From the NCBI RefSeq assembly GCF_003002875.1, contig NZ_PVTH01000001.1, positions 620,001 to 684,000 on the forward strand: DNA of 64,000 nt, given 5' to 3'. This stretch comes from Arcticibacter pallidicorallinus. Its GTDB lineage: Bacteria > Bacteroidota > Bacteroidia > Sphingobacteriales > Sphingobacteriaceae. Positions 1-64,000 of this stretch are shown here, in pieces. The notes beneath the pieces were generated by a model. The model made no database searches and was not told the origin of the DNA. It saw only the letters and a program-made list of their open reading frames with translations. Position 1 is the first letter of the stretch. The number at the start of each line of letters is the position of its first letter. A program made the translations under genes and the position numbers.

Positions 1-299
1 TTGATGGGGCCCGGATAGTTATCATTCCAGCGCGGCACGTTGAAAATGTTAGAATCCTCATTAAAATTGAAACCTGTCGTAGCTCCAAGGTTATATGCGT
101 TAACAAATTGCTGAACTACTGTTTGCTCGGCTTCATAAAAGCCGCCGCTGGTAAGTCGCTGCGCGTTAGCGAACAATAGTGCAGGGTTGATATTCGTGAG
201 TGCGTACGGATTGGTGTTTACCTTGTCGAAGTCTTTGTCGCAACCGGACAGAGAAAACGCAATCAGAATGGTGTATGTATAATATTTTAATCTGTTCAT
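1..299 (-). CDS. SusD/RagB-like outer-membrane lipoprotein (N-terminal part, cut by window edge)
   Basis: Reading from the ATG at 299 down to base 1 gives an uninterrupted frame of about 99 residues. It starts MNRLKYYTYTILIAFSLSGC, a lipoprotein signal with an SGC lipobox, followed by DKDFDKVNTNPYALTNINP, a common opening of SusD-like nutrient-binding lipoproteins. The gene begins 11 bases after the stop of the SusC gene on the same strand, the usual susC-susD order. SusD proteins cap the SusC channel at the cell surface and bind the glycan or oligosaccharide being imported. The C-terminal part lies outside the window, so substrate and intactness cannot be judged. Confidence 0.9.
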   Translation of the reverse strand, partial: MNRLKYYTYTILIAFSLSGCDKDFDKVNTNPYALTNINPALLFANAQRLTSGGFYEAEQTVVQQFVNAYNLGATTGFNFNEDSNIFNVPRWNDNYPGPI

Positions 300-309
300 G
301 ATGCCAGTC

Positions 310-3300
310 TTAGAATTTCACATTTAGGTTTAAACCGTAGGTACGGGTGGTAGGTAGGGTCGTTTGCTCATAACCGATCCTGTTATCGCCTGATGATGCG
401 AATGCTTCAGGATCAAGATCGTCTATGTACTTTTTGAGAATCAGTACATTCCGGCAAGATGCAGATAATGTCAGTCCTTTAACAAACTTCAACCTTGTTC
501 CAATCATGTTGGAGAAATCGTAGGCCAGAGTGATATTCCTAAGCTTGATGAAATCTGCTTTGTAGATAAATGGATCAGCGATCTGAAGGTTCCGGTAATC
601 GGTATAGAACGTCTGAGGATCTACAGCCACAGTGTTCGGCGTACCGTCGGCCCTGACTCCGGGGAAGATCACTCCACCTTCACGTCCAACTAACGAAGCT
701 TTTGTATGACCCTGTCTCAATCCGTTAAGCGCCGTCGAAGAGAGGATTTTACCACCAAATTTGTAGTCAATATGAACTAACATAGTCAGGTTCTTAAAAC
801 GGAATGAGTTATTCCAGCCTCCGGTGTATTTCGGGGTTCCGGTACCGAATAGAACGTCGCTGCTGTTAGCCAAAAGACGACCGTTGTTGCCTACAACGAT
901 ATTGCCATTATCATCTCTCAGATACGTTCTGGCGGCAAGCTGGTTCAAGGGCTTACCTACTTCATACACAAGTGAGCCGATAAATTCATTACCTCCAAAT
1001 TGAGAAACGATCTGCCTGTTTACTCCAGGTGCGAGTGACAATACTTTTGAGTTGTTTAAAGCGGTGTTGAAAGATGTATTCCACTTGAAGTTTTGTGTGC
1101 TTACAGGTAATAGATCAAGTAAAACTTCCACGCCACGATTTTCCAATGAACCCAAATTCAGGGGGGTTCCGGTGTAGCCGGAGGCATTTGAAACAGGAAC
1201 TATAATAATCTGGTCGCGTGTCTGTTTATCATAGAAAGCGATATCGAAATTCACCCTGCTATCGAATGTTTTTAGTTCCAGACCTATTTCTTTCTCACTT
1301 ACACCAAAGGGCTTGATCTGCGGATTTGGGCTGTTTGCATTACGAATAGTCCCCAGGCTAATGGCGTTGAATGGATTTGCTTCAACTCCATAAGCAAGAC
1401 GGTTTGAATATGCACCGATTCCGTTTGCACTACCCACATCGGCATAAGTAGCTCTCAGCTTACCATAATTAAGCCATGAAGATCCTTTAAGTAATTCAGA
1501 GAAGATGAAACTACCACTAACTGAAGGGTATAGGTAAGAGTTGTTAGCAGGATCCAAAACAGAAAACCAGTCCTGTCTTGCTGTCACATTCAAATAAAGT
1601 AAGTTTTTATAGCCAATATCTGCGAAGGCATAAAGTGAATTAACTTGTTCCTTATAGATTCCAAAAGTTTGGTCTTTTGTTATACCATTTTCAATTGAGT
1701 AAAGATCGATAACAGTAAAGTCAGTTACATTCTGCGTTACGTTTTTATTGGTGATGGTAAATCGGTTTCCGCCGATGCTTGCGTCAACGCTGATATCCCC
1801 GAACTTATGGTTAAAGCCCAACAGGAAATCCATGTTCATTTGCTTTTCGGTACTATTGTTGACGGCATAAGCACCATTGTATCCGGCGCCCGTGCCGTTT
1901 AAAGCAGTAGAACTGCCCATGCCGGTCGGCGTGTTTCTTTCGAAGAATGGAGTAGCATAATCCATATTCACCCGTCCCTGTAAATACAGCCAGTTAAAGA
2001 AATCGTACCTAACGGTAGTTGTACCGAGGAACCGATCACGGTTGTTGCGGATAAACTGTCTTGGCATTAAGAAATAGGGGTTTATCAGCGTAGTTTGGAA
2101 ACCTGATGTCTGCCTTTCGGTAATGCCATTTTCAGCAACGGCTTTTTCTTTTAATACATCCAGAGATATTGAGTTGGCCAGCCGATAAAGGAAATTAGGA
2201 GCACCTTGCCCTTGAATACCTACTTCCGGTGGATTCTCGTTTCTCTCGTTTGTATAGTTTATGTTAACCTGGACGGATAGTTTTTCTGTGACGTTTTGAT
2301 TGACACCGAGATTGAATATTTTCTTGTGATAGTCATTGTTTGGCGATATGCCTTTGACGTCCTGGTTAGAGAATGATGTGCGGTAGCTTCCTGTGGCGTT
2401 CCCTCCTGATAATGCAATAGTATTTATAAAGGAAGTACCGGTTCTGTAGAAGTCGGTAATCCGGTTTTTCTGTGGCAAGTAGGGCCTGAGCTCTCCGTCA
2501 AATTGCACTGTTGGCACGCCGTCATATTTTTCGCCCCAACCAAACTGCCCGGTGCTTATTGCTGCTCCCTGATTGGCGGGGCGAACACCGGCCTGTCCCT
2601 GGCCATACTCATACTGAAAATCGGTGAAGTCAAGAACCTCATCAGAGGAGAAGTTGGAAGTTACCTCTACGCCAAACTGTGCGTTCTTTTTTCCTGTTTT
2701 GGTAGTGATGATAATGGCTCCGTTAGCCGCCCTGGAGCCGTATAATGCGGCCGCTGTGGCACCCTTCAGCACCGTCATGGTTTCCACGTCATCCGGGTTG
2801 ATCTGTTGCATATTGTCTCCCAGATCGAGCCCGTTGTTTCCATCAGCCCCACGAGCTCCCTGATCCATTGGCAAGCCGTTAATTACAATGAGCGGAGAGT
2901 TATTCGCGCCTGAAAATGCAGCTTGTCCCCTTAAACGGATCCGGTTTCCTCCGCCAGCACCCGATGAGGGAGGTGCAATCTCAAGCCCTGCAATCTTACC
3001 TTCGAGAGAGGTCATGACATTGGTCGTGCGATTTTGCTGAATCTCCTGCAATTTCACCGTTTCTGCAGCGTAACCTAGCTTTCTGGAGTCCTTTTTGATA
3101 CCCAGTGCTGTAACAACTACCTCGCTTAGATCTTGCGAATCTTCGCTTAGTACTACATCAATTACCGTTCTCCTGTTAACGGGAACTTCAATGCGCTTAA
3201 AGCCTACCATGTTGAAAATAAGCGTGGCATCAGGAGCAGTTTGGATACTGTACTTGCCTGTGGCACTGGTACTGGTGCCCATGTTCGAATTTTTTACCAT

Positions 3301-3456
3301 TACCGAAACGCCGATCAGTGTTTCGCCCTTCTGATCTTTTACCGTGCCTGTTACAGTTTGCGCTTCAGATACATAAGAAACCAGTAAGAAAGATAATAGA
3401 GACAATAGATGTCTACCCCGCAAGTTGCGGTAAATGCACAAAATTTTTGCAGCCAT
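310..3456 (-). CDS. SusC/RagA-family TonB-dependent outer-membrane transporter
   Basis: A 1048-residue TonB-dependent transporter that imports oligosaccharides or sugar acids with its SusD partner immediately downstream. Seen in the sequence: an N-terminal signal peptide ending near SYVSEAQ, a carboxypeptidase-regulatory-like beta-sandwich (VTGTVKDQKGETLIGVSV, about residues 35-105), then a plug domain carrying the SusC hallmark LKGATAAALYGSRAANGAI near residue 233, then a long beta-barrel ending in an aromatic/hydrophobic C-terminal strand (YGLNLNVKF). Length is typical for the family. It lies downstream of the AraC/gluconokinase pair on the same strand, separated by about 120 bp, so import of a gluconate- or aldonate-yielding substrate is possible, but that link is inferred only from position. 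Confidence 0.95.
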   Translation of the reverse strand: MAAKILCIYRNLRGRHLLSLLSFLLVSYVSEAQTVTGTVKDQKGETLIGVSVMVKNSNMGTSTSATGKYSIQTAPDATLIFNMVGFKRIEVPVNRRTVIDVVLSEDSQDLSEVVVTALGIKKDSRKLGYAAETVKLQEIQQNRTTNVMTSLEGKIAGLEIAPPSSGAGGGNRIRLRGQAAFSGANNSPLIVINGLPMDQGARGADGNNGLDLGDNMQQINPDDVETMTVLKGATAAALYGSRAANGAIIITTKTGKKNAQFGVEVTSNFSSDEVLDFTDFQYEYGQGQAGVRPANQGAAISTGQFGWGEKYDGVPTVQFDGELRPYLPQKNRITDFYRTGTSFINTIALSGGNATGSYRTSFSNQDVKGISPNNDYHKKIFNLGVNQNVTEKLSVQVNINYTNERNENPPEVGIQGQGAPNFLYRLANSISLDVLKEKAVAENGITERQTSGFQTTLINPYFLMPRQFIRNNRDRFLGTTTVRYDFFNWLYLQGRVNMDYATPFFERNTPTGMGSSTALNGTGAGYNGAYAVNNSTEKQMNMDFLLGFNHKFGDISVDASIGGNRFTITNKNVTQNVTDFTVIDLYSIENGITKDQTFGIYKEQVNSLYAFADIGYKNLLYLNVTARQDWFSVLDPANNSYLYPSVSGSFIFSELLKGSSWLNYGKLRATYADVGSANGIGAYSNRLAYGVEANPFNAISLGTIRNANSPNPQIKPFGVSEKEIGLELKTFDSRVNFDIAFYDKQTRDQIIIVPVSNASGYTGTPLNLGSLENRGVEVLLDLLPVSTQNFKWNTSFNTALNNSKVLSLAPGVNRQIVSQFGGNEFIGSLVYEVGKPLNQLAARTYLRDDNGNIVVGNNGRLLANSSDVLFGTGTPKYTGGWNNSFRFKNLTMLVHIDYKFGGKILSSTALNGLRQGHTKASLVGREGGVIFPGVRADGTPNTVAVDPQTFYTDYRNLQIADPFIYKADFIKLRNITLAYDFSNMIGTRLKFVKGLTLSASCRNVLILKKYIDDLDPEAFASSGDNRIGYEQTTLPTTRTYGLNLNVKF

Positions 3457-3578
3457 AATTCGGAAGAAAGGTTAGTTTTTAGTTTATAGTCTGTTGTCCT
3501 ATTAGTAAAAGTATAGCCTTATGTAGTATGATACTTCCAAATCTTTTCAGCGGTGGATGTTATACAAAGAAATTTGTG
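3457..3578 (-). promoter_or_regulatory. susC upstream region with a short palindrome
   Basis: This 122-bp gap between the kinase stop and the susC start contains the odd palindrome AGTATGATACT (3525-3535). No full TAnnTTTG -7 box is present on the minus strand; TACTTTTA is a 7/8 match. The region does not show the 21/30-bp half-site geometry found upstream of the 34-64 kb units. The palindrome is a possible operator, nothing stronger. Confidence 0.25.
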
Positions 3579-5105
3579 CTATGACGCATTTTCCTGTTGT
3601 AAAGCGGCGATTGCTTCAAATTCATCAGCTAATTTGACGCTGAGGCGTTCAAAAACTTTGAAATATTGATTGTATATTTTATGATTTTGCTTATTAGGCT
3701 TGTAATCAACAGGAAGGGTAACCGATTTGGCCGCTTCATCTATGTCTTTGTAAATTCCCATATTGATGGCGCTTAACAGAAAGGCTCCTTTTCCGACGCT
3801 GTTCCGCTCACTTATAATTCCTACCGGCTTATTAAATATATCCGAGATCATCTGTGCGCAAAAAGGAATGGTAGCGAAACTTCCATTCAAGGAAAGGGAC
3901 TCAATGTTGCGATGGGCTTTCATGGATTGTCCTATATTATAGATTCCGTAGATTATTCCCTCCAGGGTGGCCCTGACCAAGTGCTTGCGTTCATGACGGA
4001 TGTTGAGCCCGAAGTAAACGCCCCTGGCGTTGGCATCCCAGATTGGTGCCCTCTCCCCAAGCAGGTAAGGCAAGAATAATGCGCCGTTTGAACCTGCAGG
4101 AACTTCAGTTGCCTCCTCAATCAAACCCTCAGCTGCGAGATCCATGTTAAATCCGGTTTTCGAATCCCCGAACTGACTGTTGAACCAGTCAAAGATCAAC
4201 CCGCCATTGTTTGTCGGGCCTCCCGATATAATATGCTGATTGGTAAGTACGTAATTAAATAGCCGTTGCTTTTCGTCATGTATCGGTTTGTCGCTGACGA
4301 CCCGGAGGGCTCCGCTGTCTTCAATAGTAATGGTGGCCTTATCGCCGTCCCAGATACCGGCTCCCAGTGTGGCCATACACCCATCGCTGGAACCTACTAT
4401 GATCCGGGTGCCTGTATCTAGTTTCAGTGTGTTCAGATATTCTTTTCTCAATTTGAGATCCGAGAAAAACACTTCACAAAGTGCAGGCAGCTTATCAATG
4501 TTAATCCCCGCATAATCAAGGGATTTTTGTTCCCATTGCAGGTCGTGTATGTTAAAAAGCCCTGTGGCTGAAGCTATGCTCTGGTCGACAAGATATTCAC
4601 CTGTCAGCTGCTGTATAATATAGCTCTTAATGGAAAGGAATTTCCATGTTTTCTTGAACCTGTCGGGCAGATTGGTTCGGATCCAGGCAATCTTCACCAG
4701 AGGCGACATGGGATGTATAGGGGTTCCGGTTAGACTGTAGATCTCTTTACCCAAGGCTGAGTTCTTCAGATCTGTAGCTTCCTTCTTTCCCCGGTTGTCA
4801 GCCCAGGTGATAGCATTTCCGATGGGCACACCTTTTTTATCAACGGCAAGTAAGCTGTGCATGGAGGCTGAAAAGCAAATGCTATCTACGCGATATTTCT
4901 GAGGATGGATCTTCTCTATTAAAAGATTTTTCAACACATAAAGCATGGTAATGAACATCTGTTCCGGATCCTGCTCGCTATAGTCTTGCTCGTCGTGAAA
5001 TGTAGGATAATGCCCTTTGGCTGAATCGATCAGCGTGCCATCGATCTTAAATGCGAAAATTCTTACCGCATTTGTGCCCATTTCTATAGTAATAATGCAA
5101 TTCAT
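3579..5105 (-). CDS. gntK: FGGY-family carbohydrate kinase, gluconokinase type
   Basis: A 508-residue FGGY sugar kinase. The stretch TGTPIHPMSPLVKIAWIR, the ITWADNRG motif, GGPTNNGGLIFDWF and FLPYLLGERAPIWD are the signature set of FGGY gluconokinases of the Bacillus GntK type, which phosphorylate gluconate to 6-phosphogluconate in the cytoplasm. The catalytic Asp is present in GSSDGCMATLG. Two nucleotide-binding loops are unusual: the N-terminal DxGT motif reads IEMGTN (Asp to Glu) and the usual GTSG loop reads IEDSGALR. The gene starts 1 bp after the AraC regulator's stop codon, so the two are almost certainly co-transcribed. A related sugar-acid or pentulose substrate remains possible because of the altered loops. 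Confidence 0.85.
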   Translation of the reverse strand: MNCIITIEMGTNAVRIFAFKIDGTLIDSAKGHYPTFHDEQDYSEQDPEQMFITMLYVLKNLLIEKIHPQKYRVDSICFSASMHSLLAVDKKGVPIGNAITWADNRGKKEATDLKNSALGKEIYSLTGTPIHPMSPLVKIAWIRTNLPDRFKKTWKFLSIKSYIIQQLTGEYLVDQSIASATGLFNIHDLQWEQKSLDYAGINIDKLPALCEVFFSDLKLRKEYLNTLKLDTGTRIIVGSSDGCMATLGAGIWDGDKATITIEDSGALRVVSDKPIHDEKQRLFNYVLTNQHIISGGPTNNGGLIFDWFNSQFGDSKTGFNMDLAAEGLIEEATEVPAGSNGALFLPYLLGERAPIWDANARGVYFGLNIRHERKHLVRATLEGIIYGIYNIGQSMKAHRNIESLSLNGSFATIPFCAQMISDIFNKPVGIISERNSVGKGAFLLSAINMGIYKDIDEAAKSVTLPVDYKPNKQNHKIYNQYFKVFERLSVKLADEFEAIAALQQENAS

Positions 5106-5106
5106 A

Positions 5107-5988
5107 TTATTCAGATAGGTTCTTTTTACGGAATTGACTGGGCGTATAGCCAGTCAGCTTCTTAAAGGTTGTTGCAAAGTGTTGTGAAGAGTAGAATCCG
5201 GTGCTTAAAGCTATCTCTGTTACATTGGCGTCGCATTTCTTCAACTGTTTTATGGCCTCCGAAACTCGAATATTTATCAGATAGTTAAGCGGTGAGAATC
5301 CAGAGTAGTTTTTTACTTTCTCGGTAAATGTCGTCGTTCCCATATCCGCTATCGCGGCCATTTCCTCTACCGTCCATTGGTGGCTCAGGTCATGACGCAA
5401 AGCCTGATCAAGCTTAAGAAAGATCTGGGGAAAGTCACGGGTAGACGTGCCTTGCTTCATGATATTGCGCGTGAACTGGATAAATAATTCCGCTAACATG
5501 GCGTTGATACGCGCGTGATGACCAATCTCCCGGTTTATCAGTTCGACATATATGGCGTTAAAAAGCGCTCCCGCATCCTTGAGCTTCATAGTAGAACGAC
5601 CTGGTTGCGTATTGAGTATGTACCAGATACGCTGCATATCAGGATGCGTTATTCCGCTCCATTGACTGATCGTTGGCTTGTTGGAACTATTCGTTACCTT
5701 GATTTTTAACCAGCATAGTGTCCCCACATTGAGGATACGTTCCTGTCCTGTTAATTTCTGCCTGGGAAGAACGAGCAATACATCACCCGGATAGAGTGTG
5801 TAGTTCTGTTCTTGCACCTGCCACTCAAACTTACCTTCAACAATATAATAAACTCGTACCAGATCCGGCGCCTCCTGGTAAAATTCATCTAATTGCAAGG
5901 TGTTAATCCGCTTTAGTGCAAATTCAATCATATGCGGAAACCGTTCGAGTTCCTTTGATGTACCCTGCTGTAGTTGAAATTGGTTCAT
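5107..5988 (-). CDS. AraC-family transcriptional regulator of the kinase/aldonate genes
   Basis: A 293-residue one-component regulator. The N-terminal half is a cupin-like AraC ligand-binding fold (VYYIVEGKFEWQV, then YTLYPGDVLLVLPRQ, about residues 45-95). The C-terminal 100 residues carry the two AraC helix-turn-helices (WTVEEMAAIADMGTTTFTE and ANVTEIALSTGFYSSQHFA, ending FKKLTGYTPSQFRKKN). It is the first gene of a minus-strand unit with the gluconokinase and is divergent from the aldonate operon starting at 6154. This arrangement suggests that it senses a sugar acid and activates one or both directions, which is an inference from position. The ligand is unknown. Confidence 0.9.
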   Translation of the reverse strand: MNQFQLQQGTSKELERFPHMIEFALKRINTLQLDEFYQEAPDLVRVYYIVEGKFEWQVQEQNYTLYPGDVLLVLPRQKLTGQERILNVGTLCWLKIKVTNSSNKPTISQWSGITHPDMQRIWYILNTQPGRSTMKLKDAGALFNAIYVELINREIGHHARINAMLAELFIQFTRNIMKQGTSTRDFPQIFLKLDQALRHDLSHQWTVEEMAAIADMGTTTFTEKVKNYSGFSPLNYLINIRVSEAIKQLKKCDANVTEIALSTGFYSSQHFATTFKKLTGYTPSQFRKKNLSE

Positions 5989-6153
5989 TCAGGTTTTAAG
6001 TGGTTGCTTAGGGTTGTCAGTTGATACACAAGTTTACATAAATAGTCCAGCTGTTTTGTATAAAAATCAACGGCGAATTTTAATGGTATTGTCTGCTGTT
6101 TAATTTCCCAAACTTGCGGATACTAACTAACCACTCTAAATCTCTAGCTAGCC
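5989..6153. promoter_or_regulatory. Divergent promoter region between araC-gntK and the aldonate operon
   Basis: This 165-bp AT-rich intergenic region must hold both divergent promoters. On the minus strand, TAAACTTG (complement of 6029-6036) matches the Bacteroidota -7 consensus TAnnTTTG at 7 of 8 positions and lies about 40 bp before the araC start codon. No perfect -7 box is visible for the plus-strand operon. Confidence 0.4.
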
Positions 6154-6993
6154 ATGCATATATACCGCACACCAGATGCCATCGTTATCCATTTTATGAA
6201 CAAGTCCTATTCTTTCCCAGGGCGGGACTGGGATAGCTTTGTTAACAGACCATCGTTATATTCCCGGTTACTGGAAGAAATAAAAGAATGCCCTTCTGAT
6301 CAGCAGAGCGAACTGCAAATTCCTGAAGCTATTCTTGCTCCTCTGAACAGGCAGGAGGTATGGGCTTCTGGCGTGACCTATCTTCGCAGCCGGGAAGCGC
6401 GTATAGAAGAAGCTCAGGATGCAGCGGGAGGCGATTTTTACTCGAGGGTGTATGACGCAGAACGCCCTGAATTGTTCTTCAAATCTTCCCCCTACAGGGT
6501 GACTGGAGACGGGGGGGCAGTACGCATCCGTAAAGATTCGATGTGGAATGTTCCCGAGCCTGAGCTTACCTTGTTTATGTGCTCTGAAGGTTCTATCGAG
6601 GGATACACCATCGGAAATGATATGTCTTCCCGGGATATCGAAGGTGAAAATCCCTTGTATCTCCCACAGGCGAAGTGTTATAATGGAGCAGCCGCGATAG
6701 GTCCTTGTCTATATGTACCTGAAAATCCCATTCCTCCGGATACGAAGATTAGTCTTTCTATCAAAAGGGATGGCGTGGAACTTTTCTCAGATTGTGTATT
6801 GCTAAGTAAGATGAAACGGACCTTGAAGGAACTCGCATCCTATCTATTTCGGGAGATGTCCTTTCCGGATGGCGTGTTTTTAATGACCGGGACGGGTATA
6901 GTCCCTTCCGATGACTTTACACTTGCCCTGGGCGATCGTATCAGTATCAGCATTGAAGGAATCGGTACTTTGAATAATACAGTTACGCAATAA
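6154..6993 (+). CDS. Fumarylacetoacetase-family 2-keto-3-deoxy-sugar-acid dehydratase (KDA/KDX dehydratase type)
   Basis: A 279-residue FAH-fold enzyme. The C-terminal catalytic domain shows the acidic metal-site motifs [11 protein letters not shown] and [14 protein letters not shown], then [15 protein letters not shown], a pattern typical of 2-keto-3-deoxy-pentonate (arabinonate or xylonate) dehydratases rather than of true fumarylacetoacetases. These enzymes use Mg2+ to dehydrate the 2-keto-3-deoxy acid to alpha-ketoglutarate semialdehyde in the cytoplasm. The next gene starts 5 bp downstream and encodes the matching semialdehyde dehydrogenase, which supports the assignment. It is the first gene of the plus-strand aldonate operon. 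A related FAH activity such as diketo-acid hydrolase cannot be excluded from sequence alone. Confidence 0.82.
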
Positions 6994-6998
6994 AATAT

Positions 6999-8594
6999 AT
7001 GAATATCAGCCAAATCCAAGGAAAACAATTGATTGGTTATCAGGAACAGGCAGAGGGAAACGAATATTTTCATTCTGTTGACCCGGCTTCTGGCGCCTTG
7101 TCATCGATCCGATTCTATAAAGCTACTACGGCAGAAGTAAGCCAAGCTGCAAGCCTGGCAGAAAGTGCCTTTGCTATTTACCGTAAGACCTCTGGCCAGG
7201 ATAAATCAGCCTTTCTGCTTAAGATTGCTGAAGAACTGGTCAATAATAAAGCGGAGCTTGTTGAGGTCTGCATGAAGGAAACCGCATTGCCCCAGGCTCG
7301 CCTTGATGGAGAGGTAGGACGTACTGTTAATCAATTAAAGCTCTTTTCAGAGCTTCTTGCAGAGGGTTCGTGGGTTGACGCACGTATTGATACGGCAATG
7401 CCCGATAGGAGCCCGCTTCCGAAACCAGACCTGAGGTCTATGCTAATTCCGCTGGGTCCGGTCGCAATATTCGGTGCAAGTAATTTTCCCTTTGCATTCT
7501 CTGTAGCAGGAGGGGATACAGTCTCGGCTCTTGCGTCGGGTTGTCCGGTTATTTTTAAAGCCCATCCGGCCCATCCTATAACGAGCGAGCTGGTCGGTAA
7601 GGCTATCCTGAGAGCAGCAGCGGCTTGTGGTCTTCCTGAGGGTGTATTTTCCATGCTGCATGGAGACGGTCCATCAACCGGCACAGCCCTGGTTACTCAT
7701 CCATCGATCAAGGCTGTAGGATTTACGGGTTCTTATAAAGCGGGCAAGTCAATAGCAGAAGCGGCCTTTAACAGACCTCAACCTATTCCTGTATATGCTG
7801 AAGTGGGGAGTTCCAATCCGGTTTTTGTATTGCCGGGGGCATTAAAGCAGCACACAGACAAGATCGCCGCTGGTTATGTGCAATCATTAACAATGGGAGC
7901 CGGGCAATTTTGCACGAATCCCGGACTTCTTGTATATCAGGAGGATAGTTCTCCTGAAAGCAATATATTTCTATCTGCCCTGAAGGATGGCATCAGCAAA
8001 GCTACTACCCACTCTCTCCTTACCGAAGCGATAGGTATGGCCTTTTCGAAAGGGGTGGTCGAGCGTTCTGCTCATCCGGCCCTGGCTGTACTGGCAAGTA
8101 GTACAGCAGCGGAAAAACAGCCCGTGCCGACGTTGTTTTCAGCTGACCACACGGCATTCAGCGAGGATCCCTCATTGGAGGAAGAGTTGTTTGGCCCCGC
8201 GGGCATTATAGTAAATACCCCCTCCAAAGAGGATCTTTTACAACTCGCAAGAAAGCTCTCAGGACACCTGACAGCTACTATTCACGCTACTGAAGAAGAC
8301 CTCAGAGACTATAAAGACCTCTTTGATATTCTGGAGCAGAAGGTTGGCAGAATTCTCATAAATGGGTTTCCTACAGGCGTGGAGGTCAGTCATGCGATGG
8401 TTCATGGTGGACCATACCCGGCCACCAGCGACTCCCGTACCACCTCGGTAGGTACTGCTGCTATCTTCAGGTTTACAAGACCTGTATGTTATCAATCTTT
8501 TGCCGGTTTTCTGCTTCCGGATGAACTGAAAGATGAAAATCCGCTGGGTATCTGGCGCTTGGTTAATGGAAAACGTACGAATGAAATAATCTAA
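6999..8594 (+). CDS. Aldehyde dehydrogenase, alpha-ketoglutarate-semialdehyde dehydrogenase type
   Basis: A 531-residue NAD(P)-dependent aldehyde dehydrogenase. Motifs visible: GASNFPFAFSVAGGDTVSAL (cofactor and oxyanion region), VGFTGSYKAG (nucleotide-binding loop), the general base Glu268 in YAEVGSSNP, and the catalytic Cys305 in GAGQFCTNPG. The FAF-VAGGDT and AEVGSSNP wording is typical of the dehydrogenases that oxidise 2,5-dioxopentanoate (alpha-ketoglutarate semialdehyde) to 2-oxoglutarate. It lies between the FAH-type dehydratase (5 bp upstream) and the IlvD/Edd-type dehydratase (10 bp downstream), completing the three cytoplasmic steps of a Weimberg-type pathway. Cofactor preference cannot be read from the sequence. 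Confidence 0.88.
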   Translation: MNISQIQGKQLIGYQEQAEGNEYFHSVDPASGALSSIRFYKATTAEVSQAASLAESAFAIYRKTSGQDKSAFLLKIAEELVNNKAELVEVCMKETALPQARLDGEVGRTVNQLKLFSELLAEGSWVDARIDTAMPDRSPLPKPDLRSMLIPLGPVAIFGASNFPFAFSVAGGDTVSALASGCPVIFKAHPAHPITSELVGKAILRAAAACGLPEGVFSMLHGDGPSTGTALVTHPSIKAVGFTGSYKAGKSIAEAAFNRPQPIPVYAEVGSSNPVFVLPGALKQHTDKIAAGYVQSLTMGAGQFCTNPGLLVYQEDSSPESNIFLSALKDGISKATTHSLLTEAIGMAFSKGVVERSAHPALAVLASSTAAEKQPVPTLFSADHTAFSEDPSLEEELFGPAGIIVNTPSKEDLLQLARKLSGHLTATIHATEEDLRDYKDLFDILEQKVGRILINGFPTGVEVSHAMVHGGPYPATSDSRTTSVGTAAIFRFTRPVCYQSFAGFLLPDELKDENPLGIWRLVNGKRTNEII

Positions 8595-8604
8595 CCCACA
8601 AAAT

Positions 8605-10320
8605 ATGTGTGCTTACAGAAGCTCAGAATGGTTCGGCAAAACAGGTAAAATGGGATTCCTATACCGCAGCTGGATGAAGAATCAGGGTATACCGGATGAT
8701 ATGTTCGATGGTCGGCCTGTGATTGGAATATGCAACACTTGGTCTGAGCTCACTCCTTGTAACGCTCATCTCCGAGATATTGCAGAATCAGTGAAAAAAG
8801 GTGTTCTCGAAGCCGGAGGGTTTCCTGTAGAATTTCCCATCATGTCTTTAGGTGAAACATTATTGAAACCTACAGCCATGCTCTTCCGCAACCTGGCGAG
8901 CATGGATGCGGAAGAATCTATAAGGGGCAATCCTATGGACGGAGTGGTGCTCTTAACCGGATGCGACAAGACCACTCCTTCAACCATGATGGGAGCTGCA
9001 AGTGTGGACTTACCTACGATTGTTGTTCCCGGTGGACCAATGCTAAACGGTCATTATAACGGCGAACAGATCGGATCGGGTACCGCAGTATGGAAATTGA
9101 CCGATGATCTGAAACTCGGCAAAATAACTCAGGACGAGTACCTGGCTGCGGAAAGCTGCATGTCCAGAAGTGCCGGCCACTGCATGACTATGGGAACGGC
9201 TTCTACAATGGCCTGTATGGTGGAGTCGCTGGGTATGTGCCTTCCGGGAGGAGCGGCCATTCCGGCGGTTGATTCAAGGAGAAAGGTTCTGGCACGTATG
9301 TCGGGCAGGCGGATCGTTGAAATGGTTAAAGAAGACCTTCGTATGTCGAAGATCTTAACACGCGATGCGTTTGAAAATGCCATTAAGGTAAATGCGGCAA
9401 TTGGTGGATCGTCCAATTTTATCATTCATCTGACCGCTATTGCTGGCCGTATCGGTGTAGATATCCATCTCGAAGATTACGATAACCTCGGAAGCAGTAT
9501 TCCCTTGCTGCTGAACCTCATGCCCTCCGGGAAGTTTCTGATGGAAGATTTCTTCTATGCGGGCGGTGTTCCGGTGATCATGAATGAGCTAAATGATAAG
9601 ATGAATCTCGACACGCTTACGGTAAGTGGGAAATCACACAGGGAGAATATCGTAGGAAAATGCAATTGCTATAACCGGGAAGTCATTACTTCCTATGACG
9701 ATCCGCTGATTCCTGAAGCCGGTATAGTTGTGTTGAAAGGTAACCTTGCTCTTAACGGTGCTGTGATGAAACCTTCGGCTGCCACTCCTGCACTGATGCA
9801 ACATACCGGTAGGGCAGTGGTGTTTGAAAATATCGAGGATTACCATAGCCGGGTCGATGATCCTGATCTGGACATAGACGAAACCTGCGTCATGGTACTC
9901 AAGCATGTAGGACCTGTGGGATACCCGGGTATGCCTGAAGTTGGTAATATGGTGCTTCCCAAAAAGCTTTTGGAAAAGGGCGTAACCGACATGGTGAGGA
10001 TTTCGGATGGTAGGATGAGCGGAACCGCTTTTGGAACCGTTATTCTGCATGTATCTCCGGAGTCCGCGATTGGAGGAAATCTCGCACTGGTGCACAACGG
10101 AGACATGATCACCCTGGATACGAAGAACAGATCAATAAATGTCGATGTTTCAGATGAGGAGTTGTCGCTTAGAAGAAAGAACTGGCTTAAACCCGCTTAT
10201 GTCACGGATCGAGGCTATGTGGGAATGTACGTGAGACATGTTCAGCAAGCAGATAAGGGGGCTGATCTGGATTTTCTCACAGGCAAATCGGGAGACGAGG
10301 TATTGCGTGATTCACATTAA
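8605..10320 (+). CDS. IlvD/Edd-family aldonate dehydratase (L-arabinonate / D-xylonate dehydratase type)
   Basis: A 571-residue iron-sulfur dehydratase. The three expected cluster cysteines are present: Cys52 in ELTPCNAHL, Cys120 in LTGCDKTTPS and Cys193 in SAGHCMTMGTAS. This spacing matches the sugar-acid dehydratase branch of the family (as I recall for the characterised rhizobial L-arabinonate dehydratase, which carries a [2Fe-2S] cluster). The Mg2+/catalytic segment RISDGRMSGTAFG lies in the C-terminal domain. Length fits sugar-acid dehydratases (570-600). The reaction converts a pentonate (or hexonate) to its 2-keto-3-deoxy acid in the cytoplasm. Its neighbours act on the product, so pentonate is the likeliest substrate. 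Which sugar acid is used cannot be told from sequence. Confidence 0.9.
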   Translation: MCAYRSSEWFGKTGKMGFLYRSWMKNQGIPDDMFDGRPVIGICNTWSELTPCNAHLRDIAESVKKGVLEAGGFPVEFPIMSLGETLLKPTAMLFRNLASMDAEESIRGNPMDGVVLLTGCDKTTPSTMMGAASVDLPTIVVPGGPMLNGHYNGEQIGSGTAVWKLTDDLKLGKITQDEYLAAESCMSRSAGHCMTMGTASTMACMVESLGMCLPGGAAIPAVDSRRKVLARMSGRRIVEMVKEDLRMSKILTRDAFENAIKVNAAIGGSSNFIIHLTAIAGRIGVDIHLEDYDNLGSSIPLLLNLMPSGKFLMEDFFYAGGVPVIMNELNDKMNLDTLTVSGKSHRENIVGKCNCYNREVITSYDDPLIPEAGIVVLKGNLALNGAVMKPSAATPALMQHTGRAVVFENIEDYHSRVDDPDLDIDETCVMVLKHVGPVGYPGMPEVGNMVLPKKLLEKGVTDMVRISDGRMSGTAFGTVILHVSPESAIGGNLALVHNGDMITLDTKNRSINVDVSDEELSLRRKNWLKPAYVTDRGYVGMYVRHVQQADKGADLDFLTGKSGDEVLRDSH

Positions 10321-10335
10321 TATACGCCTCCGCCT

Positions 10336-11658
10336 ATGAGCATGATCATTCTCGTTTCCTGTATTACGCTTCTTATTCTGCTGATCGCAAGATTCAAGTG
10401 GAACGCTTTCTTGGCTTTTCTGGTCGTTTCGTTGCTTTGCGGTTTGCTGTTGGGCATGCCGGCACAAGAGGTCGTGGCGTCAGTTAACAAGGGTGTTGGA
10501 GACACGCTTGGCTCCATTCTGGTGATCATCGTGCTCGGTGCCATGCTCGGTCGCCTGATAGGAGAGAGCGGAGCCGCAAATCGCATTGCCGGAACCATAC
10601 GCTCGCTTTTTGGCGAAAAGTACATTACCTGGGCGATGGCTTTTACTGGCTTTGTGGTCGGTATTCCGCTATATTATAATGTTGGGTTCGTATTACTTGT
10701 ACCCATCATATTTTCCGTAGCCTACCACTATAAACTTTCCAAGGTTTATATCGGTTTGCCCATGCTTACAGCTCTTTCGGTGATGCATGGCTTTTTGCCT
10801 CCTCACCCTGCCGCTATGGTACTTGCCATACAATTCAAAGCTGATCTGGTCAGAACATTTATTTACGGTGTGATCGTGGCCATACCTGCCATTGTTATTG
10901 CGGGTCCCATCTTTGCTTCTGCCTTTAAAAACAAACAAGATAGGGAGGGTTCGGTAATCGCCGTTCCGGCTCCGCAGGAAGGGTCCCTACCTGGAATTGT
11001 GAACGCAGTTTGCTGCTCATTATCCCCGGTGCTTTTTATTGCCTTTGCATCGATCCTGGGCTTGCTGGGCAGCGGTAATCCGGTGCTCAAAGGTACGGCT
11101 GACTTCCTAAGCCAACCTGCCATCGCGATGCTTCTGTCGCTGATTATTTGCAGCATCAGCCTCGGCCTGTCTGCCGGAATCAGTTTAAAGAATTTGATGA
11201 CCAGCTATGCCGAGTCGGTTAAAGACATTGCAATGATCCTGCTGATCATTGGCAGTGCGGGTATGTTGAAACAGATTGTGGTGGACAGCAGTCTCAGCGT
11301 GGAGATCACCAGCTGGATGCTAAAGTGTCCCTTGCCACCACTTGTGCTGGCCTGGCTTATCACCGCTGGCCTGAGGTTGAGTCTGGGCTCGGCCACTATC
11401 GCTGGACTAACGGCTGCGGGTGTGATCTTCCCGCTTGTAGAGCAGACAGGTATTCCTCCGGAGTTCTTCGTGTTGACCGTGGGAGCAGGTAGCCTCTTCG
11501 GGTCTCACGTGAATGATACTGCATTCTGGATGTTCAAAGAATATTTTAATCTCACACTGAGGGAAACTTTTCTCTCCTGGACGGTCATGGAAAGCATGGT
11601 GTCTGTTATCGGCCTCGGGGGTGTGCTCATCCTTGAGAGTGTGGTGAGGGGATCTTGA
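10336..11658 (+). CDS. GntP-family gluconate/aldonate:H+ symporter
   Basis: A 440-residue integral membrane protein made of about 12 hydrophobic segments. Family features: the early VLGAMLGRLIGESGAANRIA motif, the region HGFLPPHPAAMVLA, and the C-terminal SLGSATIAGLTAAGVIFPL and GSLFGSHVNDTAFWMFKEYF, all typical of GntP/GntT gluconate permeases. The length equals that of the family. It lies 15 bp after the aldonate dehydratase in the same operon and presumably imports the sugar acid across the inner membrane. Specificity for gluconate as against pentonates is not visible. Confidence 0.92.
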   Translation: MSMIILVSCITLLILLIARFKWNAFLAFLVVSLLCGLLLGMPAQEVVASVNKGVGDTLGSILVIIVLGAMLGRLIGESGAANRIAGTIRSLFGEKYITWAMAFTGFVVGIPLYYNVGFVLLVPIIFSVAYHYKLSKVYIGLPMLTALSVMHGFLPPHPAAMVLAIQFKADLVRTFIYGVIVAIPAIVIAGPIFASAFKNKQDREGSVIAVPAPQEGSLPGIVNAVCCSLSPVLFIAFASILGLLGSGNPVLKGTADFLSQPAIAMLLSLIICSISLGLSAGISLKNLMTSYAESVKDIAMILLIIGSAGMLKQIVVDSSLSVEITSWMLKCPLPPLVLAWLITAGLRLSLGSATIAGLTAAGVIFPLVEQTGIPPEFFVLTVGAGSLFGSHVNDTAFWMFKEYFNLTLRETFLSWTVMESMVSVIGLGGVLILESVVRGS

Positions 11659-11675
11659 TTGTAAACACTAACTAA

Positions 11676-12623
11676 ATGAATAAAATGAAATCTATGCTTT
11701 TCTTGGTACTGGCTGTATTCGCCATCGTGCCTTTTCGAAGTTATTCCCAACAGATCTCCAAGGAAGAAATGCTCTTCCTCACACCTCTCTGGAAAGGTGA
11801 ACGTTTTGCGGATGGACGCCCCAAGGTGTCAGACGATCTCTTAAAACGTTTGAAGCTCGTTACGCATGAGGAGGCCTGGGCCGTGATGAAGAATAAGGGC
11901 TTCGCTTATCAGTATGCAGAAGGATGGGAAACCATTAATCGCGACAGTGTATTGGTTGGCCGGGCCGTTACAGCGACTTTTATGCCGGGGCGCCCGGACA
12001 TCTGGAAAGCTATTGATGACAGAGGAAAAAAAGAAGGAAAGCGGGGCCAGAACAGCTGGCCTGTTGACTTGCTTGTTAAGGGTGATGTTTATGTCGCTGA
12101 CCAGTTTGGTGCCCATATCGACGGACCTACGATAGGAGACAACGTCGCGAATGCTATTTATGCTAAAACCGGCAATGGAATCGTCTATGATGGTGCACTG
12201 AGGGATATCTCCGGATTAAGAGAATTGGGCGGTTTTACCTCTTTCTTTGCCAGTTACCACCCTTCTTACCATAATCCCAATCCTAATGCACTGAATACGA
12301 TGTTGATCGGTATCAATCGTCCTACCAGAATTCGTAGTGCAACGGCGATGGCTGGTGATGTAGTCCTCGGACGCGATGGAGCCGTGGCGTTTATTCCTGC
12401 CCACCTGGTCGAGGAGGTGGTAAAGACTTCGGAGGTAGTGCGCCTGCGGGATCTTTTTGGCCATGAGCGCCTCAGGGAAGGAAAGTATAGCGCCGGACAA
12501 ATCGACGCGCGTTGGTCAGACGACATTGAGCGGGATTTCTCGCAATGGCTGAATACCCATATCGATAAACTCCCGGTACCAAAAGAACAAATCCAGGAGC
12601 TTCTTAAATCCAGGACCTGGTAG
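11676..12623 (+). CDS. Exported RraA-like family protein
   Basis: A 315-residue protein with an N-terminal signal peptide (hydrophobic LFLVLAVFAIVPF, cleavage expected after SYS) and a C-terminal RraA/HMG-aldolase-like fold: GDNVANAIYAKTGNGIVYDG and ALRDISGLRELGGF carry the conserved glycine-rich loop and the Arg-Asp pair that binds metal and 2-oxo acid in this superfamily. RraA relatives include oxaloacetate decarboxylase / 4-hydroxy-4-methyl-2-oxoglutarate aldolase, but most are cytoplasmic. This one should act outside the cytoplasm, in the periplasm or lipid-anchored space. It lies 17 bp after the permease and 40 bp before a Tat-exported dehydratase. I cannot assign a reaction; aldol cleavage or decarboxylation of a sugar-derived keto acid is a guess. 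Confidence 0.75.
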   Translation: MNKMKSMLFLVLAVFAIVPFRSYSQQISKEEMLFLTPLWKGERFADGRPKVSDDLLKRLKLVTHEEAWAVMKNKGFAYQYAEGWETINRDSVLVGRAVTATFMPGRPDIWKAIDDRGKKEGKRGQNSWPVDLLVKGDVYVADQFGAHIDGPTIGDNVANAIYAKTGNGIVYDGALRDISGLRELGGFTSFFASYHPSYHNPNPNALNTMLIGINRPTRIRSATAMAGDVVLGRDGAVAFIPAHLVEEVVKTSEVVRLRDLFGHERLREGKYSAGQIDARWSDDIERDFSQWLNTHIDKLPVPKEQIQELLKSRTW

Positions 12624-12663
12624 ACCTAATCCAACTAATCATTATACTATAAACCGATTAAAC

Positions 12664-13944
12664 ATGTCATTAAAACAGAACCGGCGTTCATTCTTATCTA
12701 AAACTGCTTTGGCCGGGGCGGGACTATTGAGTGCCCCGGCCCTCAGCTGGGGGCAAGGCCTGATTGACGCTAACGAACGTACATCAAAGGCTTCTGCACC
12801 ATCAGATCTTAAAATCACCGCGGTTACTTGTGCATTCTCAGGCGGAAGCCTTTTTGTGAAAATAAGCTCAAACCAAGGGATAGTCGGCTACGGCGAAGGT
12901 GTGGATGCGGTGGGAGGTACTTACCATCTCGTAAAACGTCTGGGTATGCAGATTACCAACCAGAGTCCACTTAATCCTAATCGTCTAATCGAGCAGCTGA
13001 GAAAAGGCGCTTTCTTTGGCGGAGCCCAGTCGGGAGTCTATATCGCCGTGCTATCTGCTATCGAAACAGCGCTTTGGGACTTAACAGGGAAGGCGCTTGG
13101 TTTGCCTGTATATCAACTCATGGGAGGTAAGTTCCGCGACAAGTGCAGGGTTTACTGCGATACTGCGTTGTACACTCGTAACCTGCCCACGCCGGATGAC
13201 TATGCAAAGGCAGCTGCGGGTTCTGTCGCAAAAGGATATACCGCCATCAAATTTGATATCGATGCAGGCAACGACCCAAACAAGTACGATCGTTTCAACT
13301 GGACGGCAGGTCCCGCAGAGCTTGAACGGATGTACAATGCTATAGCTGCCGCGAGAAAGGCGGTGGGAAGTAAGATAGATATTTGTGTGGACTTGCATGG
13401 TCGTTACGATGCCACAACGGGACACAGGGTAGCCAAGATGATGGAGCCGCTTAATCTAATGTGGCTGGAAGAGCCTGTCCCGGCAGACAATGTGGATGCT
13501 TACAAGCATATCACGCGGGAAACCAGCACGCCAATCTGTACGGGTGAGAACGTTTACCTGGCGTATGGATTTACACGGTTGCTATCAGATGGCGCTGTTG
13601 ATATCGTCATGCCTGATCTTCAGAAAACGGGGGGCTTAAGTGAAGGTCAGCGAATCGCCAACCTTGCAAATCTTTATTATGTGCCTTTTTCACCACATAT
13701 GGTTGCCTCTTTTCTCGGTGCGATGGCCTGCGCACATTGCTGCGTATCCGTCCCCAACTTCCAGATCATGGAATGGCAAACTTATTTTGATGTGGATACC
13801 AAGTGGAAAGATATGGTTATTTACGATAAGCCATGGGTTGAAAAAGGGTTTCTTACCGTATCCGAAAAACCAGGTATAGGGGTGGACATCAACGAAGAGG
13901 GCCTTAAAAAATATGCCACTCCAGGCATCCCGTATTTTGAATAG
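12664..13944 (+). CDS. Tat-exported enolase-superfamily sugar-acid dehydratase (mandelate racemase subgroup)
   Basis: A 426-residue enolase-superfamily enzyme. The N-terminus NRRSFLSKTALAGAGLL is a twin-arginine signal, so the folded protein should reach the periplasm. The barrel carries the metal ligands Asp243 (CVDLHGRYD), Glu269 (WLEEPVP) and Glu295 (CTGEN), and a putative base His345 in FSPHMVASF, with MPDLQKTGG between them. This pattern resembles galactonate- and arabinonate-type dehydratases, which make 2-keto-3-deoxy acids. It is the last gene of the operon, followed by a hairpin terminator. With an IlvD/Edd dehydratase in the same operon, the two probably act on different acids or in different compartments; that is an inference. 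Confidence 0.85.
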   Translation: MSLKQNRRSFLSKTALAGAGLLSAPALSWGQGLIDANERTSKASAPSDLKITAVTCAFSGGSLFVKISSNQGIVGYGEGVDAVGGTYHLVKRLGMQITNQSPLNPNRLIEQLRKGAFFGGAQSGVYIAVLSAIETALWDLTGKALGLPVYQLMGGKFRDKCRVYCDTALYTRNLPTPDDYAKAAAGSVAKGYTAIKFDIDAGNDPNKYDRFNWTAGPAELERMYNAIAAARKAVGSKIDICVDLHGRYDATTGHRVAKMMEPLNLMWLEEPVPADNVDAYKHITRETSTPICTGENVYLAYGFTRLLSDGAVDIVMPDLQKTGGLSEGQRIANLANLYYVPFSPHMVASFLGAMACAHCCVSVPNFQIMEWQTYFDVDTKWKDMVIYDKPWVEKGFLTVSEKPGIGVDINEEGLKKYATPGIPYFE

Positions 13945-13960
13945 TTAACGAAAGTATTAT

Positions 13961-13992
13961 GCAAAAGCCGGAATGAATTTCCCGGCTTTTGC
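13961..13992 (+). terminator. Hairpin terminator after the aldonate operon
   Basis: A perfect 11-bp inverted repeat, GCAAAAGCCGG at 13961-13971 and CCGGCTTTTGC at 13982-13992, with a 10-nt loop. It lies 17 bp after the dehydratase stop and 12 bp before the next gene. There is no long T tract, so termination may be partial. Confidence 0.65.
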
Positions 13993-14003
13993 GATAAACC
14001 TAA

Positions 14004-15134
14004 TTGATGAAAAATCCAACTATTTATAAGTCAATCCTTGCATTGGCATTCCTCTTTCTACTGATCTCTATCGGCGTAGCACTCTCAGGCGAAGTTGCGG
14101 GGTCAGGGATATTTCTTATACTGTTCTTTCTAGCGCTGGCTATCGGGTTCAGGGGCTATGATGCGCTGAGAGGATATTCATATACGGTTATGATCTTCGC
14201 AGCAGCAGTATCTGCTTTGTATTATCCGCATCTCTTCGTTGAATGGAACGGGTTCAAGTTTGCAGGGCTTATCATTCCACTTATCCAACTTATCATGTTC
14301 GGCATGGGCACCTCCATGAGCTTTAATGATTTCGTGGGCGTAGTGAAAGCTCCGAAGGGAGTGTTTCTTGGCGTGATCAGTCATTTTATTATTATGCCCT
14401 TGTTGGGCTTCTGTTTAGCCAATGTGGGAATGAATTTCTTTGGTTTCAGTCCTGAAATTGCTGCTGGAATTATCCTGATTGGTTGCTCGCCCAATGGGAT
14501 GGCGTCTAATGTAATATCTTATCTGGCTAAAGCAAACCTGGCATTATCAATCACGATTACTGCTATTTCCACCATGTTGGCACCTCTGGTAACACCCTTG
14601 TTAATGAAGTTATTAGCGGGTCAGTTTGTGGAGATCAACGTGCTGCACATGATGTGGGATATTCTCAAAATGGTGATCATACCTATAGGTGCGGGATTAC
14701 TCTTCAATAAACTTTTCAGTGGGAAAATGAAATGGTTCGATGCTGCTATGCCGTTCCTTTCTATGTTCGGGATTATCGGTATCATCGTGATCATCACAGC
14801 AGCCGGAAGAGACAGCTTGTTAAACGTGGGCCTTATTCTCGTCGTGCTTGTACTTATACATAATGTATGTGGTTACTTGCTCGGATACTGGTCTGGCAGG
14901 TTGTTCAGAATGAATGAGCGCGATTGCCGTACGATTGCTATAGAAGTCGGCATGCAGAATGGTGGACTGGCTTCAGGGCTGGCAAAGGGGATGGGCAAGA
15001 TCGCGACCGTAGGCCTGGCTCCGGTGATCTTTTCATCGTTCATGAATATTACGGGATCGCTGCTTGCCTCATATTGGCACCGAAAGCCTGTCAAAGACGA
15101 GGAAACAGAAAATGTATCCGACATATTGGTGTGA
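14004..15134 (+). CDS. Bile acid:sodium symporter (BASS) family transporter
   Basis: A 376-residue inner-membrane protein with about nine to ten hydrophobic helices. The two sodium-site crossover motifs of the BASS fold are clear: GCSPNGMASNVISYLAKANL near residue 155 and IEVGMQNGGLASGLAKGM near residue 312. Members import bile acids, pantoate, pyruvate and other organic anions with Na+. It starts 12 bp after the hairpin that follows the aldonate operon and may be reached by read-through. A role in moving a keto acid or other organic anion would fit but is inferred. The C-terminal 15 residues are hydrophilic. Confidence 0.85.
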   Translation: MMKNPTIYKSILALAFLFLLISIGVALSGEVAGSGIFLILFFLALAIGFRGYDALRGYSYTVMIFAAAVSALYYPHLFVEWNGFKFAGLIIPLIQLIMFGMGTSMSFNDFVGVVKAPKGVFLGVISHFIIMPLLGFCLANVGMNFFGFSPEIAAGIILIGCSPNGMASNVISYLAKANLALSITITAISTMLAPLVTPLLMKLLAGQFVEINVLHMMWDILKMVIIPIGAGLLFNKLFSGKMKWFDAAMPFLSMFGIIGIIVIITAAGRDSLLNVGLILVVLVLIHNVCGYLLGYWSGRLFRMNERDCRTIAIEVGMQNGGLASGLAKGMGKIATVGLAPVIFSSFMNITGSLLASYWHRKPVKDEETENVSDILV

Positions 15135-15158
15135 TGGTTATCCTCTGATTATTCACTT

Positions 15159-15239
15159 GTGGCCTGCGGGTGCACCCTCTACGTGGTCAGCAGCACCACC
15201 TGCATATCTCCCGGCTGTATCGGGACGCCTGCAGGCCGC
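15159..15239 (+). other. GC-rich multi-stem (cloverleaf-like) intergenic element
   Basis: The 265-bp gap between the BASS gene and the sensor kinase contains a GC-rich patch that can fold into a four-way junction. The closing stem is GTGGCCTGC (15159-15167) with GCAGGCCGC (15231-15239), including one wobble. Inside are the palindrome GGGTGCACCC (15168-15177), the hairpin GTGGT/ACCAC (15183-15187/15195-15199, 7-nt loop) and the hairpin TCCCG/CGGGA (15209-15213/15221-15225, 7-nt loop). It is not a recognisable tRNA: there is no T at position 33, no TTCRA T-loop and the junction spacing is wrong. It could be a structured RNA, a terminator region or a decayed gene. Confidence 0.35.
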
Positions 15240-15399
15240 CCGGACTTAAAAGGGGTTGACCGGGGACGACCTTGCCTTCAGCCATACAGCTTGCCCGTGC
15301 GGTAGAAGAAGACTGATCCATGTATTTAATTCCAATGGTAGTTGTAAATTCATGATATTCGTATATACAACGATTTATCCATTGAAAAAAGTACAAGAC

Positions 15400-18300
15400 A
15401 TGAAGGAGGAAAAGGACCGGGTTGATGCGCTTCGTAACTATGAAATACTTGATTCTGTAAGTGAGGAGGAGTTTGATCGGATAACTGAATTGGCATCGAT
15501 TATCTGCGAGGTGCCAATCTCACTCATCTCGCTGGTAGACGACAAACGGCAGTGGTTCAAATCAAAGGTTGGTCTTTCTATTAGCGAATCGGATATTAAA
15601 ATCGCTTTCTGCGATCATGCGATCCGCGAGCACGACCTCCTTGAAGTAAGTGACGCTTCCAAAGATGTCAGGTTCCAGGATAATCCCTTCGTAACGGGAG
15701 AAACCCAGATTCGTTTTTACGCAGGTCAACCGCTTATCGATCCCCGTGGATTTGCACTTGGAACGCTATGTGTCCTGGATAACAAACCCCGGACATTGAC
15801 CGAAAGTCAGAAGCGTGCCCTGCACTTGCTGGCTACGGAGGTGATGACTTTAATTGTTGAGCGGCGGCAAAAAGCAGAACTAAGAAATTTTGAAAGCTTG
15901 TTCCGGCTATCCAATGATCTTATATGTGTGGCAGGAATAAATGGTTTTTTTAAAAAGGTAAATCCAGCCTTTGAGAATGTGCTTGGTTGGGATAAAGAAG
16001 CTTTGCTTAATACATCTTTCTTTGATCTTGTTCATCCTGATGATCTTGACATCACCCGTGAACAAATAGATCGCCTGGCAGCTGGTCTGAGCACCATAAA
16101 TTTCAATCATCGTTTCAGGAATAAGCACGGCGAGTATAAAACGTTACAATGGGTGGCAACACCCGAGCCCTTGACCGGCAACCTTTTTGCCATTGCCCGC
16201 GATGTCTCCGAAGAAAAGGACAAAGAGCGTGTATTGATTCTCAGCGAAGAACGAGCCCGGGTCTTTTTCGAAAACTCACAGGGCTTTATGTGCACCCATG
16301 ACCTGAATGGCAAGTTCCTATCAGTTAACAGCGCCGGTGCAGCCATTCTGGGATATACACGCGAGGAAATGTTAACGATGAGCCTGTTTGATATCATCCC
16401 GGCCCCCCGCCATAATAATCTGCGGGAATATTTGTCGAGAGTCGTTATGGAGGGCCAGGATCAAGGACAAATGGTGACATACCGAAAGACAGGAGATTAT
16501 CGTATCTGGATGTATAACAACATACTTGAGCGGGATTCAGCGGGCCAGGTATATGTCATCGGCAATGCAGTGGATATCACAGAACGGCATCTTCTGGAGC
16601 AGGATCTTATGGAAACAAAAGAGATCCTGGAACGTACCAACCGCGTTGCCCGCGTTGGGGGCTGGGAAATGGATGTTGTGAATAAAACGATTTCATGGAC
16701 CGCTATAACAAGAGAAATTCATGGTGCAGAGGCCTCTTACGAGCCTGTCCTCGAATCAGCGATACGTTTTTACAAGGAAGGCGAAAGCAGAGATACAATA
16801 ATTTCTGCGGTGACCAAAGCAATAGATCATGGAGAGCCCTGGGATCTGGAGTTGCAGATTGTAAATCAGAAAGGGACTGAAATTTGGGTTCGCTCGCTGG
16901 GATATTCTGAGATTGAGGACGGTGTATGTAAGCGTATCTTCGGCACATTTCAGGACATAGATAAAACTAAAAGAGCGGAGCTTGAACTTTTTAGTTCGCA
17001 AAAGCTGCTGAATGACGTTTTGCAATCCGCGTCTGAAATCAGTATCATAGCTTTAAATGTTAACGGAGAGATTACGGTCTTTAACAAAGGTGCCGAGAAG
17101 ATGCTTGGCTATACTGCAGAAGAGATGCTTGGTAAGCAACCCATGCTTATTCATTCTGAGCAAGAGCTAGGCAAGCGAAGCGAAGAACTAAGTCAAGATC
17201 TTGGCTATCCCGTTACGGGCTTTCGGTCAATTGTAGGGATGGCGGAAACCGAGGGCCTTGAACAACGTGAATGGACGTATTACTGCAAGGACGGCGGGGC
17301 GAGAACGGTCATGCTTGTGGTCACACCGATCAGGGACATAAACGAGCAAATTGAAGGCTTTTTATGTATCGGGACTGACGTCACGGAAAGACGTTTGATT
17401 GAACTCGCGTTGATAACCGAAAAAGCAAGGCTTACCTCTTTTGTTGAACATGCTCCGGCGGCAGTTGCCATGTTGGACAAAGATATGCGCTATATCGCAG
17501 TAAGTAACCGCTGGTTAGAGGATTACCAAATGAATGGCAGAAAAATAATAGGCTTATCTCATGATGATGTTTTTCCGGGTTTAGATGAGGTAAGACGTCA
17601 AAGGCATCAGAGAGTGCTTAATGGAGCCATCGAACGGAAGGAAGAAGATGTTTATTACGTGGCAGGGGACCTGGAGCCGCAGTACATTACCTGGGAAATG
17701 CGCCCGTGGTACCAATACGACGGCAAAATTGGTGGCATGATGATGTTCACGCAAAATATTACCTCCATCATATCGCAGCGCAATGAGCTGGAGATTGCTA
17801 AGCGTCATGCCGAGCAGGCAAGTGTAGCAAAGTCAGAATTCCTGGCCAATATGAGTCACGAGATACGTACGCCGCTTAACGGCGTGATCGGATTCACTGA
17901 CCTCGTACTTAAGACCACGCTAAACGAAACTCAGCGGCAGTATCTCAGCATTGTAAATCAATCGGCAAATGCTTTGCTCTCTATTATTAACGACATTCTT
18001 GATTTTTCGAAGATTGAGGCCGGGAAGCTGGAACTCGAGATCGAGAGATGCGACCTGTATCAACTGAGCGGTGAGGCCACTGATATTATAAGCTACCAGG
18101 TACAGGCTAAGGGACTGGAAATGTTGTTGAATATTTCGCCCGATCTGCCCCGCTTTATCTACGCTGACTCGGTGCGACTTAAGCAGGTGCTGATCAACCT
18201 TCTCGGTAACGCATCCAAGTTTACTGATAAGGGTGAAATTGAACTTAAGATTGAATCTCTGGCATTGCATGAGAACCATACGACCATCCGCTTCTCTGTG

Positions 18301-19728
18301 AGGGATACAGGTATCGGCATTAAGCCTGAAAAACAGGCTAAAATATTTGAAGCCTTTTCGCAGGAAGATGGATCGACTACAAAAAAGTACGGAGGCACAG
18401 GCCTGGGTCTTACTATAACCAACAGACTGCTGGACATGATGGGCAGTACGCTTCATCTGGACAGCACCCCTGGCATAGGAAGCTGTTTCTATTTTGACAT
18501 AACTTTTGATTCTGAACAGGGTGAAGCAATCCTTTGGAACAATCTGGAGAAAATCAAAAGCGCGCTAATCGTGGATGATAATGAGAATAACCGGATTATT
18601 CTGTCGCAAACCTTAAGGTTGAAGAATGTCAGGGCAACCGAAGCGAAGAACGGGTTTGAGGCTTTACAGCTCCTGGCGGATGGTGGCATGTATGACGTCA
18701 TTCTGATGGATTACCAAATGCCATATATGGACGGTCTGGAAACCATAAAGAAGATACGCGAAAGCTTTTCATCATCAGCTCATGAATTGCCTATCATCTT
18801 GTTACATAGTTCTTCCGATGATGGTATGATGATTAAGGCTTGCGAAGAGCTCCAGGTAAGTCAGAGGGTAGTCAAGCCTATCAAGATGCAGGAAATTTAT
18901 CATGCTCTTTCACGCTTGCATCAAGAGAACGTTGATCTGCCGTCCGAGGAGCGTTCCGATTCCGAAATTACGAGGGGGCACCTGACAGTCCTGATCGCCG
19001 AAGATAACGCAGTAAATATGCTGCTGGCTCGTACCATAGTCAACAACATAGCACCCGGGTTCAATCTGTTGGAGGCGTCGAACGGTCGGCAAGCGCTGGA
19101 AATATGCAAGTTCCAGCGACCGGACCTGATTCTTATGGACGTTCAAATGCCCGAGATGAACGGTTATGAAGCCACTAAAGCCATCCGGGCGTTGGATCAT
19201 AACCCCGGGATCCCCATTATTGCTCTTACAGCAGGCAACGTTAAGGGTGAGCGGGAAAAATGTCTGGCTGCCGGGATGGACGACTTTCTGGTTAAACCCA
19301 TTGTGGAAGCAGATATTTCTGCCGCTTTGTCCAAATGGCTGGAACTGGGCGATCAACGGCCGGCGTTGGAAGATCCGCTGCACTATCACACGACATTACG
19401 GCATTTTGATATCAGCGTGTTAAAAAATTATGTAGGTGAAGACGAATCTCTTATCGGGGAGGTGTTGCAGCTGGTGGAAAGCGAATTGCTATCTTCTGTA
19501 AAGGTGATCAAACAAGGCGTCGCCGAAGGTAATCTTGAAGACCTGAATAGTGCAGGACATAAGTTGTACGGAACCGCGGCATCTTCGGGCATGTACCAGC
19601 TCTCAATTCTCGCCCATGAGCTTGAGCGGTTCATGGAAATGGATGAAAAGAGGTTAATAGAACTTACAGAGTCCATCGCAAAAGAAGTTAGCCAGATCCT
19701 GGAACTGATAGCGAAAGGCTTCAGGTGA
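15400..19728 (+). CDS. Hybrid sensor histidine kinase: GAF, five PAS, HisKA, HATPase, two receivers, Hpt
   Basis: The frame is open from 15256, but homology to the GAF family begins at MKEEKDRVDALRNYEILD, so I take the ATG at 15400 (1442 residues). Order of domains: GAF (about 20-165), PAS/PAC repeats (about 175-285, 295-410, 430-540, 545-670, 680-790), HisKA with the phospho-accepting His near 820 (NMSHEIRTPLNG), HATPase with N box NLLGNASKF near 932 and GGTGLGLT, receiver 1 (ALIVDDNENN, Asp in LMDYQMP near 1101), receiver 2 (VLIAEDNAVN, Asp in LMDVQMP near 1244) and an Hpt domain with AGHKLYGTAASSGM near 1386. No transmembrane segment is seen, so it is a cytoplasmic phosphorelay protein. 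No dedicated DNA-binding partner is adjacent; the signal is unknown. Confidence 0.92.
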   Translation: MKEEKDRVDALRNYEILDSVSEEEFDRITELASIICEVPISLISLVDDKRQWFKSKVGLSISESDIKIAFCDHAIREHDLLEVSDASKDVRFQDNPFVTGETQIRFYAGQPLIDPRGFALGTLCVLDNKPRTLTESQKRALHLLATEVMTLIVERRQKAELRNFESLFRLSNDLICVAGINGFFKKVNPAFENVLGWDKEALLNTSFFDLVHPDDLDITREQIDRLAAGLSTINFNHRFRNKHGEYKTLQWVATPEPLTGNLFAIARDVSEEKDKERVLILSEERARVFFENSQGFMCTHDLNGKFLSVNSAGAAILGYTREEMLTMSLFDIIPAPRHNNLREYLSRVVMEGQDQGQMVTYRKTGDYRIWMYNNILERDSAGQVYVIGNAVDITERHLLEQDLMETKEILERTNRVARVGGWEMDVVNKTISWTAITREIHGAEASYEPVLESAIRFYKEGESRDTIISAVTKAIDHGEPWDLELQIVNQKGTEIWVRSLGYSEIEDGVCKRIFGTFQDIDKTKRAELELFSSQKLLNDVLQSASEISIIALNVNGEITVFNKGAEKMLGYTAEEMLGKQPMLIHSEQELGKRSEELSQDLGYPVTGFRSIVGMAETEGLEQREWTYYCKDGGARTVMLVVTPIRDINEQIEGFLCIGTDVTERRLIELALITEKARLTSFVEHAPAAVAMLDKDMRYIAVSNRWLEDYQMNGRKIIGLSHDDVFPGLDEVRRQRHQRVLNGAIERKEEDVYYVAGDLEPQYITWEMRPWYQYDGKIGGMMMFTQNITSIISQRNELEIAKRHAEQASVAKSEFLANMSHEIRTPLNGVIGFTDLVLKTTLNETQRQYLSIVNQSANALLSIINDILDFSKIEAGKLELEIERCDLYQLSGEATDIISYQVQAKGLEMLLNISPDLPRFIYADSVRLKQVLINLLGNASKFTDKGEIELKIESLALHENHTTIRFSVRDTGIGIKPEKQAKIFEAFSQEDGSTTKKYGGTGLGLTITNRLLDMMGSTLHLDSTPGIGSCFYFDITFDSEQGEAILWNNLEKIKSALIVDDNENNRIILSQTLRLKNVRATEAKNGFEALQLLADGGMYDVILMDYQMPYMDGLETIKKIRESFSSSAHELPIILLHSSSDDGMMIKACEELQVSQRVVKPIKMQEIYHALSRLHQENVDLPSEERSDSEITRGHLTVLIAEDNAVNMLLARTIVNNIAPGFNLLEASNGRQALEICKFQRPDLILMDVQMPEMNGYEATKAIRALDHNPGIPIIALTAGNVKGEREKCLAAGMDDFLVKPIVEADISAALSKWLELGDQRPALEDPLHYHTTLRHFDISVLKNYVGEDESLIGEVLQLVESELLSSVKVIKQGVAEGNLEDLNSAGHKLYGTAASSGMYQLSILAHELERFMEMDEKRLIELTESIAKEVSQILELIAKGFR

Positions 19729-19797
19729 GTATAACTTTTCTGTTGCGGATTTTATTGCTTGAAAGGATTGTCTAAAAAATCGTTATTTTGCCCGGAT

Positions 19798-21132
19798 ATG
19801 AAACAGTATTTATATATTCTTCTCAGTGCATCTATCTTGTCGTCTTGCTCGGGAGCTTTGAAGGGCGTTAAAAGCAAGTCTTCCTATTCTCAGAAAATGG
19901 TTGAGAACCGGGCGATGAAAACCTTTAATACAAACCGAAATGAGCAGCAACTGGCCAAGGCGCATTGGGACTATGTGCCGGGCTTAGTGGCGTATAGTAT
20001 CTTAAAAGCCTGGGAGCAATACCCTGAGAAAGAAGAGTATTACAATATCGTTAAGACGTATGCCGATCATTGCCTGAAAGGTCTGGATACTGTTCATGTC
20101 AAAGAAAGTAATATCGATGATCTGGCTGCAGGGAAAATCCTTTTCGCCTTGGCTAAAGAGGAAGAAAGAAAAGGAAATACAGCAGATGCAAAACGCTATA
20201 AAGACTGCGCAACTTTTTTAAGAAATAAGCTGAAGTTTCAGCACAGTCGTATCGGGAATTCCCTGCCGGGAGCCGGCGGATTCTTTCATAAAGGAATTTA
20301 CCCGAATCAAATGTGGTTAGACGGTTTATATATGGGTCCCGCACTTTACGCCGGATGGCAGGATGCGTATGGTAAAGAAGAAGGAGATGATGCGAACCTC
20401 AAATCCTGGGATGATATAGCTCATCAATTTAAAACGATTCATCGTTTTACCTATGATCAGGACAAACAGCTTAATTATCATGCCTGGAGTGCAGATCCTT
20501 CTGATGAAAACTCGTTTTGGGCTAGTAAGACCGGACCCTTCAAAGGTTGCTCTCCAGAATTCTGGGGAAGAGGAATGGGATGGTATTTCGCGGCGCTGGT
20601 CGATGTTCTTGAGGTGATGCCTAAGGATCATGCTGATTATAAAAACCTGAGCAATATCGTTAATCAGGTGGCTGCGGGACTTGCGAAATATCAGGATAAA
20701 AGCGGTTCCTGGTATCAGTTGCTGCAATACGATGCTTCAAAGAAGGCCGACGGCAAGGGCGATGAAGTAGCTGGTGACATCTATAATAAATGTGATAACG
20801 CAAACTATCTGGAATCATCTGCGTCCGCCATGTTTACCTATGCTTATTTCAAAGGAATCCGCCTCGGAGTTTTAGATGGAAGTACCTATCTTCCTGTCGC
20901 TGATAAAGCGTACAACGGGCTGCTTAGCAACTTTATTCGTGAGGGAGAAAATGGAGAGATCAATATCCTGCAATCATGCGCTTCCGCTGGTTTGGGTCCG
21001 TTGAAAGATATCTCGAGAACAGGAACGGCTAATTATTATCTCTGCGGTAAAGACGTTACCGTTACCCAGAATGAAGGCAAAGCGATAGGGCCGTTTATCT
21101 TGGCTAGTTTAGAGTTCGAGAGAAGAAAGTAG
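19798..21132 (+). CDS. GH105 unsaturated rhamnogalacturonyl/glucuronyl hydrolase, lipoprotein
   Basis: A 444-residue GH105 enzyme. The ATG at 19798 is chosen over an upstream TTG because it begins a lipoprotein signal (MKQYLYILLSASILSSC, lipobox Cys17). GH105 signatures: YPNQMWLDGLYMGPALYA with the likely catalytic Asp175, and EFWGRGMGWYFAALVDVLE. The family hydrolyses the unsaturated uronic acid left on oligosaccharides by polysaccharide lyases, usually pectin-derived. Anchoring suggests action in the periplasm or at a membrane. It lies 70 bp after the sensor kinase and 40 bp before a DNA repair gene, with no lyase nearby. A functional link to the pectic locus at 34-64 kb is possible but is not shown by position. 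Confidence 0.9.
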   Translation: MKQYLYILLSASILSSCSGALKGVKSKSSYSQKMVENRAMKTFNTNRNEQQLAKAHWDYVPGLVAYSILKAWEQYPEKEEYYNIVKTYADHCLKGLDTVHVKESNIDDLAAGKILFALAKEEERKGNTADAKRYKDCATFLRNKLKFQHSRIGNSLPGAGGFFHKGIYPNQMWLDGLYMGPALYAGWQDAYGKEEGDDANLKSWDDIAHQFKTIHRFTYDQDKQLNYHAWSADPSDENSFWASKTGPFKGCSPEFWGRGMGWYFAALVDVLEVMPKDHADYKNLSNIVNQVAAGLAKYQDKSGSWYQLLQYDASKKADGKGDEVAGDIYNKCDNANYLESSASAMFTYAYFKGIRLGVLDGSTYLPVADKAYNGLLSNFIREGENGEINILQSCASAGLGPLKDISRTGTANYYLCGKDVTVTQNEGKAIGPFILASLEFERRK

Positions 21133-21171
21133 TTATTAGAATGATCGGTTTGCTGTTATAAAAAAGCTATC

Positions 21172-21726
21172 ATGTCTTACTGCAATGCCATAAGATCTAT
21201 GCCTGAAGACAGGCAGGCTATTCATAAAGCCTATCATGATCTTCAATACGGATTTCCCATCCATAATGATGATGAACTGTTTTGCAGGCTCATTCTTGAA
21301 ATTAATCAAGCGGGACTTAGCTGGGAGACTATACTGAAAAAACAGGAGTCTTTTAGAAAAGCTTACGACAACTTCAACATTAGCAAGGTCGCCGCCTATA
21401 CAGAAGCAGACAGAGGACGCTTGCTTTCTGATCCTGGAATTATTCGAAACCGGCTGAAGGTCAATGCTGCAATTGAAAATGCAAAGTCTGTCCTGATTCT
21501 GCAACGAGAACATGGTTCATTTCAGAACTGGTTGCTAGGTCATCATCCTAAATCCAAAGAGGAATGGGTAAAGCTTTTTAAAAAGACTTTTAAGTTCACA
21601 GGAGGAGAGATCGTAAACGAGTTTTTACTCAGTATCGGTATTCTAAAGGGTGCGCATTCCGAAGACTGTCCGGTCTACAAGGATGTGCTCCGGACGAATC
21701 CGCCCTGGTTCAACCAACCCGTATAA
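21172..21726 (+). CDS. tag: DNA-3-methyladenine glycosylase I
   Basis: A 184-residue TAG-type base-excision repair enzyme that removes 3-methyladenine from alkylated DNA. The N-terminal Cys4, the early His of AIHKAYHD and the C-terminal GAHSEDCPVY fit the family's Cys-His...His-x3-Cys zinc clip. LEINQAGLSWETILKKQESF is the highly conserved active-site helix region, and the FTGGEIVNEFLLSIG segment is also typical. Length (about 185) matches the family. It is a housekeeping gene between the GH105 gene and the HTCS regulator, with no evident functional tie to either. Confidence 0.93.
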   Translation: MSYCNAIRSMPEDRQAIHKAYHDLQYGFPIHNDDELFCRLILEINQAGLSWETILKKQESFRKAYDNFNISKVAAYTEADRGRLLSDPGIIRNRLKVNAAIENAKSVLILQREHGSFQNWLLGHHPKSKEEWVKLFKKTFKFTGGEIVNEFLLSIGILKGAHSEDCPVYKDVLRTNPPWFNQPV

Positions 21727-21787
21727 ACTTCTTCTTCACAGTTGCAACAGAATAAAAAACGAGTACGATATACCCCAAAATTTCAGC

Positions 21788-21795
21788 TATGTTTG
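21788..21795 (+). promoter_or_regulatory. Predicted -7 box of the HTCS gene
   Basis: TATGTTTG is a perfect match to the Bacteroidota -7 consensus TAnnTTTG. It is 58 bp before the HTCS start codon, and the expected transcription start (about 21799-21802) falls at the beginning of the perfect hairpin at 21797-21830. No convincing -33 TTG is seen at the right distance. Confidence 0.45.
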
Positions 21796-21796
21796 T

Positions 21797-21830
21797 TTTT
21801 CCCTACCTGTCAATAGACAGGTAGGGAAAA
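21797..21830. terminator. Perfect 15-bp hairpin between tag and the HTCS gene (terminator or 5'-leader hairpin)
   Basis: TTTTCCCTACCTGTC (21797-21811) is exactly complementary to GACAGGTAGGGAAAA (21816-21830), with an AATA loop. The flanking T/A runs are inside the stem, as in bidirectional terminators. It may end tag transcription. Because a good -7 box lies just upstream, it may instead form the 5' end of the HTCS mRNA. Confidence 0.7.
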
Positions 21831-21853
21831 TACATACTGCCAATTAGGAAACC

Positions 21854-24800
21854 ATGAAGGCTTGGGGATTTACGGTTGTTTTTATATTTATTTTTTATCA
21901 AATAAAGGCCCAGGCGCCTTTTTCACACCTTAGCATAGAAAAGGGGCTGTCTAACAACTCCGTCAACGCTGTTTACAAGGATCGCTATGGATTTATGTGG
22001 TTCGGTACAGATGATGGCCTCAACCGCTACGATGGGTTTTCCTTTAATGTTTTCAAGAGTAATATTAAAGATCCGGAAAGCTTGATCCATAACCGGATAG
22101 CTGATCTTGCCGGAGACAACGAAGGCGCGTTATGGATTGGTACGAGCAGAGGCCTCTCTGTATTTGATCATTACACATCCAGATTCTCCACACCTGTGTT
22201 TTCTTATGAGGGCAAGAGCTACAGGGCTACTGACCCGGTCTATACCGTTAAGGCAGACGATAAGGGCAGTGTCTTTGTCGGCGTTCAGCGCAAGGGCTTG
22301 TTAGTTCGTAGAGCTGGTCAGCCACTGAAACAGATCAGCTTCCACGACCGAGAAGGAAAAGCCCTTGAATACAACGTTTATGCCATCGCCTTCAGGCCTG
22401 ACCAAGCCTGGATGGTTACGAACATGGGATTATGTGTTTACACTATCTCCACTGACCGGATGCGGCTTGTAAGCCGATCTGTACGCAGGGCAAACCGCAT
22501 GATCGCAAAGGACAATACATTGTGGATTGCTACCGATAATGGACTGCTTAAGTATGATGTCCATTCCAAAGATCGCGACCATATTATCCGCGAGCAGGCG
22601 GATTTGTCTGCTCCGAGAGTGATGGACCTTCGGTTTCAGGGCGAACAGCTTTGGATAGCAACTGACGGAGCCGGTGTTGGGGTTCTCAATACTAAGACCG
22701 GCGGACTGAGGAAAATAGTTAGTGCTCCAGACGGAAGTGCGCTAAGCAGTAATGCCGTCACGTCCATATATAGTGATGACGAAGACCGCATCTGGTTAGG
22801 TACACTCAGGGGAGGAGTCAACCTGTTAGATCAAAAGAAAAACAAGTTTAAGAAGGTTTCCCATCTTCCTAATAGTCCAAATAGCCTGATAAGTGATTTC
22901 GTGCTTTCTTTTTGCGAAGATAAGAACGGTAGTGTGTGGGTGGGAACAGACGGAGCCGGTATCTCGGTGTGGAACAGGAAGACGAATACCTTTCACAATC
23001 ATACGCATAGCGAGAATCAGCCATCCTCTATCAGCAATGATAATATTACCAGTATCGTTCGGGATGACGATGACGTCATTTGGGTGGCCACTTTCGGTGG
23101 AGGGATCAATAGGTATGACAGAAAGAGCGGCTCTTTCACCCGGTTTGCGTGTATCAATAACGGACAGGAAGACAGGAACGTCTGGAAGTTATTTAAGGAT
23201 TCAAAGAATAATATCTGGGCCGGAACATCTTTCGGCAGCGATGCTACATACAAGTTAAATCGAAAGACACAGAGCTTCCAGCCCATTGACTCCAGGTTTA
23301 AATATGTGACCAGCTTCGGCGAGGATCATGAGGGAAACGTCTGGCTCGGAACGGAGTATGGTCAGCTTGTTAAAATTGACGAAAAGTCAGGGAAACACCG
23401 CATCTATAATCTTAAAAATCAGATTAGATCGATAGTTTGCGGTAAGGATGGGAATCTATGGGTCGGGGTGCAATATACCGGTTTGGTTAAGTTTGATTAT
23501 AGGAAAAGCGGAACATTCTCCGTCATGACAGAGGGGGAGGGGCTTTGCAATAACAGTGTTCTCAATATTCAGGAGGATGCATCCGGTAACTTGTGGATGA
23601 GCACCTTCAACGGGCTTTCCAAGTGGGACCAGAAGAATAAACGATTCATTAATTTTTACGAAGAAGACGGCTTACAGAGCAATCAGTTTTCCTTCAATGC
23701 ATCTTTGAAGCTCCAGTCAGGCGAAATCTTGTTTGGAGGCATCAAGGGGTTTAATATTTTTTCTCCAAGTGAAGTACGCCGCGAATCCAACCCTTCAAAG
23801 GTGCTTATCGCGGGAATCCGCATCAACAATATTCCTATTCAGCAAGATCAAAGCTTTGAAAAGCAAGCCAGTATATACTCGATATCAGAGCTGGTGTTGC
23901 CCTATGATAAAGCTGTGCTTTCCATTGATTACACTACTCCGGAGTATTCGGGAACGGACCGGATCTTATACAAGTACATTCTAGAAGGTTGGGATAATAT
24001 CTGGAATTATTCAGGAAAAGCCCGCACAGCCAATTATTCTCAGCTATGGGAAGGTAATTACCTGTTGAGAATTCAGTCGACCAATGAAGACGGCTTATGG
24101 ACCGGTGGTGAAACGGTTTTGAGTATTAAAGTTTTGCCTCCCTGGTATAGGTCTTGGTGGGCATACACGCTATACGTTCTCGCTGTTTTCAGCTTGATCT
24201 ATTTTTATATCAGCTACCATTTACGGCAGTCACAGCTACGTTATGAGATTCAGTCGGCTAACCTCAATACCCAAAAGGAACGGGAGCTGAACGAGAAGAA
24301 AATCTCCTTTTTTACCCATATCGCTCACGAATTCAGAACACCGCTGACCTTAATTATGAATCCGGTTAAGGAGCTTCTAAGTTCGGAAGGAAAGAGGGTG
24401 AATATGGATGATATGGCGGGAGTCTTCCGCAACGCCAAGCGGCTATTGAGGTTGGTAGACCAGCTTTTGCTCTTCGGGAAAGCGGAGGGCGAAGACGATA
24501 AACTTACAATATCCAGCTTCAATATTCATGACCTTTGTTATGAGGTGTTCCTCTGTTTTAATAGCCAGGCAAGCTCCAAAAAGATCCATTATTCTTTCCA
24601 TTGTGATAGCCGGGATCTTGAAATCTATGGCGACAGGCAGAAAGTGGAGATAGCTGTTTTTAATCTGGTATCCAACGCTTTTAAATACACTCCCCAAGGC
24701 GGTAGTATATCTCTTTCTCTTACTGACCAAGCCGGTGACGTGCTGATCGAAGTGAGTGACACGGGGAAAGGGATATCGGAGGACGTCGGCGATCAGATCT

Positions 24801-25927
24801 TCGAGCGCTTTTATCAGGTTACAAATCCCGAAAAGGGATACAAGAACGGCTTTGGTATAGGCCTTTATCTGGTCAAAACATTTATTTCTACGCATAAGGG
24901 TTCTGTAAACTATGTCAGCGAAATAGCAAAGGGTTCTACTTTCAGCATTACATTGTTGAAGGGTTTGTCACACTTTGACAACCTGGATCTCAGTTCAATA
25001 CAGGAAAGTCAATCGGAAACGAATGCGGTACTTGATGAAACTGCCGTCGACGACCAAACGTCAGACCGCCCGGATGCAGTGGAATTGACAGATATTGAGC
25101 TTCAGGTATCTGATCGTTTATCGCTTCTTATCGTCGATGACAATGCGGAGATTCGCAATTATATCAGGAAGACCTTTATTCAATCGTACAACGTCCTGGA
25201 AGCCAGCGACGGCCTTGAAGGCTTGCGCATGGCCGAACGCTATTCGCCTGACATCATAATCAGCGATATTTCCATGCCTCAAATGACGGGGATTGAGCTT
25301 TGCCAGAAGATCAAGGAAAGCGCTGCGCTTAATCATATCCCAGTAATCCTTCTTACCTCTGCTACTTCGGATGAAGTGAAGTTAAAAGGGATAGAGACAG
25401 GTGCTGCCGATTATATTACTAAACCGTTCGAGCGCGAAATGCTCGTGGCAAGAGTCGTTAATCTGTTGAAAAGTCGTAATAATCTTCAGCAGTACTTCTA
25501 CAATCATATCACGCTTCAATCAGATAACCTTAAGATATCTCCTGAATACCGGGAGTTCCTTAACAGGTGCATATCGGTTATTGAGGCACATTTGCAGGAT
25601 CCCTCGTTCACTGCGAGGAGCTTTGCTGAGGAATTGGGTATGAGTCATTCCAACCTATACAAGCGGGTGAAGTCAGTTTCAGGCAAGTCGGTGAGCGAAT
25701 TTATACGCTACGTGCGTCTTCGGAAAGCTGCGGAGCTGATGATCAACTCTGATTGCAATGTAAGTCAGGCTTCTTTCGAGGCTGGATTTAATGATATCAA
25801 ATATTTCAGGGAGCAGTTTACGAAGCTTTTCGGTATGAAACCCTCTGAGTACATAAAAAAGTATAGAAAGTCTTTTCACGAATCTTACAAGCTGAACAGG
25901 ATGTCGATAGAAATTCAAGAATCATAG
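21854..25927 (+). CDS. Hybrid two-component system regulator (HTCS) of the adjacent SusC/SusD locus
   Basis: A 1357-residue one-polypeptide two-component system. Order: signal peptide (ending near IKAQ), a periplasmic sensor of two seven-bladed Reg_prop propellers (repeated W-x-GT-x-x-GL blades, about 25-680), a Y_Y_Y domain (about 690-765), one transmembrane helix near 768-790 (WWAYTLYVLAVFSLIYFYI), HisKA with HIAHEFRTPLTL near 822, HATPase (NLVSNAFKYTP near 937, GFGIGLYLVK), a receiver with LLIVDDNAEIRNYI and Asp in ISDISMP near 1137, and an AraC-type DNA-binding domain (about 1250-1340). HTCS proteins bind a specific oligosaccharide in the periplasm and activate the neighbouring locus, here most likely the SusC/SusD pair 158 bp downstream. 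The ligand is unknown. Confidence 0.95.
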   Translation: MKAWGFTVVFIFIFYQIKAQAPFSHLSIEKGLSNNSVNAVYKDRYGFMWFGTDDGLNRYDGFSFNVFKSNIKDPESLIHNRIADLAGDNEGALWIGTSRGLSVFDHYTSRFSTPVFSYEGKSYRATDPVYTVKADDKGSVFVGVQRKGLLVRRAGQPLKQISFHDREGKALEYNVYAIAFRPDQAWMVTNMGLCVYTISTDRMRLVSRSVRRANRMIAKDNTLWIATDNGLLKYDVHSKDRDHIIREQADLSAPRVMDLRFQGEQLWIATDGAGVGVLNTKTGGLRKIVSAPDGSALSSNAVTSIYSDDEDRIWLGTLRGGVNLLDQKKNKFKKVSHLPNSPNSLISDFVLSFCEDKNGSVWVGTDGAGISVWNRKTNTFHNHTHSENQPSSISNDNITSIVRDDDDVIWVATFGGGINRYDRKSGSFTRFACINNGQEDRNVWKLFKDSKNNIWAGTSFGSDATYKLNRKTQSFQPIDSRFKYVTSFGEDHEGNVWLGTEYGQLVKIDEKSGKHRIYNLKNQIRSIVCGKDGNLWVGVQYTGLVKFDYRKSGTFSVMTEGEGLCNNSVLNIQEDASGNLWMSTFNGLSKWDQKNKRFINFYEEDGLQSNQFSFNASLKLQSGEILFGGIKGFNIFSPSEVRRESNPSKVLIAGIRINNIPIQQDQSFEKQASIYSISELVLPYDKAVLSIDYTTPEYSGTDRILYKYILEGWDNIWNYSGKARTANYSQLWEGNYLLRIQSTNEDGLWTGGETVLSIKVLPPWYRSWWAYTLYVLAVFSLIYFYISYHLRQSQLRYEIQSANLNTQKERELNEKKISFFTHIAHEFRTPLTLIMNPVKELLSSEGKRVNMDDMAGVFRNAKRLLRLVDQLLLFGKAEGEDDKLTISSFNIHDLCYEVFLCFNSQASSKKIHYSFHCDSRDLEIYGDRQKVEIAVFNLVSNAFKYTPQGGSISLSLTDQAGDVLIEVSDTGKGISEDVGDQIFERFYQVTNPEKGYKNGFGIGLYLVKTFISTHKGSVNYVSEIAKGSTFSITLLKGLSHFDNLDLSSIQESQSETNAVLDETAVDDQTSDRPDAVELTDIELQVSDRLSLLIVDDNAEIRNYIRKTFIQSYNVLEASDGLEGLRMAERYSPDIIISDISMPQMTGIELCQKIKESAALNHIPVILLTSATSDEVKLKGIETGAADYITKPFEREMLVARVVNLLKSRNNLQQYFYNHITLQSDNLKISPEYREFLNRCISVIEAHLQDPSFTARSFAEELGMSHSNLYKRVKSVSGKSVSEFIRYVRLRKAAELMINSDCNVSQASFEAGFNDIKYFREQFTKLFGMKPSEYIKKYRKSFHESYKLNRMSIEIQES

Positions 25928-25964
25928 CTCTATTACTGATTTTCCCTGCTTTATTACGAATTTA

Positions 25965-25981
25965 CCCCTCCTGAATAGGGG
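25965..25981. promoter_or_regulatory. Candidate HTCS operator upstream of susC
   Basis: CCCCT (25965-25969) and AGGGG (25977-25981) form an inverted repeat with a 7-bp spacer. It lies 11 bp upstream of the predicted -7 box, covering the place where a -33 element would be. The missing -33 TTG and the position suit an activator-dependent promoter. Confidence 0.35.
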
Positions 25982-25992
25982 CTTACCGTGAT

Positions 25993-26000
25993 TAACTTTG
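25993..26000 (+). promoter_or_regulatory. Predicted -7 box of the susC/susD operon
   Basis: TAACTTTG matches TAnnTTTG perfectly and is 93 bp upstream of the susC start codon. No -33 TTG is seen at a suitable distance. Confidence 0.5.
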
Positions 26001-26085
26001 GTTAGTTGAAACTAATCTACCCCACAGGTTATGCATCTGCGGGCATTACTATCTATCGGAATAAACATTTTATAAGCCAATTAAT

Positions 26086-29000
26086 ATGAAACGACAACTA
26101 CCTGACGTCCTCTTTCTTTATGGAAAAAGGGGAAAGATCTTATTTTCTTTAATTTTCCTATTGTTAACAGGCGGACTGTTTGCAAGGGAGGCTAAAAACT
26201 CCATAGCCTTAATGGAGCAGGGAATCCCTGTGAGTGGTAAAGTAACCGATGAGCAGGGTGCTCCTTTGCCTGGAGTCAGCGTATTGGTTAAAGGTACCAC
26301 CACCGGCGCTTCCACGAACGCCGACGGAGTTTACAAGCTCAATGTACCCTCAGGATCCAGCGTCTTAACGTTCAGCTTTATTGGCTATGTAATGCGGGAA
26401 GTGAGGGTGAACAACCAGACCGTCATCAACCTGAGCCTGCAACCTGAATCTAAATCGCTGAATGAAGTGGTTGTGGTGGGGTATGGTACCCAGACCCGGG
26501 CAACGCTTACCGGCTCCGTCTCAGAGGTAAAAGGTGCCGAACTGGTCAAGAGTCCTCAACCCAATCTTTCCAACTCCCTGGCGGGAAGATTCTCAGGGGT
26601 AATAGCTACTAACCGTGGTGGCGAGCCCGGATACGATAATTCGGAAATCCGTATCAGAGGGATATCCACAACCGGAAACAAGGATGTGCTGGTCGTTGTG
26701 GATGGCGTACCCGGTCAGCTAGGTGGATTCGAGCGGCTAGACCCTAACGACATAGAGAGCGTTACAGTCCTGAAGGACGCTTCTGCAGCGGTCTACGGAA
26801 GCAGAGCTGCTAATGGCGTCATCCTGGTAACGACAAAGAGAGGAACGACCGGAAAACCCTCCATCTCTTACAGCTTCAACCAGGGATTTTCATCACCAAC
26901 CCGCCTGCCTGAAATGGCTGACGCTGCTAGCTATGCTTCTATCGTAAATGAGATTAACTATTACAACAATCCTGCGGGGGGCATGAATCAGTTTTACACG
27001 AACGAGCAAATTGCGAAATTTAAGGATGGTTCCGATCCTGTCAACTACCCCAACACCGATTGGATCGAGACCACATTGAGAGGATCAGCGCCTCAAAGTC
27101 AGCATAACCTTTCCGTTAATGGTGGAACGGAATTTACAAAATACTTCATCTCTCTCGGAACTCTTGATCAGGATGGTATCTACAAAGATGGCGCTACCAA
27201 ATACAAGCAGTATAATTTGCGCTCCAATATCGAAGCCAATATTACGAAAGACTTCAAAATAGGGCTTTCGCTCGCGGGAAGGCAGGAGAACAGGCAGTTT
27301 CCTGTCGCTGGGGCAGGAGATATCTTCAGATCTGTTTATCGCGCCTATCCAACAGTGGTCGCTACCTACCCCAACGGTTATCCTTCTACGGGTATTGAGA
27401 ACAACAATCCTGTAATGATGGTAACGGATGCGGGTGGCCTGACGAAAAACCCGAGGTTATACTTCAATGGTATCTTAAGAGCGAGTTACGCACTCCCTTT
27501 TGTCAGCGGACTTTCTATAGACGGCTTCTATGCTCTTGATAAGGGACAGTTTTCTCAAAGGAATTTCGTAACACCCTATCTGGTTTACGCCTATAATACT
27601 AACACTGATGCCTATACCTCCAGAACGGTCGGAGAGCCGAAAGCTTCATTGAATCAGATGCAGGAGAATACATCACTCATGACCGCGAACCTGAAGCTCA
27701 ATTACCAAAAGACATTTGGTGGTCATAGTATCAATAGCTTTGTTGCTTACGAGCAAAGTGAGCAGACTGTAGAACATTTTGAAGCCGGAAGAAGAAACTT
27801 TCCCACCACGCTGACGCCTGAGCTATCACAAGGAGGAACGGATCCAACCGATCGTACCAATTCAGGATTTAGCTGGAGAGAAAGCCGTGTCAGCTTCATC
27901 GGTAGGGCAAATTATAACTACCAGCAAAAATACCTGGCGGAAGTTCAGCTGCGTGTAGACGGTTCCTCCATCTTCCCGGAGGACAACAGATTTGGTTACT
28001 TTCCCGGTGTATCCGCAGGTTGGAGGATATCAGAAGAGAGTTGGTTTAAAGACGGTATAAGGTTCGTCAATGATCTGAAATTAAGAGCTTCTTACGGTCA
28101 GTTAGGTGGCGACAGAGTGGCGAGAAATCAGTTTGCCAACAATTACTCTTTCAATAATCAATATACCTTGGGAAGCGGGGTTTACCCGGGACTGGATCTG
28201 GTTAAACTGGCTAACCCTGCAATAACCTGGGAAAAATCCATCAAGACCGACCTGGGCTTAAACGCCACCCTGTTCAGGGATATAAGCCTCGAATTTATCT
28301 ACTTCAACGAAAAAAGAACAGATATTCTGCTTTCCAGAAATGCCTCTGTTCCCGGCGTAACCGGTATTGTGAATCCATTCCCCTCTGATTCGTCAGAACC
28401 TCTGGTTCCTTCGGAGAATATCGGACGTGTCGACAACAAAGGGCTGGAAGCAACTCTGGGATATAACCACCGTGGCGACTTTAGCTACGGGATTTCTGGA
28501 AATATTACTTATGCTAAAAGCAACGTGAAGTTTAAAGATGAGTCGCCGGCTGTGCTTGATCACCAACGCGAAACAGGTCGACCGCTTAGTACGTATCTCC
28601 TTTATGAATCAATTGGTATCTTCAGAACGCAGGAAGAGTTAAACGCCTATCCTCATGTGCCCGGTACACAAATTGGCGACCTGAAATACCTGGATTTCAA
28701 CAATGATGGAAAGATCACAGCCGACGATCAGATACGAACAGATTTCGGTAATATCCCTCAGATCACTTACGGTATAAATTTGAACGCAGCGTATAAAAAC
28801 TTCGATCTGTCGGCGGTTTTCTCCGGACAATCACGGGTCAGGCAGTATGTCCTCACCGAGGCCGGAACTGTCGGGAACTTTTATCAGACCTGGGCTGACA
28901 ACCGCTGGAGTCCTTCTAACCTGGAGGGAAGCTACCCCCGCGTTCCCGAAAGAGCATCTACGGCAATCAGTGGCGGCCTCTACCGCAACGACTTTTGGCT

Positions 29001-29226
29001 CTTTAACACGGCCTTCTTCAGGCTGAAAAATATTGAGTTGGGTTATAGTCTGCCTAAAGAAACGCTGGACAAGATAAAGATGCAGGGAATCCGCATCTAT
29101 GCGAGCGCTTTCAACGTGTTTACGGTTACCAAAGTGAAAGATTTTGATCCCGAAGGCAGCCATGAGGGTGGCCAGTTCTACCCTCAGCAAAGAATTATCA
29201 ACCTGGGCGTTAATGTTAAGTTTTAA
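26086..29226 (+). CDS. SusC/RagA-family TonB-dependent outer-membrane transporter
   Basis: A 1046-residue transporter. After a signal region (hydrophobic ILFSLIFLLLTGGLFA) come a carboxypeptidase-regulatory-like domain (VSGKVTDEQGAPLPGVSVLV, about 48-125), a TonB-box-like LNEVVVVGYGT, and a plug with the hallmark VTVLKDASAAVYGSRAANGV near residue 226, then the beta-barrel ending LGVNVKF. It forms the import channel for a glycan fragment with the SusD protein 8 bp downstream. No glycosidase follows, so the locus looks reduced: sensor plus transporter only. Enzymes encoded elsewhere must make the imported oligosaccharide. Confidence 0.96.
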   Translation: MKRQLPDVLFLYGKRGKILFSLIFLLLTGGLFAREAKNSIALMEQGIPVSGKVTDEQGAPLPGVSVLVKGTTTGASTNADGVYKLNVPSGSSVLTFSFIGYVMREVRVNNQTVINLSLQPESKSLNEVVVVGYGTQTRATLTGSVSEVKGAELVKSPQPNLSNSLAGRFSGVIATNRGGEPGYDNSEIRIRGISTTGNKDVLVVVDGVPGQLGGFERLDPNDIESVTVLKDASAAVYGSRAANGVILVTTKRGTTGKPSISYSFNQGFSSPTRLPEMADAASYASIVNEINYYNNPAGGMNQFYTNEQIAKFKDGSDPVNYPNTDWIETTLRGSAPQSQHNLSVNGGTEFTKYFISLGTLDQDGIYKDGATKYKQYNLRSNIEANITKDFKIGLSLAGRQENRQFPVAGAGDIFRSVYRAYPTVVATYPNGYPSTGIENNNPVMMVTDAGGLTKNPRLYFNGILRASYALPFVSGLSIDGFYALDKGQFSQRNFVTPYLVYAYNTNTDAYTSRTVGEPKASLNQMQENTSLMTANLKLNYQKTFGGHSINSFVAYEQSEQTVEHFEAGRRNFPTTLTPELSQGGTDPTDRTNSGFSWRESRVSFIGRANYNYQQKYLAEVQLRVDGSSIFPEDNRFGYFPGVSAGWRISEESWFKDGIRFVNDLKLRASYGQLGGDRVARNQFANNYSFNNQYTLGSGVYPGLDLVKLANPAITWEKSIKTDLGLNATLFRDISLEFIYFNEKRTDILLSRNASVPGVTGIVNPFPSDSSEPLVPSENIGRVDNKGLEATLGYNHRGDFSYGISGNITYAKSNVKFKDESPAVLDHQRETGRPLSTYLLYESIGIFRTQEELNAYPHVPGTQIGDLKYLDFNNDGKITADDQIRTDFGNIPQITYGINLNAAYKNFDLSAVFSGQSRVRQYVLTEAGTVGNFYQTWADNRWSPSNLEGSYPRVPERASTAISGGLYRNDFWLFNTAFFRLKNIELGYSLPKETLDKIKMQGIRIYASAFNVFTVTKVKDFDPEGSHEGGQFYPQQRIINLGVNVKF

Positions 29227-29234
29227 TCACTACT

Positions 29235-30920
29235 ATGAAATCATCTAAAGGAATAATTTCCTCCCTGTATATATCCTTGCTGGCCATATCGCTGGCCTCC
29301 TGCAAGAAGGACTTTTTAGATGTCACACCAACGGATCGTGTGACCGACGCCGCTATTATCGGTGACTCTACGTTATTTGAATCGTTCGTTATTAACAGGT
29401 ATCTGGGAACACGAATGACAGATAAAGAAGCGGAAGGAACGCTGCCTGGATTCGGACGTGGATTCGAGTACGCCATGTGGAGCTCTTTAACAGACGAATC
29501 ACTCTACAATAATGATGACAATACCTGGCTGATACAAAGAGGTCAGCTATCTCCGGAAAATACGGGTATAGCGGGAGCCATCTGGTCCAGAAGTTATAGA
29601 AGCATCCGCGAGGTAAATTATGCTCTCGCTAATGTTGATAAGGTGCCGATGAGCACCGGTCACAAAAATCTCCTGATAGCAGAACTCAAGTTTATCCGGG
29701 CATTTCGCTATCAGGATCTGATCAGAAACTATGGGGGAGTACCCCTGCTGGGAGATAAAGTATATAATTTAGGTGACGATTTTTCAGACCCGGAGTTGTT
29801 TAAACGGGCCACCATTGCTGAATGCATCAATTATGCAGTAGCACAATTGGATGAAGCTGCAGCCGGCTTACCTTTATCAAACAGCTCGACCTGGTTAGCC
29901 GGCAGAGCAACAAAAGGAGCTGCACTCGCACTTAAATCGCGTCTGTTGCTATATGCAGCGAGTCCGCTTTACAACGCCGGATCCTGGGAGCAAGCAGCTG
30001 CTGCAGCAAAGGCGGTAATGGACTTAAACATCTATGGCTTGCATGCTAATTATCAGAACTTGTTTATCAATCCGGGCAATAGCAACGAGATTATTTTCGC
30101 CAGGTACTATACTATCGGGTCCAGGCACGTGCCGATGGAAATCGCGAACGGACCTAACGGCTACGACGGCTGGGGTGGAAATCTCCCGATGCAGAATATG
30201 GTTGATGCGTATGAAACTACAACAGGGTTTCCGATTACAGATCCTGCCTCGGGATATGACCCGCAAAACCCATATGCTAATCGCGATCCGAGACTAACGG
30301 CTACCGTGCTATACAACGGTGCTCCATATCGCGGACGTAATGTGGAAACTTTTGTGCCGGGAGGCCTCGACAGCAAAGACGGGCCCTCTAACTGGAATAC
30401 TTCCAAAACGGGCTATTACCTCAGGAAATTCGTCGATGAGAGTATGCCGATAAATAATCCATGGAATGTTGCCGGACTCCAGCCCTGGATATACTTCAGA
30501 TACGCGGAGATTCTGCTGAATTATGCGGAAGCGCAGAATGAAGCTGTCGGTCCCGATCAATCCGTCTACGCTGCGCTCAATGCTGTTCGTGGCAGGACAG
30601 GAGTAGGCATGCCAGCTATACCTGCGGGCCTAAGTCGCGAGCAGATGCGCGAGCGTATCGTCCGCGAAAGAAGGGTTGAACTCGCCTTCGAAGAGCATCG
30701 CTATTATGACGTTCGCCGTTGGAAAATTGCCGACGTGACCGAGAACGTGCCCGTTTATGGAATCAACATTACTAAACAGAATAACGGCACTTTAAGATAT
30801 GAACGGAAAGTAGCGCTGGAAGGAAAAGCCTTTATGCCACAGCATTACTGGCTGCCTATCCCAAGGGCGGAGATTCAGGCATCTAATAATCAGCTGGCCC
30901 AAAACCCCGACTATCAATAG
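29235..30920 (+). CDS. SusD/RagB-like glycan-binding lipoprotein
   Basis: A 561-residue SusD-like protein with a lipoprotein signal ending LAISLASC, followed by KKDFLDVTPTDRVTD. The tetratricopeptide-rich core contains the family segments ELKFIRAFRYQDLIRNYGGVPLL and, near the C-terminus, RERRVELAFEEHRYYDVRRWK, both diagnostic of the RagB/SusD superfamily. It sits on the cell surface and hands glycan to the SusC channel encoded 8 bp upstream. The transcript is followed by a stem-loop terminator. Confidence 0.95.
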   Translation: MKSSKGIISSLYISLLAISLASCKKDFLDVTPTDRVTDAAIIGDSTLFESFVINRYLGTRMTDKEAEGTLPGFGRGFEYAMWSSLTDESLYNNDDNTWLIQRGQLSPENTGIAGAIWSRSYRSIREVNYALANVDKVPMSTGHKNLLIAELKFIRAFRYQDLIRNYGGVPLLGDKVYNLGDDFSDPELFKRATIAECINYAVAQLDEAAAGLPLSNSSTWLAGRATKGAALALKSRLLLYAASPLYNAGSWEQAAAAAKAVMDLNIYGLHANYQNLFINPGNSNEIIFARYYTIGSRHVPMEIANGPNGYDGWGGNLPMQNMVDAYETTTGFPITDPASGYDPQNPYANRDPRLTATVLYNGAPYRGRNVETFVPGGLDSKDGPSNWNTSKTGYYLRKFVDESMPINNPWNVAGLQPWIYFRYAEILLNYAEAQNEAVGPDQSVYAALNAVRGRTGVGMPAIPAGLSREQMRERIVRERRVELAFEEHRYYDVRRWKIADVTENVPVYGINITKQNNGTLRYERKVALEGKAFMPQHYWLPIPRAEIQASNNQLAQNPDYQ

Positions 30921-30933
30921 TATTTCGGATATG

Positions 30934-30968
30934 GAGAAGGCGGTTCCCAAACAAGGAGCCGCTTTCTC
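30934..30968. terminator. Bidirectional hairpin terminator between convergent genes
   Basis: GAGAAGGCGGTTCC (30934-30947) pairs with GGAGCCGCTTTCTC (30955-30968) across a 7-nt loop, 14 bp with two G-T wobbles. It lies between the SusD gene and the convergent hydrolase gene and overlaps the latter's stop codon (30967-30969). Confidence 0.7.
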
Positions 30969-32076
30969 ATTTTAACCCCAGCCACCAATGTTTGAATACC
31001 TGATCCTCATCGTCAATGTTTACCACTTCGCCGATCATCGGTGTAATGAGCACCTGACCCGCAGCTTTATTGAGTTCGCTAAGTCTGGATAGAGGTTCAT
31101 GCCAGGAATGAGCCGCTAACGCGAACTTCCCCGAGTGAACAGGCAATATCCTTTTGGCCCGGAGATCTTTGCCCGCCCGAAGTACATCCTCCGGCAACGC
31201 ATGAATGTACTTCCAGGCCACATTATATTGTCCGTTTTCCAGTATGGCCAGATCAAAGCCACCGAATCGCCTGCCTATCTCCTCGAAGTGATTATCATAG
31301 CCGCTATCACCACCAAGAAATATTTTTCTCGAGGCTGTTTCCAGTACGTACGACGTCCACAGCGTATTATTCGAAAAGATGCTTCTTCCTGAGAAGTGTC
31401 GGGCAGGAGTGAGGTGCAGGCTGATGTGCTCATCCAGGATAATTTTATCGCCCCAGTCCTTTTCGATCAACTGCGATGGCTGGTATCCCCATTTCTCGAA
31501 ATGAGCGCCTACGCCCAGCGCACATATCACTTTTCCGACTCTGCCTTTCAGGTTCTTAATCGTATGGTAGTCGAGATGATCGTAATGATCATGTGTGATC
31601 ACCAGATAGTCAACATCCGGAAGATCATCGGTTGTGTACGACGCTGCGCCTTTGAAAGCCTTGTTCATTCCTTTGAAAGGTGCGGCATGGTCATTGAGTA
31701 CCGGATCTACCAGTACGGTCTTTCCCTCGATCTGCATCCAGTAAGAGGAGTGACCGAACCAAATGAGGGCATTTACTTCCTTCGGTATACTTTTTAAGTT
31801 AGTCCACACATAGGGGATGCTATCCTCAGGTATTACATGATCTTTTTTGCCAAACAGGAAATTGTACATCACCCCGGGGTAACTATGCCCTTCCGTCAGC
31901 GAAGGGGTAGGATTGAGATTCTGGAACTTTCCGTCCCTGTAGTTTTTGGATTTTTTAATAAGTTCCAAACGTGCGCCCGAGGGCCGGGCACCAAAGATTT
32001 CTTTGCTCAAGATAACAGCAGCGAGGATAGCTATAGCTATCAGAACGAAAAATATGATCAGCATTGTTTTCTTCAT
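30967..32076 (-). CDS. Membrane-anchored metallo-beta-lactamase-fold hydrolase (NAPE-PLD/UlaG-like)
   Basis: A 369-residue protein from the ATG at 32076. An upstream ATG at 32130 would add 18 residues before the hydrophobic stretch and is less likely. The N-terminus KKTMLIIFFVLIAIAILAAVIL is a signal anchor or uncleaved signal. The metal-binding motif THDHYDHLDYH (HxHxDH), the earlier WFGHSSYWMQIEGKTVLVDP, ARHFSGR and LGGDSGYDNHF, and the final LPVHSGKFALAAHSWHEP are those of the NAPE-PLD-like branch that hydrolyses phosphodiesters. The natural substrate in bacteria of this group is not known. It is a single gene, convergent with susD and divergent from the DUF1810 gene. Confidence 0.88.
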   Translation of the reverse strand: MKKTMLIIFFVLIAIAILAAVILSKEIFGARPSGARLELIKKSKNYRDGKFQNLNPTPSLTEGHSYPGVMYNFLFGKKDHVIPEDSIPYVWTNLKSIPKEVNALIWFGHSSYWMQIEGKTVLVDPVLNDHAAPFKGMNKAFKGAASYTTDDLPDVDYLVITHDHYDHLDYHTIKNLKGRVGKVICALGVGAHFEKWGYQPSQLIEKDWGDKIILDEHISLHLTPARHFSGRSIFSNNTLWTSYVLETASRKIFLGGDSGYDNHFEEIGRRFGGFDLAILENGQYNVAWKYIHALPEDVLRAGKDLRAKRILPVHSGKFALAAHSWHEPLSRLSELNKAAGQVLITPMIGEVVNIDDEDQVFKHWWLGLK

Positions 32077-32292
32077 TATTGAAAATGCATTACGAAGACA
32101 TCGTGAAACGCGGCTGCAAAAATGCTTCAAATTTTTTTTCCGGAGTGCTCTGCAAAAGAAAAAGACTTTAGCCTGTCAATTCGTGGAAAGCAAAAGAGTG
32201 AATTGTCATTCTTAAATCTGTTTTTATTTCCCCAAACACCGCTTTGTATAAGTTGTTGTCATGGTGATTTATAGTTTCTTATAATTACTAAT

Positions 32293-32724
32293 ATGGCTCA
32301 AGAATACGACCTTGAAAGATTTGTCAGCGCTCAGGACGATGATTATGAAACGGCCTTTGCCGAAATAGCCAATGGCCGAAAACGGAGCCACTGGATGTGG
32401 TATATATTTCCGCAAATTCAAGGTTTGGGGTCTACGGAGACCTCGAAATATTATGCCCTGAAGGACCTGCGCGAGGCGGAGACGTTTTTTGCCCACGAGC
32501 TGTTAGGAAGCAGGTTGATGAAAATCACGAATCAGTTGCTCCAGTTAGAGGAGAGTAACGCCAACAAGATCTTCGGATCTCCTGATGACCTTAAGTTAAA
32601 GTCCTGTATGACGCTGTTTTGCTCATTGGATGAAGCTGACCCCGTCTTTGAGGCTGTATTGGACAAATTCTTCAAGGGCAGCAAAGATGAAAGGACTTTA
32701 AAGATTATTGGTAAAACAGAGTAG
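32293..32724 (+). CDS. DUF1810 family protein
   Basis: A 143-residue cytoplasmic protein of the DUF1810 family, recognised by DLERFVSAQDDDYETAF, the signature GRKRSHWMWYIFPQIQGLGS and the following HELLGSRLMKITNQLL. The length is that of the family, and the protein is probably all-helical. The function of the family is unknown to me. The gene is alone between the divergent hydrolase gene and the tRNA terminator. Confidence 0.9.
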   Translation: MAQEYDLERFVSAQDDDYETAFAEIANGRKRSHWMWYIFPQIQGLGSTETSKYYALKDLREAETFFAHELLGSRLMKITNQLLQLEESNANKIFGSPDDLKLKSCMTLFCSLDEADPVFEAVLDKFFKGSKDERTLKIIGKTE

Positions 32725-32781
32725 GGGCCTGCTCCATGTACTGGGGCGGGGAGAGCAAGCAGGGAGGCAGTAAGTTGCTAA

Positions 32782-32820
32782 AATAAAAAAGGAAAGATCG
32801 CTTTCGCGTCTTTCCTTTTC
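32782..32820 (-). terminator. Rho-independent terminator of the tRNA-Leu pair
   Basis: On the minus strand, GGAAAGACGC, a GAAA loop and GCGATCTTTCC form a stem with one bulged base, followed by TTTTTTATTTT. It begins just after the 3' end of the downstream tRNA. Confidence 0.85.
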
Positions 32821-32821
32821 G

Positions 32822-32905
32822 TGTCCGAGATGAGATTCGAACTCACACACCCGTACAGGCGCCACCCCCTCAAGGTGGTGCGTCTACCAATTTCGCCACC
32901 CGGAC
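32822..32905 (-). tRNA. tRNA-Leu (anticodon GAG)
   Basis: An 84-nt cloverleaf on the minus strand. The acceptor stem GTCCGGG pairs with CTCGGAC; the D-arm TGGCGAAATTGGTAGACGCA is typical of Leu tRNAs. The anticodon stem CCACC/GGTGG encloses TTGAGGG (anticodon GAG), there is a long variable arm, and the T-arm contains GTTCGAATC. CCA is not encoded beyond the first C. Confidence 0.95.
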
Positions 32906-32921
32906 TTTTCTTAATGCTAGG

Positions 32922-33005
32922 TGCCCGAGGAGAGACTCGAACTCTCAAGGGACAATTCCCAACGGCTTCTGAGACCGCAACGTTTACCAATTTCGCCACC
33001 CGGGC
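32922..33005 (-). tRNA. tRNA-Leu (anticodon CAG)
   Basis: An 84-nt Leu tRNA 16 bp upstream of the GAG gene on the same strand. The acceptor GCCCGGG pairs with CTCGGGC; the D-arm is TGGCGAAATTGGTAAACG. The anticodon loop CTCAGAA gives anticodon CAG, there is a long variable arm, and the T-loop lies in AGTTCGAGTCT. The two genes probably form one transcript with the terminator at 32782-32820. Confidence 0.94.
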
Positions 33006-33303
33006 ATTAAGGAGAGCAAATATAGGATGTTGGATTAAAAGTGCAATGTTTTTATGCAAAAAGATTGTTTCAGGGTAGCTGATTGCTTGTCTGATAGGCT
33101 GATAATTTTTGTTCTGCGTTAAATACTTCCTTATTTCAAACATCGAAGCGTATTTTTACAACAAAGAATGGTGTTTGGCGTTAAAGAGTTATACAAAGAA
33201 ATTAATAATAAATATCCCACCTCCGTAAATAGTCAAGACTTATTTCAATACCCGATATTCAAAACATTTGGATTGTAAAATAGTAGTGTCTCACATCAAT
33301 CCA
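33006..33303. promoter_or_regulatory. AT-rich divergent intergenic region (tRNA-Leu / desaturase)
   Basis: These 298 bp contain no convincing ORF. They must hold the promoter of the tRNA pair (minus) and of the desaturase (plus). I found no perfect TAnnTTTG box and no strong repeat. Confidence 0.3.
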
Positions 33304-34410
33304 ATGAGTAAAATACGATTTAAAAACACAAGCAATTCGCTTTTTCTTGCAACGACCCGCAAAAGGGTGGACGCCTATTTTAAAGAGGGCAAGATTTCCC
33401 GGAACGCTAACACAGCCATGTGGGCAAAGACTATTTTCTTCCTCTCTGGATTCATTGGCTTGTATATTCTTATCATATCGAATGCGATGTCTGTAGGGGG
33501 GATGCTTGTCCTGTGCATTCTGCTCGGGATGTTCTGTGCGTTTGTGGGCTTTAATATATGCCATGATGCCATTCATGGTTCCTTTTCCTCTGATAGGCGC
33601 GTAAACAAACTATTTAGCTATGTTTTCAATTTTATCGGAGCAAACCCTTATGTGTGGAGCATTACACACAACGTGGTGCATCATACGTACACCAATATTC
33701 CCGGACACGACGAAGACATTGAAGTGGCGCCTGGGCTCATACGCATCTCCGAAGAGGAACCCGTAAACCGCATCCAGCGCTACCAGCATTGGTATGCTTT
33801 TCCACTTTACGGTCTGGCATCTTTATCCTGGGTGTTTCGAAAAGACTATAAAAAGTTCTTTCAGGCCAAAATCGGTGAACAGGAGATGAATCATCCCGGG
33901 AGGGAGTACTTCAACCTCTTCTTCTATAAAGCGGTATATTATTTTCTCTATATAATCTTGCCGTTGATGGTCCTCGATATAACTTGGTGGCAGTTTCTGA
34001 TCGGCTTTCTTGTTTTGCACCTGGCTCAGGGGCTCACGATGGGACTTATCTTTCAGCTGGCGCATGTCGTTGAAGGAACTGATTTTCCTTCACCTAATTC
34101 ACAGGGAAATATCGAAGAAGCCTGGGCGGAGCACCAAATGCGTACGACTGCAAATTTCGCGACAAATAGCAAGTTAGCTGCGTTCTTCCTTGGCGGACTA
34201 AATCGTCAGATAGAACATCACCTCTTTCCCAATATCTGCCATATACACTATGGCCCTATCAGCAGGATCGTAAAACAGACGGCTCAGGAGTTTAATATAC
34301 CCTATATTGAAAGCCCCACTTTTGCCTCTGCGCTGAAGTCGCATCTGGTGATGTTGCGCAGGTTTGGAAAGGAAGCGGGAGTACATGCCGATACCCGGAT
34401 ACCCGGATAA
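33304..34410 (+). CDS. Membrane fatty-acid desaturase (front-end / linoleoyl-CoA type)
   Basis: A 368-residue di-iron membrane desaturase. The start is taken at ATG 33304 (MSKIRFKNTSNSLF); an in-frame ATG at 33268 would add 12 residues. The three histidine boxes are complete: HDAIH near residue 92, HNVVHH near 123, and QIEHH near 300, where Gln replaces the first His as in front-end desaturases. There is no cytochrome b5 domain. Four to six membrane helices surround the boxes. It introduces a double bond into acyl chains, presumably membrane lipids. It is a single gene unrelated to the adjacent carbohydrate locus. Confidence 0.9.
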   Translation: MSKIRFKNTSNSLFLATTRKRVDAYFKEGKISRNANTAMWAKTIFFLSGFIGLYILIISNAMSVGGMLVLCILLGMFCAFVGFNICHDAIHGSFSSDRRVNKLFSYVFNFIGANPYVWSITHNVVHHTYTNIPGHDEDIEVAPGLIRISEEEPVNRIQRYQHWYAFPLYGLASLSWVFRKDYKKFFQAKIGEQEMNHPGREYFNLFFYKAVYYFLYIILPLMVLDITWWQFLIGFLVLHLAQGLTMGLIFQLAHVVEGTDFPSPNSQGNIEEAWAEHQMRTTANFATNSKLAAFFLGGLNRQIEHHLFPNICHIHYGPISRIVKQTAQEFNIPYIESPTFASALKSHLVMLRRFGKEAGVHADTRIPG

Positions 34411-34464
34411 AACCCAGAAAGCGCCAGGCGTATCTGTCACAGCTTTGTTAACGCCTAGGATAAC

Positions 34465-34523
34465 ATGCTATAGTATGTTGGGAATTTTGTACAAGAAACA
34501 ACCGATGCTTGCTTTTAATTTTG
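34465..34523 (+). promoter_or_regulatory. PUL promoter 1: 21-bp direct repeat plus -7 box
   Basis: Half-site ATGCTATAGT at 34465, second half-site TTTGTACAAG at 34486 (21 bp apart), -7 box TAATTTTG at 34516 (30 bp after the second). The first half-site is also part of an imperfect palindrome at 34462-34479. It drives the five-gene unit starting at 34586 with an expected leader of about 55 nt. The geometry is identical to four other promoters in the locus. Confidence 0.7.
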
Positions 34524-34585
34524 AAGACTGATAATTGTAACCTAAAAGATCAGTTAACCTAATTAGAAACAAGATCGAATTATAG

Positions 34586-37348
34586 ATGAGGTATTTTATT
34601 TATTTATGTTGTACGGTATTGGCATTTTATGGAGGATCGGCCTCAGCAGACTCTTCTTCTGACAAAAAGAGTAATATAGCCATTGTGATATCCAAGGATG
34701 CGCATCAGCGCATTCAGTTCGGTGCAGAGAAACTTGCCGAGGCACTCAATAAGGCTGGTTACAAAGCCAGGGTTCAGCAACAAAACAAGTTCCCGTCTCG
34801 AAATAATACTATATTGATTACGGAGAAGAGCCAAGCACAGGCCGGACAGCTTCTTAAGCAATCCGGAATCGCAGTTGCCAACCTTGATCATAAAGAAGGT
34901 TTTTCCATAAGCACCTCCTCAAATAACAGGGCGACCATTGTCGGATCTGATGTTACAGGAGCACTCTATGGATGCCTTGAGCTGGTGGATCAGGTTAACG
35001 CAACAGGTAAGCTTCCTCAAAATCTCACGTTAAACGATCATCCTGAAATGGTGCTGCGGGGTACCGCTATCGGTCTGCAGAAGCCAACTGAGCTTCCCGG
35101 CAGAGGAATGTACGAATATCCGTATACACCCGAAGACTTTCCCTGGTTTTATGACAAGGAACTCTGGATTCAATATCTGGATATGTTAGTCGAGAACAGA
35201 TACAATTCCTTGTATTTGTGGAATGGACACCCTTTTTCTTCGCTCGTGAAGGTTAAGGAATATCCTTATGCGCTTGAAGTAAGTGAAGAAACGTTCAAAA
35301 AGAACGAGGAGGTCTTCCGCTTTCTTACTGCCGAAGCGGATAAGAGAGGAATTTGGGTTATTCAGATGTTCTATAATATTATCATTCCTAAGCCTTTCGC
35401 CGAGAAGCACGGTCTAGCTACTCAGGACAGAAACCGTCCAATCATTCCCATCATAGCTGATTATACGCAAAAGTCTATAGCTGCGTTTGTAGAGAAGTAT
35501 CCGAATGTCGGCTTGCTGGTTACTCTGGGAGAGGCGATGGAAGGTAGAGGTCAGGATGATGTCGATTGGTTCACCAAAACAATCATTCCCGGCGTAAAAG
35601 ATGGCTTGAAAGCATTAGGCACAGACATCCAGCCGCCTATCGTACTAAGAGCGCATGATACAGACGCTGATATCGTGATGAAAGAATCATTGCCTATATA
35701 TAAGAATCTGTATACGATGGCGAAGTTCAACGGAGAGGCCTTAACTACTTATACACCGCGTGGCTCATGGGCGGAGCTTCACCGTGAACTGAGCAGAATC
35801 GGCACTGTTCACGTACAGAACGTACATATCCTGGCTAACCTGGAACCATTCCGATACGGCTCTGCTGACTTCATTCAGAAATCGGTTCAGGCTATGCATG
35901 AGATATATGAGTCTAATGCCATTCACGTTTATCCACAGGCTTCTTACTGGGACTGGCCTTATGCCGCTGATAAAGCAAAAAATCGTCTGCTTCAGGTAGA
36001 AAGAGACGCTATATGGTACAAGGCCTGGGCACGTTATGCCTGGAATAGTCGCCGCGACAGATCAAAAGAAGTTACCTACTGGTCTGACCAGTTAGCCGGA
36101 ACTTTTGGTGCCACTCCACAGGCTGCTGAGAATATTCTTAAAGCGTATGAAGAAACTGGTGAAATAGCACCCAAGCTGTTACGTCGTTATGGAATAACCG
36201 ATGGAAACCGTCAGACGCTAACACTGGGTATGACGATGACGCAACTGATCAACCCATTCCGCTACAATCTGTTTACCATGCTTTACGAGTCTGAAGCTCC
36301 TGAAGGTGAGATGATCATTGAATACGCCGAGAAAGAGTGGAATAAGCAAAAGCATATTGGCGAAACTCCTGTCATCGTAGCGGAAGAAGTTCTTGTTCAC
36401 GGAAGAAAAGCAATAGAGGCTATAGAAGCAGCGTCTGCTGGTGTGAGTAAGAATAAAGATGAGTTTGAAAGATTGAAAAATGATGTATACAGCTATAATG
36501 AGCTTGCTGCCTTCTTTTCCGCTAAGGTAGAGGCGGCTCTTTCGATCCTTCGATATAAATACTCAGACGATATTTCTGACCTGGAGCGTGCTCTGCCGCT
36601 GTTGGAAAAAAGTGTAGTGCATTACCGCAAGCTTGCCGACCTGACGAAAGATACGTATCTGTACGCGAACAGCTTGCAAACCAAGCATCGTAAGATTCCA
36701 ATGCGAGGCGTAGATGCCACCTATAAGCACTGGGTGGAAGTATTGCCTGTTTATGAGAAGGAGCTTGAGCATTTCCGCAGAAGTATCGATTCACTCAAAA
36801 ATCCCTCAAATAACAAAGCTACCGCTAAGGTGATAAGATACAGAAACGTGCCGGTTACGGTTTTGAATAAGCGTCCGGAATATTTCACTGTAGAAAAAAA
36901 CGCGAAAGTCTATTCAGACACTACTTTGAAGATCGAAGAGTTCGCTTCTGAGATTGCTGGACTGAAGGGGTTGAAACTATCTAAACGCGATCAGATCAAA
37001 AACGGAACAACCATAGAGTTTACTTCGGCTCAGCCTGTTAAAGTACTGGTCGGCTTCTTCAATGAGAAGAATCCGGGTTTGTTAACGCCGCCGGATCTGG
37101 AGCATGACGTTAGTGCGAACGACTTCGGACAGTCAGAAATTAAGATTGCCAATGCGTTGCTGGCGAGCTCTTTTGCTCCTGTGAATATCCATTCGTACTC
37201 GTTTCCTAAAGGCCGCAATAAGCTTACTCTGGCCAAAGGAGCATGCGTGATTGTCGGATTTGTTGATGCCAATGACCAGGTGCGGTTATATGATGCAGGA
37301 ATAGGGGTTAAGGGTTATAAAAAAGATATAGACTGGTTGTTTGAATAA
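34586..37348 (+). CDS. Exported 920-residue protein with a GH20/GH67-N-like domain; putative uronidase-type glycosidase
   Basis: A signal peptide ends near SASA. Residues about 30-150 form an alpha/beta domain (IVISKDAHQRIQFGAEKLAEAL, VGSDVTGALYGCLELVDQV) like the N-terminal domain preceding GH20 and GH67 barrels. Then comes a barrel-like region (LWIQYLDMLVENRYNSLYLWNG near 190; acidic motif VTLGEAMEGRGQDD near 314; RAHDTDADIV near 352) and a helical tail. I do not recognise a firmly assigned glycoside hydrolase family. A GH67-like or galacturonidase-like exo-enzyme is my best guess from domain order and from the pectic neighbours. It is the first gene of the operon, 38 bp before the MGH1-like gene. 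Confidence 0.6.
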   Translation: MRYFIYLCCTVLAFYGGSASADSSSDKKSNIAIVISKDAHQRIQFGAEKLAEALNKAGYKARVQQQNKFPSRNNTILITEKSQAQAGQLLKQSGIAVANLDHKEGFSISTSSNNRATIVGSDVTGALYGCLELVDQVNATGKLPQNLTLNDHPEMVLRGTAIGLQKPTELPGRGMYEYPYTPEDFPWFYDKELWIQYLDMLVENRYNSLYLWNGHPFSSLVKVKEYPYALEVSEETFKKNEEVFRFLTAEADKRGIWVIQMFYNIIIPKPFAEKHGLATQDRNRPIIPIIADYTQKSIAAFVEKYPNVGLLVTLGEAMEGRGQDDVDWFTKTIIPGVKDGLKALGTDIQPPIVLRAHDTDADIVMKESLPIYKNLYTMAKFNGEALTTYTPRGSWAELHRELSRIGTVHVQNVHILANLEPFRYGSADFIQKSVQAMHEIYESNAIHVYPQASYWDWPYAADKAKNRLLQVERDAIWYKAWARYAWNSRRDRSKEVTYWSDQLAGTFGATPQAAENILKAYEETGEIAPKLLRRYGITDGNRQTLTLGMTMTQLINPFRYNLFTMLYESEAPEGEMIIEYAEKEWNKQKHIGETPVIVAEEVLVHGRKAIEAIEAASAGVSKNKDEFERLKNDVYSYNELAAFFSAKVEAALSILRYKYSDDISDLERALPLLEKSVVHYRKLADLTKDTYLYANSLQTKHRKIPMRGVDATYKHWVEVLPVYEKELEHFRRSIDSLKNPSNNKATAKVIRYRNVPVTVLNKRPEYFTVEKNAKVYSDTTLKIEEFASEIAGLKGLKLSKRDQIKNGTTIEFTSAQPVKVLVGFFNEKNPGLLTPPDLEHDVSANDFGQSEIKIANALLASSFAPVNIHSYSFPKGRNKLTLAKGACVIVGFVDANDQVRLYDAGIGVKGYKKDIDWLFE

Positions 37349-37386
37349 CAGAGTCAACGTAATTAGAAAATACCACACACACATAT

Positions 37387-38952
37387 ATGAACACGACGAT
37401 GCACAAAATGCTTAAATGTTTCGGTTTTGCGATGCTGGCAGTCTTATTTGGGAAAGACGTATCAGCACAGAGCAAGGCACGCGTCTTAAGCACGGATCAA
37501 CTCCGGGAGTATACCAACTATTTTAATTCGTTAGACAGCGAAGATGTTAAGAACTATGTGCCCAATGCACAAACGTTCGACTGGCTGTCTAAGAACGTTC
37601 CATTATTTGAATGTCCGGATTCGGCCATGCAGAAAGTGTACTATTACAGATGGTGGTCTTTCAGAAAACATTTGAAAGAAACTCCCGCGGGCTTCATCTT
37701 TACAGAATTCATAACTCCTGTAAAGCATGCCGGAAAGTACAATGCCATCAGCAGCGCGTTGGGTCACCAGGTTTACGAAGGAAGATGGATTCATAATTCA
37801 GAATATATCAATCAGTATCTGGACTTCTGGCTGTTGAAGGATAAAACCTTCGCCGCTCCAAAGTTTCATGGGTTTAGTAGCTGGGTAGATGATGCCGTTT
37901 ACAATCTTTATCTGGTTAATCAGAACAAGAACTATGTAAAACATATCCTGCCTGCTTTAACAGAAGATTACGGTATCTGGGAGCAGGAGAGGCAGGCAGA
38001 AAGTGGTTTGTTTTGGCAGTACGATGTTAAAGACGCGATGGAGGAATCTGTCAGCGGAGGCCGCAGGGTGAAGAACAGACGTCCTTCCATCAATAGCTAT
38101 ATGTATGGTAATGCCGTGGCTATTGCAAAGATGGCCGACTTGTTCGGTCAGGACAGCCTGAAAAACGTTTACAACAGCAAGGCAAGCTCCATCAAAAAGC
38201 TGGTACTCGACAGCCTTTGGGATAAGAACAGAAAATTCTTCGCTGCCAAACTAGAAGTAGATGGCTCCCTGGCGCCTCGTGAGGCTATAGGTTTTATTCC
38301 CTGGTACTTCAACCTGGTACCCGATAAAAAGGAGTATTCTAAAGCCTGGTTGCAGATAACGGATACCGCTGGTTTCGACGCTCCCTGGGGTTTAACTACC
38401 GCAGAGCGCAGAGAACCAACATTCCGTACACGTGGGTCTGGTCACGGATGTGAGTGGGACGGAGCCATCTGGCCGTTTGCCACTACACAAACACTTAAAG
38501 GTTTGTCTAATTTCCTAAACAACTACAAAAAAAATAGCACCAGCTCACCCGCAGTATTTTTCGATGAACTGAAGCAATACGCTGTATCGCATACCTTTAA
38601 CGGTGAAATCTACCTGGGAGAGTATCAGGACGAAAAAACGGGTTACTGGTTAAAGGGTGATAACCCTAGAAGCCGTTTCTACAACCACTCAGGTTACTGT
38701 GATCTGATCATTAATGATCTTGTTGGCTTAAAGCCTTCAGACGATAATATTCTGCACATCCAACCTCTTATTCCGCAGGATCAATGGGACTGGTTCTGTT
38801 TGGATAACGTCTTGTACCACGGAAAGATAATCACTGTTCTCTGGGATAAAACAGGCGAGAAGTACGGTAAAGGAAAAGGATTCCGCGTATTCGCAGACGG
38901 GAAACAGGTGATGTATTCAGCAAAGTTAAAAGAAGTTAAAGCTAAATTATAA
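37387..38952 (+). CDS. Exported MGH1-like (alpha/alpha)6-barrel glycoside hydrolase
   Basis: A 521-residue protein with a signal peptide (cleavage near DVSAQ). The sequence reads as a helical barrel of the trehalase/GH63-like (MGH1-like) type: VYEGRWIHNSEYINQYLDFWL, FSSWVDDAVYNLYL, PSINSYMYGNAVAIAKMADLFG, and the late HGCEWDGAIWPFATTQTL with its acidic residues, followed by a short beta tail. Several alternative Met starts lie within the first eight residues. The substrate is unknown. It is co-transcribed, 38 bp after the preceding gene and 1 bp before the GH28 gene, so it most likely trims a terminal sugar of the same pectic oligosaccharide. Confidence 0.75.
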   Translation: MNTTMHKMLKCFGFAMLAVLFGKDVSAQSKARVLSTDQLREYTNYFNSLDSEDVKNYVPNAQTFDWLSKNVPLFECPDSAMQKVYYYRWWSFRKHLKETPAGFIFTEFITPVKHAGKYNAISSALGHQVYEGRWIHNSEYINQYLDFWLLKDKTFAAPKFHGFSSWVDDAVYNLYLVNQNKNYVKHILPALTEDYGIWEQERQAESGLFWQYDVKDAMEESVSGGRRVKNRRPSINSYMYGNAVAIAKMADLFGQDSLKNVYNSKASSIKKLVLDSLWDKNRKFFAAKLEVDGSLAPREAIGFIPWYFNLVPDKKEYSKAWLQITDTAGFDAPWGLTTAERREPTFRTRGSGHGCEWDGAIWPFATTQTLKGLSNFLNNYKKNSTSSPAVFFDELKQYAVSHTFNGEIYLGEYQDEKTGYWLKGDNPRSRFYNHSGYCDLIINDLVGLKPSDDNILHIQPLIPQDQWDWFCLDNVLYHGKIITVLWDKTGEKYGKGKGFRVFADGKQVMYSAKLKEVKAKL

Positions 38953-38953
38953 A

Positions 38954-40522
38954 ATGAAAAGGTACACTAAGTTGGGTTTGATCCTGACCATCATCGTAAC
39001 GTGTTTTTATGTTACAACCGCTTCGGCGCAGGGTCATTATAATGTATTAAAATATGGTGCAAAGAACGATAGCAGTAAGCTTGCTACCGAATCAATAAAA
39101 AAGGCAATCGCGGCAGCGTCAAAAGCTGGTGGCGGTACGGTTTACTTCCCGGCAGGTAAATATCTTACGGGACCTATTCATTTGAAAAGTAATATTACCA
39201 TATATATTGAGGCCGGTGCTGAGATACATTTCAGTGATAATTTCGATCATTATTTGCCGATGGTGAAAAGCCGTTGGGAAGGTACTGATGTAATGAATTT
39301 CTCGCCGCTGTTCTACGCAATTAATGCGGAGAATATCGCTATTAAAGGACGGGGGCTGATCGACGGTCATGGCAAGAAATGGTGGGCTTATTCTGAGGTT
39401 CACGTGAAAAAGATCCCTACTTCCCGCTGGCAGGAAGAGTTCAAGCGTCTGAATAAAGACGTGCTTGCACCAGACCTTCCCGGTTGGATCGAGCGCGGTT
39501 TCCTTCGTCCTCCTTTCATCCAGACCATGGATTGCAAAAATGTACTGATAGAAGGGATCACTATCACGAATTCACCTTTCTGGACCATCAATCCTCAATA
39601 CTGTGATAACGTTACAATTTCTAAAGTGACGATCAATAACCCTGATTCGCCGAACTCGGATGGTATAAACCCTGAGTCATGCCGTAATGTGCATATCTCA
39701 GATTGCCATATCAGCACGGGTGACGACTGTATTACGATTAAATCTGGTAAAGACCGCTCAGGAAGAAAGGCCAACGTCCCTGCAGAAAATTATACGATCA
39801 CCAATTGTACCATGTTATCAGGTCACGGGGGTGTGGTAATCGGAAGTGAGATGTCCGCTGGCGTTAGAAGAGTGACCATTTCGAATTGCGTTTTTGACGG
39901 AACAGACCGTGGTTTACGTATTAAATCAGCACGTGGACGTGGTGGTGTCGTTGAGGATATCCGTGTAAATAACGTGATCATGAGAAATATCCGCGATCAG
40001 GCTATCGTTTTGGATCTGCAGTATGCTACCACAACAGTAGAGCCTGTATCAGAACGTACACCGGCTTTCCGTAATATCCACTTCAGCAATATCACTGCTC
40101 ACGGAAACCGTGCGGGATACCTGAACGGTTTAGAAGAAATGCCTATCGAGAATGTTTCGTTCAACAACATGAATATGGATATGCAGACTGGCTTCCGGAT
40201 CAAGAATTCCAAGGATATCGAGTTCCACAATGTTCGTGTGAACAACAAAAAGGGTCCTGTAGTTGAGGCAGAAAATGTAGTCGGACTTCAGATAGATGAT
40301 GTTAGGTCTCAGAAGCCAGTTGCAGGCGAAGCGATTATTGAGCTAACGAACGTAGAAGGCGCGATTATTCAAAACGCCTTCCCTGCTAAAGGAACTGAGG
40401 TCTATCTGAAGGCTAAAGGTGCTAAAACAAGCGATATCGTAGGTAAAGCAAATCACTTCGGAAATGTAAAGACAGTTGTCATTCAGGAAGCTGATGTGAA
40501 GGAAAAAATAAAGTTAGATTAA
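38954..40522 (+). CDS. GH28 polygalacturonase-family enzyme, exported
   Basis: A 522-residue right-handed beta-helix hydrolase with a signal peptide ending TTASAQ. All GH28 active-site motifs are present: SPNSDGINPES near residue 234 (N-x-D), STGDDCITIKSG near 256 (DD), LSGHGGVVIGSE near 290 (GHG) and RGLRIKSARGRGG near 322 (RIK). It cleaves alpha-1,4-galacturonosyl linkages or the GalA-Rha linkage of pectin by inversion. An early FYAINAENIAIKGRGLIDGHG segment is typical of exo-acting or rhamnogalacturonan-type members. The stop codon overlaps the ATG of the next gene (TAATG), which suggests translational coupling. Confidence 0.94.
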   Translation: MKRYTKLGLILTIIVTCFYVTTASAQGHYNVLKYGAKNDSSKLATESIKKAIAAASKAGGGTVYFPAGKYLTGPIHLKSNITIYIEAGAEIHFSDNFDHYLPMVKSRWEGTDVMNFSPLFYAINAENIAIKGRGLIDGHGKKWWAYSEVHVKKIPTSRWQEEFKRLNKDVLAPDLPGWIERGFLRPPFIQTMDCKNVLIEGITITNSPFWTINPQYCDNVTISKVTINNPDSPNSDGINPESCRNVHISDCHISTGDDCITIKSGKDRSGRKANVPAENYTITNCTMLSGHGGVVIGSEMSAGVRRVTISNCVFDGTDRGLRIKSARGRGGVVEDIRVNNVIMRNIRDQAIVLDLQYATTTVEPVSERTPAFRNIHFSNITAHGNRAGYLNGLEEMPIENVSFNNMNMDMQTGFRIKNSKDIEFHNVRVNNKKGPVVEAENVVGLQIDDVRSQKPVAGEAIIELTNVEGAIIQNAFPAKGTEVYLKAKGAKTSDIVGKANHFGNVKTVVIQEADVKEKIKLD

Positions 40523-43341
40523 TGATAAAAAACATGCGTTTAACGCTTGGTCTTGTGTTTGCAGGCTTCCTCAGCGGATCCCTGCAGGCACAGGACCTTA
40601 AGTTATGGTATAACCAGCCTGCTGAGCAGTGGACCGATGCCCTTCCTCTTGGGAATGGCAGAATAGGTGCTATGGTTTTCGGAGGAGTTAATCGGGAGCA
40701 TATTCAGTTCAACGAGGAAACGCTCTGGACAGACTCTCCGAGAGATTACAATATGCCCGATGGCGCAAAATATCTCAACGATATACGCCAGTTGCTTTTT
40801 GCAGGTAAGCAAAAAGAAGCGGAAGCTCTGGCTGCGAAGCACTTTATGGGCCTAAAGTCCAAAGAAGAGGAGAGAGCTCCATGGGTAGAAAAGGTCAGAG
40901 ACCTCGCCAGTTTGAAAAGCAATCCTTCTGCTGCAAAATACAACGACAGCAAATGGAAGACCATACAGTTGCCAGCGATTAACGGATGGGAAACGGTTGG
41001 CTTAGAAGGTCTTGACGGTGCGGTGTGGCTCAGGAATTCCTTTGTGCTTCCTGATGACTGGGCCGGAAAAGATCTGGTCTTTGATCTGGGCAAGATCCGT
41101 GATCATGATTTTACCTATGTCAACGGTCACCTGGCAGGCACAACCGCCAATGCTTCCGACGGTAGAATGTACGTCGTATCGGCAGATAAACTAAAGAAAG
41201 GCGTAAATCACATCTCCATACAAGTTTTAAACTATTTCGATAAAGGCGGACTTGTTGGTTACAAGGATACTTCGCGTCCAATGCGAGTATATCCTAAAGG
41301 CGCTTCAGAACAGCAGGCGGTTATTCTAAGCAGATCGTGGAAGTACATGATCCAGGATGATGATCCGCCTCTGGTGGGTACCTATCAGGCTAGCTACCAG
41401 CCGTTCGGCGATCTACTATTAACGTTTCCTGATGCCTCCAAAGGTGTGTCAGATTACAAACGTGAGCTGGACCTGACGACTGCTATTTCCAAAACGACCT
41501 ACGTATCCAAAGGGGTGCGTTATACGAGAGAATACTTTGTGAGTCAGCCAGACCAATGTTTGGTGGTGCGCATAACTTCCGACAAAAAACAGTCTATCAA
41601 CTTTCAGGCGGGATTAAGAAGTTCTCACAAGCAATCCGCAGTACGGGTGATCGACCCAACTACTCTTGGCCTTTCTTTGCAGGTGAAAGACGGCGCTCTC
41701 AAAGGCGAAAGCATTTTGAAGGTGAACGCTATCGGCGGAAAGACGAGAGTGAAAAACGGACAGATCCATGTCAGTGGTGCCAATGAAGTAGTGCTGTATC
41801 TTACTGCCGCCACCAACTATAAGAATTTTAAAGATGTATCTGGCGATGCAGCTGCCCTTGCCAAAGCGGATATGGAAAAGCTGGCACAGCAAAGCTACGG
41901 CAGTCTGCTGAACAAACATTTGAATGAATATCAGCAGTATTTCAACAGGCTGTCTTTATCTTTTGGTAGTTCTTCTGAAAGCACGCTTCCCACCGATCAG
42001 CGTATCGAGCAATTTGCTAAGAATAACGATCCTGCATTCGCTGCGCTGTACTTACAATACGGAAGATATCTCCTGATTTCAAGCTCGCGTCCCGGTACCC
42101 GGCCCGCAAACTTGCAGGGTATTTGGAACGACCTGCTCACACCATCATGGGGAAGCAAGTACACCACGAATATCAACCTGGAGATGAACTACTGGCCGGC
42201 CGAAAGCCTCAACTTGTCGGAGATGCACGAGCCTCTTTTTGACATGATTGAAGAATTAAGCCAAACCGGTGCGGAAACTGCCCGGAAATACTATAATGCT
42301 CCTGGTTTTGTCGTACACCACAATACAGATATCTGGAGAGGAACAGCACCTATCAATAACTCCAACCACGGCATCTGGGTTTCCGGAGGAGCGTGGTTAA
42401 GCACACACCTGTGGGAGCGTTACAACTATACCCAGGATAAAGAGTTCCTACGCAACAGAGCGTATCCGCTGATGCGTAAAGTGGCCTTGTTTTTCAATTC
42501 ATACCTCGTAAAGGATCCTGCTACAGGTTTGCTGGTCAGCGGCCCTACTAACTCGCCTGAGCAGGGTGGACTGGTGATGGGAGCGGCGATGGACCATCAG
42601 ATCATCCGGGACCTGTACAGTGCATGTATCAAGGCTTCAGAGATCCTGAATACTGATGGTGAATTACGAAAAATAATGAAAAGTAACCGCGATCGCCTGA
42701 CACCAAATAAGATTGGCCGCTTCGGACAATTGCAGGAGTGGACGGTTGATATTGACGACACAACCAATAAGCACAGACACGTTTCCCACCTTTGGGGGGT
42801 GCATCCCGGCGCGGACATCACCTGGGATAAAGATCCGGAGATGATGAAGGCAGCCAGACAATCTCTGATCTACAGGGGAGATGAAGGTACGGGATGGAGC
42901 CTGGCCTGGAAGATTAACTTCTGGTCGCGCTTCAAAGATGGTGATCACGCCTGGAAGATGGTTCACATGCTGATCAGTCCCGCAGCGAAAGGCGGAGGAT
43001 CATACGTCAACCTATTCGACGCCCATCCACCTTTCCAGATCGACGGAAACTTCGGAGGAGCCGCCGGAATTGCGGAGATGCTGCTTCAAAGCCACTCAGG
43101 ATATCTCGATATCCTTCCCTCACTGCCGTCAGCACTGAAAGATGGCGAGATCAAAGGACTCTGCGCACGCGGAGGCTTTGAGCTGGAGATGAAATGGAAA
43201 GACGGAAAACTGTCTGACCTTAGCGTGCTATCGAAAGCGGGTAATACCTGTACGGTGAAATATGCGGGCAAAGAATTAAAGTTCGCGACTGAACGTGGAA
43301 AGCGGTATCCAATTGATTCCGCCTTACAATTAATAAAATAA
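40522..43341 (+). CDS. GH95 alpha-L-fucosidase/alpha-L-galactosidase with an inserted beta-sandwich domain
   Basis: A 939-residue exported inverting hydrolase (signal ending LQAQ). GH95 signatures: ALPLGNGRIGAMVFGG at the N-terminus, TTNINLEMNYWPAES with the Asn550/Asn552 pair, NSPEQGG with general acid Glu680, and PPFQIDGNFGGAAGI with Asp841. The family removes terminal alpha-1,2-L-fucose or L-galactose. The N-terminal domain is interrupted at about residues 113-285, between KHFMGLK and YQASYQPFGDLLL, by a segment containing DGAVWLRNSFVLP and VNGHLAGTT that looks like a galactose-binding/GH2-N jelly roll. Usual GH95 length is nearer 750-800. It overlaps the GH28 stop by 1 nt and precedes the GH2 gene by 2 bp. 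Confidence 0.93.
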   Translation: MIKNMRLTLGLVFAGFLSGSLQAQDLKLWYNQPAEQWTDALPLGNGRIGAMVFGGVNREHIQFNEETLWTDSPRDYNMPDGAKYLNDIRQLLFAGKQKEAEALAAKHFMGLKSKEEERAPWVEKVRDLASLKSNPSAAKYNDSKWKTIQLPAINGWETVGLEGLDGAVWLRNSFVLPDDWAGKDLVFDLGKIRDHDFTYVNGHLAGTTANASDGRMYVVSADKLKKGVNHISIQVLNYFDKGGLVGYKDTSRPMRVYPKGASEQQAVILSRSWKYMIQDDDPPLVGTYQASYQPFGDLLLTFPDASKGVSDYKRELDLTTAISKTTYVSKGVRYTREYFVSQPDQCLVVRITSDKKQSINFQAGLRSSHKQSAVRVIDPTTLGLSLQVKDGALKGESILKVNAIGGKTRVKNGQIHVSGANEVVLYLTAATNYKNFKDVSGDAAALAKADMEKLAQQSYGSLLNKHLNEYQQYFNRLSLSFGSSSESTLPTDQRIEQFAKNNDPAFAALYLQYGRYLLISSSRPGTRPANLQGIWNDLLTPSWGSKYTTNINLEMNYWPAESLNLSEMHEPLFDMIEELSQTGAETARKYYNAPGFVVHHNTDIWRGTAPINNSNHGIWVSGGAWLSTHLWERYNYTQDKEFLRNRAYPLMRKVALFFNSYLVKDPATGLLVSGPTNSPEQGGLVMGAAMDHQIIRDLYSACIKASEILNTDGELRKIMKSNRDRLTPNKIGRFGQLQEWTVDIDDTTNKHRHVSHLWGVHPGADITWDKDPEMMKAARQSLIYRGDEGTGWSLAWKINFWSRFKDGDHAWKMVHMLISPAAKGGGSYVNLFDAHPPFQIDGNFGGAAGIAEMLLQSHSGYLDILPSLPSALKDGEIKGLCARGGFELEMKWKDGKLSDLSVLSKAGNTCTVKYAGKELKFATERGKRYPIDSALQLIK

Positions 43342-43343
43342 TT

Positions 43344-46300
43344 ATGTACTACTTAGGAAGGTTTTTGCTGGTTTTTGTCGCAGGCCTTTTCCTGAACTTC
43401 CATTCAGAAGCTCAGGTACGCCGTGAGATATCTTTGAATGAGGGTTGGAAAACCGTCGCTCATGATACTGACCAGAATTTATATAATGGCTTCGAGGCTG
43501 AGGGCTTCAGAGATGCCGACTGGACGCAGGTAGATGTTCCGCATAACTGGGACGTGTATCACGGCTACAGACGGCTGCTTAAGGGTAACCGCCATGGCTA
43601 TGCCTGGTACCGTAAGAATTTTGAGGTGAAAGCCAAAGGAAAGAACGAACGTTACTTCCTGTTCTTCGAAGGGGTAGGGTCATATGCTACAGTTTGGCTC
43701 AACGGTAAGAAAGTCGGTTATCATGCCGGCGGCAGAACTACCTTTACTCTGGACGTTACCTCAGCAATCCGACTGAAAGGCAATAACACTCTGGCTGTGC
43801 GTGCCGACCATCCGGATGAGATCCGTGACCTGCCATGGGTAGACGGAGGCGGTTCAGAAGAAAGGGGCTTTTCCGAAGGTTCTCAGCCTATGGGGATTTT
43901 CAGACCGGTACATCTTGTGGTCACCAATCCGGTCCGCATCGAACCTTTCGGCGTGCATGCCTGGAACGATAATAAGATCTCTGCGGAGTCAGCCAAAATT
44001 AACTTTTCTGTAGAAGTAAAAAACTACGGAAATACGCCTAAGCAATTACGTGTGGTAAACCGACTGGAAAATCGCGAACGTAAAAAAGTATTTGAAGTCA
44101 GCAAGCAGAAGATGCTGCAGCCGGGATCTCTGGAAACGATTAGCGACGTGAGTCCCGAAATCATAAAGCCGCATCTTTGGTCTATTGAAGATCCCTATCT
44201 TTATACGATCGTCACAGAAGTAATCGATAACGGTAAGGTGATCGACAGGCTTGAAACGCCATACGGTATCCGCTGGATCAGCTGGCCAATCGGACGTGCA
44301 TCGAATGATAAGCGCTTCTTCCTGAACGGAAAGCCGGTATTTATCAACGGCATTGCCGAGTATGAACACCTGCTTGGTGGAAGCCATGCTTTCAGCGCTG
44401 AGCAGGTACGCTCCCGCGTAATGCAAATGAAAGCTGCAGGCTATAACTCCTTCCGGGATGCCCATCAGCCCCATAATCTGAGATACCAGGAACACTGGGA
44501 CAAGATGGGAGTACTGTTGTGGACGCAGATGGCCGCTCATATCTGGTTTGATAATCCTGAGTTCAAGAAAAACTTTAAAACCCTGATGAGGGATTGGGTA
44601 AAAGAGCGGAGAAATAGTCCTTCTGTCGTGTTATGGGGTCTGGAAAATGAAAGTACTCTCCCTGAAGATTTCGCAAGAGAGTGTACAGAAATCATCAGAG
44701 AGATGGATCCTACTGCTTCATCTCAACGCCTTGTAACCACTTGTAATGGTGGCAAGGGTACAGACTGGGATGTGCCGCAGAACTGGACAGGTACCTATGG
44801 TGGCGATCCCAAGTTATATGGGGAAGATGTAAAACGTCAGGTGCTCATCGGTGAGTACGGTGCATGGCGTACCCTTGATCTGCATACCGAAGGTCCATAC
44901 GATCAGAACGGTATATTTAGCGAAGACCGCATGACCCAGCTGATGGAGATGAAGGTTCGTCTGGCAGATTCTGTCAAGAACGAAACCTCGGGACATTATT
45001 TCTGGCTGTTTACGTCACATGACAATCCGGGACGTGTGCAAGGCGGCGAAGGACTTCGCGAACTCGACAGAATCGGTCCCGTTAACTATAAAGGTTTGCT
45101 AACTCCATGGGAAGAGCCCCTGGACGTATATTATATGTTCAGATCCAATTATGCGCCCAAGGAAACCGACCCGATGGTCTATATCGTATCACATACCTGG
45201 GCAAATCGCTGGAAATCTCCCGGACTAAAAGATCGTATTACGGTATATTCCAATTGCGATGAGGTGGAGCTCTTTAACGATGTCGACAATGTATCGCTTG
45301 GCAAAAGAACAAGGGGTGGTGTAGGAACCCATTTCTCCTGGTCGAAATCCGATATCCGCTACAATGTCTTGTACGCTGTAGGATACGTGGATGGCAAGCC
45401 AGTTGCTAAAGACTATATTGTTTTGAATCACCTTCCTGAGTCGCCAAATTTTGAGGCCTTCTACCAGGATGCTCAGAACCTCACTGCTCCGAAGAAGAAA
45501 CTCAACTATCTGTACCGCGTGAATCTGGGTGGACCCGATTATACGGATATCAATGGAAACGTTTGGAAGGCCGACAGACAGCAGACATCTGCTGATACCT
45601 GGGGATCCAATTCCTGGACGAAGGACTTTCCGGGTACGCCCGATTTCTTTGCCAGTCAGCGTAAAACTCACGATCCTATAAAGGGAACCAAAGACTGGCC
45701 CCTATTCCAGACTTTCCGGTACGGAAGAGAAAAGCTAAACTTTGACTTCCCTGTTCCTGATGGTGAATATACCGTTGAACTGTACTTCAATGAGCCTTGG
45801 TTAGGAACCGGAGGAGGACTGGATGCTACAGGTTTCAGACTGTTCGACGTAGCGGTCAACGGTAAAACCTATATCAAAAACCTGGATATATGGAAAGAAG
45901 CAGGACATGACCAGGCGCTGAAAAAGACCCTTAAAGTGAAAGTCACCGGAGGTAAGCTGAATATATCTTTCCCTAAAGTACTTTCAGGTCAAGCTGTGAT
46001 CTCCGCAATCGCTATTGCATCCGCAGATAAGAATGTAAAGCCGGCCGCGGGAGCGAAAAGCTTGATTCAAGATTTCAACGCAGCATCAGACTGGTCGTTG
46101 GAGACCTGGATGGATGCCGGAGATCGTCAATTTAATAACGCCCAGGAACCTAAATTTACGGCCTTACCTCCCGTGTTATATGGAGCAGACTGGATCAGGA
46201 CTCCTGCCAGCGGCGGGCAAGCAAGCTTTACACTTGCGGAAGAAGCAGACGTATTTGTTGCTCTGCCTGAAGGTCAGCAAGTGCCGGCATGGTTGAAAGA

Positions 46301-46850
46301 TTACGAAAACACAAAGTCTTCCCTGGAGAACAGCCGCGAACAGAACTTTAAATTTAATGTGTATCGTAAACGGTTTGAGAAGGGCGCGTCCGTTCAAATT
46401 CCGTCAGCATTAACTACTGCGGTTTTACCGGCGACTACGTTGCAGCCAGCCTTTGATTTGAAAAAATCAGAGACGTATAAATCACATATCGCTAAATTTA
46501 GCAGTAATATCAAGGCTACCACTGTTAACGAAAAGGACGCAGTGACCTTCTATAAAGCTTCTGGAGATGTTCTCGAGTTCACCTTCTCCGTAGGTGTAGC
46601 CGATACGTACTCGTTGACACTAAGGTACGCCAATACCTTGCCGAAGGTGATGAAAGCGAAGCTGCAATTGGTGATGGCAGACGGTACGCTCTTAAAAGAA
46701 GAGATCGTCGAGCTTACAACCAGCAAACCAGGTAAGTGGAATTACCTGAACGGAACTTCCGGATCTATGATTAATGCCGGAACCTACAAGTACAGGGTTA
46801 TCGCTATTGACGCCGAGGGACTCAGCGTCTCAGCACTTGATGTGCAATAG
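43344..46850 (+). CDS. GH2 beta-glycosidase with malectin-like and C-terminal domains
   Basis: A 1168-residue exported protein (signal ending HSEAQ). Sugar-binding domain (VDVPHNWDVYHGY, residues about 25-200), immunoglobulin-like domain, then the TIM barrel with acid/base Glu436 in WGLENESTLP and nucleophile Glu504 in LIGEYGAWR. After the GH2 core, a malectin-like domain (YRVNLGGPDYTDINGNVWKAD ... VELYFNEPWLG, about 725-895) and further beta domains follow; the malectin part probably binds carbohydrate. GH2 covers beta-galactosidases, beta-glucuronidases and others; beta-glucuronidase or beta-galactosidase activity on a pectic side chain fits the neighbours but is inferred. It is the last gene of the unit, followed by a strong terminator. 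Confidence 0.92.
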   Translation: MYYLGRFLLVFVAGLFLNFHSEAQVRREISLNEGWKTVAHDTDQNLYNGFEAEGFRDADWTQVDVPHNWDVYHGYRRLLKGNRHGYAWYRKNFEVKAKGKNERYFLFFEGVGSYATVWLNGKKVGYHAGGRTTFTLDVTSAIRLKGNNTLAVRADHPDEIRDLPWVDGGGSEERGFSEGSQPMGIFRPVHLVVTNPVRIEPFGVHAWNDNKISAESAKINFSVEVKNYGNTPKQLRVVNRLENRERKKVFEVSKQKMLQPGSLETISDVSPEIIKPHLWSIEDPYLYTIVTEVIDNGKVIDRLETPYGIRWISWPIGRASNDKRFFLNGKPVFINGIAEYEHLLGGSHAFSAEQVRSRVMQMKAAGYNSFRDAHQPHNLRYQEHWDKMGVLLWTQMAAHIWFDNPEFKKNFKTLMRDWVKERRNSPSVVLWGLENESTLPEDFARECTEIIREMDPTASSQRLVTTCNGGKGTDWDVPQNWTGTYGGDPKLYGEDVKRQVLIGEYGAWRTLDLHTEGPYDQNGIFSEDRMTQLMEMKVRLADSVKNETSGHYFWLFTSHDNPGRVQGGEGLRELDRIGPVNYKGLLTPWEEPLDVYYMFRSNYAPKETDPMVYIVSHTWANRWKSPGLKDRITVYSNCDEVELFNDVDNVSLGKRTRGGVGTHFSWSKSDIRYNVLYAVGYVDGKPVAKDYIVLNHLPESPNFEAFYQDAQNLTAPKKKLNYLYRVNLGGPDYTDINGNVWKADRQQTSADTWGSNSWTKDFPGTPDFFASQRKTHDPIKGTKDWPLFQTFRYGREKLNFDFPVPDGEYTVELYFNEPWLGTGGGLDATGFRLFDVAVNGKTYIKNLDIWKEAGHDQALKKTLKVKVTGGKLNISFPKVLSGQAVISAIAIASADKNVKPAAGAKSLIQDFNAASDWSLETWMDAGDRQFNNAQEPKFTALPPVLYGADWIRTPASGGQASFTLAEEADVFVALPEGQQVPAWLKDYENTKSSLENSREQNFKFNVYRKRFEKGASVQIPSALTTAVLPATTLQPAFDLKKSETYKSHIAKFSSNIKATTVNEKDAVTFYKASGDVLEFTFSVGVADTYSLTLRYANTLPKVMKAKLQLVMADGTLLKEEIVELTTSKPGKWNYLNGTSGSMINAGTYKYRVIAIDAEGLSVSALDVQ

Positions 46851-46874
46851 CTGGTTAACCATTAAATCAAACAC

Positions 46875-46918
46875 AAAGAGGTTGTATCATAAGTCATGAT
46901 ACAGCCTCTTTTTATTTT
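46875..46918 (+). terminator. Rho-independent terminator after the five-gene glycosidase unit
   Basis: AAAGAGGTTGTATCAT (46875-46890) pairs with ATGATACAGCCTCTTT (46896-46911), 16 bp with one wobble and a 5-nt loop, followed by TTATTTT. It lies 24 bp after the GH2 stop. Confidence 0.9.
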
Positions 46919-46990
46919 AAAGGAGATCTCGAAGGGGAGGTGTGGTCAGCTTATGGATTGCCAGTGCTCTGATAGTGGGTGACGCCGCGA

Positions 46991-47057
46991 TGAGGCCAGA
47001 GTGAGGCCACGGTGAGGCCACCTTTCTGCGTAAAAACGTGGCCTCACTCTGGCCTCA
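46991..47057. repeat. GC-rich inverted repeat built of 11-bp tandem units
   Basis: Three head-to-tail units TGAGGCCAGAG, TGAGGCCACGG and TGAGGCCACC (46991-47022) are followed after a short spacer by inverted copies. A 21-bp arm at 46991-47011 is perfectly complementary to 47037-47057. It lies in the 472-bp gap between the GH2 terminator and the symporter promoter and is much more GC-rich than its surroundings. It has no coding potential that I can recognise. Confidence 0.75.
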
Positions 47058-47083
47058 CTCTGGCTGCAAGGTGGCTACACCTA

Positions 47084-47113
47084 CCGGCTGGCCACCAGCT
47101 GGTGGCCAGCCGG
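47084..47113. repeat. Perfect 30-bp palindrome
   Basis: The left arm CCGGCTGGCCACCAG (47084-47098) is followed directly by its exact reverse complement CTGGTGGCCAGCCGG (47099-47113). It lies 26 bp after the inverted repeat at 46991-47057 and is equally GC-rich, so the two may be parts of one REP-like or miniature mobile element. Confidence 0.85.
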
Positions 47114-47184
47114 CAAAAATCAAGTAAAACTTAAAATCAGGCAGTACGCAAGTAAAAATCAGCTCCAAGGTGTATCTTGATAAT

Positions 47185-47243
47185 ATCGTATAATACTCAG
47201 AAAAAATGGTACAGTAAAGGCAAGTTATTGGGGGCTAGATTTG
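47185..47243 (+). promoter_or_regulatory. PUL promoter 2: 21-bp direct repeat plus -7 box
   Basis: Half-sites ATCGTATAAT at 47185 and ATGGTACAGT at 47206 (21 bp apart), perfect -7 box TAGATTTG at 47236 (30 bp after the second). It precedes the symporter gene by 80 bp. Confidence 0.72.
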
Positions 47244-47322
47244 TGGTATTGAAAGGGGTTTCCTCTGATTATACCAAACGAACTTAACCCAGTCAAATAA
47301 TATTAGTTATTTGGCCTTTGAT

Positions 47323-48882
47323 ATGAAGAACCTACCATTATTTGATTTAGCTGTTATAGCAATTTATCTTCTGGGAATGATTCTGGTTGGCTTTTATTTT
47401 TCGAGGAAAAATAAAAGTTCTGATCATTTCACCAAAGCTTCCGGTACGATTCCCGGATGGGCGATTGGAATGTCCATTTACGCCACCTTCCTGAGTAGTA
47501 ATACGTTTTTGGGCGTTCCCGGCAAGGCCTTCGGGGACAACTGGAATGCTTTTGTATTTAGTCTTTCTATGCCGCTCGCGGCTTGGGTAGCTTCTAAGTA
47601 CTTCGTTCCTTTTTATCGCAATACGGGCGAAATATCCGCTTATACCAATCTGGAAAAGCGATTTGGTGCCTGGGCAAGAACTTACGCAGTTGTATGTTTT
47701 TTACTTACCCAGCTCGCGAGAATGGGGTCGATCTTTTTTGGTATCGCCCTTAGCCTTCAGGCGCTGACCGGCTATTCCATGTCCATGATTATGATCGTCA
47801 TGGGTATATGTATTATCATTTACACGGTATTGGGTGGTATTGAGGCCGTTATCTGGACAGAAGTTGTTCAGGGAGTAATCAAGACGCTGGGTGCTGTACT
47901 GATATTATACCTGATCGTAGCCGACATGCCGGGAGGCGTTTCTTCTATTATGGAGATCGGCAAAGCCAACGATAAGTTTAGTCTCGGAACACTAGACTTC
48001 AATTTTATAGAATCGTCCTTCTGGGTGGTCCTCCTATATGGTTTTTTTATCAACCTGAACAACTTTGGGATGGATCAGAACTATGTTCAGCGCTACCATA
48101 CGGCTCCGAACTCGAAGGAAGCGTCTAAGTCTTTGTGGCTTTGTGTATTCCTTTACGTACCTGCGTCGCTGTTGTTCTTCATCATAGGATCTGCTTTATT
48201 TGCCTATTATAGTGTTAATCCGGAGTTTACCGAGGTGCTTAGGCAGCAGGTAGCTGTCGAAAGGCTTCCTATCGGTTCTTCAGCGGCTCAGATTAGTCAG
48301 ATGGCGGCGACGCTCCAGCCGGCCGATTACGGAGATAAGGTAATGCCGCATTTTATGGTTACGAAGATCCCCGCTGGATTGGTTGGATTAATCGTATCGG
48401 CGATTTTATCTGCGGCAATGTCTACCATCAGCTCCGGTATGAACGCCTCTGCCACCGTTTTTTCGGTCGACATATACAAACGTTATTTCAAACAGGACAT
48501 CAACGAGAAGCAGACCATGTTCGTGCTTCATACTTCGACTGTTGTTTTCGGCTTGCTTGGTATGGCGGCAGGAATAGCCATGATAGGAGTGAAGAGTATC
48601 CTGGATGTGTGGTGGCAGCTGTCGGGGATTTTCGCAGCAGGTATGCTGGGCTTGTTCCTTCTGGGCTTGATCAGCAAGCAAAGCAAGAACCACGAGGCAA
48701 TCATCGCAACGATTATCGGTATTCTGGTCATTATCTGGATGACATTCTCACCCTTGCTTCCTGTTGAATACGATTATTTACGTAACACACTTCATTATAA
48801 CATGATCATTGTTGTCGGTACCCTCACCATCTTCTTAGTGGGTGTGCTGCTGACAAGGCTCAGACGACGCTCATCAATATAA
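47323..48882 (+). CDS. SSS-family sodium:solute symporter
   Basis: A 519-residue inner-membrane transporter with about 13-14 hydrophobic helices. An upstream TTG at 47311 is in frame, but ATG 47323 (MKNLPLFDLAVIAIYLLGM) is the usual SSS start. Family motifs: the first helix with GFYFSRKNKSSDHF, GWAIGMSIYATFLSSNTFLGVPGKA, YTVLGGIEAVIWTEVVQGVI, and the late SAILSAAMSTISSGMNASATVF, which carries sodium-site serines. It presumably imports the monosaccharide or sugar acid released by the locus; substrate is not visible. It is followed 16 bp later by a DHDPS-type aldolase. Confidence 0.92.
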   Translation: MKNLPLFDLAVIAIYLLGMILVGFYFSRKNKSSDHFTKASGTIPGWAIGMSIYATFLSSNTFLGVPGKAFGDNWNAFVFSLSMPLAAWVASKYFVPFYRNTGEISAYTNLEKRFGAWARTYAVVCFLLTQLARMGSIFFGIALSLQALTGYSMSMIMIVMGICIIIYTVLGGIEAVIWTEVVQGVIKTLGAVLILYLIVADMPGGVSSIMEIGKANDKFSLGTLDFNFIESSFWVVLLYGFFINLNNFGMDQNYVQRYHTAPNSKEASKSLWLCVFLYVPASLLFFIIGSALFAYYSVNPEFTEVLRQQVAVERLPIGSSAAQISQMAATLQPADYGDKVMPHFMVTKIPAGLVGLIVSAILSAAMSTISSGMNASATVFSVDIYKRYFKQDINEKQTMFVLHTSTVVFGLLGMAAGIAMIGVKSILDVWWQLSGIFAAGMLGLFLLGLISKQSKNHEAIIATIIGILVIIWMTFSPLLPVEYDYLRNTLHYNMIIVVGTLTIFLVGVLLTRLRRRSSI

Positions 48883-48898
48883 AAGACTAATTTAATAT

Positions 48899-49831
48899 AT
48901 GGACAATTCGAAAAAGGGCTTCATCCCGGTGATGCTCACTCCGTTTAAAGACAATGGAGATATTGATTATAACACATTAACCAGACTGACAGAGGTTTAC
49001 CTGGAGGCGGGAGCTGCAGGCCTGTTCGCAAACTGTCTGTCGAGCGAGATGTTCGAACTTTCAGATGTTGAGCGGATAGATGCCATCAAACATATCATCA
49101 AAACCGTGAACGGCGCTGTACCGGTGATAGCAACAGGTACATTTGGAGGTGCTATCGACAAGCAGGCAGACTTCGTGAAGCGAGTAAACGATACCGGTAC
49201 AGAAGCGGTTATCGTGATCACCAGTCTGCTTGCGGAAGAGTCAGATTCGGACGAGTATTTTAACTCGCGCGTTTTTGATCTGATCGATCAGACACCGGGA
49301 GTGCCTTTGGGCTTCTACGAGTGTCCGGTTCCTTACAAGCGACTGCTTTCGGCTGAACAGTTGAAAGGCTTTGTTGATACCAAAAGGGTTATCTATCATA
49401 AAGACACCTGCCTGGATATTGAGCAGGTAAGGGCGAAATTGAAAGCAACGGAAGGCGCTCAATTTGGCTTGTATGATGCCTATATGGTGCATGCGGTCGA
49501 GTCGCTGAAGGCGGGTTCATCTGGTTTGTCGTGTATCCAGGGGAATTATTTTCCTGAACTGATTGTATGGTTATGTGATAACTACAACAATGCGGCTATG
49601 GCCGGCGAAGTGGAGAAAGTACAGCAGTTCCTGAACGCCAACATGGACGTGATGCACAATGTATATCCTATCGTTTCTAAATATTTCCTTCAGAAGAGAG
49701 GTCTCAACATCTCGACATTTACAAGACGGAAAGTTGGGGAGTTTACCAGTTCGATAACGAATGAGATCGAAACGCTCTTTAAAGACTATAACTACCTTCA
49801 GCGGGAGTTAGAGCTTGATATTCACATATAA
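48899..49831 (+). CDS. DHDPS/NAL-family lyase, probable 2-keto-3-deoxy-sugar-acid aldolase
   Basis: A 310-residue class I aldolase-fold protein. The Schiff-base lysine Lys168 (VIYHKDTCLD) and the catalytic Tyr140 (GFYECPVP) are present, so the enzyme should be active. The usual GTTGE-type pyruvate loop is replaced by NCLSSEMFELSDVER, as in divergent sugar-acid aldolase branches. True DapA is unlikely in this context: the gene is in one unit with a sugar symporter, near an isomerase. Aldol cleavage of a 2-keto-3-deoxy acid (KDG, Kdo, Dha or similar) to pyruvate and an aldehyde is the likely reaction type; the actual substrate is open. Confidence 0.8.
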   Translation: MDNSKKGFIPVMLTPFKDNGDIDYNTLTRLTEVYLEAGAAGLFANCLSSEMFELSDVERIDAIKHIIKTVNGAVPVIATGTFGGAIDKQADFVKRVNDTGTEAVIVITSLLAEESDSDEYFNSRVFDLIDQTPGVPLGFYECPVPYKRLLSAEQLKGFVDTKRVIYHKDTCLDIEQVRAKLKATEGAQFGLYDAYMVHAVESLKAGSSGLSCIQGNYFPELIVWLCDNYNNAAMAGEVEKVQQFLNANMDVMHNVYPIVSKYFLQKRGLNISTFTRRKVGEFTSSITNEIETLFKDYNYLQRELELDIHI

Positions 49832-49836
49832 CGAGG

Positions 49837-49894
49837 TGAGGGGTTGAGTGCGAAGGCATATTTTGGATGTTTCGCTTTTACATTCAGCCCCTCA
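49837..49894. terminator. Bidirectional hairpin between convergent aldolase and araC genes
   Basis: TGAGGGGTTGAGTG (from 49837) pairs imperfectly with CATTCAGCCCCTCA (to 49894), with an inner CGAA/TTCG pairing and a bulge, followed by TTTT on the plus strand. It occupies the 69-bp gap between convergent genes. Confidence 0.6.
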
Positions 49895-49900
49895 TTTTGA

Positions 49901-50776
49901 TTATATCTTTTGAAGATACTGTCTTTTATAGTCCAGCGGTGTTAATCCGGTTACCTTCTTGAAGTGCCGGTAAAAGTTAGATACATTATTGAATCCGCAG
50001 TCAAAGCAAATGACCTCCGTAGGAAGTTTGTCATCAATAAGCGCGCGACATGCGTGACTTATTCGAATCTCAATTAAAAAGTCGTAATACGTTTTCTTGG
50101 TCATCAGCTTAAAGTACCTGCAGAACGAGGTGACGCTCAGGTTGCTGATCTCGGAGATCTCTTCCAGGCTGATTTCCTTCTTGTAATGAGTCAGGGTGTA
50201 GTTATATACCTTGTTCAGTCGGATCGTGTCCGATTCGGTAGACTTGTTTACCGTGTGCTGACCGGTGACGATGGTTTTATAGTCTTCGGTTTCCGCTAGA
50301 ATTTTCAGGATAGAGAGCAGGATGATGATCTTGTCCAGACCAGATGCATCTATTGCCGAGAACATAAGTGCAGAAAGTTTTTCTTTCGCCTCTCCGTTAA
50401 TGATCATACCCCGTTTGGCCTTTTCGAGCAGCTTCGGTATAAGATAAGCCTCGGGGAGGTTGAGAATGTCTTTTCCTAAGCAGTCGGGCAGGAAGTGAAT
50501 GACTATCGCCTCCACTTCGAGTGTGGAGTTTGCGGCGAAGTATTCGTCTTTGCAGCGAAAAGTATGAGGCAGATTCTCTCCAAGCAAGACCAGTTCACCC
50601 GATGAAAAGTTACTGATATTATCTCCGATGAACCTTACACCTTCGCCCCTTACAGTGAGGTGTAATTCCAGTTCAGGGTGATAATGCCAGATGGTATCAA
50701 ACCGCGGTTTGATATCGTGTCTTATACTGAAAGAGCTCTGGAGTTTCGTGGGAACTTTGTGAAATAAGGGCTTCAT
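49901..50776 (-). CDS. AraC-family regulator, probable activator of the 34-64 kb locus
   Basis: A 291-residue AraC protein. The N-terminal cupin (IWHYHPELELHLTVRGEGVRFI, then SGELVLLGENLPHTF) should bind a small sugar ligand. The C-terminal domain has two helix-turn-helices (EISLEEISEISNLSVTSFCRYF and LPTEVICFDCGFNNVSNFYRHF, ending KKVTGLTPLDYKRQY). It is the only regulator in the locus, on the minus strand at its centre and divergent from the isomerase unit. All five plus-strand units carry the same pair of half-sites 21 bp apart, the spacing at which AraC family dimers bind direct repeats, so I infer it is their common activator. Nothing in the sequence shows the ligand. Confidence 0.92.
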   Translation of the reverse strand: MKPLFHKVPTKLQSSFSIRHDIKPRFDTIWHYHPELELHLTVRGEGVRFIGDNISNFSSGELVLLGENLPHTFRCKDEYFAANSTLEVEAIVIHFLPDCLGKDILNLPEAYLIPKLLEKAKRGMIINGEAKEKLSALMFSAIDASGLDKIIILLSILKILAETEDYKTIVTGQHTVNKSTESDTIRLNKVYNYTLTHYKKEISLEEISEISNLSVTSFCRYFKLMTKKTYYDFLIEIRISHACRALIDDKLPTEVICFDCGFNNVSNFYRHFKKVTGLTPLDYKRQYLQKI

Positions 50777-50844
50777 CTCTCTGGATTTATCTCGTTGCTG
50801 ACTGGAAGCAAGTATACATTAATTTTTCTATTTAGGATGCTAAG

Positions 50845-50903
50845 ATCCTATAAAAACTGGATAACAAGCTGCAACAATGCTATTACAGCCTGGTGCATAT
50901 TTG
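50845..50903 (+). promoter_or_regulatory. PUL promoter 3: 21-bp direct repeat plus -7 box (araC/isomerase divergent region)
   Basis: Half-sites ATCCTATAAA at 50845 and AAGCTGCAAC at 50866 (21 bp apart), -7 box CATATTTG at 50896 (7/8 match, 30 bp after the second). It is directed to the isomerase gene at 51031, with a leader of about 120 nt. The 254-bp region also contains the repeat AGGAT/ATCCT (50834-50849), partly overlapping the first half-site. The araC promoter must lie here too, but I cannot place it. Confidence 0.62.
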
Positions 50904-51030
50904 TAGTACTCGGCTCCAGCTTTACGGCAGAATTTGAACATAAGTCGGAATCAAAAAGAGTCATTTAGAGTTTGTTAACAGACTGATTTTATTATTGATA
51001 AATTCATAAAGAACCTATAAAAATTATACA

Positions 51031-52659
51031 ATGTTGGAAGGAAAGAAGGAAGTTTTATTAGTTGCAAGTGGGGACTTGCGTATCGCTGCAAATCAGAATT
51101 GCTGGGCTACCCAAAACGAAATGGAGCAGCTCCTGGCCAAGGCGATCGAAAAGCTGGGCTGGACGGTAAAACGCGCTCATCATTATAACGAAGCAAAAAA
51201 ACACGGTTTCATCGATTCTCAGAAAATGGGGATGGAGATATTTCGCAATCTTGATCCAGAACAACCCATCATTGTAGCGGAGAGTGTTTGGCAATACAGC
51301 CATCATGTGCTTTCCGGATTGACAACACATAAAGGGCCGATACTTACGGTAGCAAATTGGAGCGGACAATGGCCAGGCCTTGTAGGTATGCTGAACCTGA
51401 ATGGTTCTTTGAGCAAGGCAGGTGTAGAGTACAGCTCACTTTGGAGTGAAACTTTTGAAGACAGCTTCTTTACAAACTCGTTAAAGGAGTGGTTTGAAAC
51501 CGGAATGATCAAGCACGATCAGAGCCATGTAAAAGATTATAGTCTGGTGAAGATTCCGCAGGCTGAAGAGCAACTGGGTAAGGACTTCGCGAAAGCCTTC
51601 AAAAACCGCAAAGGGATTATGGGGATTTTTGATGAAGGCTGTATGGGCATGTACAACGCGATCGTTCCGGATGATCTTTTGCACCGCACAGGATTCTTCA
51701 AGGAGCGTCTGAGCCAGTCAGCCTTATTCGCCGCAATGCGGAAAGTGAGTGTGGATGAGGCAGAAGAAGCCCTGAACTGGCTTCTTGAGCAGGGGATGAC
51801 CTTCGAGTGGGGAGAGAATCCTGAAACTGAGCTGACCAGAGAGCAAACTTTGGAACAGTTGAAGATGTACATCGCATCGCTTCGTATCGCAGAGGAATTC
51901 GGTTGTGATACCATCGGTATCCAGTATCAGCAGGGACTAAAAGATCTTACTGCAGCAAGTGATTTGACAGAAGGACTTTTGAATAATAAACTGCGTCCAC
52001 CGGTTCTTTCTGAATCAGGAGAAGAGATTTACGCAGGACATGCTCTTCCTCACTTCAATGAAGTAGACGAGTGTGCCGGTATAGACGGATATGTTACCTA
52101 TCATTTATGGGAGCAGCTGGGATTAGACGGATCCAACACGCTTCACGACCTGCGCTGGGGTAAGCAACGGAATGTGAACGGCGTTGATGAATTTGTATGG
52201 TTGTTCATGATATCCGGAGCAGCCCCTGCATCGCACTTTACAGATGGATATAAAGGCGCATCAAGTGTTCGTCAACCATCTATGTTCTTCCCTTTCGGAG
52301 GCGGAACGTTGAAAGGAATCAGTAAGCCGGGAAGTATCGTATGGAGCCGGGTATTTGTAATGGACAATAAGCTTCATTGCGATCTGGGTGTAGGTGAGGC
52401 TGTGTCACTTCCATTAGAAGAAAGTCAGAAGATCTGGTCAGAAACTAACCCTGAGTGGCCGCTTATGCATGCGGTGCTAAAAGGAGTAACGCGCGATCAG
52501 ATGATGGCACGTCATAAAGCAAACCATATTCAGGTAGCGTATGCTCCTGATGCGGCGAAAGCACAGGAAATTTGCCGCATTAAGGCCGCCGCGATGACAG
52601 GACTGGGTATTGAAGTGCACTTCTGTGGAGACCTTGATTTTAACGGTTCCCAAAATTAA
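51031..52659 (+). CDS. L-fucose isomerase-like sugar isomerase
   Basis: A 542-residue cytoplasmic protein (no signal) resembling the L-fucose/L-arabinose isomerase superfamily. Features: the N-terminal Rossmann-like region (EVLLVASGDLRIA), AESVWQYSHHVLSGL and LTVANWSGQWPGLVGMLNL, then metal-site-like acidic and histidine segments GIFDEGCMGMYN, NEVDECAGIDGYVTYHLWEQ and GAAPASHFTDGYKGA. The family interconverts aldoses and ketoses with Mn2+. L-fucose, L-galactose or L-arabinose released by the locus are plausible substrates, and the GH95 enzyme would supply L-fucose or L-galactose. No ketose kinase or fuculose-phosphate aldolase lies nearby. The stop overlaps the next ATG (TAATG). Confidence 0.8.
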   Translation: MLEGKKEVLLVASGDLRIAANQNCWATQNEMEQLLAKAIEKLGWTVKRAHHYNEAKKHGFIDSQKMGMEIFRNLDPEQPIIVAESVWQYSHHVLSGLTTHKGPILTVANWSGQWPGLVGMLNLNGSLSKAGVEYSSLWSETFEDSFFTNSLKEWFETGMIKHDQSHVKDYSLVKIPQAEEQLGKDFAKAFKNRKGIMGIFDEGCMGMYNAIVPDDLLHRTGFFKERLSQSALFAAMRKVSVDEAEEALNWLLEQGMTFEWGENPETELTREQTLEQLKMYIASLRIAEEFGCDTIGIQYQQGLKDLTAASDLTEGLLNNKLRPPVLSESGEEIYAGHALPHFNEVDECAGIDGYVTYHLWEQLGLDGSNTLHDLRWGKQRNVNGVDEFVWLFMISGAAPASHFTDGYKGASSVRQPSMFFPFGGGTLKGISKPGSIVWSRVFVMDNKLHCDLGVGEAVSLPLEESQKIWSETNPEWPLMHAVLKGVTRDQMMARHKANHIQVAYAPDAAKAQEICRIKAAAMTGLGIEVHFCGDLDFNGSQN

Positions 52660-53333
52660 TGATTATGAGAAAATTGACATTGTTTGCTTTAGCGTTCTGT
52701 TGTTTCGTATCCGCTGGCTTTGCCCAGCAAGGTACAGAGGCGGAAAGAGATGCTTATAGAAAGGTAATTACCGGAAGAGCTGATAAGATCGCTGTGACCC
52801 TGGGGATTCAGGATACCGGAAAGAAAAATGTGGTTCGCGATATTATCGCGGACCAATATATTGCTTTGAATGATATCCACTCTCCGAGGGATGAGAAAAT
52901 TAAGTCGCTAAAGGCTGATAAGAGTCTCGACAAGGATGTCCGGGCCGCTAGAATCAGCCAGATAGAGGCGGAGGCAGGTGCGAAGCTGGCTCGTTTGCAT
53001 AATGATTATATGATAAAGCTTGGCAAGCAGCTAAGTAAAGATCAGATTGAGAAAGTAAAGGACGGAATGACTTACTCGGTTCTTCCGATTACTTACAAAG
53101 GCTATATGGAAATGTTGCCTGATTTGAAGGTATCTCAGAGAGAGCAAATTCTTGCCTATTTGACCGAGGCGAGGGAATATGCAGTAAGTGCAGGATCTTC
53201 TGATAAGAAACACGGCTGGTTTGGAAAGTATAAAGGAAAGATTAACAATTACTTATCCGCTGAGGGAGTAGAGACGAAAAAGGCCCGGGAAGAGTGGGAA
53301 AGGAAGTTGAAAGAAAGGGAACAAAGTAAGTAA
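52659..53333 (+). CDS. DUF3826 family exported protein
   Basis: A 224-residue protein with a signal peptide (MRKLTLFALAFCCFVSAGFAQ from the third codon; ATG 52665 is an alternative start). The mature part is charged and predicted helical: GRADKIAVTLGIQDTGKKNVVRD near 35, QYIALNDIHSPRDEKIK, then VLPITYKGYMEMLPDLKVSQREQILAYLTEAREYA near 145-180. I recognise this as the DUF3826 family found in Bacteroidota pectin-related loci; no activity is known to me. It is translationally coupled to the isomerase gene (1-nt overlap) although the two products should be in different compartments. The final 20 residues are strongly charged. Confidence 0.8.
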   Translation: MIMRKLTLFALAFCCFVSAGFAQQGTEAERDAYRKVITGRADKIAVTLGIQDTGKKNVVRDIIADQYIALNDIHSPRDEKIKSLKADKSLDKDVRAARISQIEAEAGAKLARLHNDYMIKLGKQLSKDQIEKVKDGMTYSVLPITYKGYMEMLPDLKVSQREQILAYLTEAREYAVSAGSSDKKHGWFGKYKGKINNYLSAEGVETKKAREEWERKLKEREQSK

Positions 53334-53361
53334 TCTTACGTATAAAAAGGGGAATGGTAAT

Positions 53362-53420
53362 ATGGTACAAATTCATGAGAAAATACTACAGGATATGCCT
53401 GACCCCTTGTTATATATTTG
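53362..53420 (+). promoter_or_regulatory. PUL promoter 4: 21-bp direct repeat plus -7 box (susC/susD)
   Basis: Half-sites ATGGTACAAA at 53362 and ATACTACAGG at 53383 (21 bp apart), perfect -7 box TATATTTG at 53413 (30 bp after the second). The transcript should start near 53428, giving the susC mRNA a leader of almost 200 nt. Confidence 0.75.
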
Positions 53421-53624
53421 TTCGAAACCAAACCTAACTTATCAAAAAATAAATACACTAAGTAGTGATCGCTGTTAGTTTAGCTGCTTAGCAATTAAAC
53501 CGTTGTACTTAAATTATTTGATATGAGATAAAGCCTTACTTCCTATAGCCAGGTAACGAGATCGCTGGTTACAACACATCATTGAATTATTGAAACTAAT
53601 AACTAACATTAATCTAAATATTTT

Positions 53625-56600
53625 ATGGACTTAATTTTACAATCAAGCTTTCAGCGAACTAAGGTTCCTGCGATGATCTTGATCTGTCTGTTTGTATTAC
53701 AAAGTACTTCTTTTGCTACAAATACAGCACGGATGATCACAGCTGAAAGGTCGCTGAACGCACGTGTTAACGTTACGGGAACAGTGAAGGACACTAAGGG
53801 AGAAGTCCTTCCTGGTGTAACGGTCAGAATTAAAGGAACAACTACAGGCACCAGTACTGACATTAACGGTGTATTCCGGCTGAACTTGCCTGTTGGTAAT
53901 GAAACACTTGTCTTTACCTATATTGGTTTTCAGACTAAAGAGATCGTAGCGTCAGGTACGAGATTGGACGTACAGCTAATTGAATCTGCCAATGACTTAC
54001 AAGAGGTGGTAGTAGTTGGGTACGGCATCCAGAAAAGAGAGCACTTGACCGGTGCAGTAGAATCGGTTAAGCTAGATGAGGTGGCGGATCTTCCGGTAGG
54101 AAACATGGGAGCTGCTTTGTCAGGTCGTATTCTTGGTCTTGGCGTTAGCGGCGGAACTTCTCGTCCAGGATCTACAGCAACTCTGACAATTAGAAATCCT
54201 GTTACATTGGCAAAAGATGGAGGTAACTTAGAACCTCTATATGTAATTGACGATATTATTCAAATCGGAGCGGATGGTCGTAACAGCAATGCACTGTTCA
54301 ATAACCTTGATCCCTCAGAAATTGAGAGCATATCGATATTGAAGGACGGTTCAGCGGCTGTATACGGTTCAAGAGCTGCAAATGGTGTGATTTTGGTTCG
54401 CACAAAAAGAGGAAAGAATGGTGATCCAAAGTTCAGCTACAGTGGATCCTATGCAGTGAACGACGAGGCTTACAGAACTAAAATGATGAGTGCCTATGAA
54501 TTTGGACAATATTTCAATATCATGAACGGTCCAAACGGAGCAAATGCACTGCCTAATTCTACCACATATAAAGATCGTGTCTTTACTCAAGATGAGCTCG
54601 ATCACTTCAAAAACATCAATTATGACTGGTTGGATCAGGCATGGTCGTCTGCATCAAACATGCGTCATACGCTGAATGTTAGTGGAGGTACTGATAAAGC
54701 GACTTATTTTGCGGGTATATCTTACTTTACACAAGATGGTAACTTAAGCAGCTTAGATTACGATCGCTGGAACTTCAGAGCAGGAACAGATGTAAAGGTT
54801 GGTAAAAATATCAAAACAGGACTTCAAGTTTCTGGTAATTATTCCAACTTGACAAAGACCTTTAACAAGATTGGTGGCGAGAATGACGAAAATGACTATA
54901 TCAACTTGTTAAGAGCACCACGTTACATCCCGATGTATGTTGATGGGTATCCTGTGAAATTGCCTTCTTCGAACGATGCTTTTTCGCGGTATCATTTCTA
55001 TGAGATCGAAAAGCTCGGCAACCTTGCTGCAACGAAAGACAGAACTATGACTGTGAATCTTTTTGCGGAATATGAGGTGCCATTTATTCAGGGGCTGAAA
55101 GCAAGAGCATCTTACGGCCGGAACATGGGTTCAAATAATGGATCTCAGGTAGGAACGCTCTTGAGATTATATGAGTTCAACCGTACCGGTGGTCACCAGC
55201 ATATCTATGATCAGGGTGCTACTGTGAATTCTTACAGAGACTGGGAAAACGGAAACCGTCTGTATTACTCCAACGGCAACTCTAACTCGTATCAGTTGAA
55301 CTTTACTGCAAGTTATGCGAGAGATTTTGGAAAGCATAGCGTTGGTGGATTGTTCTCTGTTGAAAGAGCTGAAGCGGAATCCTCACAAGAGGATGTTTGG
55401 AAAGGATCACCGTTGTTGTCAACTAATGGTCAGTTCGGAAGTGCCTTTGGTGCAATTGACGGAAGAACATCTGCTGCTGAATCAGGATCACTTTCTTATG
55501 TAGGTAGAGTTAATTACGCCTATGATGACAAGTACCTGGCTGAATTTTTATTCCGTACTGATGCATCTACTAAGTTTGCACCTGAAAATTACTGGGGCAA
55601 ATTCTACTCTGCATCAGCCGGATGGATTTTGTCAAAGGAAGATTTCTTTAACGTAGATGCAATTGACTTCTTGAAGCTGAGATACTCCATCGGTTTATTA
55701 GGAAAAGATGACACCAAAGCTTGGTTGTGGAGACAACGTTATACTTATCAGAATGGTAAGGGAGCTGTTTTCGGATCAGATAGTTCTCCATCCTCTACAG
55801 GTATGAAGATGGAAGCGTCGCCAAACAGAGACGCTACTTGGAGCGATGAGTTAAAGAATAACCTTGGACTTGATGCGCGATTCTTAAAGGACCGACTATC
55901 GGCTAATATTGAAGGTTTTTATAACAAGGGAACCGATATGTTGATCGAACGTACGGGAATTGTACCGATTACTATTGGGGGTTCTGTAGCTTCAGAGAAC
56001 TATGCAGCTATGGATCTTTTTGGATACGAGATTGGTTTGGGATGGAGAGATAAGATTGGAAAGGATTTTAACTACGGTATCGACGCCCGTTTCAATTGGT
56101 ATGATAATAAAGTGCATAAAGGGAATTTCAATGACACTGATATTATGTATCCGTGGAATGCTCAGCCAGGAAAATCGAGCGACAACGGAGTTTGGGGATA
56201 CGACTACTTAGGTATGTTCAAGAATCAGGCTGACATTGATGCATATGTAACTCAAAATAATATCACTCAGGTGTTCGGTACTCCGGTTAACCAGCTGAGA
56301 CCTGGAACTCTTTACTACAGAGACGTAAGAGGTCCGTTACAAGGTGATGGAAGCTTTGCTCCTGCTGACGGTATAATTGACGAGCATGACCAGATTAAGC
56401 TGGCAAACAGGGCTAATAATCATTATGGTATGGGACTTACCCTGAGAGCAAGTTACAAAGGCTTCAGTGCGGATGTAGTTATCTCCGGTTCTTTCGGTGG
56501 ATGGTCTGAAATCGATGGCAGTACACGTAAGAAATTGAACAATGATATCACCAGAGGATTCCAGAGTCTTCCAGCGATATGGGGTAATATCTATGATCCG

Positions 56601-56897
56601 GAAATTAATCCTACCGGTACGATGCCTAACCCTAACTTCAGCAATATCAGTTTAGATCCTGTTTCGAATTTCTGGAAAGTCAATAGCTTTAGAATGCGCA
56701 TGAGAAATTTCAATGTTGGCTATAGCATACCAAAGAAATATACTCAGGCAATCAATGTGAACAATGCACGTGTTTTTGTTACAGGAACTAATCCATTAAA
56801 TTTCTACAATCCGTTTGATTTTAAAGATTCTGATGGCGCCTATGACTCATTCCCGATGTTAAGAACGTTCTCTTTTGGTGTAAACGTATCGTTATAA
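53625..56897 (+). CDS. SusC/RagA-family TonB-dependent outer-membrane transporter
   Basis: A 1090-residue transporter. Signal region with hydrophobic AMILICLFVLQSTSFA, carboxypeptidase-regulatory-like domain (VTGTVKDTKGEVLPGVTVRI, about 48-125), TonB-box-like LQEVVVVGYGI, plug with ISILKDGSAAVYGSRAANGV near residue 235, and a barrel ending FSFGVNVSL. It pairs with the SusD protein 36 bp downstream to import the oligosaccharides made by the surface enzymes of this locus. Its codons look more A/T-rich at third positions than those of the aldonate operon (visual impression, not measured). Expression is probably AraC-controlled through the promoter at 53362-53420. Confidence 0.96.
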   Translation: MDLILQSSFQRTKVPAMILICLFVLQSTSFATNTARMITAERSLNARVNVTGTVKDTKGEVLPGVTVRIKGTTTGTSTDINGVFRLNLPVGNETLVFTYIGFQTKEIVASGTRLDVQLIESANDLQEVVVVGYGIQKREHLTGAVESVKLDEVADLPVGNMGAALSGRILGLGVSGGTSRPGSTATLTIRNPVTLAKDGGNLEPLYVIDDIIQIGADGRNSNALFNNLDPSEIESISILKDGSAAVYGSRAANGVILVRTKRGKNGDPKFSYSGSYAVNDEAYRTKMMSAYEFGQYFNIMNGPNGANALPNSTTYKDRVFTQDELDHFKNINYDWLDQAWSSASNMRHTLNVSGGTDKATYFAGISYFTQDGNLSSLDYDRWNFRAGTDVKVGKNIKTGLQVSGNYSNLTKTFNKIGGENDENDYINLLRAPRYIPMYVDGYPVKLPSSNDAFSRYHFYEIEKLGNLAATKDRTMTVNLFAEYEVPFIQGLKARASYGRNMGSNNGSQVGTLLRLYEFNRTGGHQHIYDQGATVNSYRDWENGNRLYYSNGNSNSYQLNFTASYARDFGKHSVGGLFSVERAEAESSQEDVWKGSPLLSTNGQFGSAFGAIDGRTSAAESGSLSYVGRVNYAYDDKYLAEFLFRTDASTKFAPENYWGKFYSASAGWILSKEDFFNVDAIDFLKLRYSIGLLGKDDTKAWLWRQRYTYQNGKGAVFGSDSSPSSTGMKMEASPNRDATWSDELKNNLGLDARFLKDRLSANIEGFYNKGTDMLIERTGIVPITIGGSVASENYAAMDLFGYEIGLGWRDKIGKDFNYGIDARFNWYDNKVHKGNFNDTDIMYPWNAQPGKSSDNGVWGYDYLGMFKNQADIDAYVTQNNITQVFGTPVNQLRPGTLYYRDVRGPLQGDGSFAPADGIIDEHDQIKLANRANNHYGMGLTLRASYKGFSADVVISGSFGGWSEIDGSTRKKLNNDITRGFQSLPAIWGNIYDPEINPTGTMPNPNFSNISLDPVSNFWKVNSFRMRMRNFNVGYSIPKKYTQAINVNNARVFVTGTNPLNFYNPFDFKDSDGAYDSFPMLRTFSFGVNVSL

Positions 56898-56933
56898 TCT
56901 GAAGCGGATAATTGCATATTAATTAAAATAATC

Positions 56934-58964
56934 ATGAAAAGAAATATAAAGCTTATATGCCTGTTCCTATCAGTTATGGTAGCTGTGACTAGCTGTAAAG
57001 ATGATTTCCTTGCAGAGAAGGGCGACTTCGGGGGAATTAATGAGGAAGTTTTCAAAGATGCTCAGACGGCAAAGGCATATGTGGATTACATATATGGATT
57101 GATCCTTCCTGCAAACAATGCTACGACATTGATATCAACCAATAACGCCTCGGAAAATGGTCAGTATAATACCGTTTTTACTCAGACAACTGAGGAGCTT
57201 GCCGGAGAAACTGACTTCAATAAAGTTTGGGCTCAGATTTCCTATACCAACAATCACGCGAACAAATATTTCGGACAGCGTATGGGAACCGGGATCAGCA
57301 ATAACACCTGGACTCGTATCAAGCAGATTAATATCTTTCTAACTGAGGTAGATAAGCACGGCTTGCCTGAGCAAACAAGGAATGAGCTAAAAGGACAGAT
57401 GTACTTTTGGAGAGCCTGGCAGTATTTTGAACTGGTCAAACTATTCGGAGGAGTTCCATTGGTATTAGAACCTCAGAACCCTATTTTATCTGGAAGCACT
57501 GATGCAGAAGTTCCGAGAAGTTCGACTTCTGAATGTATTGAGCAGATTTGCGCCGATTTAGATTTAGCTACTTCTTTGCTTCCCGGAAAATGGGGTAATG
57601 ACGATTGGGGCCGCATCACTAGCGGAGCAGCAGCAGCATTAAAGGGAAGAGTGTTGTTAACATGGGCAAGCCCTTTGTTTAATCCTGGAGATGATGTGGC
57701 TCGTTGGGAGAGATCCTACCAGGCGAACGCGGCAGCTAAAAGTCTTTTGGAAACTAGTGGATTCGGATTGTTTAAGACCGGAGGTACAGCAAATGCTACG
57801 GCATGGGAAAATATGTTTATAGCGGAAGTTGGAAATCCTGAAGCAGTTATCGTGTATAACTTCAACACTGTGAATTCTGATCAGGTAATGAAGTTCAATG
57901 GCTGGGAGCAGGCAATACGTCCGAAAGAAATCAGTGGCGGTGGTTCTGTTTCTCCTACGAAGCAGATGCTAGACGCATTTCCGATGAAAGACGGAAAGAT
58001 GCCTGGAAACAGTGCAGATCCATCGAAGTACACCTACGATTTAAATAAGTTCTACAAAAACAGAGATCCTCGCTTTTATAAAACATTCGCGTACAACGGT
58101 TCGATCTGGCCTTATAAAGAGAGTCCGAACTTTAAAGTATGGAGCTATACCTGGAAGAAAAAAGCATCAGATACTAATCCAACGGCAACAACAGAGAGTC
58201 GTGGTGCTAATGCCAGTGGAGTTTACCTTCGTAAAGCATCCAATCCTGCTGCCTCCAATTCACTTGGTGATTTCAAGATCAGCGGGACGAACTTCATGGA
58301 AATGCGCTTTGCTGAAGTTGTCTTGAATCTGGCGGAAAGTGCTATCGGCGCCGGAAAGCTTGCTGAAGGTCTTGAAGGCATAAAATCTATCAGAGAAAGA
58401 GCTGGTGTTGAGAATGCGGATGGAAATTATGGACTATCTGCTGCTTCAGGCGATCGCGATAAGCTTTTTGCTGCGGTACTTAATGAAAGAAGAGTTGAGC
58501 TCGCTTACGAAGGAAAACGTTTCTTTGATCTTAGACGCTGGAAGTTGTTTGAAGAAAACTCTGCCACAGCTGCCAGACTAGGAGTTACACCATTAAACGG
58601 AACCCGCAGAACAGGTCTTTATATTGCTGTGAAGACGGCTAACGGAGCTGATTATGTACACGCTTCTCAAGATCCTTTGATCAAAGCCGCTAACGGAAGT
58701 GTGCCGGTTATTGATAGAGATGCTTATCCTGCTGGTATAACGACTCATGATCAGTATGTTGATTATCTATACGAAAATCATTTTAAAATTACAGTCAAAG
58801 ATGATCTTGATAAAACGAATCCTGTTGACTGGAAATTCAAATGGTATCCTGAGTATTACTTCTTTGGACTTAATCAAACTGTGCTGAGCGGCAGTCCTTA
58901 CCTGGAGCAGACTCAGGGATGGAACAGCCTAAATGGCATGGGAACTTTCGATCCATTGAAATAG
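56934..58964 (+). CDS. SusD/RagB-like glycan-binding lipoprotein (large)
   Basis: A 676-residue SusD-like protein, longer than the usual 500-600. Lipoprotein signal MKRNIKLICLFLSVMVAVTSC, then KDDFLAEKGDFGGINEEVF. Core motifs include ELKGQMYFWRAWQYFELVKL, FGGVPLVLEPQNP, and near the C-terminus NERRVELAYEGKRFFDLRRWK. The extra length lies in the C-terminal ligand-facing region (about 560-670, including HDQYVDYLYENHFKIT), which may shape recognition of a branched pectic substrate; that is an inference. It is followed by a strong terminator. Confidence 0.95.
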   Translation: MKRNIKLICLFLSVMVAVTSCKDDFLAEKGDFGGINEEVFKDAQTAKAYVDYIYGLILPANNATTLISTNNASENGQYNTVFTQTTEELAGETDFNKVWAQISYTNNHANKYFGQRMGTGISNNTWTRIKQINIFLTEVDKHGLPEQTRNELKGQMYFWRAWQYFELVKLFGGVPLVLEPQNPILSGSTDAEVPRSSTSECIEQICADLDLATSLLPGKWGNDDWGRITSGAAAALKGRVLLTWASPLFNPGDDVARWERSYQANAAAKSLLETSGFGLFKTGGTANATAWENMFIAEVGNPEAVIVYNFNTVNSDQVMKFNGWEQAIRPKEISGGGSVSPTKQMLDAFPMKDGKMPGNSADPSKYTYDLNKFYKNRDPRFYKTFAYNGSIWPYKESPNFKVWSYTWKKKASDTNPTATTESRGANASGVYLRKASNPAASNSLGDFKISGTNFMEMRFAEVVLNLAESAIGAGKLAEGLEGIKSIRERAGVENADGNYGLSAASGDRDKLFAAVLNERRVELAYEGKRFFDLRRWKLFEENSATAARLGVTPLNGTRRTGLYIAVKTANGADYVHASQDPLIKAANGSVPVIDRDAYPAGITTHDQYVDYLYENHFKITVKDDLDKTNPVDWKFKWYPEYYFFGLNQTVLSGSPYLEQTQGWNSLNGMGTFDPLK

Positions 58965-58986
58965 TTAAATATACGTTACCAATCAG

Positions 58987-59020
58987 GGGATAATCATCGA
59001 TCGGTGATTATCCCTTTTTT
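58987..59020 (+). terminator. Rho-independent terminator after susD
   Basis: GGGATAATCA (58987-58996) pairs with TGATTATCCC (59005-59014) and is followed by TTTTTT (59015-59020). It lies 22 bp after the susD stop codon. Confidence 0.92.
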
Positions 59021-59115
59021 ATTTGATGACAGTCTTCCTAAACGGAATATGCTGCTGACAGAAGGGATGCTGCGCGGGCTCGCCTGGCTTATTGTAACAA
59101 TCTAAATGATATACA

Positions 59116-59140
59116 GGGATGCATTTCGCATTCCTTTTTT
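59116..59140 (+). terminator. Second rho-independent terminator-like hairpin
   Basis: GGGATGC (59116-59122) pairs with GCATTCC (59128-59134), 7 bp with one wobble, followed by TTTTTT. It lies about 95 bp after the first terminator with no ORF between. It may be a backup terminator or the end of a small RNA. Confidence 0.6.
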
Positions 59141-59173
59141 CGTTTTATAGCGGGCTATGGCTTTCAGGATAAG

Positions 59174-59232
59174 ATGCTACATAAGATTGAGAAAATGCTA
59201 TATAAAACTAAGCCCTCGTACGTATACATTTG
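59174..59232 (+). promoter_or_regulatory. PUL promoter 5: 21-bp direct repeat plus -7 box
   Basis: Half-sites ATGCTACATA at 59174 and ATGCTATATA at 59195 (21 bp apart, the clearest pair; both continue with A-rich sequence), perfect -7 box TACATTTG at 59225 (30 bp after the second). It drives the DUF6298/GH140 unit with a leader of about 100 nt. Confidence 0.78.
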
Positions 59233-59341
59233 TAATGAGATATACTTTCTAACCAAAGGTATTGCTAAATTATTTTGTTAAAACCTGGATTTCGAATGAA
59301 TCTCGTTTTATCTTATTACATACATAGATAGATCTCGCTGA

Positions 59342-62300
59342 ATGGACGATTTAATTCTTTGCCGTAAATATATAATTGCAAGTTTTATCGCTTGTATCAT
59401 CTCTATGCCTTTTTCTTATGCACAGAAAAAGGCTAAGCCTGTGCCTCCAATCTCCTTCAAAGAGAACAGGCTAAGCTATGTGCCCGATTCATTGGGAAAC
59501 CGCATTCCTGACTTTTCTTATGCAGGTTATAAAGCCGGGGCAAGCGCCATACCGGAAGCAGCAGTCAAGGTCGTAGTTCCTGTAAAAAAGGGAGATGCGA
59601 CCAACCGGATCCAGTCGGCGATTGATTATGTATCATCTTTGCAAGCTGATAAAAGGGGAATCAGAGGAGCGGTACTGTTGGAGAAGGGGACTTACGAAGT
59701 TGAGGGATCATTGAAGATCAGTACTTCGGGGGTCGTTTTCCGGGGAAGCGGAATGGCTGAGAATGGTACGGTACTCTTGGGAACGGGAAAATCGAGAGAG
59801 ACGCTTGTGGTAGTCGAGGGGTCTTCGGCCCGACAGAATACAGCGGCTGTTAAGCTCGCCGACATTTATCATCCGGTGAATACCAAAGAAATAACTTTAG
59901 CTGCTAAGCATGATTTTAAGGCCGGACAAACGGTTATAGTACACAGGCCGTCGACTCAAAACTGGATTGAAGTACTCGGCACAGAGCATTTCGGTGGCGG
60001 GGAGACAACTCTCGGATGGAAGCCGGGAGACAGGGATCTGGAATGGGACAGAACTATTGTGGCTGTCAACGGGAATAAGCTTACGCTCGATGCGCCGATA
60101 ACGACCGCCCTGGATCCGCTATTTGGAGGAGGGACTGTTTTTGCATACAAATGGCCGGAGAGAATACGTGAAGCCGGTGTTGAGAATATGCTGATGCGTT
60201 CCACATACGATGCGGCAAATAAAAAGGATGAAGATCATCGCTGGATGGCGATAACGATGAATAATGTTGTTGATGCATGGGTGCGTCAGATAAAGTTTGA
60301 ACACTTTGCAGGCTCAGCCGTGCAGCTGTTGCCTGCGGCTAAACGTGTGACGGTTGAGGATTGTATTTCGCTATCTCCGGTTTCGGAGATAGGAGGGCAG
60401 CGTCGGTATACATTTTACACTTTGGGACAGCAGACCTTGTTTCAAAGGTGTTATGCAGAAGATGGATACCATGATTTTGCTGTAGGGTTTTGTGCTACGG
60501 GCCCGAATGTATTTGTTCAATGCGAGTCCTCTCTGCCTCATAGCTTCAGTGGAGCAATCGACAGCTGGGCTTCGGGAGTGTTGTTTGATATTGTAAATGT
60601 AGACGGACAGGCGCTGAGCTACATGAACAGAAGTCAGGATGCGCAGGGAGCCGGTTGGTCTGCAGCAAACAGTGTTTTCTGGCAGTGTACCGCTGCGCTG
60701 ATTAATAATTTTGCGCCTCCTACAGCCAATAACTGGGCATTCGGTAGCTGGGCTCAGTTTTCGGGCAATGGCTATTGGAATGCATCAAACGAACATATCA
60801 GCCCCAGAAGTTTGTATTACACTCAGCTTATTGAGCGGGTAGGCACTGAAGTGGGCCAGCGTACTTTTTTGATGGAAGTACCAACGGAAGCGTCCAGCAG
60901 TCCGAAAGTTGAAACAGCTGCCGCACTTACCGCTGCCGCACAGAAACCTGCCGAGCTATTAAAAGACTGGATTGCACAAGCCGGTTCGCGTACCCCTATT
61001 TCTATAGATGCAGGAGCCAGGACTATTGACCAGATTGGTGTTAAGCAGCCTGTCAGGAAAACAGCTGGAGTGACTCACATTAAAAACGGATGGCTTTTGA
61101 GAGCTGATGAGGTGCTTAAAGGTGCCAGGTACAATGTGCCCTGGTGGAGAGGTACCCTGGAGCCGGTAGATCTGAAAAAATCGCAACCTGCTATAACACG
61201 GTTCGTGCCGGGTAGAACCGGTCTGGGACTGACAGACAACCTGGAAGAGGTGACTGATAAAATGAAAAGCGAAAACGTTGTAGCCATCGATCATAATTAC
61301 GGTCTGTGGTACGAGCGTCGCAGGGATGACCATGAGCGTATTCGCCGTATGGACGGAGAAGTTTGGGCTCCTTTCTATGATCAACCTTTTGCCAGAAGTG
61401 GTGAAGGTTTAGCATGGGACGGCTTGAGCAAGTATGATCTTACTAAATATAATGCCTGGTATTGGAGCCGCCTGCGGCAGTTCGCGGATCTTGCGGATGA
61501 AAAAGGGCTGATTTTGATTCATCAGAATTACTTTCAGCATAATATCATCGAAGCCGGTGCGCATTATTCGGATTCTCCCTGGAGAACAGCAAACAATGTA
61601 AACAATCCTGGTTTCCCTGAGCCTGTGCCTTATGCAGGTGATAAGCGGATTTTCATGGCTGAGCAGTTTTATGATGTTTCTCATCCGGAGAGAAGAGCGC
61701 TTCACCGGGCGTATATCCGCCAGTGTCTGGACAATTTCAGGGAAAATAGTGGCGTTATTCAGCTGATCAGCGCAGAGTATACTGGTCCGCTTCATTTTGT
61801 GGAGTTCTGGCTGGATGTGATCAAGGAATGGGAAGCTGAAAAAGGTAAGAAGGTTGTTATCGGACTGAGCACGACTAAGGATGTTCAGGACGCGATATTG
61901 GCAGATGCGGCAAGAGCTTCCGTTGTTAACCTTATCGACATTCGTTACTGGCATTATCAGGCTGACGGCAGCGAGTATGCTCCGAAGGGAGGCCAGAATC
62001 TGGCTCCCAGACAACATGCCAGACTGATGAAGCCAAAGAAAACGTCTTTTGAACAGGTCTATCGTGCAGTGAGCGAATACCGGAAGAAGTATCCGTCCAA
62101 AGCGGTGATGTACTCGGGTGACAACTACGACAGCTTTGGCTGGGCTGCTTTTATGGCTGGTGGATCATTGCCTCAGTTGCCTGCTTCAATTACCGGCGGA
62201 CTGCTTGCTGCGGCTTCGCAGATGAGCCCGGCTGAAAATTCGGACGAGGGAAAGTATGTTCTGGAAGGGAAAAATGGAATAATCGTGTATTCACTTGCAG

Positions 62301-62473
62301 GAAGTAACCTCGAGCTGGATCTGCGCGCATTCAAAGGGTCCTGCAAGTTGACCTGGATAAATCCTAAAGACGGTCAAATTCTGAGAAAATCAAATATTGT
62401 TAAAGCGGGGGGAGTCCTGCAGGTTAATAAGCCATCATCCGGGGAATCGGTATTATGGGTTAGTCATATTTAG
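59342..62473 (+). CDS. DUF6298 protein with an N-terminal pectate-lyase-like beta-helix
   Basis: A 1043-residue exported protein (signal ending MPFSYAQ). Residues about 75-520 look like a right-handed beta-helix of the pectate-lyase superfamily: NRIQSAIDYVSSLQADKRG, GAVLLEKGTYEVEGSLKIS, VEDCISLSPVSEIGGQRRYT, VGFCATGPNVFVQCESS. Residues about 570-1040 form a second domain (VAIDHNYGLWYERRRDDHERIRRMD, EGLAWDGLSKYDLTKYNAWYW, ISAEYTGPLHFVEFWLDVIKEW) that I recognise as DUF6298, probably a TIM-barrel-like glycosidase fold. Activity is unknown to me. It is first in a unit with GH140, which points to pectin, and it may be a lyase/hydrolase bifunctional enzyme. Confidence 0.75.
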   Translation: MDDLILCRKYIIASFIACIISMPFSYAQKKAKPVPPISFKENRLSYVPDSLGNRIPDFSYAGYKAGASAIPEAAVKVVVPVKKGDATNRIQSAIDYVSSLQADKRGIRGAVLLEKGTYEVEGSLKISTSGVVFRGSGMAENGTVLLGTGKSRETLVVVEGSSARQNTAAVKLADIYHPVNTKEITLAAKHDFKAGQTVIVHRPSTQNWIEVLGTEHFGGGETTLGWKPGDRDLEWDRTIVAVNGNKLTLDAPITTALDPLFGGGTVFAYKWPERIREAGVENMLMRSTYDAANKKDEDHRWMAITMNNVVDAWVRQIKFEHFAGSAVQLLPAAKRVTVEDCISLSPVSEIGGQRRYTFYTLGQQTLFQRCYAEDGYHDFAVGFCATGPNVFVQCESSLPHSFSGAIDSWASGVLFDIVNVDGQALSYMNRSQDAQGAGWSAANSVFWQCTAALINNFAPPTANNWAFGSWAQFSGNGYWNASNEHISPRSLYYTQLIERVGTEVGQRTFLMEVPTEASSSPKVETAAALTAAAQKPAELLKDWIAQAGSRTPISIDAGARTIDQIGVKQPVRKTAGVTHIKNGWLLRADEVLKGARYNVPWWRGTLEPVDLKKSQPAITRFVPGRTGLGLTDNLEEVTDKMKSENVVAIDHNYGLWYERRRDDHERIRRMDGEVWAPFYDQPFARSGEGLAWDGLSKYDLTKYNAWYWSRLRQFADLADEKGLILIHQNYFQHNIIEAGAHYSDSPWRTANNVNNPGFPEPVPYAGDKRIFMAEQFYDVSHPERRALHRAYIRQCLDNFRENSGVIQLISAEYTGPLHFVEFWLDVIKEWEAEKGKKVVIGLSTTKDVQDAILADAARASVVNLIDIRYWHYQADGSEYAPKGGQNLAPRQHARLMKPKKTSFEQVYRAVSEYRKKYPSKAVMYSGDNYDSFGWAAFMAGGSLPQLPASITGGLLAAASQMSPAENSDEGKYVLEGKNGIIVYSLAGSNLELDLRAFKGSCKLTWINPKDGQILRKSNIVKAGGVLQVNKPSSGESVLWVSHI

Positions 62474-62495
62474 TTACACACTTAAATTGTTAATA

Positions 62496-63893
62496 ATGCG
62501 TCGTATTTTTTATTTATCGCTTGTAGCTTTGTCTGTCTTAGTGGCATGTAATGCGGAGAAGGAAATTTTACAAAAAACCGGACCGCTGAAAGTGTCGGAA
62601 AACGGAAGGTATATTGTAAAAGAAAATGGAGATCCTTTCTTTTGGCTGGGTGATACCGGTTGGTTATTGTTTGGTAAACTTAGCCGCGAAGAAGCTGATA
62701 AATACTTGGAAGACAGGAAAGAAAAAGGCTTTAATGTTATCCAGGTAATGATGCTGCATACGCTTGCCGCTGAAAATTTCTATGGTGATTCAGCACTGGT
62801 AAATCAGGATGCGTCTAAACCATTGATCACAGAAGGTAATGATTCCGCTGACTCCTTACAGTACGATTACTGGGATCATATGGACTACATCATAGACAAA
62901 GCGGACGAAAAAGGCTTGTATATGGCGCTAGTTCCAATCTGGGGAACGAATGTCAAAAATGGTAATGTCAGTGTACAGCAAGCAGAGGCTTACACTAAAT
63001 TTATTACCGACAGGTATAAGAACCGTCCGAACATTATCTGGCTGAACGGTGGTGATATCAAGGGTAGTGATTCTATCTCGGTTTGGCAGGCAATGGGGAA
63101 AGTATTGAGAGCAAATGACCCTAACCACTTGATCACTTTCCACCCGAGAGGACGTACGTCTTCAACCGAGTGGTTCCATAATGAAGAGTGGTTGGATTTC
63201 AATATGTACCAGTCAGGTCACCGTCGTTACGATCAGGATACCAGCTCAAATGAAACGCGTCATTATGGAGAAGATAACTGGAAACATTCCGAATATGACT
63301 ACTCTTTAACTCCTGCTAAACCTACCATTGATGGAGAGCCATCTTACGAGGGCATTCCACAGGGATTACATGATACACTTCAGCCTCGCTGGACAGACAG
63401 CGATGTTCGCCGTTACGCTTACTGGTCTGTTTTTGCAGGTGCTTTCGGTTATACTTATGGTCAGAATTCGGTTATGCAGATGCATAATGCTAAAGATAAG
63501 GGCAGTGCTTACGGTTCTCATCAGTACTGGGATGACGCGCTGAATGAGCCTGGAGCCGGACAAATGGTTCATATCAGAGATCTGATGCTTTCACGTCCGT
63601 TCCTGGAGCGTGTGCCGGACCAGTCACTTATTGCGGAAAACGGAGAAAAGTATGATTATCTGGTTGCTACACGCGGTAAAGACTATGCGTTCATTTACAC
63701 CTATACAGGCCGTAATATCAAAGTGAACATGGGCAAGATCGGTGGCGACAAGGTTAAGGCAAGCTGGTTTAATCCAAGAGACGGAAAAATTACAGAAATC
63801 GGGGAGTTCCCGAATACCGGTACTCATGAGTTTGACCCTCCTGCAGAAGTGAAGGCGGGAAATGACTGGGTTCTTATTTTAGATAAAGCCTAG
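62496..63893 (+). CDS. GH140 apiosidase-family lipoprotein (DUF4038 barrel plus C-terminal beta domain)
   Basis: A 465-residue lipoprotein starting at ATG 62496 (signal ending VALSVLVAC, lipobox Cys18); an upstream in-frame TTG at 62397 overlaps the previous gene and is rejected. The DUF4038 barrel shows DPFFWLGDTGWLLFGKLSREEA, NVIQVMMLHTL, IIWLNGGDIKG with putative catalytic Asp187, and TIDGEPSYEGI with putative catalytic Glu281. The C-terminal part (about 385-465) is the small beta domain usual after DUF4038. Characterised GH140 enzymes release apiose-linked side chains of rhamnogalacturonan-II from the galacturonan backbone. It is 22 bp after the DUF6298 gene and 2 bp before the next gene. 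Confidence 0.88.
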   Translation: MRRIFYLSLVALSVLVACNAEKEILQKTGPLKVSENGRYIVKENGDPFFWLGDTGWLLFGKLSREEADKYLEDRKEKGFNVIQVMMLHTLAAENFYGDSALVNQDASKPLITEGNDSADSLQYDYWDHMDYIIDKADEKGLYMALVPIWGTNVKNGNVSVQQAEAYTKFITDRYKNRPNIIWLNGGDIKGSDSISVWQAMGKVLRANDPNHLITFHPRGRTSSTEWFHNEEWLDFNMYQSGHRRYDQDTSSNETRHYGEDNWKHSEYDYSLTPAKPTIDGEPSYEGIPQGLHDTLQPRWTDSDVRRYAYWSVFAGAFGYTYGQNSVMQMHNAKDKGSAYGSHQYWDDALNEPGAGQMVHIRDLMLSRPFLERVPDQSLIAENGEKYDYLVATRGKDYAFIYTYTGRNIKVNMGKIGGDKVKASWFNPRDGKITEIGEFPNTGTHEFDPPAEVKAGNDWVLILDKA

Positions 63894-63895
63894 GT

Positions 63896-64000
63896 ATGAG
63901 AACTCGTGTGTTTATAGCCCTTATTTTGGCTGCGCTTTTTACATCTTCATGTTCTAAGAAAGCGTACATATTTACATCATTCAATGAGCCCGCAGACGCG
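63896..64000 (+). CDS. Lipoprotein, N-terminal fragment at window edge
   Basis: The open frame from ATG 63896 to the window end gives 35 residues: a lipoprotein signal MRTRVFIALILAALFTSSC followed by SKKAYIFTSFNEPADA. The last stretch is reminiscent of the first strand of five-bladed-propeller glycosidases (GH43-like), but 16 mature residues are too few to assign it. It begins 2 bp after the GH140 stop and is surely in the same unit. Confidence 0.6.
   Translation, partial: MRTRVFIALILAALFTSSCSKKAYIFTSFNEPADA

Follow-up and report, generated by a model that had tools for sequence, protein, structure and literature searches.

A predicted AraC-family operator with 21-bp direct repeats at five promoters of an RG-II-type pectin cluster in Arcticibacter pallidicorallinus

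Gene content of the cluster and its five operator-promoters

The window analysed here, a 64,000-nucleotide stretch of the Arcticibacter pallidicorallinus genome (contig NZ_PVTH01000001.1, positions 620,001 to 684,000), contains a gene cluster that, by gene content, looks like a rhamnogalacturonan-II (RG-II) locus. The relevant genes are:

21854–25927, plus strand: hybrid two-component system (HTCS) with Reg_prop sensor, kinase, receiver and AraC-type HTH; rival regulator, judged unlikely
34586–46850, plus strand: unit 1, alpha-D-galacturonidase (NF049878), MGH1-like GH, GH28, GH95, GH2 with malectin domain
47311–49831, plus strand: unit 2, SSF sodium/solute symporter and DHDPS-family aldolase
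49901–50776, minus strand: AraC-family regulator, 291 aa, AraC_binding (cupin) N-terminal domain and two-HTH C-terminal domain; proposed cognate regulator
51031–53333, plus strand: unit 3, 542-aa protein (weak L-fucose isomerase C-terminal similarity) and DUF3826 protein
53625–58964, plus strand: unit 4, SusC-like and SusD-like transport pair
59342–63893, plus strand: start of unit 5, DUF6298 protein and apiosidase-like GH

The closely spaced genes of unit 5 go on past the window end, and the operon appears to extend there. Family matches cover the enzyme set of an RG-II locus (apiosidase, alpha-galacturonidase, GH95, GH2, GH28, GH78, BT0996-like, BT1020-like, DUF3826 and SusC/SusD), with several of the NCBIfam matches under their cut-offs. 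BT1020 and members of GH95 and GH28 have roles in RG-II breakdown; such roles are also described for BT0996, BT1010, BT1012 and BT1017, the last of which carries a DUF3826 module. The divergent 542-aa protein of unit 3 has a Pfam match slightly below cut-off and no NCBIfam match at 1e-5, and neither sequence nor profile searches brought up a relative of solved structure at 0.01.

Five operator-promoters accompany these units:

34459–34523, plus strand: operator-promoter 1, distal half 34459–34472, proximal half 34480–34493, −7 box 34516–34523 (E 2.9e-10); heads the unit whose first gene is the alpha-galacturonidase at 34586
47179–47243, plus strand: operator-promoter 2, halves 47179–47192 and 47200–47213, box 47236–47243 (E 9.1e-12); heads the SSF symporter and DHDPS-family aldolase operon, a position that is the same in relatives' loci
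50839–50903, plus strand: operator-promoter 3, the variant, halves 50839–50852 and 50860–50873 (proximal altered), box 50896–50903 (E 2.1e-8); between araC and the divergent 542-aa gene
53356–53420, plus strand: operator-promoter 4, halves 53356–53369 and 53377–53390, box 53413–53420 (E 1.5e-10); heads the susC/susD pair
59168–59232, plus strand: operator-promoter 5, halves 59168–59181 and 59189–59202, box 59225–59232 (E 2.1e-12); heads the DUF6298/apiosidase operon

The first-pass annotation had described each of these as two 8-bp half-sites followed by a −7 box, and all five triplets of coordinates read exactly as claimed, with the TAYA core kept in nine of the ten half-sites (the exception being TGCA at 50866). 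The 8-mer captures the core but is too short, since conserved bases extend a further six positions in the upstream direction, with G, T, A, A ahead of the distal 8-mer and G, A, A ahead of the proximal one. The half-site is therefore about 14 bp long and GATAANATSSTAYA-like, with a repeat distance of exactly 21 bp and a TAnnTTTG-like box at +30, a distance kept in 156 of the 166 pairs above 18 bits. Across 80 loci that encode relatives of the local AraC, the 21-bp spacing accounts for 58 pairings of half-sites of at least 9 bits, as against at most 4 at every other spacing from 8 to 60. Bacteroidota promoters are of the −33/−7 type. The proximal half ends 22 bp ahead of the −7 box, where the −33 element would lie, so that each site amounts to two half-sites in tandem at a spacing of about 21 bp, of which the proximal one falls on the upstream promoter element. 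In three of the relatives' loci (L006, L055 and L072) two overlapping pairs 21 bp apart form three half-sites in phase.

Genome-wide rarity of the sites

Within the window, the five sites score 28.6–36.4 bits and every other pair at most 11.9; the promoters at 25993, 21788 and upstream of 3456, which had been named as lacking the pattern, indeed have no pair. Leave-one-out scoring still gives 21–33 bits per pair (two halves summed), and a matrix built solely from 65 sites outside the window, themselves found using a window-trained matrix, puts the five window sites on top, with 26.2 for the weakest of them and 8.7 for the place that follows. On both strands of 12 Mb of first-order Markov sequence there were no pairs above 20 bits and four above 18. 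As a control, 20 stretches of this genome totalling 400 kb (18 were arbitrary and two were chosen, namely the stretch after the window and that with an AraC paralogue) yielded one pair above 18 bits (18.1); it belongs to the same gene cluster, 13 kb beyond the window end.

A profile scan of the whole 4.1-Mb genome gave seven matches at E<1e-3, with the next best at E 0.2. Six of the seven lie within 43 kb around the AraC gene, the sixth being 13 kb beyond the window ahead of a rhamnosidase-like operon, and the seventh is on another contig ahead of a pectate-lyase-like gene. The motif with its fixed 21/30 arrangement is rare across this genome. The suggestion of a compact regulon of five promoters holds as to compactness, but the set extends beyond the five to the sixth operon and the remote gene, and the predicted regulon would consist of the RG-II-type pectin cluster together with the remote pectate-lyase-like gene. 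One RG-II-type locus thereby gains a named regulator, a small regulon and an operator sequence open to experimental test. The operator is defined sharply enough for further regulon members to be predicted in other parts of genomes, such as the gene on the remote contig, and could guide inducible promoters in Sphingobacteriaceae.

Co-occurrence with AraC and the candidate regulator

A pair above 16 bits is present in 77 of the 80 loci around AraC relatives, from Pedobacter, Arcticibacter, Spirosoma, Hymenobacter, Larkinella, Flavobacterium and others, and is combined with at least five of the six box positions in 75; the three loci lacking a pair above 16 bits are L037, L049 and L052. Among 201 genomes of the family, the motif and an AraC orthologue occur together in 68, AraC only in 5, the motif only in 6 and neither in 122. 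These counts come from related genomes, with an orthologue cut-off set after the list was seen and a profile trained in part on family relatives. Four of the five AraC-only genomes have a sub-threshold match about 0.14 kb from the AraC gene (E 0.001–0.66; full length in G019, G086 and G117, 28 positions in G003), and G121 has none within 28 kb of the gene. In the motif-only genomes, full or nearly full matches are found in G020 (two) and G021 (one), and partial ones in G056, G005, G069 and G079. All of the 150 strongest matches listed are in AraC-positive genomes, 110 of them at most 100 kb from the gene on the same contig, and in a phylum sample the motif is present in 4/4 AraC-positive genomes versus 1/243 others.

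The 49901–50776 protein has an AraC/XylS C-terminal domain (PF12833, 68.0 bits against a cut-off of 33.6; PF00165, 41.8 against 26.6) and, as in the sugar-responsive branch of that family, an N-terminal cupin-like ligand/dimerisation domain (PF02311, 26.9 bits against 21.1, residues 22–77), and no kinase or receiver domain was matched in it. Its structure model (mean pLDDT 72) contains the HTH helices and has Foldseek matches to AraC-family proteins, with weak structural matches of the N-terminus to the regulatory domains of AraC and RhaR. The HTH segments are almost invariant across 21 aligned AraC proteins. Because the motif and AraC travel together, the HTCS sensor is unmatched in the 80 loci and the sites are rare, this AraC is the most likely regulator, and very probably the five sites are operators of this soluble protein, as predicted from sequence. 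Co-occurrence and adjacency thereby support the first-pass assignment of the local AraC gene as the regulator.

The HTCS encoded at 21854–25927 might instead be the cognate factor: its gene is inside the window, HTCS motifs consist of direct repeats at a mean distance of 21 bp, and in G015 and G063 an HTCS homologue (42% and 40% identical) lies 6–7 kb from the AraC orthologue. Its sensor part, however, has no match at E<=1e-15 in any of the 80 loci, which span at most about 10 kb on each side, and L046, L049 and L052 match the HTCS only in the kinase or HTH parts. On this measure no cognate HTCS is encoded with the motif cluster in the 80 loci, although G015 and G063 point the other way and other HTCSs may lie near the AraC. 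In the near relative G041, an AraC 89% identical to ours is within the motif cluster and the best HTCS homologue (48% identical; the best three candidates were scored per genome) is on another contig. The susC promoter directly downstream of the HTCS gene is also without the motif. On locus content, and with G015 and G063 contrary, we judged the HTCS unlikely and would give it very little chance of being the cognate factor.

The genome also encodes an AraC paralogue at C1:245356, 63% identical to the local AraC, which could control the sites alone or jointly with it. The two proteins share 83 of 108 DNA-binding-domain residues, with HTH helix sequences that are the same by eye, and therefore the paralogue might bind too; a paralogue locus in another genome (L063) has two motif pairs. 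Nevertheless, the best pair within about 1 kb of the paralogue gene scores only 9 bits, the genome scan gave no profile match near it and, across genomes, the sites track the local AraC, which makes control by the paralogue rather improbable.

The AraC gene and its target genes move as one, so co-occurrence cannot separate AraC from a third factor, and the repeats might be a conserved promoter element read by RNA polymerase or by another factor co-travelling with the cluster. With only seven matches in 4.1 Mb, they are not a general promoter element. A general 21/+30 code ahead of TAnnTTTG boxes in this genome, apart from this motif, was likewise rejected: with the motif sites left out, no excess of 21-bp repeats was seen before the boxes (348 boxes before removal of known sites). 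At the boxes of the 80 loci (1,551 before such removal), 21 bp leads all spacings when at least eight matches are required (51 against 43 for the runner-up), which is a weak signal. Moreover, in four Flavobacterium loci the motif persists with araC, the aldolase, the symporter and the 542-aa gene, all other window proteins being unmatched within the 20 kb examined. We regard this explanation as highly improbable.

Comparison with known systems and the variant site

The most likely reading is that the 49901–50776 protein contacts both half-sites and attracts RNA polymerase. Two monomers would lie in tandem on one DNA face, one per 14-bp half-site and two helical turns (21 bp) apart. As the proximal half sits where the −33 element would be, the regulator may replace the −33 contact and recruit RNA polymerase to a putative transcription start once its sugar ligand is bound, in the class II manner of araBAD. 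From the geometry alone we infer activation rather than repression; the spacing and box position support the earlier description of an AraC-type direct-repeat operator with class II-activator-like placement. E. coli AraC binds I1–I2 at araBAD, half-sites in tandem at a 21-bp spacing of which the proximal one covers the −35 region (here −33), and is likewise a cupin and two-HTH protein. The present promoters differ from that of araBAD in being of the Bacteroidota type, and between 126 bp upstream and 119 bp downstream of 68 sites the average shows no additional half-site. The constant 21/+30 layout offers quantitative evidence on how AraC activators may dock at Bacteroidota promoters.

The general design is already known in the phylum. 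The claim that such a DNA code had not been described for Bacteroidota does not stand, since publications of 2013 already describe direct repeats of 21 bp for Bacteroides RhaR and HTCSs, according to the extracts of PMC3870299 and PMC3878776 used here. In the latter, the predicted HTCS motifs of B. thetaiotaomicron resemble ours in combining an AraC-type DNA-binding domain, tandem sites averaging 21 bp and control of polysaccharide loci; those regulators are membrane sensor kinases, whereas the present one is a small cupin-type protein. According to the same extracts, the rhamnogalacturonan-induced locus BT0977-1030 has an HTCS, BT0981, for which that study was unable to obtain a motif. RhaR, of the L-rhamnose regulon, is closer in being a soluble AraC-family protein with predicted 21-bp-periodic direct repeats in plant-sugar catabolism, but belongs to another pathway, and the likeness is one of spacing; the extracts of PMC3870299 contain no promoter-distance rule. 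CgrA of Zobellia galactanivorans is, like our candidate, an AraC-family positive regulator of a Bacteroidota polysaccharide locus, but that locus is for carrageenan, and the available parts of PMC5698469 report no operator motif. No spacing rule for Bacteroidota was found in the parts of PMC11253607 and PMC12125979 seen, and no paper on the present regulator or motif was noticed in open-licence PubMed Central. What is new is the assignment of regulator, motif and regulon, the promoter geometry and the conserved variant site beside araC.

At that site, in 68 relatives' sequences, the proximal half retains the A-box and has lost the TA core at columns 25–26; column 22 is A in place of the core T in 97% of the 68 variant sites versus 2% of 111 others. 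For araC itself, 41 of 73 loci have a −7-like box at a constant offset of 18 relative to the distal half. The conserved variant together with this box suggests, tentatively, that one altered operator might serve as a two-way switch with a feedback threshold unlike that of the other promoters. Strong distal binding would repress araC's own promoter, and ligand-dependent filling of the weak proximal half would switch on the divergent gene. In the window, the candidate araC box is at offset 29, and thus the layout of this box varies.

Architecture and rarity of the operator

At five promoters in the window, the first-pass annotation had described two half-sites 21 bp apart, with a TAnnTTTG-like -7 box starting 30 bp after the start of the second. 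This 21/30 pattern was confirmed, and the coordinates of all five triplets proved exact (half-site/half-site/-7 box starting at 34465/34486/34516, 47185/47206/47236, 50845/50866/50896, 53362/53383/53413 and 59174/59195/59225). The half-sites are present as described in all but size, the real half-site being larger: the consensus from 70 dissimilar sites (five of the window and 65 of relatives) is G-A-T-A-A-N-A-T-S-S-T-A-Y-A for the distal half and G-A-N-A-A-A-A-T-N-N-T-A-Y-A for the proximal half, and TAnnTTTG stands 22 bp after the latter, its columns being selected because relatives' sites with fewer than five of six box positions were dropped beforehand. Across 80 loci encoding relatives of the 291-aa AraC protein (49901-50776, minus strand), the pairing of half-sites peaks sharply at 21 bp alone and, when tested without box selection, the box lies at exactly +30 in 156 of the 166 pairs above 18 bits.

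One Markov resampling of these loci gave no pair above 18 bits, against the 166 real ones; 12 Mb of Markov sequence contained none above 20 bits, and in 400 kb of other DNA from the same genome the sole pair above 18 bits, at C1:697201, falls within the same cluster. The genome scan proposed in the first-pass annotation, performed with the sequence-only profile R1 (built from 30 sites), bore the pattern out, with seven matches at E<1e-3 in 4.1 Mb and the next at 0.21; as scoring covered 150 of 2,411 first-look candidates, weak sites may be missed. Six of the seven fall within 43 kb. Beyond the window are:

C1:697195-697260 (fetched as L092:13195-13260): sixth operator, same cluster, 13 kb beyond the end of the window; pair and R1 match
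C5:67970-68033 (fetched as L109:1501-1564): seventh, remote operator; R1 match

Downstream of the sixth come first an alpha-L-rhamnosidase-like gene of GH78 type and then a gene that is partly BT0996-like. The seventh precedes a gene that partially matches pectate lyase PelZ (104.8 bits, under the model cut-off of 840) and has no Pfam match at 1e-5.

Association of the motif with its probable regulator

The earlier reading of regulator type and regulon was right. Domain matches place two HTH motifs and a cupin-type N-terminal domain in the AraC protein, and its predicted structure (mean pLDDT 72) has AraC-family proteins as its Foldseek matches. A pair above 16 bits occurs in 77 of the 80 loci, which represent the best of 141 relatives found and include many from Pedobacter, so are not independent. 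Most of these pairs (186 of 197) lie on the strand opposite araC, and 179 of the 197, spread over 75 loci, also match at least five of six box positions. The motif recurs in two places in the relatives, the araC-divergent promoter and the symporter/aldolase promoter. Motif and regulator are present in Sphingobacteriaceae, Flavobacterium and several genera of the order Cytophagales. In Arcicella rosea (L054, NZ_JACHKT010000016.1), ParA-like and Rep3 replication-initiator genes adjoin the AraC/SusCD cluster, and this copy may therefore be plasmid-borne.

Among the 201 genomes of the family sample, an AraC orthologue (best E ≤1e-115, a limit set after the list was seen) occurs in 73, the motif in 74 and both in 68 (Fisher p 5e-40, uncorrected for relatedness). 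AraC-only genomes number five. In four of them a match below threshold (E 0.001 to 0.66, some alone no better than chance) sits at about 0.14 kb from the AraC gene, full-length in G019, G086 and G117 and spanning 28 positions in G003; G121 has its nearest match at a distance of 28 kb. The six motif-only genomes comprise G020 (two full or nearly full matches), G021 (one) and four with partial matches. The full or nearly full matches are L117 and L123 in G020 and L118 in G021, both genomes lacking a close AraC orthologue. Among the 150 strongest matches listed, 88 lie no more than 20 kb from the AraC gene and 110 no more than 100 kb, with 14 farther away on the same contig and 26 on other contigs. 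The pair was present in all 12 remote sites fetched, hand-picked from 40; the downstream proteins scanned for 10 of these were GH78 rhamnosidase (three), SusC (two), symporter, GH2 and DUF6298 (one each) and two without a Pfam match. In the phylum sample of 247 genomes, with the limit fixed before its search and after the family list was seen, the orthologue occurs in four genomes, three of them shared with the family sample; the motif is present in all four and in one of the 243 others.

The most serious alternative is that a paralogue controls the sites, alone or with the local AraC protein:

C1:245356-246228 (fetched as L087:10356-11228): AraC paralogue, 63% identical to the AraC protein

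Its HTH helix sequences are the same by eye, but no strong operator lies closer to it than about 1 kb, and we consider its involvement improbable. Still less probable is control by the hybrid two-component system (HTCS) of the window (21854-25927, plus strand): although G015 and G063 have a homologue (identity 42% and 40%, respectively) at 6-7 kb from their AraC orthologue, none of the 80 loci matches its sensor part at E ≤1e-15, the matches in three loci are to its kinase or HTH regions, and its best family homologues are at most 50% identical (top three candidates scored per genome). These neighbours (G015:C117:54861-58886 and G063:C1:1059369-1063400) belong to genomes that both have many motif matches. 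The second AraC gene in the window, at 5107-5988, shows 27% identity across 104 DNA-binding-domain residues.

Proposed binding model and the variant operator

Two monomers of the local AraC protein most probably bind the half-sites in tandem, two helical turns apart, and the proximal half, ending 22 bp before the -7 box, would abut the place of the -33 element given its spacing in Bacteroidota promoters. araBAD has the same class II arrangement. The distal half may be held constitutively and the proximal half gated by ligand, which fits the distal half being nearer consensus (mean 15.3 vs 10.2 bits over 68 sites, partly due to variant sites). The only solved chain matching the AraC profile at E ≤1e-10 is 12aw, which is the DNA-binding region of an HTCS, and this similarity may explain why HTCSs and the AraC protein have the same 21-bp layout. 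That layout, taken in the first-pass annotation to be undescribed in Bacteroidota, was already published: PMC3870299 and PMC3878776 report a 21-bp direct repeat, as at the window sites, for the AraC-family regulator RhaR and for AraC-type HTCSs of Bacteroides, respectively. What is new here is the combination of regulator, motif and regulon, with the promoter distance fixed.

One promoter departs from the consensus:

50777-51030, and the equivalent gap in relatives: variant operator gap, with an altered, conserved proximal half-site

At column 22, A replaces T in 97% of 68 variant sites vs 2% of 111 others, and the TA core is lost (counting sites that reach 16 bits and match at least five of six box positions). 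Of 73 loci, 41 have a -7-like araC box at the same offset of 18 from the distal half, and there the operator would overlap araC's own promoter; the window and locus L003 have their candidate box at offset 29. This arrangement of sequence elements suggests that araC may be autoregulated through the shared operator.

The gene cluster and its predicted substrate

34.6 kb to past the window end, plus strand: gene cluster, from family matches

Its first unit comprises alpha-galacturonidase, MGH1-like glycosidase, GH28, GH95 and GH2; the second a DHDPS-family aldolase and an SSF symporter; the third DUF3826 and a 542-aa protein; the fourth a SusC/SusD pair; and the fifth a DUF6298/apiosidase operon. 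Family matches in the 20 kb past the window comprise GH43-like, BT_1020-propeller, esterase-like and GH2 proteins, three rhamnosidase-like proteins and one partly BT0996-like protein. We read the cluster, from predicted gene content, as a rhamnogalacturonan-II-type locus because, according to published work, B. thetaiotaomicron breaks down rhamnogalacturonan-II with the help of BT0996, BT1010, BT1012 and BT1017, the last of which contains DUF3826 as a module. The conserved core consists of the aldolase, the symporter and the uncharacterised 542-aa protein, whose sole family match is a sub-threshold one to the L-fucose isomerase C-terminal domain. This protein (51031-52659) is highly conserved, with 66-84% identity across seven relatives. 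The HTCS and the second SusC/SusD pair that follows it (21854-30920), the promoter of which lacks the motif, are probably a separate regulatory unit.
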